Source of the DNA: Nymphaea colorata | Taxonomy: Eukaryota; Streptophyta; Magnoliopsida; Nymphaeales; Nymphaeaceae | Reading direction: 5' to 3' | Length of the DNA: 64,000 nucleotides | Assembly: GCF_008831285.2 (NCBI RefSeq) | Contig: NC_045149.1 | Span: forward strand, 22,140,535-22,204,534 | Shown: positions 1 to 64,000 of the stretch, one piece after another | Layout of the letters: the number at the start of each line of letters is the position of its first letter | Position numbering within the stretch: position 1 is the first letter of the stretch | Program-made: the position numbers and the translations under genes | Notes under the pieces: generated by a model | Seen by the model: the letters and a program-made list of their open reading frames with translations, nothing else | Told to the model about the DNA's origin: nothing | The model's database searches: none

Positions 1-2841
1 TGATTCTGAGTTGGTGAAAATTCTTGTAAGGCTGTAGGTGTAGGAGAACTTTGGTCTCTGAACCATGTAAAAAATCCTTGTGTGTTTTTTCTTTTTCTTC
101 TTTATATGGTGAGAGGGAGATGTATATATATATAGAGAGAGGCCTTATTCTTAGCACGCTTATGTGTGCTTGCGTGCATGGATGCATGTGTGTAAGATTT
201 GTGTTTCTCATTTGACTCATAACGTAGGTTTGCTTCAAGAAAAAGTAAAAAAAAGAAAAAGAGTTTGAAGCATCCACTTCTTCGTATAGGAAAAGGAAAA
301 AAAAAAGGAGAGCTTGAAGCAACAATTTTTTCATGATAGTAGTCTATAGCAGCATGAGATGTTTCAAGGACAAGTTTTCAACTAATGGGAAGGTTGTGTT
401 TCCTTACTCACCAGCAGGAGATATGATAGTACCGTGCAATCAAGAAGTTGTACAATCGCTCAATCCAAGACCTAAGTCCATTTCATATTGATCGCAATAA
501 CAGATATATTAATGTCCTAGCAATGTTCGTGCAAGGGGTATGGAACAGGTTTGGACTTGTAATTTTGCTTCACACACACACGTGCGTGCACACACACATT
601 TTCTATGGTTTCTTGTGTGAATCCAATTTGTGTGTATTTAATTAGCACCAAGTCACTTTGATTGATCACCGGAGCGGTAGAGACCCACTGCCCAATAAAG
701 AATCAAAACTCTCACCCAACCATTTATCATTTTAGGGTCCATGGTTTGCTTTCGGTACTTAGTAAAGAGTCAAAACTCCCACCTAACCCTTTGTTCCCCT
801 TAAGGCATATCGGTAACCCTCTTTCATGACACAGGATGTTGACAACCTTGATGCTCGAAATGAAGACCGGCCGCCTACCAGCCCCCACCACAAGCCATGA
901 AACCAACCCCCTCATGGGCAACTCATCCAAAACTCATCACCAACATTAAAGTACATGTAAGCAAGCTCCATGTCTATAAGATTCATCACAGAAATCATAA
1001 GTTTTTCCCGGGTGTCACCATTGGCTCACAAAAATTGATCTACACTTTGAAAAGTCAATTTTTTTTTTTTATGTATCTCGTGTCCACGGAGTGTGCTTGA
1101 TCGGGTCCGTGTCATGTATATGCTTATGAAGGAAGAAAAGGAAAAGAAATGATGGATCTCAGAGATGACAAGATACCAACTTCGTTGGATGCATCACGCC
1201 AAGGGAAGGGGTCCAAGTCCAAGTTGCTGAGATGGTCCACATATGGAGCATCCCATGTGATTTGCCTGCTTTTTCATGTAGCACATGAATGCATGTTTTT
1301 AGAAAGGACATGCCATTACCCATGTTGTTTGGATTTATTTTACAGACACTGATCACTGCTGTTTGTATTGCATTAAGTGAAAGTATCTTAATCATGGTCT
1401 TAATTTTTTTGGCTAATTGTCTTTGCATCTCCAGATATGCAGTCCAATGTATTTTCAGTTGCGCGATAGGCTAATCCCACTGCTTGAGTGAAGGCCAAAG
1501 CTCCTCCCACCCCTCTTTCTCTCACCATTTTCAAGATCCAAGGCTGCTTTACGGTGCCTCGAGGAAGGTGACCCGCTATATACTACGTGCATATCAGTGG
1601 CCCCACTTTTGCAATACAGAGGGTTGATGCCGCTGGAGTTTGAAACGTCAGCCTATCATCCTCCACCCCGGCTGTTGCGCCAACCTCCTTGAGGATTATT
1701 CAGTCCAATATATTTAAATTAAAACTTACTTATGGTGTATAACATTTGGAACCAACCAGTTAATCATTGTGCTATCTAATAAGGAAACCATGCTTATAGG
1801 TTTGATTACTTAATCAAACACTGAGGATGATGTGATGTTTTTCTAATTTGTGAATATTATCGATTGATCATGTCGCAACATGAAAAAAATGCTTCTTGTG
1901 TGTGAAAACCTTGTTGCACCATATAGATTGTTCTAGATGCTGTAAAAAAAAGCTATGCAAATCTTATGCGTGAGCAGGAAGATATTTCACCCTACCACCT
2001 AAAAGAGAGTTGAAGCTCACACCCAACGCCCTTGTTTCTTATAGTATAAGGTCTGCTTTCGGCCCTTAAGGTACTGGCCTCGCTGCACTTCAACTTGCAT
2101 ATCAGTGACCCCCTTTTGCGGCACAGAAAGTTGATGTTTTAGTGACTTGCTGCCAACAGGCCGGATTATTCAACAAAGCAAACTTAGACCTACTTGGCTG
2201 CACCATGCCACCGGCATCTGCACCCGCACCCTTCTCGAGGCCACTTGTTTTCACTTGGTTGCAATGAGATGAAGCCTAATACTATTGGGTGGTCATGAGC
2301 CCCCACAATGGCATTGGCATAAAAAAGATTGACTACTGGAATCTCTTTCCAAGCTGTTAGAGATTGGCGGCAATCCACTGATACTGACTTTCCCTGTCCA
2401 ATTTTGAGAAAAGGAGAACAAATTGCCCTCACATCTAGATGCTCATGGCACACCTTTGATGTATAGCCACACAAAGAAAAAGAAGCAGTGGTGGAATAAC
2501 TGTAACACCATCAATATCATCTTCTCCAAAATCACAAGCTTCAATCGTATCCTGAAAGCAGTCGAATGATTCTCGCTTAGCAAAAACTAAAGCTTAAAGT
2601 GGGGTTTGATAGGTGGACACATTCTTCGCCGCCAGTGGAAGGAGGAAAAAAAATCTCTCTCCACCATCAAACACGGGAGTTTGAAGGGGTGAGAACAAGT
2701 GTTCGCCCCGATTCATCCTGCTTTTCCATAAGGGGAAAGCAAACGATGAAATGGTCAGACTAGCAAGGGTCTGACTTTTTTGCAGTGTAAATTTGTGTAT
2801 GTTAGATGGACCTTGATCGAGTCCTGTTAGTTAGTCATTAA
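1..2841. other. Intergenic, no gene recognised
   Basis: I see no coding exon with a family signature here. Open frames are short and in AT-rich sequence. A degenerate motif with 'caaaactcccacctaaccc'-like wording recurs near 700-800, 2000-2070 and again near 60890-60930, so part of this stretch is old dispersed repeat. A short TA/GA microsatellite lies near 124-142. Confidence 0.6.
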
Positions 2842-3105
2842 GGGGGTGTTTGATTACTTTGGATTTGAAATCCATGGACCTAATGTAGATATGACGTGAC
2901 ATGCTTTTACTGATGTGATAAAAGATCCATGGTTTATCAAACTAGGATCTTACGTCAAACCTAAGATTCACGTTTAACATCTTTCTTTTACCTGTTTGCA
3001 TTGAGGAAAGATCTGATTTAAAATTGGAGGGGGGAAGGGGTCTGATTTTAAATCCACGGTTCCAAAATCTAGAGGATTCTAGATTAGAAGCAATCAAATG
3101 CCCCA
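2842..3105. mobile_element. MITE with TAA target duplication (PIF/Harbinger Tourist-like)
   Basis: The left end reads GGGGGTGTTTGATTACTT. The reverse complement of the right end reads TGGGGCATTTGATTGCTT, so the termini are imperfect inverted repeats. TAA stands directly on both sides (2839-2841 and 3106-3108). The element is 264 bp and non-coding. A GGGG(T/C)(G/A)TTTG-type end with a 3-bp TAA/TTA duplication is typical of Tourist-like MITEs of the PIF/Harbinger group. The superfamily is inferred from ends and duplication length only. Confidence 0.6.
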
Positions 3106-3722
3106 TAAAGATGCTTTAAGATGACTGTTGATAATAAGAATATTGTGTTGGTTGGTTATGTCTAAAAATTAACTTGTTTTTTTAGGAATAATATCTATAA
3201 TCACACCATGTTTTCAAAGTATGCATTTTAAGAACACAACTGAATGCTTTTTAAGGGAGCTCAATAGTGAAATCTGCCTACCCACCAATATTTCGCCATA
3301 TGGCATTTCTAGATAGGCATCTTTCCAAAGTCTACCAGCATAAATAGATGTAGATTGTCCAAAAAAAGATGGGAACAAAAATGAAAAACAAATCGAACTT
3401 TACAAGCCAAATGAAGTAAAAGACTGTGGATGGTAAATCCTTTAAAAAATCTGACACACATACTGAATTATTGCAATATCATTTTTTCCACAAACATATA
3501 GGTTTTTCTTGAATGATGCCTTCAAAAACAATGGTTTATGGGGACCTAGAAGACATGGTCCATGTATTTGGGTGACAACACAAAAACAATGTTTTTTTGC
3601 GAAAAACCTTAGGGAGGAAGGACAAATTGTTCGGTCTTTTTTTTTTTAGAATGACATTTTCTCAAAATTGGGTTTTTTCACAAGCCTAGTTTCGACTGTC
3701 ACCAAAATATGTCTTAAATGTT

Positions 3723-3963
3723 GTTTTCTAGTGTACCATAAACATGGGTATGCCATGAGTGGTGGTAGTGTACTGGACGGCAAGATAGTCCACCTCTTAT
3801 AGGGACTCGTGTTTGAATCCTGGAATGGTCACTGTCATGTCCTAGTGCGCTCTTCTTTTGGACCGTAAAAGATTCTGAAACATGCTCTGTTAACCCGAGG
3901 GGCGGGAACATGGCCAATGGTTTCTCTTAAGGGTGATGAAATGAACCGCTCACTTTTTTTTTT
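3723..3963 (+). mobile_element. Probable tRNA-derived SINE
   Basis: Near 3763-3776 there is an A-box-like TGGTAGTGTACTGG. About 45 bp later comes a B-box-like GTGTTTGAATCCTGG, the internal RNA polymerase III promoter arrangement of tRNA-derived SINEs. The sequence ends in a T-rich tail (about 3953-3965). The 9-mer TTAAATGTT occurs on both sides (3714-3722 and 3964-3972), consistent with a target-site duplication. It is not an intact tRNA gene. An unrelated chance match to the boxes cannot be excluded. Confidence 0.45.
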
Positions 3964-4181
3964 TTAAATGTTTATAATTTTTAACATTCTAAATACAAAC
4001 TGTAGGACCAAATTCTGCGTTTGAGACCAATGCAAACACCTGATTCAACTTCAAAACTACCACCAACTTTAGCATATGAAAAAAATAAAGGAATTATGAG
4101 TACTGACTTATCCTGCCAACTTCTTTGAATCCAGTAATCTCAATGTAGTTTGATTCCTCAAAGAGATGGGGAACTATGAGT

Positions 4182-4213
4182 ACAAGAAGAAGAAGAAGAA
4201 GAAGAGGAGGAGG
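4182..4213. repeat. GAA/GAG microsatellite
   Basis: A run of agaagaagaag units degrades into gaggagg. The long Arg-rich and Leu-rich open frames over it are by-products of this repeat and are not treated as genes. Confidence 0.8.
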
Positions 4214-4654
4214 AAAGCTGCCCTTCTTCAAAAGCATACTTGTTTTAGAGTTCGGGACAATGACTCTGCCATGTTTGCTGCTTTTTCCATCTGGATGGGC
4301 TAAAGGGAAATGGCCGAAAAGGTCCATAGCAGTCAAAAATAGAGGCAACCACGTGCAAGCACCTCCACAAGCACTGTTTTTTGGGTGTCTCTGCCCATTG
4401 GCTGAGGAAGCATGTGTTAAGAGGCGCCAAACGCCATGTGAAAACATGATGGCATTCCCAATATAATACCAATCTTATGCCTCTAAACATTTAAATATAA
4501 GTTTCTTGTTTGGTTGGTAGTTAGGGAATACATATTAAATTTTATGCATATACCATTTTATGACTTATTATAAGCCTAGCAACAGTGACATCTTAGTCTT
4601 TATCTTCTTCTTTCATCTCTCCTACTGGTAAGTATAATTTTATAAGAGATGATG

Positions 4655-4850
4655 TAACAACTCAACCCATTCTCACATCAGGCTTGACCTCGAGTTTGGT
4701 AGGTTTCCAACCTATCGCCTAATATTTTCAGTTCCAGATCAAATAAAGATAGGAACTAGAATAACGAATTACTTAACAATCTCCTTTATGAGTCCTTAAA
4801 GATGCCTAACAATCTTCAATACGAAACTAAATTTTGAAAACAGAGAGCAT
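4655..4850. repeat. Dispersed 'gatgtaacaactc' repeat, copy 1
   Basis: The segment starts 'gatgtaacaactcaaccc' and contains 'tttcagttccag', 'aggaactag', 'acttaacaa' and 'aacaatct..aata.gaaact'. The same word order occurs near 20412-20600 and 59844-60025, giving three diverged copies of one family. No coding capacity or sharp termini were found. It may be a decayed LTR or TRIM piece. Confidence 0.45.
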
Positions 4851-6374
4851 GACAGAACTTAGTACTCACACAATCAAGATTACGAGAGAAGTAACAACCA
4901 AGTTTCTTCCATATGTTATGTAAACGAGGAACAACATTAGACACCATGAAAGTGGATTCTTGGAAAAATAGTAACTATTCTTTTTAGATGACAGCCTCAA
5001 CAGTTCATAATTGTCCAACCAAGAGGAGATTGATGCAGATTTCTTGCTATAGATATATAAATTTTGCTTTTTAAGAAAAAAAAAATCTGTTTTAAAAGTT
5101 GAATCTGTTCTTTAGGAAAGATTAGGCTGCTGCCTTTCTGACTTGATCTAATGTGGGGACTGCAGATTCTGTCCAAATACATAAAAATTTGATTCTTCCC
5201 CAGAAAAGTTTGGCAAGAAAAAGGCAAAAATGAGCCATCCCCACCTTCCCTTTTATTTCCCTTTGTCACATGGGGCAACCCACAGCCACAGAGCTTCTCT
5301 TCCACAATCACATTATTACTGACACCACATTATATAAATATATGTGTGGGTCTTTGTTTCTTCCAGAGCTTTTGTTTTCCTTTTATTCTCAAGCAAAGAT
5401 CATGCATAATGAATGTCGCTATATTATTTCAAGGAAGGTTTTTGAACATTTCTTTTCTTCTTTCTTATGAAAGTGCAGTGAAATTTGGTTGAAGCTCGTG
5501 GCTTGTGTGATTAGGGTCCTCTTAGAAAGGGGACTTCCTCATGCAAAGTTCCGAATCGTATCGGATAGCGGCGAGACGGCAGCAGCAGATGCGATACACA
5601 TTGATATTGATAACTTTGGTAATCAGAGATTAGCAAAGATACATACATAAAATCCATAATGTTTTGAGAAATAAAAGCCAAAACATTTAAAGTAATAAAA
5701 TTCTGAAAAGAAAAATAATCAGATCACCAAACTGAATCCGTTTGCCACCAATCTGATTCAAATCCACCCATAGAATGTGATTTGCCTATTTGGTAAAAGC
5801 TTTAAAAGCGGCGTTTGAATAACACTAGAACGCCATTTCAAGCATGTTTAAATGATATCAAAACCGAGTTTTGGCAAAACCTGGTTTCTACCAAACAAGA
5901 TTTTGTAAAACTGACTTTGTCTTGTTATCCAAATATTTAAACCAGGTTTTAGAAAACGAGTTTTTAACTGTTTCCACAAAACTTAGATTTTCTAAAAGCC
6001 AAGTATTTTTTTTTAGGGTGTCCCCAAACAGAAATGAAATGGAGAATTGCTAAATAAATTCAAACAAATTCTACAGTGAATTTTAAGGCATTGGAATATT
6101 GAAGAGAACACGACAAAAGTGGAAGAAAATAAATGAAATCTATTTCTTAAGGAATAAAAAAAATAAAAAAAATTGAAGATGATACTGAAAAGGGATATGT
6201 CCCGGTGATTGACCAATTGGACGGCGGCCATTCATCTCACGATTTATTGACATCACCGACATATTCCAGCTGAAACGTGGAGTAGTTTCATTGTAACGGG
6301 CCATACCACATAATGACGAGAATGCCCCTCCCCGCCTTTCTACACTCAAGACTGAAGACTAAGACTAGATGTAG

Positions 6375-6700
6375 GGGTAAACAAGAGTCGAGTTCGAGTT
6401 CACTCAATTTCAGCTCGGCTCGACTAATCAACCTCGACTCAGGATGAGCTCAAGAATAGCTTGATGAAAGCAGCTTGAGTTTGACTCGACAACTACGTGT
6501 TGAGCTTGACCTCAACTTAATTAAGGCTTGACAAATTCATTTGAGTAGCGTGTTGAGCTTGAGCTCAACTCTATTAAGACTCGACAAACTTGATTTATCA
6601 TTTATATGTTGATCTTAAGCTCGCTCGTAAACTCCAAAACTCATTTGAGCTAGTTGTTCAGCCTAACGAGTTAACTGTTCGTGTTCGAGAGGGCCATTGG
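6375..6700. repeat. Degenerate CTCGAG/GAGCTCGA repeat, copy 1
   Basis: Low-complexity sequence is made of variants of 'gagcttgagctcaactc' and 'gactcgacaa'. A second stretch of the same style lies at about 59235-59700. No gene is visible in it. It ends shortly before the CT-rich leader region of the ELMO-domain gene. Confidence 0.6.
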
Positions 6701-6879
6701 GCTTGAAGGAGTAAGCCGATCCGAGTTCTGTGCGTTCCGATACGTAGCCGGCTTGAAAAATCTACGAATTTTGAAGGGTAGAACCGGCAGTATGTAAAGG
6801 GGGGCGTTAATCGCCACTCTGGAAGTAAACCAACCAACTAAACAAAATATTTTTCCTCACTCGTAACGTATTCCAGCTC

Positions 6880-7366
6880 TCTGTCTCTGCTCTCTCTCTC
6901 TCCGCTTCTGTGTGCACATAAAGGACTCTCTCTCTCTCTCTCGTAGGAAACCAGAAAAAACGGACAACCAAAATCAGCGAAGACAATTCCGGAGATTCCA
7001 TTTCCATCCCCTCTCTCTCTCTCTTTCTCGCTTCTTTCGTCGTCTTCGGAATTGGCATTCCTCGTTTCGGGGGAGAACATCTTTCCGGTTCGCCGGAGCT
7101 CCTTGCCGCCCTTTTTTCTCTTTTACTTCTTTCATTTTTTTTTTTTGGTTTCCCATGGCGGGAAAAGGAGGGGGCCTGTTCTTGGGTTCTCTGGTGCATT
7201 AGGGTTTGAAGGAGGCGTCCTTCGTTTCGTCTTTCCCGTTGAGCAAAGTCGAGTTTCTCTTCGAGTTCCTTTTTGTTCTTGGCTTGGTTGGTGGAGGCGC
7301 AAGAGAGATCGACGGAGTGGGAAGGCTTTCGTTCCTGGCTTCGGGTGTGGAGTGGTGGGGAAGAAG
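6880..7366 (+). promoter_or_regulatory. CT-rich leader upstream of the ELMO-domain gene
   Basis: Two (CT)n tracts (about 6888-6942 and 7010-7030) and further pyrimidine-rich sequence lie in the 490 bp before the chosen ATG. Pyrimidine-rich tracts are common in plant core promoters and 5' leaders. No clear TATA box was seen at a fitting distance. The long open frames on both strands here are products of the CT repeats. Transcription start and leader limits are not determinable from sequence alone. Confidence 0.4.
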
Positions 7367-10300
7367 ATGGACGAGCGAGGAGGGTCGTTCGTCGCCGTGA
7401 GGCGGCTCTCCCACGGAATCGAGCGCGGGAACGGGTGCCATACCACCTCCGGTAATTTCCCCCCAAGTTATTTTTCATCTCCTTCTTCCCCAAGTCATAT
7501 CTATCTATCTATGTAAACACTCATACACCTGACTATTGCATTGATTCTTGGTGGTAAAAGATGGTTCTTGGTCGGTTGAAGATAGTAGAGGCCAAATAAG
7601 CTGTCAGAGACGTTTATATATGGAGCGAAATGTGGGATAAGTGGGAGACGTTTGATGTGCTAGTGCCTAAATTTTGCACGATTGGAATATGATGAGGATG
7701 AAGTTTGTACAATTCATATGGTTTTGGTGATTCTGTAAGTCTTGATACCTGCTTTCCATCGCAAACGGAATTTCTAAAATTTTTCACTTGGTTATTGGCA
7801 TCAAGGAGTGTCGCAATTTATATCTGTTTTCAACGAGCAGACTATATGTTTCTGTTGCCGATGATATGTTTTCCAATCCCTGTCCTAGGGCCGTCAGCTT
7901 TTCAGTCTTTACTTAGTTATGTGAATTTATCGCAATTTTGAAAGCACCATTCCGCTTAGAAAGAGCGTTGACTTTATAACCTTATTTCAAGCGTAGATAA
8001 GATAACGGTAGAAGGAACAGTGACTTTATAATCTTATTCCAAGAGTAGGTAACGATAAGATCATGATATTTTCTAACATTTTGTGAACTTGTCATAATAT
8101 TAAAAGTTCTTTGGGGTACTTTTTAGGGTTCTTATTTTGGATTTCTTATCTTCCTTAAATTTAAGGCTTTTACGTGCTGAATATTTCCTCGGACTTCCTA
8201 CTTGCCTAGAAAAACAGAATTAGGTGGAAATAATTTGGGATACAGATCTCATATTGTTAAGGGGATCTGACGGTAAATAAGATGAATTTTTTTTTAGCGT
8301 CTTCACTGTATCAAGTTACTTTTGTTTCTTGGTTCTCGGGAAAAAAGAAAAGAAGGTTCTACAGTCTACATTCTCATGGTGGTTCTTCAATGTTACAGCC
8401 GAAGCTGTTACTGGATCATCAGCTTGGATCGGGAGAGGTCTTTCATGTGTTTGTGTACAAGGAAGAGAAAGTGATGCTCGTGCTTCTTTCGATTTAACCC
8501 CTTTTCAGGTTGGTGCCATGTCTATAATTTGTAATGTTATTTTCCATATAGGTTTCCTTACTGTTAGTTCGCCTTGTACAATGTTTTATGTTCTGGTTTA
8601 CAGTGTCATTTTCTAGATCATGCTAGCGTATATGTTTGTGTTGGCTCTTGATCACTGGCCATTCATCGTTACTGGTAAGGTTTGAATTTTTGACATTTCA
8701 GAGCTGCATTATTATCAAGTTACTTGCATGCTGATCCTAAGAAAAAGAAAGAGTTAGCAACAGGCATGTTACATATTTGTGTCCCCTTGAAGAATGTTCA
8801 CTGGTGGGCTCTCTGAGATATTTAATTCATAGCTTGTTTCCTGCCATTTTGAACTGTGTAAAAAAATTGCAAACATGATTATACATTTCTTAAGGTTCTG
8901 TATTTATCATCTTATAAATATGAGGCAGAAATATATTGGTATAGTCTCATGCAAAAAGAATCCTTTATTTCTTTGTAGTTTGTATTGTCTATTAGGCTTT
9001 TTAAAAGTTAAGTTCCCTTCAATAAATACTAATCCTCTATCCGTTTATAGTTTTAGGTGCTAGGTGAAGCAATTTATCTGCTTACCCTGTTCATCTATCT
9101 CTATCTTTGAATTGCATTATTTTTTAAAAATAATTTCCATCTTAGCTTCTCTATCAGACGTTATCTAAATTCAAGCGACCTTTTTTCTTTGTATATTGGG
9201 CTTAGGAGGACTGCTTACTCAGGCTGAAGAATCGGATAGAAGTTACTTATGATAGTTCAAAGCCTGAACATCAGGTAGTGTATTTTCAATATCACTTTCA
9301 AGATTCAACATTTTTATGTTCACCTTGTGCATGTTGCATTACGAGACTTATTAATTGGCTTGCATGGCAAATTGGACTCTGTGAAGACTAATCTTGTTTA
9401 AGAGTAAAGTACTGATTTTGTTGATCAATGGTTGAGTTGTTGAATTCTATTTTGACAAACTTGTTATTCTTTTCATTGACCACACAAAGTTGTGAACTTT
9501 TCAAACTTTTAAGCACATGCACCTTGTCAAGTCAGTCAAAGTATAGGAAGTCAAAGCCAAGTGTACAATGGTTGAACATCAGCACACAGAATTTGAAAAA
9601 AGATTTGTTGCTTTCATCAACCAAAAAAGGTCTAATGCAAATTTGAATAATCAAGTATGTGGACATGAAGCGAGCGTATGTGATTGCATAGGCATATCTT
9701 GCAAGGCAACTCTGAAGCTCTCTATGTTTCACTGTTGTGGGATTATTGGCAGGAAGCTTTGAGGGCTTTGTGGTCTGCAGCCTTCCCTGATGAAGAACTT
9801 CGTGATTTGATATCAGAACAATGGAAGCAAATGGGTTGGCAAGGAAAAGACCCATCTACTGATTTTAGGTACTTCTTTCATTCTCTTATAAACTATCTGG
9901 TTATTTTCTGTTCCACAAGTTTTAGCCAATTTCTTTCCATTTACAGTTTACGTCTCTGACATTAAATTCCAAACTTCTTGTCTAACTATGCTAAATTGAT
10001 GATGTAGGGGTGGTGGATTTATATCTTTGGAAAATCTGTTATTCTTTGCAAAGACTTATCCGGTAAATTTCTCATAGATTTCATTTCCTTTGAATGCTAC
10101 ATACACTCACACACACATATTGATATGTCGATGAATGTATGGGTGGATGAAATGATCACACACGTAATATGAAATATTGTATATAACAGTTCCCATTGTT
10201 TTGTATTCATTGTTAAGGAACATAGTTTTTTTCATGCTAGAAATGACTTTTCCTTCAAAGGGGTGACTTTGAAGCGTAAAATGTGAATCTCTGTTTCTTG

Positions 10301-12325
10301 ATGTGAAATTAGATTATTCAAATTCTTTAGTTTTGGCAGGAAAAGATCTTGGATCTACATGAACATATGACAAAAATTAATAACAATATACTGTATAGCT
10401 CTTGGCAAACATCCAACTGAGTGTTGGCTCCCTATGTAGTCTCAGAATCATGAGGAACTTTATTTTAAAAAGATCATTTTTATCAGCAAGAAAGGACCTT
10501 AACTAATGATATCCTAAGAAGGGTTACTCTGTGTTTCTTATGGTGGCTCTTAATAGAAGTGTGGCATACATCACTGTTCACTCTGTTTTGCATGAAGATT
10601 CCAGTCCAATGGCATTATCTGAACTTGCAGTTTGAGTGAGCTACTCCTGAGCTTTGACTTTAACCTTCTTTCGATCTCATTTCTGCTTGAAGAAAATGAT
10701 ACTTCAAGCACAACTGATAGTTTTTACCTGCGAGTTGTATGTACCTTTAAATCTATGGGTGGCCCTGAGACCTTGCAACTGTTGTTAGCATAGCTGAAGG
10801 GAGAACCAAATGAAATCTCCTGCAGTACTCTGTCACCTATGCCTTGTTAAAATCTTCAAATTACCTTCATTTGTTGAAAATAAAAGCAGGTATTTTCTGT
10901 TTTTTGGTAGTGAACCTGAGACCTTAGACATGTTGCTTATTACGTTTCTGTAGTTCTGATGGCTGTTGCTAATTGAATCACTAATCAGTTGACTTCATTG
11001 CAGAAATGTTTCCAAGACCTTCTTCGGAAGCAGGAAGGTGACCGAGCCATGTGGGAATACCCATTTGCAGTAGCTGGTGTGAACATTACGTTCATGCTGA
11101 TTCAGATGCTTGACCTCCTATCAGGTTTGCATTTATATTATGTTGTGCTTTCACTATAATATTTTTAACAAGGTTGTTAATCGCGTCATTTGACTTCTAC
11201 AGTGAAACCACAAACTCTATTAGGAGCAATCTTTGTAAAGTTGCTTGCAGGTATGTAGGTCAAAAATGAAATGGTGCATGGAAATTGTAGTGGTCTTCTG
11301 CAATCTTCTGTAAACTGTCTTTCTTGTGTTGGAGTTAATCATTGGGTCAAATTTCCTTTGTTTTGAAAACGTTTAGTTTTTCATACTGCTGAAATGGTTG
11401 GTTGGAGTTTTTATCCGCAAAACAGTTGGTCTATGGAGTATTACCGCCACACATTATTGTGAGCTGAAAGTGCTATTCCCCATTTACCTGATTCAGTTAA
11501 GCTTGTAACTGCAGTGGTACAAAGCTCAAATCTTGTTTCACCAGTTGTGTTGCTCTTGAGCCTCAAGAATCAAAATGCCACTTCTGTTTGGAAAATACGA
11601 TGAAACATGCAGTTTATGATTTTTTTTCCTGAGATTTTTGGAAGTTCGGTCAATTGAGCAACGATTCGTCTGTTATCTGAATCTACAGTTTTATGCTCGA
11701 TTCTGGACCCATTTATCTTTCTCAACCTGACTGATTCACTGGTTCCTGTTACCATGGTTTGCACTATCAGCCCACAAAAAAGACCGAAGATTTTGCTAGT
11801 TTAAACTAGTTATCTACAAATTTGCAATGTATTTTGTTGTTGCACATCTCTTATCTTGCTTTTATGAGATGATGACCTTGGGGAAGTTACCTATTACTCT
11901 TGCTGTACTCACGCTAAGAGCTCCTACTAGCTGTAATGTTAGGTTAAAGCTAATATCCTGATGATATTTGGGTACTTGGTTCTTGTATGAATTTGTGCAT
12001 TGCACAAGGGGTTGGTGACATTGAAGACTGTTACTTTACAGAGAACGAGTGGGCATTTGACTTGTTGTACTGTATAGCGTTCAAGATGATGGATCAGCAG
12101 TGGCTTGCAATGAGGGCAACATACATGGACTTCAACGTGAGTTTTGGTTGCTGAAAGTAAATACTTGCTTTTAGGCAGTTCTTGCTGATGCATCTTTCTT
12201 TGCTTTCTACTGTGTTCCGACAGTCTGTTATGAAGGCCACACGTGCTCAGCTGGAAAGAGAGCTGCTCCTTGAGGATGTAGCGCGCCTGGAGGACATGCC
12301 TTCTTACAAATTGCTTCTTCAATGA
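7367..12325 (+). CDS. ELMO/CED-12 domain-containing protein
   Basis: Nine exons keep frame across GT-AG junctions: 7367-7451, 8399-8508, 9206-9274, 9753-9868, 10008-10062, 11004-11124, 11203-11250, 12042-12136 and 12224-12325, encoding 266 aa. Residues of about 90-240 form the ELMO domain: 'ALWSAAFPDEEL', 'SEQWKQMGWQGKDPSTDFRG', 'GGFISLENLLFFAKTYP', then 'MWEYPFAVAGVNITFMLIQML' split by intron-exon structure. The length agrees with the plant ELMO family (about 265 aa). In animals ELMO proteins act with DOCK exchange factors on Rac and ELMOD proteins are GAPs for Arl GTPases; plant members are less well defined and some have been linked to cell-wall and adhesion phenotypes. No membrane segment or signal peptide is seen. 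The upstream frame is open beyond the chosen ATG, but MDERGG fits the family's short N terminus. Confidence 0.88.
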
Positions 12326-15300
12326 CGAACAGAAGTTTGTAACTGCGTTGGCTGAACAGCTTTTACTTGTTTGTTTTCCCTCTTGCCGTATGGCAGATTT
12401 TGCTATTTGAAATCCTGCTTCTTTAGGGTTTGAGTTTTTGTCAATTGAGAGGAGTGGGGGAGGAAGAAAACATGTGCATGGCTCCTGTATGTGAAAATTT
12501 TACAGGCTATTTGTCTTTGTATTTTCCTGTGGAAGTCAACCCTCATCAAAGAGTTGAGCACTTGGAGAGCAGATGTTGGTGGAGCTTCTTCTGCAATACA
12601 ATTTCTGCCCATGCAGATCAGAGACCATTGCACCTTGGTCTAGCAAACAAGTGGAAGGAGCCACTCGTGACACCTGTTCGTTTGTCCTGACTCCTTTGAA
12701 TTTAAACAGCTTGTCTTGGCTCTGCTGGCCGCAAAACCGAGCTGGTAAAAGTCAGGTTGGCTACTTGTTTCCAGACGAGGTTGCTGGGTTTTTTGTTTCT
12801 TCTCAAAACCAATTTATCTCAACCTCTCTGTAAAATGTAGGAAAGCAGCAACTATGGAACACGTGTTCTTCCAAATAGCGCCTTCTGCTGCAATTATAAT
12901 TATATTAATTTTGAAGTCCTGCTTGTCATTGATGTCTAAGTTGGAACGAGGTCAATTGGAAGGTGTTTTCTATTCTGGAAAAAAGAAGACTTGATTTGAA
13001 AAGTCTAAATCGAGGATGATGCATGTAGGGGTTTGATTAAGAGAAAGGAGTACTGCCAAAGGACGCAAAACAATTCAGAGATCAGTTGACTTGAACCGGA
13101 ATCCGAACTGTATGCGAATTGCCATCTATCCCTACTGAACTAAACCCTGTATCGAAATGAGAAGGGTCTGATAATGTGGATCGGCCTATTCAGGCTGAAT
13201 TCTGCTCTGAGCAATTATGCTTATTTGTAAGTTCAAGCTTCCAAAATAGTTGCCTAAAAGGCAATCCATTTTATCACCATAGTTTGCAAAGAGAGGAGGA
13301 AGCAAAGAAGTTTTCTGTGAAAATAAAATGTGTACGGGAAAAGATATAAATTAACAGGGAAAAGGGAAGTTAAGATATGATTATAGATACATGAACAAAC
13401 TACACAGCAGATAAAGATAACTTCCTAAAAGAGAGTGTAAATAATAGAAAAAAGAACAATAATCTTGGTTATGATAATTAACAAAATTAATAATTTCTTA
13501 TTAAACACAAAGACAAACCCATATAAGAAAAGGAGCTTCTTAGATTGAGAGGAGAGTCCTCGATAGATACAAATGGATTAATTAGTGGGCTTGATGAACT
13601 TTAGAGCATGCCTTGGTCACCGCATTCATCATTGGAGACACGTAGTACCAGCAAAGTAACCAGGATCAACAGCACGCCAGCGGAGAAGGTGATGGCCACT
13701 AGAAGAGAGCTGCCAACCCAACAGAGCCCAAGGTAGTCGTCCCTTCCAACAGGCCTCTGCTCTTCTATTTCACCTCCTGTCGCTGAAACTCCCTAAGTCC
13801 ACTACAATGCCTTAAAAGGTAGAGATATCAACAAATCAGATCCGAATCAGATATATCCTGAACCATATCTGTTTTTTCAAGCAATCACATATTCATATTC
13901 GAATTTGGATTCAAATATATAAAAAAAAAAGTCATATTCGAACTTGAATCCGAAATTAATTTTCACAACCCGAATCCAAATTTTGAACTGAATTGGCCGA
14001 TTTTCAAAGGTAGGAGATATAGGATAATTATTTGAAACTAAATCCAAGCCAATCCGAATCCAATCGAATATTTATGTATATTTGAATTTGTTTGGATGTC
14101 ATATCTTAAATCCAAATCCAATCTGATTTCTTAATCAGATAATAATTTGTATAATAATTTGTTCATGTCTGATTTTTTCGAAAACCAAATCCAAATCAGA
14201 TATATTGACATCCGATATGCTCTGCAGAGAAATAGATGCTCTGACAGTAGGACAACCAACTGCTCTACTACTCATGTAGAACAACATATACACACAAAGA
14301 TAATACGTTAGCAGCACAAGCATTTGTAAGAGGCCGTAAGTAATTTGAGGCATTATCGTTAATATAGGTATTGGTCATACAGCATATGCATGTAGCTTGC
14401 AACAAAGCTTATCATTCAAACGATATGTGTACACCAAAGGTTGAAACTTCAGTTTCCGTGCACTGATTGGTCCGTTCTGATTGGACTGTTGACTGCAACT
14501 GGGAAGGTAAATTTTCAAGTCATAAGCGTGAAAACATCCAAGTTTTGAAGCCACGAAAAACTCGAATAGCGGTGCTCTTGTTAATGTTCCACAAGCTCTT
14601 AGTTATCTAACTCTCCTATACAAGCTGTATGACTTGCTTGCTTAGTTCATGTCGCCAAAATTAATGGTTCCAAGATTTGGACTATGCCGATTTCTGCCAC
14701 ACGGTTAATTTGCAAGCGTGAACATCAAGCACAGTAACTGCAAGCTTTGGAAAAGTAACTTGGGTGTAGCATGGCCTTCAATTACCCCTCTTAAATCCAA
14801 TGGTCTGTCTGGTTTAACAAAAGGGCCCACCTTAAATCCATAATTCCAACGAACTTCAGATTTGACGACCACCGATTTAAGATCACTAGTAGGCTTCAAA
14901 ACTATGAATCTCAAGTAAGAGAGGAATGGGCTCTGAATAGACGACCATGAATTTTAGACTGCAAAATTGACAAATTCATGATGTAATCTAGGTTTTCATA
15001 TCCTTATCTAAAATTCTAATGTCTAAAATCTTAAAATCCAAGGTAATCTCGAATATAAGATCTGAGGTAATCAAACACACCAATGACTTTGCTCTTAAAA
15101 ATACAGAAATGGAGAAATTCCTTTAGTGACTTTCAGCTGCGCAGATTTTGTGCTGAGCCAAGATTTGGGCAGAAGTGCACAGCCAATATTGGACTCTTGA
15201 CCCTCCCCATTTACATTATTATTATTTTTTTTTGGGCAGCAATTTGCTCATACTGTACATGAAAACTGTGGAAGGACCTCTGTCTTTTGTCTAATAATCA

Positions 15301-15376
15301 TTGTGGGGAAGCTCAGAAGAAATGAATTACAGAAAAAGGAAAAAAAAAAAAAAAGCAATATGAAAGACAAATGAAA
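12326..15376. other. Intergenic between convergent ELMO and CAT9-like genes
   Basis: This holds the 3' UTRs of the two convergent genes and dispersed repeats, including degenerate 'aatccgaatc' sequence (13830-14215). Another block ends near 15075 with 'ggtaatcaaacacacc', a half-decayed relative of the TGTTTGATTAC MITE ends. No further gene was recognised. Confidence 0.55.
13830..14215. repeat. Degenerate 'aatccgaatc/ggatttggat' repeat, copy 1
   Basis: Sequence is built from variants of 'tccgaatccaaat', 'gaatcagatat' and 'atttgaatttg'. Related stretches occur at about 33715-33990 and 57425-58310. All are AT-rich and non-coding, and several are framed by 'ttaagaaatcgga' or 'ttcttaatc(a/g)gat' words. 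Confidence 0.6.
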
Positions 15377-18300
15377 CTACTGAGAATCCTCTGCAGGCAT
15401 CGGGTGATAAATAGTCGAATTGGTGCAGTCCGGTGAAGTGGCATGATATTGCCCATAAGCAGCATAAATACCTATAGCAAGGATGCTGACCACTATGAAC
15501 CGAACCCATGCTTCCCAATGCAGCTGTAAGAGCAAAATAAACTGTAAGAATAGTTGGTGGAAGGCGACCCAGCAATTTGCAATGGTGCTTCCTAGTATTA
15601 TTGTCTAATGCAACAAAACTTATAATTCTGGCAACTACAGCAAGGCTCCAAACCAAGAGATCAATATGCCTAAGCTAGACTTGACCCAGCAGCAAGACCA
15701 GCTAAAGCAATAGAAATAATCAAGTTGGCCTCAAGTCAAGCATATCCTATGATCCTTCTCTACAACATAAAATCTATTTTTGTCAGAAAATTCAAATGTA
15801 AAAGAAAAGTACCAGGATTTCCTTTTCGAAACCTCAAGGATAAGGATAATGACGCTAAATTCATGTCAAGTTGATATTGTTTAAAGTGATCCACCAGAGT
15901 CAAATGATCAGTCAAAAGAGAGTGAACCAAACAACCAGTAGTCATAAAGGGAGGAAATATTTGTGTTGTTTAGGCATAAGCCTCACGTGAGAAATCCTAC
16001 CATTGAGACAACGTACAAGTGAAGAACCTTCAAATCCAGGAGAAAAAGCATTTAGGAATAAAAGATCTTGCCCAGGGTCCAACTTGCAGAGGAAAGCAAT
16101 CAAGAAGTAGAAGCAGTACATGCAATAAATGCATGTGTTTAATTAAATCAGACAGCAGATTGACCATACCTGCCCCTACAGTCCTACTACTTAATCCATT
16201 TGATTAAGTTGCAGATATCCTCGACTCCAAGGAATCAGCCAAGATCATGCTGTTCAAGTTCATTTACATATATTTGAAGAATTTTACCAGTAAAATCTGT
16301 TTAACGATTCATACTAACCTGAGCAAACAGGAACATGTTGAAAAATATGGAAATAATTGGCACGGCGGGAACTCCTGGACAAGAAAATCCAGGGGGATCT
16401 GCATAGGCCTGTTACATTATTTAGAAAGGATGTTAGCCCAAAGACCATGAAGAAACCACAGTATGATATGAAAATAACATGGATCCTTTTTGCATGTCAA
16501 CAAACACCAGCCTTTGCACAAATGGTTCAGTCTAAGCAACTTGACGGAACAATGAAAGTGACAGTAGGATGAACCTTTGCTTGACCCGGTGACAGACCAC
16601 CCATTTTATCACCGTAAGCAAACCATTCTTAGGCATATCAGGGTTACTCAATGGCATTCAAGCAAGAATTTTTTTCATTATGAAGTCCAAAAGTTAAATG
16701 GCTGAATTCTCGGTGTATCCATCGATGGTAAATTAATTTCACAAAGAAACAAAGAAAACTCACTTGGCGATACTGAAGAGCAGCAGCAAACACAACAGAC
16801 ATCAGAATAGCTATTAACAAAAATACTATCCCAGCACTGAAACGGTAGCACAACCCAGCCAAAAAACCACCACAAGCAACACCAAGAAGGGAAATGATGC
16901 CTTCATGTCGAGCTGAGAATCCCCCTATAGAAAGATGACCTGATGACCTCGGCTTCCAGCGAAGAGTAATAACGCAGGCTGAAACAACAGAATATCCCGT
17001 CTGTCCAAGAAATCCCACAAGTATGAGCAAAAAACAAAAATGCAAATGAACTACCTGCCTGCATTAATTCAAGTAAAGATAAGCTTGAAATTAAAATCAT
17101 AACTGCAATTCAAATGAAGTTAGGGACCTCACTAGCGTTCCAACTGAAAGAATATGTGAGAGTTCATGGACATTAAACAACCCGGCCAGGACTCCAGCAA
17201 CACAACCAACCCAAATCTGTGAACGTACAGGTGTGTGCCGAATATGATGCACCTTCGAAAAGATTGATGGCAGTAGTCCATCTCTTCCAAGCCCAAGGTA
17301 CAACCGAGACTGAAAAAAGAGAAAAGTCACCTCATGTATGCTAAAGACAAGACAAAGTAAATCACATATTCATTCACAAGTCACTTCATATATGTCATGA
17401 TACAAGACAAGAAAAATTACAACTTAATCACAACGGGCAACCCACATGCCTTGCCTTCAGAAAATGGTAAAAGGAAGACAAGGAGGATGCATGTTCATAC
17501 AGCCAAGCAAGATATTAATCCAAAACAAACCATCACCTGTACATACAAGCCAACTAGTAGGGTTGTAGTCAAGCCTGCAACAGCTCCTATACTGATCAGA
17601 ATTGACACAAATTTCAGCCCTTTGCCAGAGAAAGCTTCAGCTAATGGAGCATCATCACCAAGTAACTTGTACGAAACCATTCCAGTGATTACTAGGCATA
17701 CACCAACATATAATATTGCACAAGCCAGCAGGCTGACAAGAATGCCAATGGGCAAATCTCTCTGAAACATGGAGCCGATGCAAATAGTTCAAAGGACAAT
17801 GATATCAGCATAATGATACACAAAATCAGGCTGAGCAGCTCATTGCAAGTTTGCAACCTCAATAAAAGATAGACGGAAATTGCTTGGGCAAAAGTTCATG
17901 AGATTCTAGCATTGCCTACTAAAGAATGCACCAATTTCCAGAAGTTATTGAACCTGTGGTCTTTTGGATTCTTCTGCAGAATTAGCAACAGCATCAAATC
18001 CAACATAAGCGAAAAAAACTATAGTTGCTCCAGTAATGATAGCTTTGAACCCGTTTGGGGCAAAAGGAGACCAGTTTGAGACATCCACCTCAAAAGCACC
18101 AACAAATATAACAATGAGGACAATTGTTACCTGCATAGTCATCAACACCCATTAGCTAGGAACTAAACCATGTGACAACGCTCACAAGAAGGTGGAATGT
18201 ATTGCCAAGTGAAAAAGCACCGAAATTTCACCAAGAAAGTTAAAGATAAACATGACAAAAATTGTCATTGCTTGAGGACGCTGCTACAGGTCAAGCGAAC

Positions 18301-19733
18301 AAACGTCCAATTTTCAGAGATACTGAAATTCTCAACCCAAAGAGTCAAAAAATGCGTCCATGAAAAAAAAAAAAAATCGAATAAAACAAATATGATAAGC
18401 TTGACAGGTCCAATTAAATGTAAAATGTTCGCTTAATTCTGAACACTGCACCAAGCACAAAGTTTTTTTAGCTGGTACTCAGACATGAAGACCATACTCC
18501 TAGTAACCCACTGTTCAGGCGAAATGAGCAAGAGAAATAAGACATAGTTATCCTAATGAGGATGTATCTGAGCAAAAGAAACCACGGAAAAGAACAAACT
18601 TTTGTGGAAAATGAAAAAATAAAATAACGAAAAGTTCTAGAAGCAAGACAACACCTTTGTGGCAGTCATAACCGAATTCACCAATGCTGATTCTTGCACA
18701 CCTTGACATAGAATTATGGTCAATATTACCAAAAGAATTGGTGCTAACACATTGATAGACAAAACTCCTCCAAATAATTCTTGACCACTCCCTATCCAGT
18801 CAGGCAAGATATGCCGGAAAAAGGGAGCGATTTTCAACAGCGCTGCCAGGTAGCTCGCCAGGCTGCGGGCAATGCTTGCCGCGCCAATATGGTAATCGAG
18901 CATCAGTTGCGTGAACACAAGGAATGCGGCGAGCTCGCTAAATGCTGCATACGTATACAAATATGCACCGCCAACAAGTGCAGGGAAGCGTGACGATAAC
19001 TCAGCGTAACATAGAGCACAGAGCGCGCACGCTGCACCGGCTATAATGAAGCTAATAGTAACACCTAAAAGAAATGTAAACACAAAATTAATAAAGCAAA
19101 ACAGCAATTAGACGACACGTGCATGAGGTGATAATCTCTCTCTCTCTATCGCCCTCTCTCTAAAGAACGAGTAACAGATATGGTTCCATTCTTGCATTTT
19201 GAAAATCACCAAACACGATAGGAATTCCCAGATTCTGGTCCATGATCAAGCTAAAACCTGAGAATTGGAACTACCAACACACAATCGAACTTTAACGGCT
19301 CAATTGACAAGGAATGCTCTGCGAAGATGAATTCTGAAGTTTCAACCCGCACTTAAAGCACTAGATTCCATCCACTGCTAGCGGACCGACTTCAAATGCT
19401 ACAAATTTCTCTACAGAAATGAGAAAACTACAGTTTCATGATCCAAGAATACTCGAGCGGAAGAAGGGGGAGAGGAACGGAACCAGGTCCAGCGTCGCGT
19501 GCCACGGTGCCGGTGACGACGAAGATTCCGGCGCCGATCGAAGCTCCAATACCGAGCAGGATGAGGTCGATAGCGCCCAGCCGCCGCACGAGTTCTTCTC
19601 CTCCACCTTCAGGAAGCGGCGGTGCCACCTGGTGGGTCGCTGCGATCTGGATGGGCTTGACTCGGCAGGCCGAATTCCAGAAGCCGGCGAGCCAGGGAGG
19701 CGGGCCGCGGCGAGAAGCGCCGCCACGCGCCAT
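15377..19733 (-). CDS. CAT9: Cationic amino-acid transporter, CAT9-like (APC superfamily)
   Basis: Eight coding exons, transcribed right to left: 19484-19733, 18655-19064, 17954-18130, 17537-17761, 17133-17309, 16764-17000, 16319-16408 and 15377-15523. They join in frame to 570 aa, close to Arabidopsis CAT9 (about 569 aa). The product is a polytopic APC-superfamily permease. The first helix carries the substrate-site signature 'LILLGIGASIGAGIFVVTG', followed by 'CYAELSSRFPALVGGAY' and 'LSVGTLTGYSVVSAC'. The last two exons give 'FSCPGVPAVPIISIFFNMFL' and a short hydrophilic C tail. Family members move amino acids across plasma, vacuolar or plastid membranes; substrate and membrane are inferred. 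The ATG at 19733 matches the family N terminus; an in-frame upstream extension is open but low in similarity. Confidence 0.92.
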
Positions 19734-20411
19734 CTTCTCCGAAGCTCTTGGGCTAGTGATTCCGGACCGTCGCAGGCAGAGAGGAAGATATCCCGCGGAG
19801 AATTCTCCCCACTTTTTCTCTCCTCGTTCCTTTTGCCAGGTTCTATCCAATAATAATATACGACAGAGTGTTTTCTTTTTTCCAAAAATTATGAATCTGA
19901 ATCTCTTCACGTCAAACACGAGATATGAACCAAATCAATGATTTGGATAAAAATATGAAGTTATCGTCGCTCGTGAGTGACATTATAAACGTAAAACATT
20001 ATTAAAAAGTTGTTTGGTAGTTGATGTGATTGAATTTGCTTCATAAAATGTTAGAAATTTTTGAACAATTTGCATTCCTGAAGGCCCATTTGACAAACCA
20101 AACTATTCTCAAAGTGTAAAATAAAAAGTATTTTATGAATCCGCCTTAAATTTTGTAATAAATTTTGTAATAGATTTATTGTTTCATTTACCAAACTAGC
20201 CCCTAAAGGATGTTTGAGAATTATTGTTTCATGCATAGACTCTATAAAGTGAGGTAAATTTATAGAACACTTATGGAAGTGTCCAATAATATATCCAACC
20301 AACTTTTAGGTTAGGTGTATAAGATATTAACATAATGTCATTATTCTCAAACGGCCCCTTGAGTTTGTTTATTAATAGTAACTTTATGTAATTGTTTCAT
20401 GCACCAATAAT

Positions 20412-20600
20412 TGATAGAGGTGTAACAACCTGCTCACTCCTACACATGGCTCAGATTACCCTTTAACCACTTTAGTTTCAACCCCCTCAAAAAAGCTCGG
20501 AACTATGACAACCGATCACTTAATAACTTGTTTCATAAGTCTCTTAAGATTTTTGACAATCTTAAACACAAAAGTAAACTTTTAGGGTGTTACAATCTAT
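20412..20600. repeat. Dispersed 'gatgtaacaactc' repeat, copy 2
   Basis: It shares 'gtgtaacaacctgctcac', 'gaactatgacaaccgatc', 'acttaataac' and 'tttgacaatcttaaacac' with the copies at about 4655 and 59844, and ends with 'agggtgttacaat'. It is non-coding. Confidence 0.45.
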
Positions 20601-21771
20601 TTCTCATGGCACTTGTGTATGCGTATGTAGAATCTCAGATCCGAGTAGTGAACTAGCTCTAATACTACTACATTCTATTATAATTCTGTTATAATTCCAA
20701 GCACAAGACTCCTATTAATATTATGATTTTTCATACAAGCATCACTTGTTTCAGCGCCGATGTCCCTTAATTTGGTTAAAATATTAATCCAAATTAAAAA
20801 ACAAAGTGACAAATTTCATCTTTACTTCTTGTGGTAAAGGAAAATATATGTTTGGACTAAAAAAACATCATTTGAAAGCAAAATTATTGTTTATGTTTCA
20901 ACAAGACAATCTAATGTTAGGCTTCTTATTCACTGTTGTCAATGAAAATGAGGAGGGTGACTTTCATATTATGGCATTTCACATACGACGTATAGCAAAC
21001 CTCTTTACAACAAATGACAATTTTTTTTTTTTACCAATCCTCGTAAATAGAATGTTACAACAAACAACCCATTATGTAGAAATAAAGTGTTTATGAATAA
21101 AACCAGAAATATGATGTCAGTAATTTCTATTGCTGATTTAGGGTTTATAGGTTTCTTCATATAGTCATATTTTAAATGAAGACGCTGACAAGGTCACCAA
21201 TCGTGCAATTTAAGTAAAGAATTTGCAATTTAAGGTTGGTCTAGTCAGGACGCCAATGTCTAGCTAATTTGCATGTTTTTGTTGACATTATTGCAGGGCA
21301 TCAGCCCTACCTGCTTATTAAAATAAAAATAATAATATTTTTATTTTTTTTTATCATTTCAATGATGAGGCATTTACACAGCATAATGTTACATTTACCG
21401 AGTACCTAATCGGTCATGTGAGCTGGTGGCCAAAGGAGGTAGCAGATTTGCTTTTTTATTTATCTCACTCTAAACTTTTGAAATTTTTAGTATAATGGTG
21501 TTATTTAATCTTAATTAAAGATATAGAAAATTACAAAAAGGCTGCCCAACAGATGGGCAATTAAGGAACTACAGCTTATCTTTTGAAAAATACGAAGGAG
21601 ATGCTTAGATTTACAATCTACTTCTCAAGCATCTGCTTTTCAATAAAAAAAAAAAATAGAGTATGCACTCGAACGACCAACATAGCCTTTCACTGAAAAA
21701 TAAAATTCCCCTTGCTAGACAGCCAGAGTGGCGGCAAACTGGTCAATTCTTGCTTCTAGATGACAGGCGGC

Positions 21772-21978
21772 GGTAGAGTGGAGTCAAAAAATTTTCATGA
21801 AGGGGGTCGATTATAGTTTTAAATTTTTTACAGAAGCCGGAATATCATTTTTCATAATTTTTATTTTTCATAATTTTTATATACAACAAGTGAAATTTTT
21901 TAAAATTCACGTGTGAATTTAAAAAAAAAATTGAGGAGGGCCAGGGCCCTCGCCGGCCCCACTTTGGCTCCACCACTG
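21772..21978. mobile_element. MITE-like element with GTGGAG..CTCCAC ends
   Basis: The left end TAGAGTGGAGTCAAA and the reverse complement of the right end AGTGGTGGAGCCAAA are imperfect inverted repeats. The inside is AT-rich and non-coding. The ends resemble the hAT-type MITE at 29552-29720, whose right end also reads GGCTCCACC. I could not confirm a target-site duplication here. Confidence 0.4.
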
Positions 21979-22905
21979 CGGCCGGCAATGAGGGTAGTCT
22001 AGTATACTGCACCTCGGGATCCAGTTGTGGCCTGTGAGGGGATCTTTTAAAGAAACATATTTATAAAAAGAGACAGTTCGATTGTTCAAATGTATATGTT
22101 AGTATATTTCATTTGGAAGTGGCTGTTTGAAAAATAGAGAAAAAATTAACCAACTCTTAAGAATTGGTCCATTTGTTTTGGGACCTTTTTGTATTTTAAG
22201 AAATAAAAGCATGGTCAAGACAACCAGATTTTCTAGATATAATGTTGCACAGACATTTGTTTTAATGGATTTCTGTCCAGTTCGATACGTTAGATACGGC
22301 CCAGCTTTATATATCGTATTGTAAACTGATTTATCTCTGATACCAACTTTGCCAACAATGCATTCTTCTTCTTTGGGTCCCTCTCTCTCTCTTAACTGAT
22401 TCATTATTAACATCAACCACATAATGCAATAATTTTCTTACATGCAGATGAATTTTATGGAGTATCGGACTTTGGAAAACAAGGCAGCCTTTGAATATGA
22501 TTTTTAGATTTTTGGGTTTCTTTGGCTTTACGAAATCCAGTTACAATCAGAATTACATGTATTTTGCTTATACTGATCTTCCAAGGTTATATTTCAGGAA
22601 GAACAAGAAAGAAATCTTGTATTTTCAATGAGCGGAGGCTTATACTCTTATATAGTTAAAGCATATGGAGACCTTGTCATCTGTAGATTATGAAGTATCA
22701 AGACGCATATCAAGAAGAGAAGGGGAAAGAGGAGCTCCCACCCGGATGATATCTACAGGTAAGCTCTTTGGCCGCCCCTTTCATTAAGCCCCAAAGCCTT
22801 CTTAGTCCCCTTTGCTTTGCTTCTGCAACAAACATCTCTGGTCCACGTTATTTCTCTCTCTTCACTGGAGGGAGAAAGTCGACCCCTTTCTCTTGCTGTT
22901 CCGCC

Positions 22906-23855
22906 ATGGATTTAGAACCAGAGGATCTGCAACACCTTAGTGCTTCTTCAATTCTCGCCAATTCCATCGCTATCGCCCGCTCCTCCACTGCCCACTTTTT
23001 CTCCCTCACGCTAGTCTTCGTTCTTCCTTTCTCCCTCTCCTTTCTCGCCTATTCCTCCCTCACCCTCCGCCTCATCTCCCGACTCTACCTCCATCCGTAC
23101 TCCCTCTCCTACCCTCTCTTCTTCGCCCTCTACCAGTCCCTCTCCCTCCTCTTTCTCCTCTCCCTGTCCCTCCTCTCAACCGGCACCGTCGTCTACAGCG
23201 TCGCCTGCGTCTACACCACCAAGTCCATCTCCTTCTCCCACCTCCTATCTGCCGTCCCCCGCCTCCTCCAACCCCTCCTGGTTACCTTCCCTGGCGTACT
23301 CCTCAGGGCCGTCACTCTCTGCACCTGCCTCATGGTCGAGTTGGTCCTCTTCATTTCCCTCCTCCAAGACCCCGAGAGCCACCACTTCCTCCCCATCCTC
23401 ATCCTTTCGACCACCGCCGTCTTCCTCTCCGCCACCGGCCTCTACTTCTCTGCCGAGTGGCGGCTCTCCTGCATCGTTTCCGTCCTCGAGGAGGTGCGCG
23501 GCCGGGAGGTGATCAGGAAGAGCAGAGGGCTGCTGAAGGGGAAGGTGGTCTTGGGTTGTTTCTTCGCCTTGGTGGAATTGGTAGCATCTGGGGGATCGGG
23601 ATCGCTTTTGCTGCGGCTGCGGTCAACGGGGCGGCTGGATTGAGCTTTCGGGCCAGATTGGTACTGGGGATTCTGCTCGCGGGACTCCTCCTTCTGGTGA
23701 ATTTGGTGGGTTTGCTGGTGCAGAGCGTGTTCTACCATGTTTGCAAGGCGTTCCATCATGAGGGAATTGATAAGTCTTCTCTGTATGAACATCTGGATGG
23801 CTATCTTGGGGAGTCTGTGCCTCTGTCATCCAGCATTGAAATGGGAAACATATAG
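22906..23855 (+). CDS. Multi-pass membrane protein, frame broken by an apparent 1-nt indel
   Basis: The gene has one exon. The ATG at 22906 sits in a strong context (ccgccATGG) and the product starts MDLEPEDLQHLSAS. Residues of about 28-225 contain several long hydrophobic helices, so this is a polytopic membrane protein. The sequence resembles a plant family annotated as 'polyadenylate-binding protein 1-B-binding protein' (MDLxPEELQ start, conserved 'HLxGYLGExVPL' near the C terminus), whose function I do not know. The first frame loses similarity near 23560-23585. Family-like sequence resumes one base back in another frame ('GIGSIWGIGIAF' to 'LYEHLDGYLGESVPLSSSIE') and stops at 23853-23855. 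Total length would be about 316 aa. The break may be a real mutation or a sequence error. Confidence 0.65.
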
Positions 23856-26379
23856 TAAGGATGGATATGTATATATTCTCACATTTACATCTCGTAAACG
23901 CCTATTCTTGTGTTGCCTGTTAACAAAGGTTACCTTTTTCTACTTCTGCCTGTTCCCCTCAATCAGGAGGCCATTCCTAATGAATGTGTGCTTCAAGTAC
24001 TCTCTCTCATTCTCTCTCTCCCACTCCCAAAAGATTTCTATTACCAAATTGTGTTCCCTTATAGACTATTGAATCATGCGACTTCTTCCTTTGGGAGATG
24101 TCTGGCAGCACAAGTTCTGCAGAAAAATTTTGAAGCTCGCATTCTCCTTCCACCAGGCAGGAATCCCAAGGTATCGCCGTTGTCTGGATTAGGCGGCCTA
24201 TCATATAATAGATGATACTGAGTTTTCAATGGAATGTCTAGTGTTTTCAAGTGATGCTATTCTCACCTGATCCCCAACTGCATAGGTGCAGCAGGGGATC
24301 TGGAAGAATGCATGCCCAACAAGCATTGTGCAGCACTGGGTTTTGTTATTTGTAACTTTGTAAATATGAATAGAAACTCAAGATAGGCATACGCAGATGT
24401 TAAGCTGATACTGACTTCGCCCTCCACTGGAATCATGGTTACTTTGATCTTCTCTCATCCTGACGGAAAGTATTGTTGCTAAGGATTGTTCATGGTCCTC
24501 TGCGTCGTGTCTGCGAGTACTGAAATATTCTGAATTCATGTTTCCTGCAAACATGTAGTAAAACTTGGAAGATGGTATCAGAAAGTAATCCTATTATATC
24601 GACGAACCTCTGTTCGACTAGATGGCAGTCAAGCGAGAACCTTTTGTGGAGTTTCAAAGTGTGGAATTTGAGATAACTTCAGACCTCAGGCTCAGGTCCA
24701 AATTGATCAAACGCAGAACTGGTGCAGGAAACGAAAACCATTTTCCAGTGTGGAAAAGTTAGTCCGGCTAGACGTGAAGAAAAGGTTCCCGATCAGCAGC
24801 ATGGTGGCAATCTGTGCGAGGCCCCATCTTATTTTCTCATTAAGCCCACTAATTCCCTCCTCAAAAGAATCCGGTTCCCGGTGAGAGTGCAAAAGATCAG
24901 ATTCATATTAGCATAAGCAAATGGTGGGCGGTCAGACTGCAATTGCAAGCTCCTCTGATTGATCGATTTGGAACCATACTGCCTACTTCAAGCAGATGAA
25001 CGAGAAATGTTTCATCAGGTACGTTACCCTTTAGAACACGGTATAGCACCACACCTTATTCGCTCTTGTCCTCTCTTTGCATGAAAAAGAAGAGTGGAAG
25101 GTGGAGACTACATCTAAGGATCTTGTAATTTTGAAGTCCATTTAATTTTAAATCAGATTTATTGCTTGTTGCCGGTCCACTGTGTCTGGCCGGCCAAGCC
25201 AGTAAAAGGGAATGCTGCTTGGCCAGCTTAGGCATAATTGAAAGACATGTGGGATCAATCGGTCGCCGAGTCAAGCAGAAAGCAATGCACGTGGAATGTG
25301 CAGCGCGGTGGTGCAGTGACAAGGCGTTTAAATGCATCATGATCAGCAGTCCCTTTGGAAGTGCAAGTTCGTCGTTGGGGAATCCAGTAGGTTCCCCACG
25401 CGTAGTGTTTGGATACACAAAGGGGTGCGCGTGGGTTAGGGGCAATTCCCCCAGTGGGCGCATACGCTGCGTTCCACAACCGCGTAGAGTCACGCGGGGG
25501 TGAGCAAGTGAATGCTCATCGTCGAGTAGGGCGATGGTCGGCCGCCTTACTTAATGACATATAGTCGTCAACTGGCTTCGGCTGGGGACTTCCTCCCAAG
25601 GGAAGTCTACCCCCACCCAGATTTCGTTTGGATGTAGATAGGCACTTGGAAGAATGGTGAAGTTCTGACAGGGCCTTATGGCCACGGCTTGCCGATGGTC
25701 GACAAGGGGATAAAACCTGGGTGATGGTGTGCCGAGTGCTTTGCACTCCTCGTCTAGTCCACAGTCCCGAATAATGATGAATGCTTCCGCTAGCTTAAAA
25801 GAGGTGTTAGGCTGGCCGAAGGCTTTTGGAAAACGCCTTCGGCGCCGCGCGGGTCGGAGAAATTCGGCCCGTGACATTGCTAGTACAAAGATCTGAAGAA
25901 ACGAAACCATGAAATTGGATGCGTTTGTCACATTAGTCGGTTTAAGATGAGAAGCAATAAAATGCCCTTGAACGGCCTTCCCAGCCATCAAGTGACGGGA
26001 TTATAATGACCGTAAATCACGCTGATTTTATCAGACACGACGGGTAACCTTTGTGAAGACATGAATTTTTAGATGAAGCTTCAGGCATTCAAGACAAATA
26101 TATAAGCAGAAACAGGTTTACCACAACCACCCTGTCAAAATCGAATGCCAATGGAGAAGAACGTCATGCCATCATCCAAAGGCGAGCAAATAGCAGAAAA
26201 AGCCAAGCCTATCAAAGTCCCAACATAAAGCTTATTCGATACAACAGAAAGCAAGAGCAACTCAAATCTGGCACAACAGCGAGCTGCGAGTTATGATGAG
26301 CCTACGGTGTTGCCTATGCAGCCTGGTAGCAAGTTCTGCCGGATCCGTGTAGCAGCGGCAAAGCTTCTCTGCTTCTTCT
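23856..26379. other. Intergenic between the membrane-protein gene and NDPK
   Basis: The first part (to about 24400) is likely 3' UTR of the preceding gene. The rest shows no exon with a recognisable family. A segment of about 25160-25890 is clearly more GC-rich than its surroundings, with long overlapping open frames on both strands but no domain I recognise. It could be transposon-derived. Confidence 0.45.
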
Positions 26380-28013
26380 CTACTCATAGATCCATGGAAG
26401 AATGCTACTTTCCCAAGCAACAATACCCTCTGGGAACCACATGGCAATCTCCTTCCTTGCACTCTCGACAGAGTCGCTCCCGTGTATGATGTTCCTGAGG
26501 GAAAATGAATAAGAAGATTTATCAATTGCTTGCTAGAATGGAGAGAAGGGAAGAGGGTAAACAAGCAGCTCGGACTTTGAATGAGCTTTTTCCATTTACA
26601 ATACAGCATACATGAGAACTAACAGCTGAGGGCTAGGCAGATTTAAAGCTCAAAACTTCCACGAAAGAAGCACAGACATTTACATAATAGGTGGTGCGTA
26701 GACATGCGTTTTCACAGAAATAAATCCAAACAGGAAGGTAGACAGACATAATACTGGGGTTATTGCAAACAAAATGCTGGGGCTTCCAGTAAGATTACAG
26801 AAGTGTAGACCATTAAAAAACAACAAATCGTTTCTCAATATTAGAAAGTAAGGATACAGTACATAATCCGGTAAATTCTGTGAAAAATAACATGCATTGG
26901 ATGATGAAATGTCTTGCTAGTCACAGTGTCAACTTTGGAGACAAGAAAACTGAAGATCTGGGTTGAAATGAGATGAAACCATGAATAACTCTTTAGAAGT
27001 GGAAGATGTAGCACCCAGCAAAGTGCAGAGAATTAATGTCCCCTGTTCAGCCAACATGATATTTATGCATTGAACATCAAGCCACAATATCTACACAGCC
27101 TAGACATGGATTCGTTGAAGCAAAATATATAGACAAAATACATGCAGCCGACAGAAGCATGTGAAGTTGTAAACCATACTTCACCGTCAAACTCTGTTTG
27201 CAAAGCCCATTCCTAATCTCCAAACAGCACGTAAGAACTGATTCTAACACAGCCAAACAGAAGAAAGAAAAGGCCAATTACCTGCCAATCTCAACTGCAA
27301 AGTCACCACGAATGGTGCCAGGAGCAGACTCCGCAGGGTTGGTAGCTCCGATGATCTTTCGACCTGTCGATACTACGTTCTTGCCCTCCCACACCATTGC
27401 AACAACAGGGCCAGAAATGATATACTCGACGAGAATATTGAAGAAAGGTTTTGCAGAAAGATCGTTGTAGTGTCTCTCGGCAAACGCCCGGTCGACGCTC
27501 ATAAGCTTCAAACCTGATCCAGTAGAAGAGAAATCAATCTAGTCCTGAGTTTCTAAACGTAGAACAAGACCAACATGCATAGAGAAAGAAAACCATTTTT
27601 TCACAGTTCTCCAATAGCAAAAATAAGGAAAACTCATTTTCCACCTCTCATCGTGAAACCCTTCTTCTCGAACCTAGCAATGATCTCGCCAACCTGAAAG
27701 GCAAAAGAGGAAAAGAGCATAAAATGATCAACACCCATTGTGCTCTTTTTGTCTAGTTCCATTAGATACTGAGAATCATAGATGGCAGTCGCCATTTTTA
27801 TCAAAAAATCAAATCCATACCCACAAAAATATTTACTGGACAACTAAATATAAACAGATGAAGAAAGCCACTTCATCATCATCACCATGGCTAAACCATT
27901 TCACCGAATGGAAATAAAAAAGAAAAAAAACTACTACGACACAGAGGAGAGGAAAGACGAACCAGGCCTCTCTGAACAGCATCAGGCTTGATCATGACAA
28001 AGGTTTGCTCCAT
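26380..28013 (-). CDS. NDPK1: Nucleoside diphosphate kinase, cytosolic type
   Basis: Four exons, right to left: 27963-28013, 27645-27693, 27282-27513 and 26380-26494. They join in frame to 148 aa, the standard length of plant cytosolic NDPK. The enzyme transfers the gamma phosphate from ATP to other nucleoside diphosphates through a phospho-histidine. Visible motifs are '[17 protein letters not shown]' at the start, '[20 protein letters not shown]' in the nucleotide-binding region and '[12 protein letters not shown]' with catalytic His115. The C terminus is 'WIYE', as in group I NDPKs. No transit peptide is present, which supports the cytosolic type. No missing key residue was noticed. Confidence 0.94.
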
Positions 28014-29434
28014 CTCTCCCTCTTTCTCCACCAAAGAGATCGCTGTCTCTTTCAGTTCTCCGCTTCTAACGAGTGAACAGAGAGGCCAACAAAGCCCTAA
28101 ACTAAATACTCCCAAGTCCAAACTGCAAGGAGACAAAAACCCTAAATTCTTGGGAGCACATTTTCTTTCAGAGGACAAATGTTTTATTCAATTTTAAAAT
28201 ATCCTCATTTTTCTTTAATTTATGAAAGACCATGCGGTTGATAACTTGATATTGACATTTAACAACCCACGAGTGCCAATTTTAGGGTATATCAAATTCA
28301 ACTGAGATTTGATATAGATGTGACCAATTATGATCTGGTTTTAAGTTGAATCAAGTATAGATGAATCAAAATCATCGTCCAAAGGATCCAACTGAATCCA
28401 ATTTGGCAAATAATAAATTCGACTAGAACTCCACACGACATTGAGTTTCAAGTAGAGCTAGGCATAGGCGAGGTGAGAGTCCATGCCCACAATTCTTTTC
28501 CATTCAGATTGTAATTGTATATATATACACACACACAAATAGAATGATATTTTAAATAACTTATTGGACCTAGCCCGGCCCAGCTCGATGAATTATTGGG
28601 TCGAGCTAATGCTCAAATTTAAGCCCCGGGCCCAAGCAAGGCCAGGAACCCATTGGGTACCCGCCTGGTGTCCACCCTTAGTTTGAACTTTCAAGTGCAC
28701 CATTTGTTTGAGAATAACATTTATTTGGCCAATGCACTCTTAGTAGTTCCTTTTTTGCCACTTTGAACATTAATCTACCATATGATTTCATGCTGCACAT
28801 AAATTTCATAAAGTCCTTCCCTTAAATGTACATTAGACTGTGTTGAGAAATTACAAAACCTGCAAATATTTCACATCTGCTTGTTGGCATGTGAAAACTG
28901 AATTTTTTTCATGTTTGGTTATTTTTATGGTGATGCCACTCTGTGATTTTCAGCTTCCCCTATCTTCTTATTCAGCCTGTACCAGTGATGCTCGTGATGC
29001 TCTGATTGCTCTCATAATGGATGAATATGCCAATGAATTAATCGGCCCAGACATGGATCTGCGGTTTAGAAGAATTCTATGTTGTCGTGCATTAGATGTT
29101 CTTGGATGGTTAAAAATTTAAAAAATTATCGCTAAAAGCACTATGAATCATTGCTAAAAATACGATGAACTGTTGTTGTATGGTAACTGTTGCTAATGGG
29201 CATTGATGACTGTTTTTAGTTATACCATCTAGCACAAGACAACATACAATTTTACAACTAATCTTGAATTAGACTATCCATAATTTTTTTTAACTCAAAA
29301 CACCCAAGCCACAGCGAAAGCGAGTCTTCGTACGGCAATTGTCACTGCTTATGGACCCGAACCTAGGTCTAACATTTATATATAACCAAGTCGTTTTCTT
29401 TAATTTTATTTCAGTTGGATATCCAAAATTGGAT
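28014..29434. other. Intergenic upstream of NDPK
   Basis: This contains the NDPK promoter side, a short TA/CA microsatellite near 28515-28538 and a degenerate 'ggcccggcccagctcga' type repeat at about 28430-28685. A 93-codon open frame near 28840-29121 shows no recognised family and is not called. Confidence 0.5.
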
Positions 29435-30908
29435 TTGGTTAATTGGTCTCTCATGCACTATATTAGCCTCCAAATGATGTTTATTTTAGAACCCTACAAC
29501 TAGTTTCGTGGATGATCTTTGTCATGTCGTTTCTTTATCAATTTCTGCAATTAGGGACGGAGGGAGGGGGGGGGGGGGTGAGCGCAGGATTTTTTTTTTT
29601 TACATTGAAAAAATCAAATTTTTTTAGTTTAGCCTGACCGGTCGCTCCTCGTCGCTCCTCTTGGCCCGACCCGCGAATCGTCTTGGCCCGACCCTAGAAA
29701 AAATCCTGGCTCCACCCCTGTCTGCAATAGTTAAGTAACATAATGTATTGTGTGGTACAGTAGACAAAAAATTTAATAGACTTCTAGTGCTTGTTTTCTC
29801 TTAGACTTTCTTCCTTTTTTTCCTTCCATTCTAAATACAATTCCATGATAGAAAATTTTGGTACTGTTGGTGATGATGTCAATGGTCGTATGGATTAGTT
29901 GTTTGCCGTTGCACTAGAAAAGATTAACACTACAGTAAAGATTAAAGAAGAAGCTAGAATCTTTCTCAAAAGATTACATATCTAACATTATATGTACATT
30001 TCACATAAACAGACCAATGAAGATCCCATGTCCGCAATGACTGATTGGAGTCAACTATTCATTCACATAAGCTAATTTTGTACTCAAATTGTATCGCCTT
30101 GCATCTTTCCCTTGTACTTAGTATGTACTTCAATTTCGTTTTTGCAGTTATGTGCCTTCTTCATGCAAAAAAAAAAAAGTGCAGGACTGCATAAAACTCA
30201 CATAATAGGCACTTCCACTAAGGCCTATATGCACTTTTTATAGGCTGAGGACATAGTGCATGTCTCATTGATCCATGATCCTAATGTGCAATAAACACCA
30301 TGAATAGAAGAAACTATGAGAGTTTTGATAGTAACAAGGATTGCTTTTTTTAAATTTACGGACAGGCAAGGAATCAGAGAAAGGTGCAAATATATTGGAA
30401 GCAATAATATAATGTAATGAAGGCTATTAAATTTCAACTAAGATGGCAAGATCAAAAATATACCTGTGCATTAGGGAATTGATTATCCTGATCCAACAAA
30501 CCACAAGCTTTTGTAGCTTATTTGACAGGAGGACTCGTAGTCATAGGAAATGTTCTTTTTTTTTTCAAAAAAAAAAAACCTTGTTTTATACTTCAAAAAT
30601 AGGTTTAAAAAACCTGTCTTTTAGGAAAAGACGGCAAAATGAAAACAACTCCAAGAAATATGAAAAATCCACATTTTTTTCACAAGTTTTGGTGTTCTTT
30701 TTGCATGTTCTATTACTTCATTTTTATTTTCGCATTTTGTAGGAATTTTTGTTTCAATTTTTTAAAATTTGTCAAGACTTTCCCAAAAAAAAAAAAAACA
30801 ACTTTGTCGTATTTTACTCAAGAAAAACCTTGCCATTAATGACCCATAAACGATTTTTCGACTAGGGCAGGAATACATTGCAGGTGGCACCACTTGTCTT
30901 TTGCGATT
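29435..30908 (-). repeat. Inverted copy of EPSPS intron-3 sequence (left arm)
   Basis: Read on the minus strand this block follows EPSPS intron 3 from about 36374 to 37860. Examples are 'gcaaatcgcaaaagaca', 'aagtggtgccacct', 'gtcaagactt', 'attctaaatacaa' and 'ttggaggctaat', in matching order. The arms are about 1.47 kb and separated by about 5.5 kb that holds rearranged EPSPS fragments and the 5' half of the intact gene. A hAT-type MITE (29552-29720) interrupts only this arm. Confidence 0.75.
29552..29720. mobile_element. hAT-type MITE with 8-bp target duplication
   Basis: TCTGCAAT stands at 29544-29551 and again at 29721-29728, an 8-bp duplication as made by hAT transposases. The ends are TAGGGACGGAG and, reverse-complemented, CAGGGGTGGAG. 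CAGGGG(C/T)GGAG-type ends are known from plant hAT MITEs. The matching stretch of EPSPS intron 3 near 37575-37590 has one 'gcaat' site and no insertion, so an empty site is present in the same window. Confidence 0.75.
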
Positions 30909-31110
30909 TGCTTAGTTTTGCAGAGACTGATATACGCAGGATGGGCGAAGAGGTAAGTGGAGGACACAAAATTACTAAAGACCGCTCATAGTTAGAATGA
31001 GTTTGTAGTGTTTTCCTACACTTAATATTAAAAAGAGTTAGCATCTGTAATATTTGTTTTGTTTGATAGGTAGAAACACAATGTGACAGTCGATATAGGA
31101 AGGCTTTGGT
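30909..31110 (-). pseudogene. Inverted EPSPS 5'-flank/5'UTR-like fragment
   Basis: On the minus strand this reads 'gtgtcctccacttacctctt' followed by a 'cgtatatcagtctct' word. That corresponds to the leader found upstream of the partial EPSPS copies at about 49930-50040 and 54070-54180, and more loosely to the intact gene's leader at about 34620-34660. A nearly identical block lies at 56496-56670. The junction at about 30908 joins this leader directly to inverted intron-3 sequence. Confidence 0.55.
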
Positions 31111-31344
31111 CTTTCCGAAGCACGTAATTCTTTGTGTTCTTGTGTGCCTAAATCCCTTCTTCTTCTTCTTATTATTGGGGGCTTGTGGTTGCATTTTTCC
31201 CCAGCAAAGGCTACCAAAGATGGCAACTAGATCCCCTCTGACTGATGCAGATGAAAGCAATTCAGGAGGGGTCAAGAAGGGAAAAACTTTTGGCTGCACC
31301 ACGGAAAAGATATGTTTTGGTTGAAATCGAATGTTTAGTGCTAA

Positions 31345-31965
31345 TAATTCAAAAATAATTTAAATTAAAACTACCATAGTCGCAAACTCTAAGAACCTAG
31401 TGTGGCAAATCCATTAAGCCTTTATTATATGTGACATGGCACTTTCATTAGCCTAATTGCCACACACACATCCACTCACACACAAACACAATATTTGATG
31501 CATTTATCAAATCTTTTTATATAGCACATACTGTATATTTCTATTAGTTACTCCTCTTGTGCTTCCTTTTTTCTGGTTGTTTGCAGTTAGGTCCAACAGT
31601 TGGAAAAAGGTCAGATTATTGGATAATCACTTCCCCAAAGAGGCAGAATGTCCTAGCTACTTCCAAGTTCTACAAAGTGTCGCAAAGCACTAGGGAAGTT
31701 TATCCTTTCTCATGCTAGGTCTCTTAAGCAATTTTAGAACAATATGACTTAATCCGGGGCCTGTAATTTTTCTGTCTGTTGAAGAGCCCCACATTTCGAG
31801 ATCAGAGAATCTTAAAAGAGGCAAGAGATTGAGGATTCATAAGCACCTAAGGATGCAAAAGGCAATGGTGGTAGTCAAAGTCATTTGAGTCTATTTTCGT
31901 TTTCCTTTTCTCCTCTTTATGTTGGTGGAACTGCAGCCATCCTACCCTCATCTGTTATTACTAGT
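31345..31965 (+). pseudogene. EPSPS fragment: intron-3 end, truncated exon 8, 3' flank
   Basis: The end of intron 3 (as in 38335-38518) runs straight into the end of intron 7 and an exon-8 copy at 31587-31693, so exons 4-7 are missing. The exon copy starts LGPTVGKRSDYW, lacks about 115 internal bases including the part coding for YDDHR, and ends at a TAG in the same place as the real gene. About 270 bp of downstream sequence follows, parallel to 39963-40245. It cannot encode an active domain. Confidence 0.85.
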
Positions 31966-31984
31966 TGAGTTGGACAATGACTAT

Positions 31985-32880
31985 TTGTAGTGGTCAGTTC
32001 CTCGTGGCAAAGAATTCAGCAAAAGAGGTTGAACTTTTCTTGAGAAATGCAAGGACTGTGATGTGCCCACTGACTGCTGTAGTTGTTGCTTTTGGTGGAA
32101 ATACAAGGTCTGTCCATCTACAGTTTCTTATGTTAATTCAAAGAGGAAATGTTTTAGTGAGGTCCTTTGTTGTTACGTTATGTATATTTATGTTTTTGTT
32201 CTAACCGATTTGCAAAATCTGCTTCTCGATTCAAATACGTAGATGATAATGATCTGTTTTTAGACAGTTTCAATTTTAAGTCTTTGTTTCTCTCTTTTGG
32301 TAAGCACTAATCGTACCAATTTCTAATTGTTAAGATGGTGGACTTTCCTAGGTTACTGTTGCTTGTCCTCCATTGTAAAACTTCCTCTAAAGTTTGAATT
32401 ACTTAATTTCTCAACATATTAGTGAGAAGGAGACGCCACTTTAAACATCTTTAAATATTTGATATGGCCCTACAAATAAGTGTTCCATGTTATGGTCTCC
32501 TCTTAGGACCTTGTATGCAGAAGTTGTCAAATCTAATAAGCAATTGTGGAGAGTTTTTTCTTTACTATTACAAGGAATCGCAGTGAACTTGTTGTTGCCA
32601 TTAGGCAGTCATCCTTTATGCTGATTGGTTGACTTTGTCAACCTCTTTTGGTAGGTTGAGCCCTCCTTTGTTAGTAACATGGTAATCTCTGTTATTTTAC
32701 TTGGTAAAGTCTTGACAAATTTTAAAACATTGAAACAAAAATTCTCAAAAAGAAAATGCAAAAAAAAGTAGCAAAAAAACACCAAAACCTATGAAAAAAT
32801 GTTGTTTTTTCATGTTTCTTGGGGTTGTTTTCATTTTGCCATTTTTTTCTAAAAGGCAAGTTTTTAAAACTCATTTTTGA
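31985..32880 (+). pseudogene. EPSPS fragment: exon-2 part, intron 2, intron-3 start
   Basis: This begins inside exon 2 ('tgtagtggtcagtt', as at 35338). The glyphosate-site segment is altered to LFLRNARTVMCPLTAVV, losing the first Gly, the second Gly and the Arg of the conserved GNAGTAMRP. It passes the exon-2 donor at 32107, runs into intron 2, then jumps over exon 3 into intron 3 (as from 35697). It stays parallel until the shared core repeat ends near 32880. It lies directly after the exon-8 fragment, so gene order is permuted. Confidence 0.85.
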
Positions 32881-33714
32881 GGAGGAAGACGCACTGAGCA
32901 GCTGAGCTGGTCTCCTGCGGGAGCAGGAGAAACCTCGGGGGAGATGGGATTTTCAGGCGAAAAAAGTCGGTTAGAGTGGGTTGTGAAAACTGTCGGGGGA
33001 AGAAAGATGGAATAAATGATCAGAAAATCAATTTCATTGCTCCAACAGGAAAAGGGCGAAAGGGAGCAAAATTCCAGAAGGGAAAAAAGAAAGAACACAT
33101 AGAAGTTTTAGCTCATGCTGATTTACTCTCAAAAAATGAATGGGTAACAGTTTCTCAAGCTTTAGTAAAAGAAATTACAAGGAAAAATGAGAGAAACACT
33201 GAATTTGGTGTCGGGCCTTCTGTTCTCCAATCATCCTCCACTAACACTGGGCCCCTCTTCCCTTCACCATGAGCATAAGCCAAAGCCAGATCCGTGAGAG
33301 AAAGCACAAGCTCACGAGATCTTCATTCTTCTCACGGAGGCCCTCCGTGAGTAATCCCAACCCCAATAACCAAGCAGATGCTCTTCTATAGTATTTACAA
33401 TCTAAAAAGCTACGAGCACGTCACAAGCAAAACCCACAATTTCTCAACACCACGACTCCCTCACGACAAAACTATAACCATAAGACTCGAGAAGGAAAGT
33501 GAAAGGAAGAAAACATGGCCTTGCACGCCCTAGGAGAATCACCAGAACCGAGAGAATCTGCAGGAAGCTCGCCGTTTCAGTAGTCCACACTATAATCTGA
33601 AGAGCACGCGCTCGCGGAACATGAGCGGGGAGATTAATGGAAAGCCGCCGCCGACTGCCGCCGCGGCCATTGACCCTAGTTCGGCGACCGACTGGCCGAG
33701 GCATCTATCCGATT
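32881..33714. other. Unique segment, short open frame of unknown origin
   Basis: An open frame at 32976-33272 (98 codons, Lys-rich, with a 'GKGRKGAKFQKGKKKEH' stretch and ending in 'NTGPLFPSP') has no recognised family. Neither a promoter nor splice partners are evident. It begins just after the repeat boundary at about 32880. A small Arg-rich minus frame near 33444-33704 is also unsupported. Confidence 0.25.
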
Positions 33715-33990
33715 AAGAAATCGGATTAGGATTTAATAAATGACATAGATGAATATCAGATCGAATTTGGATAAGGATTCGGATCGGATTCAGTTTTAGA
33801 CAAATATCCTCTATCTAATACTTGAAAAATGACAAAATCGGATTCAAAATTCAGATTTGGATATAAATATAAAAAACGGATTTGGATTGTAAAATCGAAT
33901 TTCGGATTCAGATATGACTTTGCTTTATCCGAATTTAAATCTGAATCTAAATCTAACTATATGAATATCAAAAAAACGAATATAATTAAA
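33715..33990. repeat. Degenerate 'aatcggattcaaa' repeat, copy 2
   Basis: It is built from variants of 'ggatttggat' and 'gaatctaaatc', as at 13830-14215 and 57425-58310. It begins 'ttaagaaatcggattagga'. Confidence 0.55.
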
Positions 33991-34474
33991 GATATAGACA
34001 TCCCCTTTCCAAAAAATAGTAATACTTACTAAATGGGAGGCTTCAACTTAGAACCAAAAGGTTGAAAATCCCGAAACTGACCAACGGGTCGGCTGAACTT
34101 AAAAAAAAAAAATTAGGTGCAGTGTTTGGTTCGACTCTACGACTAATTAGGCGTTGGTGTTATCCGTTCAAATTTAACGGTCGAATATGGGGTTGTCGTT
34201 TTAGTTTAAGAACACTATATACCCAACATCCTACCAAACACCGAGGGCTGGTGGCGGCCACCAAGAACCAAGGACCAAACACCCATCGAATCCTCGTGGG
34301 ACAGGTACAGAACGTTGGATGTATTTACTAAAAGATACCTATCTATTGTTGTATTTATAAAATGGTTCAAAATTTGTGAAATACATCTATATAAAATCAT
34401 GAAATACATCTATATTGAATTAAATTTTTTATTTTTTAAAAGTAAAAAAATAAAAAAAAGCACTACTGGTCGAA

Positions 34475-34711
34475 GAGGTCCATCCATCTGCCATTACCGT
34501 CGGGTCCTTTTTTTTTTTAGATTTAATTTCAAAAGGGTGCTGTTATTTTAACATTTTTTAAGCAAAGCTACCATTTGAATCTTGATTTGAGAGTCGGGCG
34601 CCCCCCTCACGTTCTAACCTGTTTCGTTCCTCCACCTACCTTCTCGCGCGTCTGCCTATTAGACACCAGAGAAGGAGAAGGAAGTCAGCCACCCACCCCT
34701 GCGACGGTGCT
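34475..34711 (+). promoter_or_regulatory. EPSPS promoter-proximal region and leader
   Basis: This is the stretch directly before the EPSPS start codon. The words 'tccatctgccattaccgtc', 'ttaatttcaaaagggtgc' and the leader 'gtcagccacccacccctgc' recur before the partial copies at 49690-50042, so upstream and leader sequence was copied along with exons. No convincing TATA box was seen. The transcription start is not known. Confidence 0.4.
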
Positions 34712-39962
<5,251 letters not shown>

Positions 39963-40254
39963 GGAAGGTTATCCTGTCTCATGCCAGATCTCTTAAGCAA
40001 TTTTAGAACAATATGACTTAATCCGGGGTCTGTAATTTTGTGTCTGTTGAAGAGCTCCACATTCTGGGATTAGAGAATCTTAAAAGAGGCAAGAGATTGA
40101 GGATTCATAAGCGCCCATTCCTTGGTCTAAGGATGCAAAAGGCAGCGGTGGCAGTCAAAGTCATTTGGGTGAACAAGGACTCTCTTTTCATTTTTGTTTT
40201 TTTTCTTCTTTATGTTAGTGGAAGTGCAACCATCCTGCCCACATCTGTTATGTG
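39963..40254 (+). other. EPSPS 3' UTR and downstream flank
   Basis: The sequence after the stop is parallel to 31694-31960 in the pseudogene block. No clear canonical polyadenylation signal stands out; 'aataaaaa'-like words occur inside the following MITE. The 3' end of the transcript is not determinable here. Confidence 0.4.
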
Positions 40255-40615
40255 CTATGTCACACGGACGCGGCTAAAGAGGCCGCGTACCCGTGTCGAC
40301 TCGCCGACACGGGACTCGGTTAGGACACAGCAAAAAATAAAAATTTAATGTTTTTTTTATTTTATCAATTTTTTGTGATGCATCCAATTATTTCCATAAA
40401 CAATCCGTTCAAATATTCAGTACTTTTGTGATAAAATACATTTTCTCACAAGATTGTAAGAGTGAACTATTAATTTAATGTTTTTTTTAATCTTATCATT
40501 TTTTAGAATATTTAATGTAGCCGTGTCCGCGTATCCGAAAATTTTGAAAATTGCCGTATCTGCACCCATGTCCCCGTATCCGCACTCGTATCGCATCTGC
40601 ACCAGTGTGACATAG
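40255..40615. mobile_element. hAT-type MITE, perfect 11-bp TIR and 8-bp TSD
   Basis: The left end is CTATGTCACAC and the right end GTGTGACATAG, a perfect 11-bp inverted repeat. GTTATGTG stands at 40247-40254 and 40616-40623. The element is 361 bp and non-coding, with GC-rich ends ('ggacgcggc', 'cgtatccgcac') and an AT-rich middle. An 8-bp duplication indicates the hAT superfamily. The parallel flank in the pseudogene block (about 31945-31965) lacks the element. Confidence 0.85.
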
Positions 40616-40707
40616 GTTATGTGATTCTCTTATTATTAGTTGAGTTGGACAACGTGTATTTGGATCATTACTTTTTCTGATTTTGGGCTTTAGACGCCTC
40701 TCACCTC

Positions 40708-41095
40708 TGCACACTCTTTAGGAGTTGGGTGCAAGAATACTCACGTGTTTGAGGAAAAAAAACACCATTTGGAGGCTAATTTAGTGTGTGGGAGACCAAT
40801 TTTGTGTTTAAAGTAAAGTTTTTTCACTGCTAAAATCGAAAAGACTTCGAATTTACCTTATATTATCTTTGGGAAAATATGGGTTGCATGACCATAATAA
40901 AGATAATATATGTGTGTGTGTGTATTTATTTATTAATGGTTATATGCACTAAAAGATATGATGATCATGCACAAAAGTACTGCTAGTTAGACATGTTTAA
41001 GTGGAGGACATATTTTTTGTTTTTGTAATTAATATCTGTGGGGCGAACCCCTTACATTTAAGTTGCTCTGATTGACGTAGAAGATGGTGGTCTTG
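40708..41095 (+). repeat. Direct repeat, downstream copy
   Basis: This is parallel to 37775-38085 inside EPSPS intron 3, including 'ggagttgggtgcaag', 'gggagaccaattttgtgttt', 'catgtttaagtggagga' and 'tttaagttgctctgattgac'. A (TG)n and AT-rich stretch near 40890-40970 is absent from the intron copy. Confidence 0.8.
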
Positions 41096-41755
41096 TGCAT
41101 TTAACTGCTTTACCAGCTTAGCTTCTTTGAGTTTTAGTTGTAGAATACATACGGAACAGAGCAATGCATTTAGCATATTTCGGTTAATTGGCTCAGTTAA
41201 GTTGAAAATGAAAATGATCAACTGACTCAATAAACTTAACATGGTTCACTTACGAATTTGGTAACTCATACGAAAGCTTGACAAGCCGTGAAGATGCACT
41301 AACACTATCAGAAACCCGACTGTTACAAGAAACAAGTATTTTAAAACTAGATTTGTTACTGAAACGAGTTATCTAACATGTTCCTTGTGTCGTGCAAATG
41401 GGCCACTAGATGGTCAACTGAGAGGGGAACCTACTTTGTCTAAGTGAGCTCATTTTTTATATTTTTCCATGGCCAAGCCGGGGTTAAGCAGCCTTCTACC
41501 AGACTATGCAAAAAGATGAACCCTGGGTGTCAAATTCTTAACCTCCTCCAACTCAAAAGTCTTAAGCAGACTCCATAGCCAGGTGTACGGTGCTCTTGTT
41601 GGCATGCAGCTGGAACATGCCTTCCAAATTCATTGGCCTTGATACTAGAGTTCTGAAATGGAACGACCAATTTTTTTACTTGGTCGTCCAACTCAATCTG
41701 CATGGTGTTTTAAGGCTACTCTATGGAACATGAAAATCATGGAAGAACACATTAC

Positions 41756-44605
41756 CTTCTCTTTTGCTCTTAGTGTGCCTGACTGAGATAATGCGACCAG
41801 TGGGGGCACAACTCCTTCCTGCAACACCAGGCTGGAGTAACTCTGGCTATTAATGCAAAGATGCAACAAGGCGGCAGCTGCAGTCTCTTTACCCCTTTGA
41901 GATCCAAACGCAACAACCTCTGCTAATGCTGGAATCCCACCCTCCTCGCAAATAGTTGATCGGCCTTCTGGGGTCATTGATAGATTTGCCAAAACGACAA
42001 AAGCTTTATCAATCATTCCTGCTTCTGGATCCATCACGAACTCCACGAGCAACTTGACAGCACCTGCCTGGATTATGCTTGCTTTGTTCTCATGAAAGAT
42101 GGATAGATTAAAGAGTGCAGTGGCTGCATCTTTCTTTCCTCTAAGGGTTCCTTTACCAAGAAGTTCAACCAACGGACAGATAGCGCCAGATCTCCCACTC
42201 TTGGCCTTGTATTCCTCCATAACTGAGAGGCTAAACAAAGTTGCAGCAGAGTTTTCTTTGGCTTCAGAATTTCTTGTTTTCAAGATATGAATGAGAGGTT
42301 CAATCACATATGCTTCAGCAATTCTACATTTGTTTTCATCATTTATCGACAAGTCCAGAAGTGCTGTCCCTGCATTTTCCTGTGTCTTTTTATCTTGAGA
42401 ATATAATAGAAAAACTAATGGAGCTATAGCTCCACATTCTGCAATCATTACCTGGCTTTCCATATTATACTTTGCCAAAAGCCGAAGCTCTTCTGCTGCT
42501 GCCGTTTGTGATCCAATTGATTGGCTATGAAGTTTCAATCAATTTTTTAAAATGTTCAACAGTTGTTGAAGCTGAGGCATCCTCACGTCTATAAGATGGA
42601 AGTGAAGATGCATGCTTTCGAGGAACAGTACTATCACCAGCCTGTGCCTGGTTTCCTGAATTATGCACTCGTCCAGGCAACCAAGTGGGGGAAACATGAC
42701 GGAAAGATGTAATTTCTCCAGGGGCCTCATTGCTATCGTACTTGCCTCAAAACCTGGTTGCTTCATTCGAATCTTCTGTACCCACTGCATGACTATACTC
42801 AATGCTAGAAATGGCACTTGACAGTGATCAGTCTGGCTATGGTCACTGGATTGGTCACATGATGAAAGGTTGCTGGGTTTACTTTCTGATACCACCATAC
42901 TTGGAATTCCTCATCGCATGCCATGACTCCCTTTCTTCTCTACGTAAAGGAGTTTCCATTTTGAAACGATAACAGTGCCATCTTTCTGAATTGACATGTT
43001 CCTAACTCTTTGAGAAATTGAACTGTGATCACTCAATACTTCATTGCTGCCAAGTACTGATTGGCTGTATACAGGGCCTCATCAGACCTAACACTCCTAT
43101 CGCGTGGAAGGGCTTTACTATCTCGAGAATCCAAGACTGTTGAAGGAACATTAGGGTATGAATGCTGGTGATCTACTGACATGAAGGAAGGGAGGAAAAG
43201 AACATTGTTCATCTCACACCAATTCAGAATAAGTCCCTTAACTGTGTCATTAGGAATGAGATCACAGTGAGCAAGTGATTGGCGTGTCTTCGGGCAAGTT
43301 CTTAAGCCATAGTCAAGCCACTTCTGAATGAATGCCCTTTCAAATGTTTGTCCGGAGGCCACAATAACTGGATTAATCATCAACTCGATTGATAATGGGC
43401 AGCAAAAATGTGCAGGAACTGCCCTGCCATCATTAAGTCTGGATTTATTCAAACTGATGCAACCAGGAATGTGGCTGACAAGGACAATAATCTGACCAAG
43501 ATAGTGCATGTCTGTTCTTTCTTTTGATAATTCAGCCTTCTCCTTTTCCTTCTCCAAAGCAACACTTTCCCTGAATAACTCCTGGTTAAATGCCAAACCA
43601 CGCAGTTCCACAATTTTCATCAAATTATCTGATCGGGGTCTGAGATTGTCTCTCTGATCTCTCAGAGCTTCGATGAATTCTGATGCTTGTCCCTGTTCCA
43701 TACATTGAAGTTCCTGCATACAGTGCTGACACAATTCGAATTCTATCAGATGCCATTTGTATGCAACCAGTCCTAAAGCTGTAAAAACCAGAAAAAATCA
43801 AAGTTGATAGAAGAGCATATGAAAAAAACAAACATTAATGATAATTCTATAATACCTCAATTGCAGGAGAGAGAAGCAATCTGTTCAGTACACAACAAAT
43901 TCCCACAAAACTTTTTTGAACCTTCATCACCACTGGCTCACTTCTGAAGACCTGGGCAAAAAACTTCCAAGAGCTACTTCATGATTTTGGGGACAAAAGC
44001 TAGCTTATGATGTAGAGAGGTTTCACAAACAAAGATACACTGAGACGTGAAGCTTTTTACATCTTTCTCTAATGAACTCATACAACTAGGCACATGTTTC
44101 TCGAATGCACCATCAGACGTTGCATACTGGAAGCAAGAACTGCAAGCATGCAGATGCTGTAAAGGGAAAAATAACCACCCAGCACCGGATACTGTACAAA
44201 GTTCACGATCTACCACCTCATGCTAAGAAAATGGAACAGTTAAGAAAATGATGGGTCAATTTTAGTTTATGGATGTGCTATGATGCAATCCTTTCACATG
44301 ATCATATGTTTATTCTCCTTTCTTATTAGCCATTCGGATCTCATCTTCATCTTCATTACTGCATTCAAGTATAAAGTTCTATTCTTCTCATGGGTGTGGG
44401 TGTGGTGTTCTACTCGACTCGGACACAGTGTCAGGTAAAGTCAATGGATTCAAGTCTATTTTTGCCCAAATATGGACCCAGTCAACCTTGAATTCAGTTC
44501 TGCCCCCTTTTTTGGGTTAAATAAAAACCAATGGGACTCTTACTCCTCTTCATTTTCACTTTGCAGGCCTGAGAATGCTCCTTTGAGTGCTTTTATAGCA
44601 CATCC

Positions 44606-44676
<71 letters not shown>

Positions 44677-45890
44677 TGTGTGTGTAGTATTTCTATCTTA
44701 TAATTTTTTTTCAAAAAATAACTTCATTCTGTCAGCCAAATGAATGTTTCATTGAATGCAAGTATTTGTAATGTACTTTTTCCTGTTTCCTGAAGAAAAC
44801 AGAGTTGCGAATTGTGGTGCTGTTTTTTCAACCTTTTATTTTCTGCACTGCTCTGACTGTGTTGATTTTCTCATTTTCCATAATGCAAATTATCCTATTG
44901 TTGAATGATGCATTTAAGCTTTTTAATTGGTTTATCTAAGAAAAACTTAGAAAACAAGACAAAGAATGAAGATAAGAGGTTTAACTAGCCTAAAAAAATA
45001 TATGATACCTTCCAATATAATAAGCTGCAAAGCTCCTCCCCGTCCCACCTGTCTCTCTCTCTCTTTTGGAGCCCATCATATTACAAATGACATTCATTGT
45101 TCATGTTACATTTGATGACCAGACAGTAACTGAAAGTTGGTTATTCATGTTGTATTTGATGACCAGACACTAACTGAAAGCTAAGAGTGACAACTCTAAC
45201 GATCTCCTGGGGTAAGAATAGGAATGACGCCCAAATCCAGTTTGCACATGTAACAAGAATTACCCCAGTACCACATCAAATGTTACAAGTCTTGGATACA
45301 ACCATTGAACAAAAAGTAAGGGGTTTAACCAAAGATGTGATATGGGAAAAAACAAACAATGGTAACTACATGAGGTGTTTATGCAGTGAATGGGATTACT
45401 TCGAAGGAATGTACATAAACCGAATGCAGTTGACACAACATTCGAGGCACTTCACTTTTTAAAGGAATAAACAGATGATGGCAATGGCAGCAACTCATCA
45501 GTGATTTTCTCGGCAATGTTAGCATAACACACACAATTTTCTGAAACATATAGTTATTCAAGAAACACTTTCCGTACTGGGAAGCATTATACTAGAAGCA
45601 AGCTCCAGGTTGGCAAGCATAAAGCAAGTGAAATGGGACATACATTTAATATCTTACTCATTTTGGGATTCCAGTTTTCAATGACATCCCTGGCCTCATT
45701 AACCACCAAATCCAATTCCTTAAATTCCACAAGTATCTCCTCTTAGTGTACGTTGAACTCAATGGCCTCATCAAGCATTGGCCTCAAAAGCTTCAGATGT
45801 CAACTATATTTCTGTAGTCTTTCTGAAGTGGATCTAGTTTCATCATGGTCTGTCAGGCAACTAAATGAATATATCTAGAAATACTGTTGG
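41756..45890 (-). pseudogene. UND/U-box/ARM-repeat E3 ubiquitin ligase, decayed
   Basis: Right to left: an N-terminal exon at about 45890-45658 ('KLLRPMLDEAIEF', then an in-frame TAA, then 'VVNEARDVIENWNPKM'); an exon at about 43953-43857 ('VFRSEPVVMKVQKS'); and the U-box exon from 43778 ('FCCPLSIELMINPVIVASGQ', 'CPKTRQSLAH'). Stops or frame changes follow near 43033, 42915, 42755 and 42535. The ARM repeats then run openly at about 42530-41756 ('NAGTALLDLSINDENK', 'ENSAATLFSLSV', 'GKKDAATALFNLSI') to 'GTLRAKEK' and a donor. The usual last exon was not found. Intact relatives (plant PUB-ARM family) ubiquitinate receptor kinases and other targets. Five or more lesions argue for a pseudogene rather than sequence error. 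Confidence 0.82.
44608..44685. repeat. (CT)n(GT)n compound microsatellite
   Basis: About 25 CT units are followed directly by about 13 GT units. It lies in an intron-like part of the ligase pseudogene. Confidence 0.95.
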
Positions 45891-48800
45891 CTAGAGCTTC
45901 ACCAGTCATATTTCCCATCAGACCTGTTCCAAAGAAGCAACATGACAGTAGTCGCTGGACAATATCAGAACAACCTTATGATTGAAGAAACAATGCAAAT
46001 GCATGCAACTAATCATGCACATGCACCACCATGAATGCATGCATGTGTTAAAGCACAACTTCATGCAGATAGTTTCTGAAACAGCTCATTCAAAAGATCT
46101 TAAGATAAAAATTACTATACATGTTTGTGCCACTTGAACAGTCATAGTAGACAGATCACCTGAATCAGATTAAACCCATAGTTTCTTAAAATTAGTAAAA
46201 CAAAAAAAAAACACAATTGAAACTTCTATTGCTTTATGCAGGCTCATTATTACATCACCCTCTTTAGCTTGAAAGCTTTTCTTTTGAGCATAAGAAAGAT
46301 TTGCTGACACCAACTAAATCTTCGAAGTTTAATTTTCAAAAGTGTCGGGCTTATCAAATATCAAACCTTTCAACATTAACAAGATTGACGTTCACGCTTT
46401 TTATCCAGATAATAGATTATATCTTGAATTTAATTTAAGCTAGCAATTTATGAGCAAAATACTGCAGTTCTGCTTTCCAAAACCTTCGTTCCGGGTATAC
46501 GATAGATCTACATCATTTAACAAAATTTTCAAATTTTAATCAACTCTCTCAAACTCATCAAGAACCAGACCCTCCAACACCATCAAGACAACTCAAATGT
46601 TTGCCTGTACTTTTCAAACCACTTCATGGCTAGTCACGCCAATCGACATAAATAATCAGGTAAATATTATTGATCGACTTCTTCATGCACAGCTAGTTAT
46701 AGTTAAGAAGGATAAAAGGATAAGGATTGAGGTAGCTTGACGCAAGGCAAGTAAACCATGAAGGCAAAAACACAAGTAATTAGGAGTCATTGGAGCAATT
46801 TACAATCATCCCCGAAAACATTGCTTAGTCAAATGAATGGACAACGTTTCGCATACACCACAGTGGAAGACATCGATGATTACTGTAAAAAGCCCATCTA
46901 ATCGTTGGCGAGTCCCAAAAATAAGACTAAAAGTCTCGTGTTGTGAAAATGTACAAACCACCAATCCATCTTTCTCATTCATTGTTCAAAACCATCTACA
47001 TAGCATAACTCCCAAAAATATTACTCGTTCTTGATTGTGTTTTTTTTCGGCCCCCATCGTTTTATGGAGGGCGTTCGCCAGTTCAGTGTCTTCAATGAGT
47101 TCTCCAAGAAAGTGAAAGGAGAAGCCAAGAGGTAACTGTTTTGTCCTTATTCCTCAATACGTATCATTCTTTTTGGATTGGGAAATTAGCTTCTTTTATG
47201 TGTTTTTGTTCTATATGGTCGATGGGGTGTTTTGGGCATTTGTCTATTAGCTTGGTGGAGAATGAAGATTATTGTTTTACAGGACTCCATTTTTATGCTT
47301 GTATGTTTCAACCTCTATTTTGTGCATCTACTTGCTAATCCTTGTTATTTTCATTCGCTTTGATTGCCAGTGGAAGTTGGCACTCGATTGGGCGGCCTAT
47401 GGTTCTTAGCATAACGACGTTTGTCGCCTTTTCTTTTGTTTATTATTCGTCATTTCTGCTCATCATCAATAAGTTTTTATCTAATCGATATTCTTGAAGT
47501 TGGTTGCTCTTCCAAAAAGGGAGAAATGGAGCTTCTTGGTCACTACGTGAAACTGATTTTAGTTGGCCATTTAGTTATTTGTATTGAATCAACTTACGAT
47601 TGCAAAATATCAAGTTCAGCTAAGCCATCTATACCAGCAGAATTACTCGGTTAGGCATGTCCATATTATGTTATCTGTTCTGTATTACTGTAGTCTAACT
47701 TGTTTTTAGTTTCCTCATTGTGGCAAAGTGCTGTTGCAGAGCAAGTTGGTGGGTTATGTGCTCTTCTCCATAATCTTTTTATTATTTGAAGAATGCTGTG
47801 ATGCATTCACTTTTTCATGCTTATTCCTGCTAAATTGCTAATGTATTACTCTGTACAAATGCTTGGTTCTCCACCAAACCGCCAGCCGTGTTTTCAATTT
47901 GCTTACCTTTTTGCAAATTTCTTCCAAACAGAAATTCTATTTCCATATCGCTAGAGGAATTGTGCAAGTGGTTTTCCACATAGTGACTGAATATTTTTTT
48001 GTTATTTTTTGGCATGGAAGCGACTTTTGTGGATGAGGCTGGCTTATTACATCACAAGATGATAATGAAGTTGTGAAAATGTTCAATGTCAATACATATA
48101 AAATGAAAACACTCTCGACTCTCATTCATAATCTTCATCATATTCATTCTCATCCTCATCTCCATCTTCTTCTTCATCTTCATCTTCTTGATTTAAAAAA
48201 CCCCTTTTCTCCCAATGGGAATCAGTCATCCACACACAAATCCATGGTTTAATCAATGATTTCAAGGTGAAAATCAATAATTTCCCTCCAAGGCGGCACA
48301 ATCTCTAAGGTAGAAATGAAGAATGGGTGGGTTTTTATAATGGAAACTTAAAAAAAGGGGGTTTGGGCCCCCATTTTTTTGAAATCAGCCTGTATCATAC
48401 GTATCGTACGATACTTGTACGATACACCCCCTATTTACGATACATGAGGTATATTATATCGTATTTTGTAAATGATACGATACGTTGATACAGTCTCGTA
48501 TTGTACGATACGTACAACACTGCCTACGAGAATGAATGACATTCGTCTCAAGTACAACATGCTGCATAATTTTTAACCTTAAAGGGCTTCTTATATTTCT
48601 TCATTTTCCTGTACTAAGGAAATGTAGTTCTGGTTCCTTTCTTGTTGATGTTCACTTTACTGAATCTCTGGAAATTTGGTCACAATGGATTATTTTATGG
48701 AGTTTTATATGGATTTAAATTCTTTGTTGTATGAAGGAAATCATATATTAATAAAAGATTTCTCTAATTCTTAGTTGTGTCCTCTCAAGAAGGGGAATAG

Positions 48801-49236
48801 GTGCTTGTAGATATTGGTGTTGTCTAGTATGCCATGATAGTATATCCTGTATCTTGGCAGAATTTTCTTGCTTTAAGATTCAAAATTTCAAACCATTACA
48901 AAAGGTTCTGTTTCTTCCTCTCAAGGAGGATAAGATAAGTGATGCTCATTGTGACTTTCTGGCTGTAGATTCATTGGTTTAGGCGTGGGTGGTGTTTTTC
49001 CAATAAGTTATTTATTTTGTTAGTATTTATATAGGATAAAACTCCATATACCCATTTTCTTTCTTATTTTGTTTGTCTACTTGTTACTTCTATCTTTCGC
49101 AGGTTTACTATTTATTCTCTATATCACAGAATGCAACCTCCTAATATTGCTCATCACAAGCTTCACACTTTTGGCATTCTCAATCATCACCAGTGCTTGC
49201 TTTCTGCCATGTGTTCATGTTGCTATCCTGTTGAAA
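45891..49236. other. Mostly non-coding stretch with possible orphan exons
   Basis: AT-rich sequence without a recognised gene. An exon-like start lies at 47064-47131 and an exon-like block at 49103-49235 (see separate entry). A 'cgtatcgtacgatac' type low-complexity repeat lies at about 48390-48520 and a 'cttcatcttcatctt' tract at 48140-48190. Confidence 0.45.
47064..47131 (+). other. Possible orphan first exon
   Basis: An ATG opens a short frame, MEGVRQFSVFNEFSKKVKGE and three more residues, ending at a good donor (AG|GTAACT). The amphipathic sequence looks protein-like. A possible phase-compatible partner is 49103-49235 (acceptor 'tttcgcag', donor-like CTG|GTATGAG at its end), which stops exactly where an LTR-like fragment begins. 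I do not recognise the family and no complete gene can be built. Confidence 0.25.
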
Positions 49237-49402
49237 AACTGGTATGAGCAATTGAGACGGATCGTCTCGATATTTCCTTTCAAGTTTTGTTTTTGTTTTT
49301 GTGTGTATGTCTCGGTTCAAGACGTTAAAGAACCAAGACAATGTTAACACTATTTAAACTCTTTGTTAAGGGATAAAGCCTAAGCTTTTGGAATGTTAAT
49401 AC
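49237..49402 (+). mobile_element. LTR-like fragment C
   Basis: It starts TGAGCAATTGAGACGGATCG and follows the first about 165 bp of the LTR-like repeats at 52909 and 55150. After 'gagtttgatc' similarity ends. The stem 'gtctcggttc..gaaccaagac' is present with one mismatch. Confidence 0.65.
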
Positions 49403-49689
49403 ATGTTTGAGTTTGATCCATGAATTGGGCCAAGATTGAGCTTCTTGATACAACATTTCTTTTGCTCAAAGGTTCCTTCCGTTGCTATCTTCGTGTGTAT
49501 TCCCTTTTTGTTGTTTTTGCATTTGACTAGTGGAATTGTGATTTCGGTTCTTTGAGTAAAGGCTGGTTATGATCATGGTTGCTCTGACCTCTTCTCTTCC
49601 TTCTAACCAACTTTGAATTGGCTTGCGAAGACAAGAGTAGCAAGGTTCAATTTCAAAAAAGAGAAAAGTAGGACCATGTGAGACTGGTC

Positions 49690-50302
49690 AAGGGTCCATC
49701 CATCTGCCATCACCGTCTATTCGCAATGACGGTCCTTTTAAAAAAAAAAAGTTTAATTTAAAAAGGGTGCATTAGTCCTTTTTTTAATTGTTATAATATT
49801 TTTGAAGGGAGACTACAATTTGAGAAAATATGTCAAAAAGTTTATGGAAGAGTCCTGTTGTTATTCAAAACTTACACTGTAGTTTGTTATTCCTCAGTTG
49901 TTTGTAATTTTGTGTATTCAACCTACCTTATCGTCATCCTACGTATATTAGTCTCTATCATTCTCCTCCCTCATACACCAGAGAGGAAAGTCAGCCACCA
50001 CCCCTGCCTTTGATTGCCGCAGTATGAGAGGAGGACAGTGCTATGGCTTCGTTGCATTCCGCATTGCCGGCAAAAAATGCGGCGCAATCCCGCCACGAAG
50101 CGATAAAGAGCGCCTACCTCTGGTCGAGGTATTCCGGAGCACCAGCGACGGCTCTTCTGTTGGAGGGATGCAGAAGGAGAAGGCTCTCCTTCATGTTGAT
50201 GAAGACATAGACATGCAAAGGACAATAGTAGAAGGTCGTAGTAATCAGTTCCTGATGGCAAAGAATTCGGCAAGAAAGGTTGAACTTTTCTTGGGACATG
50301 CC
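49690..50302 (+). pseudogene. EPSPS fragment: promoter, leader, exon-1 part fused to exon-2 part
   Basis: Upstream and leader words of the intact gene are followed by an exon-1 copy from an ATG at 50043 ('ATGGCTTCGTTGCATTCC'). Near 50190 exon 1 stops inside its coding part ('aaggctctccttca') and continues inside exon 2 ('gttgatgaagacatagacat'), so both exon ends and intron 1 are deleted. It ends at 50302 in 'cttgggacatg', where the Gly-Asn-Ala coding segment begins. The frame is broken. Confidence 0.85.
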
Positions 50303-50640
50303 TCATCACCCATGCTATGTATATCCGTCTTTATCCTTCTCCTCTCTCATACACCCGAGAGGAAAGTCAGCCACCACCTTTGTCTTCGGTTATCGCAGTC
50401 TGAGATGATGACAGTGCTATGGCTTCGTTGCATTCGGCATCACCGGCAAAAACGCAGCACAATCCCACCATGTGGTGATAAAGAGCGCCTACCTCTGGTC
50501 CATGTATTCTGTAGTACCTGCGAAGGTTCTTCTGTTGGAGGGATGCATAAGGAGAAGGCCCTCCTTCAAAGGAGGGTTGGCTTTTCAGATCAAGGTTGTT
50601 GCTGCCACGGAGAAAAAGGAGGATGAGCTGGCTGGTCAAA
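50303..50640 (+). pseudogene. EPSPS fragment: leader and exon 1, second copy
   Basis: Leader-like sequence ('cctcatcacccatgctatgt') starts directly at the end of the preceding exon-2 piece. An exon-1 copy follows from an ATG at 50419 through 'ttggcttttcagatcaagg' to about 50634, near the start of the mature-enzyme region. The same exon-2/leader junction occurs at 54068, so a whole unit was duplicated. Confidence 0.85.
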
Positions 50641-51190
50641 CCGGCGAGCACCACTTCCTACAGCCATAGTTCACCCTGTGTTTTACGTATCACGACTGAA
50701 GCCGTATCGTTGATTGTTGCCAGAGCAAGAAGAATCCATACCAGATCAGCAGCTTAGGCCCTACCATATATTAAGAAACACATATATAACAAGATAAGGA
50801 TAGGCAATGCTGAGATACTGGTAGAATGGGAAGGTGTCGATAGTAGGACTTCTTGGGAGCTTTACGATAATGTTATCCTCTGGTTTCCAGAAGCACGAGC
50901 TTTGACACAAGCTCGATCTCAAGAGGGTGGATCTGATACGACCCTACATAGCCCTATGGTGAGGCTGCCGAGAGTAGTCGAACCCAACTGTTCACTCCCG
51001 CGACATGTGATATGTGCATTGTGGAGGACAGATGAGCATCAAAGGAGGTTAAGACAGATGAGCATCAAAGGAGGTTAAGGGATGGGCAGATTCAGTTAAA
51101 AGGCAGCATTCAGGAGATTACTAAAACTGTCAGAACACAAAAGAGGACCTAGACCCGGCAGAGACTCAGCCCACTGAGTGTAGTATCCGA
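50640..51190 (+). mobile_element. Ty3/gypsy integrase chromodomain tail, copy a
   Basis: This parallels the open chromodomain at 54480-54766 ('gagatactggtagaatggga', 'tgggagctttacgataatgt') but carries stops. A local tandem duplication of 'gatgagcatcaaaggaggtt' lies at about 51023-51078. Downstream text equals the stretch that precedes the LTR-like repeats. Confidence 0.65.
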
Positions 51191-51317
51191 CCCTAGTTAA
51201 TCAAAGGCAGCCTAGGGCAAGCTAGGCAAGTTCCCAGGCTGAACCCGACCAGGTGAGGCCGTGCTACCATTGGAAGACTGAGTCGCAGCACCCAGACAAG
51301 TCCCCCTTCGGACCAGA

Positions 51318-51720
51318 CAAGTTCTCTAGATTTGTCCCTTAACCTCCTTGATGTTCATCTGTCCTCCACAATGTACATCTCACATGTCGCATGTGTAAAT
51401 AGTTTGGTTTTGCTACTCTCGGCGGTCTCGCCGGCTATCCTCGGCGTAGGGTTAGGTAGGAGCATAAGATCCACCCTCTTGAGATAGAGCATGTCCCAAA
51501 GTTTTTGCTTCAAGAAACCAGATGATAACATTATCGTAAAGCTCTCAAAAGGTCCCACCGTCGACACCCTCTCATTCTACCAGTATCTCATGCCTTGCAT
51601 GTCATTCTCTTGTTACGTATGTGTGTCTTAATATGTGTTAGGGCCTAGGCCACTGATCAGGTATAGACTCTTCTTACTCTGGCAACACCAAATAATATGG
51701 TTTCAGTAGTGATATGAGAA
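51318..51720 (-). mobile_element. Chromodomain tail, copy b (inverted)
   Basis: It reads on the minus strand from 'ggtgttgccagagtaagaag' through the chromodomain to 'aaatctagagaacttg'. It is the inverted partner of 51930-52312, forming arms of about 400 bp with a spacer of about 200 bp. Confidence 0.75.
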
Positions 51721-51771
51721 ACATGAAGTGAAATAAAGCTATAGAAGGTAGTCTTAGTCGGGATTGATGCA

Positions 51772-51860
51772 GAAGGAGAAGACCCTCCTTCAAAGGAGGT
51801 TTGTCTTTCCAGATCAAGTTCATCGTTGCCACAAAGAAAAATGAGGATGAGTGGTTGGGC
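51772..51860 (+). pseudogene. EPSPS exon-1 fragment
   Basis: The segment 'agaccctccttcaaa' to 'aaatgaggatgagtgg' matches exon 1 near 34860-34930 (residues of about 50-72). It sits in the spacer of the inverted chromodomain pair and leads into the same text as the fragments at 50640 and 54410. Confidence 0.75.
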
Positions 51861-51929
51861 ATAACGGTTATAACTACCTCCAACAGCCTTAGTCCACCCC
51901 GTGTTTCACGTATCACGACTAAATTATCA

Positions 51930-52312
51930 TTATTTGTTGTAGCCAGAGCAAGAATAGTCTATATCTGATCAACTGCTTAGGCCCTACCGCATATTAAGAC
52001 ACAGATACGTAACAAGAGAATGACATGCAAGACATGAGATACTGGTAGAATGGGAGGGTGTCGATGGTGAGACCTCTTGGGAGCTTTACAATAATGTTAT
52101 CATTCGGTTTCTAGAAGCACAGGCTTTGGGACATGCTCGATCTCAAGAGGGTGGATCTTATGCTCCTACCTAGCCCTATGCCGAGGAAAGTAGGAGAGGC
52201 CACCGAGAGTAATGGAACCCAACTATTTACACCTGCGACATGTGAGATGTAGATTGTGGAGGACAGAAGAGCATCAAAGGAGATTAAGGGATAAATCTGG
52301 AGAACTTTGTCT
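51930..52312 (+). mobile_element. Chromodomain tail, copy c (direct)
   Basis: It contains 'gagatactggtagaatggga', 'tgggagctttacaataatgt' and 'aagcacaggctttgggacat', ending in 'aaatctggagaactttgtct', which is also the end of the inverted copy b. Confidence 0.75.
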
Positions 52313-52514
52313 CTAAATCTCTCTCAGTGGTGGCAAAGCTGAAACCAGCAACGAATAAACTATTCTCATATTTCCCCACTTCAGTAGTCCGATTTGAAGG
52401 AGGTGACCAAGGTCTCCTCCTTGGAGGATCGGCGGTGAGAATGATAAGCTGATCGAAGAGACCTCCTCATTGGAAAGTATCTCCTCCTGACAAATCAAAC
52501 AAACAAACCAAATC

Positions 52515-52908
52515 AAACTTTGGGACATGTTACATCTCAGGAGGATGAATCTCATATGGTCTTACCTAGCCCTACACCGAGGACAGCCGGCGAGGATGTT
52601 GGGAGTAGCCAAGCCCAACTATTTACACATGCGACATGTGAGATGTGCATTATGGAGGACAGAGGAGTATCAAAGGAGGTTAAGAGACAGGTGGATTCAG
52701 TTAAAGGACGGCATTCAGGAGTACTCAAACGACCTAGACCCGGCAGAAACTGAGCCCACCGAGTGAAGTGTCTGACCCAAGTTAATCAAGGCAACATAGG
52801 CAAGTTCCCAGGTTGAACCCGACCGGGTGAGGCCGCGCTACCATTGGAAGACCGAGTCTGGGCGTCACCCAGACAAGTCCCCCTCAAACTCACAAATTCT
52901 GAGACGTT
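52515..52908 (+). mobile_element. Retroelement 3' internal region, copy d
   Basis: It starts within the text after the chromodomain ('gggacatgttacatctcagg') and continues through 'gaggccgcgctaccattgga' to the LTR-like repeat at 52909. The chromodomain itself is missing. Confidence 0.6.
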
Positions 52909-53787
52909 TGAGCAACTGAGACGGATCGTCTCGGTATTTCCTTTCATGTTTTGTTTTTGCTTTTGTTTGTCCGTCTCGGTTCAGGGCGTTAAAGAACCGA
53001 GACAATGTTAAGACTATTTAAACTTTTTGTTAAGGGGAAAACTCTATGCTTTTGGAATGTTAAAACAAGTTTGAGTTTGATCTCTCCTGCCTCCATCTCT
53101 CTCTTCTTTGAATACCGGTTGCGCCGAAATTTCTCTTGGTGAACCAGTGGCTTCCTTTTGTTCTACTTCTTCTTCTTCATCTAGATCTCTCCTCTCCATA
53201 GCCGATTGGATTAACGATTGAAGAAGACGACAAGTGGCAACCAGCAATCCCTTGCGACCATTCAACCCTTGCAAATCCCCGACCAGCACACACGAGTCTC
53301 TTCACGGTGCAATCTCCCTCCATTCCAAGGGTGATTAGAGGTCGGAGGTGATACCTTGAAAGATTGTGAAGGAAGAAGAAGCCTGTGGTTCTGGCGGACT
53401 CCTACCTCACGACGACAACTACTGAGAGTTTTAGAATCAAGACAAGTAACCTGTATCTCCACTGTTCTTCTCTTTTCTAAGATTGATTTTATTACATCTA
53501 GTCGACTACAACCTGGCATGCATATTTCCCTTGTCCCATCATGGAACGGGAGTTGTAGATTCGACGATTGAGACTACGATCTTGGTGGAGCTACTCTGCA
53601 GAAAGCCATAGTTGAATCGAAGACCGCAGCCAGCCATTCAGCTGATGGTTTTCCTCAGATCTTCTCGGCTGGATAGCGAGATAAGTCCCTCACCTTGCGC
53701 ACCATTCGATTCTCATTTTAACTTTGCTTTGGTGTCGAGACTTTGGAGATCCTAGGCGACCGGCCAACTATGAGAACAATTCTTACA
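52909..53787 (+). mobile_element. LTR-like repeat A
   Basis: It begins TGAGCAACTGAGACGGATCG and ends about '..acaattcttaca', so the limits fit TG...CA. It is paired with repeat B (55150 onward), also preceded by the same internal text. The repeat includes a 'gtctcggttc..gaaccgagac' stem. Immediately after its end an EPSPS intron-1 copy begins. No classical initiator-Met primer-binding site was seen after it. Confidence 0.6.
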
Positions 53788-54068
53788 GTTGGATTCATTA
53801 TTGAAGCTAATAGGCCAACTATTGAGGGTGCCAAGAACAGTTTTGTTTTTAAAGAAAAAGAAATTGTTTTTTTTTAATGCAAGGCATTCAAATTGTTGTT
53901 GGGAATATTTTCTCTAGGGAACAACTTCGGTGGACAACTTAGATGATATTCATTATATTTTTAATCCTTTGAAAAAACAAAGACATGCAAAAAGCATAGA
54001 AGGTTGTAGTGGTCAGTTCCTGGTGGCAAAGAATTCAACAAAAGAGGTTGAACTTTTCTTAGGAAATG
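53788..54068 (+). pseudogene. EPSPS fragment: intron 1 and exon-2 part
   Basis: It starts 'gttggattcattattgaagc', identical to intron 1 at about 35098, keeps the exon-2 acceptor, and covers exon 2 with internal deletions ('caacttcggtggacaactta', then a gap, then 'ggttgtagtggtcagttcct') to 'cttttcttaggaaatg'. The frame is broken. Confidence 0.85.
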
Positions 54069-54410
54069 CCTCCTCGCCCATCCTACGTATATCAGTCTCT
54101 ATCCTTCTCGTCTCACATACACCAAAAAGGAAAGTCAGCCACCCACCCCTGCCTCTGGTTGCCGCAGCCTGAGATGAGAACAGTGCTATGGCTTAGTTGC
54201 ATTCTGCATCGCCGGCAACAAACGCAACGCAATCCCGCCATGTGGCAATAAAGAGTGTCTACTTCCGGTCGTGGTATTCAGGAGCACCAGCGACGGTTCT
54301 TCTGTTGGAGGGACGCAAATAGAGAAGGCCCTCCTTCAAAAGAGGTTTGGCTTTCCAAATCAAGGCATCGCTACCACGGAGAAAAAGGATGATGAGCTGG
54401 TTGGGCATAT
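54069..54410 (+). pseudogene. EPSPS fragment: leader and exon 1, third copy
   Basis: The leader is joined to the exon-2 piece by the same junction as at 50302. An exon-1 copy follows from an ATG at 54188 (stop after two more codons) to 'ggatgatgagctgg' near 54400. It runs into retroelement sequence. Confidence 0.85.
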
Positions 54411-54766
54411 TGGCTTGCACTACCTCCTACAGCCTTGGTCCACCACGTGTTTCACGTATCACGACTGAAGCCGCATCATTGGTTGTGTTGCCAGTGCAAA
54501 AAGAGTCTATATCTGATCAGCGGCATAGGCCCTACCGCATATTAAGACACACATGCATAACAAGAGAAGGACAGGCAAGGTATGAGATACTGGTAGAATG
54601 GGAGGGTGTCGATGGTAGGACCTCTTGGGAGCTTTATGATAATGTTATCCTCCTGTTTTCAGAAGCACAAGCTTTGGAACAAGCTCGATCTCAGGAGGGT
54701 AGATCTGATACGGCCCTACCTAGCCCTACGCTAAGGACAGTTGGCGAGGCTACCGGGAGTAGCTGA
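54347..54766 (+). CDS. Chimeric open frame: EPSPS exon-1 remnant plus Ty3/gypsy chromodomain
   Basis: This is an uninterrupted 139-codon frame. The first residues, MAFQIKA, are in the EPSPS frame; a 1-nt loss then shifts the exon-1 part. From about residue 57 the frame reads the C-terminal part of a Ty3/gypsy integrase. 'PYRILRHTCITREGQARYEI' is followed by 'LVEWEGVDGRTSWELYDNVI', with the W-x(8)-W pattern of chromodomains that bind histone marks and guide integration. The N-terminal catalytic part of integrase is absent. There is no evidence of expression, and it may be a fossil. Confidence 0.5.
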   Translation: MAFQIKASLPRRKRMMSWLGILACTTSYSLGPPRVSRITTEAASLVVLPVQKESISDQRHRPYRILRHTCITREGQARYEILVEWEGVDGRTSWELYDNVILLFSEAQALEQARSQEGRSDTALPSPTLRTVGEATGSS

Positions 54767-55149
54767 GCCCAACTATTTATACCTGCGACATATGAGATGT
54801 GCATTGTGGAGGATTGAGGAGCATCAAAGGAGGTTAAGATGTGACATATGAGATGTGCATTGTGGAGGACGGAGGAGCATCAAAGGAGGTTAAGAGACAG
54901 GTGGATTCAGTTATAGGGCGGCATTCAGGGGAGTACTCAAACGGTCATAGTACAGAAGAGAACCTAGACCCGGCAGAGACTGAGCCCACCGAGTGAAGTG
55001 TCCGACCCAAGTTAATCAAGGCAACCTAGGGCAGCCTAGGCAAGTTCCCAAGCTGATCCCAACCGGGTGAGGCCGCGTTACCATTGGAAGACCGAGTCTG
55101 GGTGTCACCCAAACAAGTCCTCCCTTAAACTCACAAAGTTTGAGATGTC
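54767..55149 (+). mobile_element. Retroelement 3' internal region, copy e
   Basis: Text after the chromodomain is parallel to 52600-52908. It contains a local tandem duplication of about 62 bp ('gacatatgagatgtgcattg' at about 54789 and 54843). Confidence 0.65.
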
Positions 55150-55850
55150 TGAGCAACTGAGACGGATCATCTCGGTATTTCCTTTTATGTTTTGTTTTTG
55201 CTTTTATTTGTGTGTCTCAGTTCAGGACGTTAAAGAACTGAGACAATGTTAAGATTATTTAAACTATTTGTTAAGGCGTAAACCCTAAGCTTTTGGAATG
55301 TTAATACAAGTTTGAGTTTGATCTCTCCTGCCTCCCTCTCTCTCTTCTTCAAATACTGGCGCCGCTGAAATTTCTCTTGGTGAACCAGTGGCTTCCTCTC
55401 GTTCTACTTCTTCTTCTTCGTCTAGAATCTCTCTTCTCCATGGCTGATTGGATTAAAGATTGAAGAAGACAGCAGACGACAACTGGGGACCCCTTGCGTC
55501 CCTTCAACCCACACAAATCCCCGACCAGAACGCACGAGTCTCTTTATGGTGCAATCTCCCTCCATTCCAAGGGTGGTTAGAGGCCGGAAGTGATACCTAG
55601 AATGGCTGCGAATGAAGAAGAAGCTCATGGTTCTGGGAGACTCCTCCCTCACGACAACAACGACCGGCAGTTTTAGAATCAAGGGCAAGTAACCGGTATA
55701 TCCATGGTTCTTCCCTTTTCTAAGACTGATTTTATTATATCTAATCTACTACAACCAGACATACATCTTTCCCTTGTCCGATCATAGAACGAGAGTTGTA
55801 GATCCGGCAGTTGAGACTACGATCTTGGTGGAGTTGCTCGGCGGAAAGCC
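55150..55850 (+). mobile_element. LTR-like repeat B (truncated)
   Basis: It begins TGAGCAACTGAGACGG and follows repeat A up to 'gagttgctcggcggaaagcc', where similarity ends. It carries the stem 'gtctcagttc..gaactgagac', in which both partners of one base pair differ from repeat A. Confidence 0.6.
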
Positions 55851-56204
55851 GGAAAGGAGCAGCAACAGAGATGGTGCCATTCATGCAATAGACACGTACT
55901 ATGCAGATGTCGAAAGGAAGGTGTTGTCCAACATCGAGGTGTCGAGACGGTTGCTGTGTGCATGGAAGGGTGGGATGTCAAAAGCAGCGGCGGTCGCAAC
56001 GGTGATGAAATGAAGCTCTTGGCATTTCTTATATGTATTATATCATCTGCATTGCAGTGTGGCTGGCTTGTAAAACCTTTGCTTTCAACAGGAGGATCTA
56101 GTTTCCATCCTTGGCAGCCTTTGCTGCGGAAAGATGCAACCATACACCCCCAATATTAAAAAGAAGAAGAGATTTAGGTGCACAAGAATATAAAGAATTA
56201 TTTG

Positions 56205-56545
56205 CTTTGGAAAGACCAAGGTGGCGGCCTTGATCTGGAAAGCCAAACCACTTTTGATGGAGGGCCTTCTCCTTCCTTATCCTTCCAACAGAAGAACCGC
56301 CACTGGTGCACCGAAATATTTCGACCCGAGGTAGGTGCTGTCCATCGTCCCATGGCGGGACTGGACCGCAATCTGTACCTACAATGCAGAATGCAACAAA
56401 GCCATATCTCCATCCTCCTCTCAGACTGCGGCAACCAAAGGTAGGGGGGCGTGGCTGATTTCCCTCTCTGGTGTATGAGAGAAGAGAATGATAGAAATTG
56501 ATATACGCAGGTTAGGCGAAGAGGTAGGTGGAGGACACAAAAGAC
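56205..56545 (-). pseudogene. EPSPS fragment: leader and exon 1, inverted
   Basis: On the minus strand the leader ('catacaccagagagggaaat') precedes an ATG at 56405. The exon-1 copy continues to 'ttccagatcaagg' near 56225. The frame is broken by indels. Confidence 0.8.
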
Positions 56546-56670
56546 CGCTTATAGTTAAAACGAGTTTGTAGTGTTGTCCTACACTTCGTATTAAAAAGAG
56601 TTAGCATCTCTAATATTTGTCTTGTTTGATTGGTAGAAACACGATGTGATGGTCGATATAGGAAGGAGGA
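56496..56670. repeat. Block shared with 30925-31110
   Basis: The text 'gatatacgcagg', 'gaagaggtaggtggaggaca', 'taaaaagagttagcatct' and 'gatggtcgatataggaagg' parallels 30925-31110 in the same orientation. It connects the inverted leader to the next exon-1 piece. Confidence 0.7.
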
Positions 56671-56815
56671 GGATGAGCTGGTGTTGCAGCAGCCCATCAA
56701 CGAAATCAGTGGGATCGTTAAACTTCTTGGCTCTAAATCTTTGTCCTAGCTGCCTTTTAAGAGGTGTTGTTGTTTCCTACTTGCTCTCATTGGAATTTTT
56801 TTATCTTTTCATTTT
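56671..56815 (+). pseudogene. EPSPS fragment: exon-1 end and intron-1 start
   Basis: It begins in 'aggatgagctggtgttgcag' and covers the KLPGSKSLS region, with a stop created after 'AAATCTTTGTCC'. It passes the donor and ends in 'cttttcatttt', as at about 35079. The rest of intron 1 occurs separately at 53788. Confidence 0.8.
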
Positions 56816-57424
56816 GATAATTAGTTTTTGAATCATAAAATGCAACCGGCAGCCGGGTACTGTAATGAAGACCAAAAAAGTCAAGGACAAGCGGCCATCC
56901 CGTAACTTGGACCAACTTAATAATTCATTTTTTTGGGGTTCAATTGGGTAGTACTGATAATTCTTTATTGAGTTTCACTATGAACATTTATTTATCTCCA
57001 GATAGAGTCTAAAATAAATCAGAGTTGTTTTCCATAAAAGCTAAACGGAGCATGTATCGTAAAATAAATCTGATGCTGAAAAGTTAAAAGGTTTATAAAA
57101 TGGATTTCAAGTTAAAATGTTTATAAAATGGATTTCAACCACTACATGTATCGTAATATATTTAACTGTATTACCATGCTTAAGCTTCAAAGTTTTAGGG
57201 CCACAGCCAAGTGACAAAACTCGGTTCATTGATCTAAACATACAACTTAATGAGCTACCATGGGTTCCAAAGGCCTATGCTTGTGGAGACTGGGTAGCCA
57301 TTGGGTCGGGGTCACTGAGTCCAATGGTCAAGTCAATCGGTCTTGGTCAACAAGTCGTCGAATGACTCAAAACTTGCCCTCGACAATGAGTTCAAATCCA
57401 AACTCTCTAAGATGTGTTTTTCTA

Positions 57425-58310
57425 ATTCAGATTTGCTTTTAAATAAATATCCTATATCTAATATTCAAAGTCAGTTTTTGATAGATAATAATGCGCTTTA
57501 GATTCAGTTGTGCATATAAAAGTTGGATTTATAATGGATTCGGATCTTGAATGTCATTATTTTTTTTTTTTTTGTCAGCTGCATTCAAACCAAAATATTG
57601 AACAAAATATACCATATTTGAATATGATCCATGGACATCCCAAGGTTTATCATCAAAGCCAACTCCCAAGCTCTGCATATGCATCCCTACCTCGCCTTTA
57701 AAATAGGTGATCAAGTTCGCCAAAGCACCAAACCATGGTAAATCTAGGGATGTCGACGGATCAGATTCAAATATGACATATCCTTAAATATGGTATGTTT
57801 TTTCAATAATATCATATCAAGATTCAAATTTTCTAGGTTCTTGAGTATATGATTTCCATCTCTGTTAGGGATGTCAACGGATCGGATTTAGATCGCATAT
57901 ATCCTTAATCAGATCAGTTTTTTTGGATATTAATGTATTTGAATTCGAATTCGAATAAAGATAAGTCATATCTGAATCCAAATCTGAAATCCAATTTTAC
58001 AATATGAATCCAATTTTTATATTTAAATCTGAATCTGAATATTGAACTGTATTTTGATAATTTCAAAATTCGATAGCATTAAATATTGGATATTTGCCTA
58101 AAAATGAATTCGATCCAAATCCATATCCAAATCTGATCAGATATTTAATTATTTATGTATATCTGAATCCGATCAGATGTCATTTATTAAATCTGAATCC
58201 GATCTGATTTCTTAATCGGATATTTAATTTTTTTTTTCATATCCGATTTTTCAAATCGGATCGATTGGATATCCAATTCAAATCAGATATATTGACATCT
58301 CTAATCTCTG
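57425..58310. repeat. Degenerate 'aatctgaatccgatc' repeat, copies 3-4
   Basis: Two neighbouring stretches (about 57425-57560 and 57740-58310) are made from 'gaatccaaat', 'gatcagatat' and 'aatcggatat' words, related to 13830-14215 and 33715-33990. The phrase 'gggatgtc(g/a)acggatc(a/g)gatt' starts two blocks. Confidence 0.6.
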
Positions 58311-58509
58311 TATAAAATTTCCTACAAGGTTCTTCAATGTAATAAAATATTTAAATCTGGTGAGGCATTTATATACATATAAGGATAAAATATTTAAGAT
58401 TTCTATTTAAAAATAAAGAATTTTTAAGAGGCTGGTATGAACAACTGCCCACACCAATCGCCAGTAAAATCTTCCGGTCATCTAGATTTCTATCTAATCA
58501 CAACCGTCT

Positions 58510-58878
58510 AAGGGGGGGATTTTCCAGCCATTCTAATCTTTATATCGAATGGTTCTGATTAAATACACGCCGATACATGTGAGAGACTAAAAGATTTCTC
58601 TGTTTAAACCTAAACGGTCTATTTTGCCCTTTAAAATAAAGACTTGAATAATAAGGTCAGGTTGTTCTCAAAGAAAGCAATCTTAAAGGTGGGGGGAGAG
58701 ATTTTCCGGCCATTCTAATCTTTATATTATCAAATGGTTCTGATTAAATACATCGTCGATACATGTGAGACACCAAAAGATTTCTCTGTTTAAACCTAAA
58801 TGGTCTACTTTGCCCTTTAAAATAGAGACATGAACAATAAGGTCAGGTTGTTCTCAAAGAAAGCAATCTTTAAGGCAA
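58510..58878. repeat. Two-copy tandem duplication, about 182 bp
   Basis: The unit with 'gattttcc(a/g)gccattctaa', 'aaaagatttctctgtttaaa' and 'ggtcaggttgttctcaaaga' occurs from about 58518 and again from about 58700. The copies differ at scattered sites. Confidence 0.85.
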
Positions 58879-59234
58879 TAAATTATTGTTTGCACTTTTC
58901 TTTTTTTTTTTGTTCTAGAGACTTCTTGACTCCGACCAAGCCATGACCAATGAGCACAAAAGGCGCGTACTATATTTTACTATAATAGTTTGAAGATTTA
59001 TCCTTTGTGAGTTGCTGGGCACTCTGTTGCATGATGAAGATACCTAACTTCCTTAGAAAATGATAGGACTCTTCCTAGGGCTGAGTAATGAACACTAATG
59101 GCAGGCACCATGTCTTGCGTCAATATCTATGTCACATGGCCTCGCCACAAAAAAAAACTCTATACACCTAGTTTTCTTAATTTTTTGATATAAATAACAT
59201 GTGAGGATACGACGTAAAGAGATTTAGTTACTAC

Positions 59235-59700
59235 AGAGCACATAGGGCTGCACACGAGTCGAGTCGAGCCGAGCCTGAGCTTAGAGAACTCGAGTCGAGC
59301 TCCTTATAGCAAGCTCGAGCTCGACTCAACTACACACAATCGAGCTCGAACTCGACTCTTTTAACCCATTTAACTCGTTTATCCGTTAACCCATTTACCG
59401 TTAATTCGTGTAAGCATTGACTTGTTTAACTCGTGTAAGTTAGCTTATATAACTTGTGAACATTTGTTTTTACCCTAAAGTTAAAAACCGGCGATTCGGT
59501 GAACCGGTTTTAGCAACATTACATAGAGTACCAGTGCGAGCCCAGTCCAGTTCCTGAAACTCGAACTCGTTTATTATTTCGAGTATATTTGTAAGCTCTA
59601 ACTCGGCTCCTTTATAAACAAATCGAACATGAGCCTTTGTTTTTTCGAGTGAGTTCAATTCGAGCCCGAGTTGGCTCGGCTCGTTGTGCAGCCTTAATAG
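59235..59700. repeat. Degenerate CTCGAG/GAGCTCGA repeat, copy 2
   Basis: It starts 'gggctgcacacgagtcgagt' and ends 'ggctcgttgtgcagcctta', an imperfect inverted pair of ends. The inside is made of 'gagctcgagctcgactc' variants. It relates to 6375-6700. Confidence 0.6.
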
Positions 59701-59843
59701 CATAGTTGGTTAGAGGTTTGTGAAAAGGCATGTCTTTAGTTCATTTTTCGTGGGTGTTATGTTTCCGCCTCTTAAATGGCAAAGAATGATACCTAAGTTG
59801 AAAAGTATACTGCTACTATCATGACAACGATGAACCCAAGACC

Positions 59844-60025
59844 TGAGATGTAACAATTCGACCCATTTTTGGGCTCGGACCCCTAGTCTGGTAGATCCCA
59901 ACCGGCCCCTTAGCTGTTTCAGCTCCAGCTCTCAAAAGAGTAAGAACCAGGACAACCATCTATTTAATAACATTTTTTATAAACTCTTGAAGATCCCTCA
60001 CAACCTTTAATATGAAACTACCTAA
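59844..60025. repeat. Dispersed 'gatgtaacaactc' repeat, copy 3
   Basis: It contains 'gatgtaacaattcgacccat', 'tttcagctccagctc', 'atttaataaca' and 'taatatgaaactacc', as in the copies near 4655 and 20412. Confidence 0.45.
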
Positions 60026-60621
60026 GTTGAATAGTACACTGCTACTACCATGGTGCTAATGTAACCCAAGACTTCGAAGGTAGGAGGAATGGGTGCAACT
60101 TGGGTCTCTTTTTTAGGATGGTAGATTGTTAACCTCCTACTGGCTGTAAGTGGTTTAGTTATTTAGTCAAAGAAGCTATGGCTGTCAAATGAAAAACCAT
60201 GATTAGATTGCTTTGAGATGTGTGTACCTACTGAGTAAGAAGAACTTTTAGGGTTTTATTGCTGCTATCATAATTTATAAGGATTCAGGTCCCAAATTTG
60301 CTTTGAATTTGGAAAAGTATACGTATAAGAAGACAGATCCCTATTTATGTGTTAATGCATTAATTTGAACTCACTGCTGGCATGAGACCAATTATTGAAT
60401 CGTTTAAAATAATTTGACGCTTGGATCTTGTGAAGTTGTTGTGGAAGTGCCATGGTGATGCCCTTAAAATATTATGTGAGCTTGCTTTTCGTTAATGAAA
60501 ATTTTGGTTATGCTGCCTTATATCTACTTGATCACGAAAATACAGTTCAAATGATAGATGGGTGTGGTTTTATTTATAAAAATAGTTCTTTTAACAAACC
60601 AACTATAAAATGGACGTTCTT

Positions 60622-60656
<35 letters not shown>

Positions 60657-61334
60657 GAAGATGAATTTATGGAAAAGTATGACATTGACTTTAACAATTT
60701 AATTAATTGGTTCTACAATTTTTCCATTTTTTAATTAATTGCTTTAGGTTTCAAGAATTCAAGCTTTTTTCAAGGTTTGGAGTTTGTATCCTGCATTGCT
60801 TCCCTTGCCCTTTTCTTTTATTTTGTTAATAATAGTTGGGATGGCCTCTTGTTTTTATTTTGATAACTATATTACTAGTGAGAGGAGTTTCCCACCGTCC
60901 AACAAAAGGCTAAAGCATCCACCCAACCCTTTATTCACATGACGCGGTGCAACTACCTTATGAATGTGAAACAATGCACTCAACGCTCACAAAGATTGTT
61001 TAGTTAAAACATTGTGTGAACGAAACACATGCTCCTAAAACATATATTTTCAATGAAGCCGTATTTGTATTCCTATTTGAAAGATATGCATATGTTTGAA
61101 GAACATAATATTTTTCTTACCAAACACTCTCATAGCGATCATGAAGGACCGAAAGCATCATACAAAGGACTTACCAAAATTTGGCAAAGTCATAAAACAT
61201 TGAAAGAGGGGCTATCAGTAACAAAGAGTTGTTTTCACAAGACTTTGAATCGATTAGAAGGACGCAAAACTCATTCATAAAGAGAATTTGTAGATCTGTA
61301 GATCAGCATATCAACCGAAAGCATGGTCCTCAAG

Positions 61335-61474
61335 GAGGCGTTTGGTGATATGAACATTGCGTGAGTCTTTCATAAATTTATCTCAAACATTGAAAAAAAA
61401 TCATGGAATGCTACTTCGATCTTTATGATATGTTCATGAAACACCGACACAATGTTTCTGTTACCAAACACCTC
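61335..61474. mobile_element. Small foldback element (MITE-like)
   Basis: The left end GAGGCGTTTGGT and the right end ACCAAACACCTC form an imperfect inverted repeat around 140 bp of non-coding sequence. A second, weaker pair (about 61479-61632, ACCGTTTGGC and GCCAAACAGCCC) follows directly. No target duplication was confirmed. Confidence 0.4.
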
Positions 61475-62875
61475 TTATGGAACCGTTTGGCAACAGCAAC
61501 ACATTATTTCTGTTTCATGAATATGCTCCAATAAATAGGGCAGGCTTATAAAACATAGTTAAAATATTTTATAAATTTTCCTCCCACATATTTATGAGAC
61601 CTGAATAGTATGCTATTTTGGCCAAACAGCCCTTAAATGTAAATGTGACCAGTTCTTGGTTATAACCTATACCCAAAACTTTAAAGTACATTTATTTTAA
61701 GATATATTGGTACTACCCAAGCCACACTTTCCTCGCTATGACTCGGCAAAAGGACATTTAAAACACCCTTTAGTATGTTATATTTGTATTTCTTTGTCTT
61801 CTTTTTTGCTATTTTTATGGTGAACGACCTCCCCATGTGAGATTCAGCCATGAAATCTCTTAACTAAGATCCTCGGATTCCGTTATATATATATATATAT
61901 ATATTACATTTTTAATATTATCTCAAGGACCATTATAATTGGAGGTGGGATATAGAATTCCACCGAACGGCATCTTTTTGTTGCCATGTCCCCACTTTCT
62001 TGTCATTTTTAATAAAGTTTAAACCCCCAGTTTCACAGGCAACTTTTCCCCTTAATCGGAATTAAAAGTCCAATCAAGCAAACAAAGAAAAAGTGAAAAG
62101 TTTGACGTTTCAACCTTCACTTTCCTCACAAACCCGCTGCCGTTTCCCGCAAGCCACGAGAGGTTCTAATTCGTCCTTGACTGACGAGGAGTGGGCCCTT
62201 CGGTAATTGAGGCACGAGGCCGACGGTCTTGTCATTGGTTGGGCGACACTGTCAAGCCGGCCGGAGAGAAGGAAGCCACTAGAGCTAACTGGGCCCCACC
62301 GGGAAGGGGCTTGATTCCTCATTGAATTCCCGTTTTGTCCCTGAGATTCCCCGAAATGGAACTGACGTCCCTTTCGCCCCCTTGAGTTAATTAAAGAGAG
62401 CCAACCTCCCGTGTCCGATTTTTTCCCCTTTTCCGTTAAATTGGCGTCGATGGGAAAAGGCCTTTGCCTTGTTTTAGTGGACCCCACCAGATCGATTGGC
62501 TCTTTTTGGGTCTCCTTTATAAATGAGAAGTGACGAAAACCGTTTTAGGGCGTTTGATTACCATTGAATTTAAATTCATAAATTTGAGGTAATTTATTTT
62601 CGAGCGAATGGAAGAAAATCCCACAATCGGATTGAACCAGAAGCTCTTGTGCCGTTGTTATGCTTCGACTTGCATACATATTTTTCTTTTCCAAACACTG
62701 AGAATTGATAATATATGAGTTTGAATTGTTAACTTACCTATCAGCTCTCTCGCTCTGACTGTTGCGCCAATCTCTCTGAAGCTTTCAGGTGATTTGTTTC
62801 CGACTAAAATTTATGGTTCATGAAACTATGGGTGCTTAAGTTTGAGTTTCAACTAGAACTCAAACCCTGAGGGGG

Positions 62876-63144
62876 GTTTTGGATGACACCCAGAACTCAT
62901 TTTTTGAAATTAAAATGATTTTACTTCAAAAACATTGTTTGAAAAAGAGTTTTGTAAAAATTAGCTTTTGGCAAAAACTATTTTTTAAAAAGGAGTGAAT
63001 AACTCAGGTTTTTCACACACAAAAAAAAGTGTTTTTGTTCTATTATTTGAATGCAAAAACCAGTTTAACAAAACTGATTAAAAAAACTATTTGTTCGAAA
63101 GCTAGATTTTACAATACCATTTTTTTAGTGTGTCATCCAAACAC
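62876..63144. mobile_element. MITE-like element with GTTTTGGATGACAC ends
   Basis: The left end is GTTTTGGATGACAC and the reverse complement of the right end is GTGTTTGGATGACAC. The inside is AT-rich with 'aaaaacca(g)ttt' words. A related but more diverged element lies at about 5810-6030 ('gcgtttgaataacac' and 'gggtgtccccaaac'). Confidence 0.5.
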
Positions 63145-63433
63145 TATCTAGAATCTTTTTATTTTGCTTTTCTTTGTCAAGTGAAAAGTTTCATCAACAT
63201 TAAATGGATCCTTGCGCATTGGTTTTTCAGATTTTATCTGCTGACATCACCAAGGATTTCAAATCCGTAGATTTGAGGTCCAACACCTCTGCAGTGGGAC
63301 CTGATACCAAGAGTTCCTTTTTTTTCAGAGAGGGGAGCAATGGACCTGTATCTTTAAACAATGGGTCCTACAAAATAAGGACTTCAGATCCTCAAATACC
63401 AAAGAAAAAACAAAGCATCCACTAAACTCCAAG

Positions 63434-63461
63434 TTATATATATATATATATATATATATAG
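63434..63461. repeat. (TA)n microsatellite
   Basis: An uninterrupted TA run. Shorter ones lie at about 60638-60655 (after a CA run) and 61883-61905. Confidence 0.9.
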
Positions 63462-63471
63462 GAATCCTCCA

Positions 63472-63619
63472 ATCAATCTATTGGGTTGAGTGTGTGTGAC
63501 ATCCATATGAAAAAATTGTTAGAGGAATCAAATAACCCTATATATATCAATCTATTGGGTTGAGTGTGTGTGACATCCATATGAAAAAATTGTTAGAGGA
63601 ATCAAATAACCCTATATAT
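63472..63619. repeat. Perfect two-copy tandem duplication, 74-bp period
   Basis: The unit beginning 'atcaatctattgggttgagt' and ending 'aaataaccctatata' occurs at 63472 and again at 63546 with no difference seen, so the duplication looks recent. Confidence 0.9.
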
Positions 63620-63760
63620 ATATATGTGTGTGTGTAGGAGAGAGAGATATATATATGCTCAAAAATACTAGGAAAGAAGCTCAAAATATGAAAATGAAAA
63701 AAGTTTAGATTTCGAGATCCTGGTAACCCTTTTTTCTTCTCTTTCTATCTTTCTCTCTCT

Positions 63761-63763
<3 letters not shown>

Positions 63764-63842
<79 letters not shown>
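63764..63842. repeat. (TA)n(GA)n compound microsatellite
   Basis: About 24 TA units are followed by about 15 GA units, preceded by a CT-rich stretch, so the whole can fold back on itself. Confidence 0.95.
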
Positions 63843-63845
<3 letters not shown>

Positions 63846-64000
63846 TGGACGGCTTGGAAAAAGATGGATGGCATCAAGATGATGAGAGATAGTCTGCATG
63901 ATCTAGCATAATAATCAAGTGGTGAATATGATGGAAGAGTTAGGGATTAGGGATCTTGGGGGCCCACCCCAACATGTGCTTATGACTCGCTTCTAAGTAC

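Follow-up and report, generated by a model that had tools for sequence, protein, structure and literature searches.

Fragments around an intact EPSPS gene of Nymphaea colorata are probably the remains of duplicated segments

Gene content of the locus

The window analysed here, a stretch of 64,000 nucleotides of Nymphaea colorata (contig NC_045149.1, positions 22,140,535 to 22,204,534), carries one complete EPSPS gene, hereafter EPSPS-1, which lies on the plus strand at 34712-39962 and comprises eight exons with a coding sequence of 1539 nt (512 codons). Its splice sites are standard, its single stop codon is terminal and its product matches the Pfam family PF00275 with 460 bits (E=1e-137), in agreement with the preliminary description of one intact EPSPS gene in the window. 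EPSPS-1 is not the sole intact EPSPS of the genome, given that a second complete gene, EPSPS-2, was found on the same chromosome, 6.4 Mb away.

EPSPS-derived blocks lie on either side of EPSPS-1, at 29441-32880 and 49690-56850 (Table 1). The relics were mapped by self-BLAST, BLAST against EPSPS-2 and exon-by-exon BLAST with EPSPS-1 masked. A 6.9-kb EPSPS query gave 17 matches in the rest of the window, summing to 4,167 bits, and none in 20 out of 20 first-order Markov random sequences at the same threshold; since these matches were found with dust on, low-complexity similarity is not borne out as their cause. All ten EPSPS fragment intervals proposed earlier were recovered by BLAST with shifted edges, and together with the genome searches described below this upholds the view of many rearranged fragments clustered around EPSPS-1. 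Two of the intervals are EPSPS only in part: within 30909-31110 just 30923-30989 (leader) could be retained, the remainder being a neighbouring stretch, and 49690-50302 stands from 49901 on, the earlier part resembling the EPSPS-1 upstream region weakly (one 37-base match at 92% and a few shorter ones). Absent from the earlier list were an inverted intron 3 block (29441-30922) and fragments of other genes at 49418-49524, 55851-56142, 56888-57053 and 31186-31312.

As had been stated, exons 3 to 7 occur in the window only in the intact gene (relic coverage of 0/154, 0/215, 0/118, 0/208 and 0/62 bases, respectively), the best stray match in the exon-by-exon search being 35 bases long (E=0.01), and loss of all five needs only two deletions. 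The claim that no fragment encodes enzyme also holds, given that these exons are missing from every relic and that the exon 1 frames end early, after 55 (U0), 19 (U1) and 2 (U2) codons, and after 8 codons in relic C as read by eye from the alignment.

Table 1. Position and assignment of EPSPS-1, relics and neighbouring features in the window
Feature	Position	Strand	Basis or remark
EPSPS-1 exons	34712-35029, 35215-35459, 35543-35696, 38524-38738, 38844-38961, 39055-39262, 39367-39428, 39744-39962	+	Splice sites, 512-aa ORF, PF00275
Relic A1, inverted EPSPS intron 3 piece	29441-30922	-	Matches window 36375-37653
Relic A leader, EPSPS 5' leader	30923-30989	-	Lies between intron 3 and stretch X/Y, fused to both
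X/Y fragment	30990-31312	-	Stretch ~10 kb upstream of EPSPS-2 (L003 2452-2625)
Relic A3: intron 3 end, intron 7 end, parts of exon 8, 3' flank	31382-31987	+	BLAST; exons 4-7 deleted
Relic A2: exon 2 3' half, intron 2 start, intron 3	31985-32880	+	BLAST; exon 3 deleted
U-box/ARM gene block adjoining EPSPS-1	41094-49245	-	Matches upstream and downstream flanks of EPSPS-2
MDH-like fragment (exon edge and intron)	49418-49524	+	86% to C12:15726947-15727053, upstream of EPSPS-2
Relic U0: leader/exon 1 (49901-50193) joined to exon 2	49690-50301	+	BLAST; 49690-49900 as in text
Relic U1: leader and exon 1	50302-50640	+	BLAST; head-to-tail behind U0 exon 2
Ty3/gypsy-like DNA (pol 3' end, LTR, 5' leader)	50650-53787	+	In unit U1, separates exon 1 from intron 1
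Relic U1b: second exon 1/retroelement junction copy	51766-51860	+	In loop of inverted duplication
Relic U1 end: intron 1 and exon 2	53788-54068	+	BLAST
Relic U2: leader and exon 1	54069-54410	+	Exon 2-to-leader junction as in U0/U1
Second retroelement copy (3' pol, LTR, 5' leader), unit U2	54419-55850	+	Genome search
RING-finger gene and stretch X fragments, from upstream of EPSPS-2	55851-56142	+	Genome search; Pfam
Relic C leader: inverted EPSPS leader/exon 1	56225-56545	-	BLAST, alignment
Relic C: exon 1 end and intron 1 start	56662-56850	+	BLAST, alignment
Further stretch X fragment	56888-57053	+	L003 2116-2281

Structure and neighbours of the relics

Among the relics there are pieces of introns 1, 2, 3 and 7, of the leader and of the 3' flank; since introns were kept and not spliced out, no mRNA intermediate was involved and a processed pseudogene is ruled out. 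In cluster A, relic A1 is broken by a dispersed repeat at about 29576-29720 and also has a short match to a repeat near 37773-37943 and to the copy of that repeat downstream of the gene. The intron 3 segment 36333-37289 was considered as a shared insertion grouping A with EPSPS-1 and rejected, because the break in EPSPS-2 shows a 6-base overlap (TTCATT, by eye) and looks like a deletion in EPSPS-2. Beyond the U-box block, relic C resumes where its inverted leader stops, so the change there is an in situ inversion of about 0.5 kb.

Between the relics lie pieces of the upstream neighbours of EPSPS-2, namely an exon of a gene that we call MDH-like from our own reading of its protein, a RING-finger gene and an unnamed stretch X. 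Among the best candidates scored genome-wide, the MDH-like query had five matches (the source, the window and three elsewhere at 72-75%) and the RING/X query had seven, all of them at C12:15.72 Mb or in the window. The order MDH-like gene then EPSPS is kept at 49418-50301, the stretch 30922-31234 is common to 56094-56666, and the U-box block, which sits between the two relic clusters, is itself duplicated at the flanks of EPSPS-2. Thus parental flanking DNA (MDH-like, RING, X and U-box segments) was co-duplicated with EPSPS. Dispersed repeats aside, no locus other than the window and EPSPS-2 gave EPSPS-derived DNA in three genome searches, which confirms the clustering here among the best candidates scored, the level at which weak fragments elsewhere could be missed.

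Several junctions recur: exon 2 to leader in the units (50301 and 54069), exon 1 to retroelement in three copies, and X to leader in both A and C. Units already formed were therefore duplicated later. At five break points read by eye the overlaps are 4, 3, 1, 1 and 0 bases, and only those of 4 and 3 exceed what chance readily gives.

The retroelement span of unit U1 could be assigned in part (52313-52514, for example, is excepted) and contains an inverted duplication of 405 nt (51348-51752 and 51873-52277). The element type was taken from a related element (L004) with RVT_1, RVP_2 and Tf2-1-like SH3 domains, as Pfam gave no match for three window ORFs of the retroelement and relic zone. The order 3' pol, LTR, 5' leader is not that of a single plain insertion.

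Divergence and decay

Group A relics differ from the genes by 9-14%, and the four long leader relics differ from each other by 17-29%; because copies differ this much, an assembly artefact (duplicate contigs or haplotypes) does not appear to be borne out by the sequence. The distance between EPSPS-1 and EPSPS-2 (K of 0.042-0.087 per site) is smaller than that between relics A and the genes (0.098-0.150); this points to an earlier split of relics A, to a higher rate of decay in them or to homogenisation of the genes.

Decay by methylation was considered as well. Relics U/C show more C-to-T changes at CG than the intact genes (15/76 against 5/110, p=0.001, or p=0.0002 after scaling), p-values that are too small because the units share ancestry. 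For group A, CG changes are not clearly raised (8/24 against 4/18), and the CHG excess (17/73 against 5/85, p=0.002) is gone after scaling to T-to-C changes (p=0.13), these p-values being subject to the same bias; the CG excess of U/C stays.

The suggestion that the copies bear on herbicide biology finds no support. Between relics and genes, K is 0.04-0.15 per site, a divergence far older than glyphosate on any plausible substitution rate and too old by far for herbicide selection. The motif [13 protein letters not shown], which we take to be the sensitive form, is present in both intact genes. A herbicide-selected amplification was rejected, as neither the intact pair nor the A relics are recent or near-identical copies and the relics are broken.

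Origin of the relics

The preliminary description had proposed repeated local capture of one gene, which is not supported, given that fragments of EPSPS-2 neighbours are mixed in and that the U-box block occurs on both flanks of EPSPS-2; these observations therefore indicate decay of duplicated segments. Most probably the fragments go back to duplicated, non-processed copies of a segment consisting of RING gene, stretch X, MDH-like gene, EPSPS and U-box gene. Introns and non-transcribed flanks, duplicated parental flanks and lost coding capacity, all of which characterise non-processed pseudogenes, were found here, and the decay seems to be of an ordinary type. Among literature on EPSPS with Nymphaea or on EPSPS with both tandem duplication and pseudogenes, no publication title on this locus was found.

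We propose that the segment was duplicated in tandem, a block copy ending up 6.4 Mb away on the same chromosome, and that EPSPS-1 and its U-box gene would have survived as the flanking copies lost function. One of the dead copies may then have received a Ty3/gypsy-like retroelement between its exon 1 and its intron 1; the resulting chimaera, which runs leader-exon 1, retroelement, intron 1-exon 2, would in turn have been repeated head-to-tail, and break-repair deletions with small inversions would have scattered the remainder. We infer the number of tandem copies, since no third copy of the segment has stayed intact, as well as the order of events and the repair pathway.

Several points tell against segment decay: the lack of an intact third copy, the orders in A and in B/C, which are not those of a simple collinear copy, the order within the retroelement DNA, the closeness of EPSPS-1 and EPSPS-2 relative to relics A, the CG changes not clearly raised in group A, and the short pieces, which could be filler copied in break repair. 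Carried further, the last point would have repeated double-strand breaks near EPSPS mended with short copies of genes close by, inserted in one orientation or the other, as in the filler-insertion model proposed for plant pseudogenes (PMC7935947). The small size of the pieces from stretch X (36-167 bases) and from the MDH-like gene (107 bases), the inverted order, the palindrome at 51348-52277 and the short overlaps at some break points are consistent with it. We nevertheless consider it unlikely, since long blocks of up to about 1.2 kb, the kept MDH-EPSPS order and the U-box blocks on both sides fit duplication of whole segments, and the shared junctions reflect later duplication of formed units.

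Capture by a Pack-MULE, a Helitron or retroelement transduction, with EPSPS pieces dropped beside the donor gene, is suggested by the retroelement DNA fused to exon 1 in three copies and by the presence of leader and introns, as expected of DNA capture. However, in a genome search with the chimaera the retroelement part matched other loci at 67-72%, whereas the EPSPS part matched only the window and EPSPS-2, so that EPSPS pieces dispersed with an element were not found among the best candidates of three genome searches. A scan of inverted repeats gave 14 pairs in 29.0-34.5 kb and 22 in 49.0-57.5 kb, with no bounding repeats besides the EPSPS relics; no long pair spans the second zone except those of the leader relics. 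Fragments of three neighbouring loci are also present, and we regard capture as very unlikely. A giant composite element bounded by an inverted repeat at 33.7 and 58.0 kb was rejected too, the repeat belonging to a dispersed family (best 40 of 1,374 candidates).

The inverted and repeated leader pieces might also act as a natural source of small RNAs tuning both EPSPS genes, or silencing or tuning one of them and helping to drive the unusual 5' divergence of EPSPS-1; from what the sequence offers, either version is extremely improbable. Opposed leader arms (54069-54366 and 56227-56524) match at 77%, the loop of the 405-nt hairpin holds a piece of EPSPS exon 1, relics have 21-mers in common with EPSPS-1 (for example, 125/1468 in A1 and 65/559 in A3), and inverted gene copies are described as yielding small RNAs in Arabidopsis PAI and VIM (PMC13213937). 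In the leader pairs tested, G-U pairs are fewer than A-C on the plus strand (12 against 32, p=0.004, and 8 against 20, p=0.04) and more frequent on the minus strand, but these two pairs share one arm and are two of seven rows counted. The arms of the large hairpin are retroelement DNA with G-U and A-C about equal (20 against 18, plus strand), changes unique to single copies have no consistent direction, and the leader pieces share only 0-9 21-mers each with a gene, the four long ones, when jointly aligned with the genes, being 67-80% identical to them. As to selection on RNA structure, the main palindrome shows no bias, and the bias of the two arm-sharing pairs was not relied on.

If the fragments are decayed tandem segments, the locus shows a way in which an essential gene of the shikimate pathway loses its duplicates: copy number falls back, while tandem duplication, the entry of a retroelement and break repair can still be read from what is left. 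Two cautions follow: fragments found near EPSPS do not count as gene copies in the herbicide sense, and gene fragments near their parent need a check for neighbouring genes before transposon capture is claimed.

Comparison with known systems

Plant tandem pseudogenes are described as the most prone to keep flanking homology (PMC7935947). The relics resemble such duplicated pseudogenes in their kept introns and homologous flanks and in lying near the parent, and differ in that a single gene has left several relics, which were duplicated again together with a retroelement and mixed with pieces of three neighbouring loci. Among inverted copies of endogenous genes, Arabidopsis PAI and VIM are similar, although the VIM arms are reported to show 100% identity across exon 1 and intron 1, with small RNAs seen (PMC13213937), whereas the longest leader pairs here are 77-79% complementary. 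Fragments of a single plant gene outside that gene are also described for GIGANTEA in Lolium perenne (PMC2702305), there borne by Helitrons, whereas no sign of an element was found here in the inverted-repeat scan and three genome searches. In Amaranthus palmeri, EPSPS likewise lies amid repeats, palindromes and gene fragments (PMC5240378), but in the cassette described there the amplified unit has a working EPSPS, while here the working gene is without amplification. Finally, the tandem EPSPS duplication of Kochia scoparia shares with this locus co-duplicated neighbours, mobile DNA and, in its authors' model, microhomology repair; its copies are reported as linked to glyphosate resistance with EPSPS overexpressed (PMC6808082), whereas the extra copies in N. 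colorata are broken and old.

Intact EPSPS genes

Across the genome searched (407.8 Mb, 783 contigs), a profile search returned 16 matches to PF00275: seven at the intact window gene (EPSPS-1), six at a second EPSPS gene 6.4 Mb away on the same chromosome (EPSPS-2), and three at a third gene on C13, perhaps a MurA-like enolpyruvyl transferase. EPSPS-1 has standard splice sites, eight exons, a single 512-codon frame and a PF00275 score of 460 bits; EPSPS-2 is likewise intact (509 codons), and 472 of the 508 aligned residues of the two proteins are identical. A repeat of about 0.4 kb lies in intron 3 and again just 3' of each intact gene. Part of the EPSPS-1 intron 3 is absent from EPSPS-2, with a 6-base overlap at the break, as for a deletion.

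Features of the EPSPS-1 and EPSPS-2 loci (window positions unless C12, C13 or L001, the stretch with EPSPS-2, is named; the window spans C12:22140535-22204534)
Feature	Position	Content
EPSPS-1	34712-39962 (+)	intact gene
EPSPS-2	C12:15732731-15737244	intact gene
Third PF00275 gene	C13:9070024-9072879 (minus)
Diverged 5' end of EPSPS-1	34290-35029
Intron 3 part absent from EPSPS-2	36333-37289	holds a dispersed repeat of ~310 bases
~0.4-kb repeat, EPSPS-1 locus	37772-38067 and 40710-41092	intron 3 and downstream
~0.4-kb repeat, EPSPS-2 locus	L001 5420-5862 and 8103-8534
Additional relic block	29441-30922	inverted intron 3
Dispersed repeat inserted in relic A1	29576-29720	~145 bases, many genomic copies
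Gaps holding the missing exons	L001 4102-4319 and 6329-7529
Units U0, U1, U2	49690-55850	three head-to-tail units
U0		leader-exon 1 fused to exon 2
U1		leader-exon 1 / retroelement DNA / intron 1-exon 2
U2		leader-exon 1 / retroelement DNA
Zone C	55851-57053	RING and X pieces, EPSPS 5' end; ~0.5 kb inverted in place
Predicted hairpin	51340-52290	951 nt
Inverted dispersed repeats	33700-34000 and 57898-58299	flank the region; another copy at ~14.0 kb
Tandem duplication	58512-58875	~182 bases, 91% identical

A relic cluster built of the EPSPS neighbourhood

The gene-relic cluster is real, and its best interpretation is that tandem copies of a segment with several genes have decayed here. All ten fragments of the preliminary description were recovered by comparing the window with itself and with EPSPS-2, and both comparisons revealed an additional block that it had not listed. 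A 6.9-kb EPSPS query gave 17 matches to the remainder of the window and none in any of 20 first-order Markov sequences. Relics cover exon 1 up to five deep and exon 2 up to three deep, and a single layer covers 108 of the 219 bases of exon 8. As already described, exons 3-7 had no copy in the window outside the intact gene (depth 0); since these exons fall into two gaps, two deletions suffice to explain their absence. The fragments are also clustered here: in three EPSPS-bearing genome queries, with only the best candidates scored so that weak fragments at other loci may have escaped, EPSPS-derived DNA was limited to the window and EPSPS-2. This holds for all 10 matches of the first query, while two further queries gave 50 and 58 matches, the non-EPSPS ones falling on the retroelement part of the query or on one dispersed repeat. 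The dispersed family flanking the region had 1,374 candidates genome-wide, of which 40 were scored.

The window plus 10 kb downstream was compared with 89 kb around EPSPS-2 (C12:15679500-15768500), where the order is U-box block a, RING gene, an unnamed stretch (X), MDH-like gene, EPSPS-2 and U-box block b; the window has EPSPS-1 and a U-box block, followed by fragments in the order MDH, EPSPS, RING, X, EPSPS, X. The RING and U-box/ARM names derive from Pfam and "MDH-like" from reading of the protein, a 61-residue exon of which had no Pfam match. Identity between blocks a and b is 89-97%, and the main part of the window block is 91% identical to a and 89% to b. In the 18 kb compared upstream of block a, EPSPS was not found except for a 148-base match (70%) to intron 3. 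The U-box duplication at EPSPS-2 begins within a few bases of the end of the ~0.4-kb repeat. With the best candidates scored against the whole genome, the MDH-like stretch gave five matches (source, window and three at 72-75%), and the seven matches of the RING/X stretch were all at the source or in the window. Because these matches are nearly confined to source and window, the relic zone is built of the EPSPS neighbourhood and not of EPSPS alone. The fragments stand as first described, but their reading as repeated local capture of one gene is not supported.

Junctions and retroelement DNA

The exon 2-to-leader junction is common to U0/U1 and U1/U2, and the exon 1-to-retroelement junction recurs in three copies. 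Because zones A and C have the same X-to-leader junction, this fusion was probably made once and then duplicated. Break-point overlaps, read by eye at five break points, were 4 bases at the loss of exons 4-7, 3 at A3-to-A2, 1 at the loss of exon 3, 1 at exon 2-to-leader and 0 at the U0 exon 1-to-exon 2 fusion, and hint weakly at end joining.

Matched to L004, a related Ty3/gypsy-like element with protease, reverse transcriptase and Tf2-1-like SH3 domains and an LTR pair 83% alike, the retroelement DNA in the relics runs in the order 3' end of pol, LTR, 5' leader. A single simple insertion would not yield this order, which could stem from a tandem element or from a one-LTR circle.

Divergence and decay

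Gap-free K80 distances were 0.042-0.087 between EPSPS-1 and EPSPS-2 (five segments), 0.098-0.150 between the A relics and either gene, and 0.034-0.096 among U-box blocks. In a joint alignment, some columns of which are flanks, identities to EPSPS-2 and EPSPS-1, respectively, were 77-80% and 67-70% for the long leader relics of U0, U1, U2 and C, 77% and 57% for the short A leader, 71% and 68% for relic U1b, and 84% and 77% for the C exon piece. At any plausible plant substitution rate such distances represent millions of years and so predate any herbicide. The herbicide relevance initially suggested is not supported. C-to-T change at CG was raised in the U and C relics (15/76 versus 5/110) and not clearly raised in group A (8/24 versus 4/18).

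The frame from the EPSPS start codon runs for 55 codons in U0, 19 in U1 and 2 in U2, and in relic C a stop follows after 8 codons (by eye, joint alignment); nothing in these sequences suggests a product. The hairpin is predicted to be very stable (z -43 versus 20 shuffles), as is expected of any inverted duplication. Its G-U and A-C mismatches were about equal (20 versus 18). Two pairs of oppositely oriented leader relics within 54069-56545, which have the C arm in common and are two among seven rows counted, show a strand bias of transitions: on the plus strand, G-U was rarer than A-C (12 versus 32, p=0.004; 8 versus 20, p=0.04). Changes unique to single copies showed no consistent direction.

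The diverged 5' end of EPSPS-1

The 5' end of EPSPS-1 is further from EPSPS-2 than the remainder of the gene: aligned codons 1-75 gave dN 0.158 and dS 0.294, versus 0.017 and 0.096 for the remaining codons. About 26 nt of 5' leader, present in EPSPS-2 and in relics U0, U1, U2 and C, are missing from EPSPS-1. The 371 bases upstream of EPSPS-1 matched only themselves in the genome search, yet the start of U0, before 49901, resembles this upstream region, though only in one 37-base match (92%) and shorter ones. It is possible that exchange or gene conversion lies behind the diverged 5' end, which, together with a readable chain of junctions, gives this locus a modest remaining interest.
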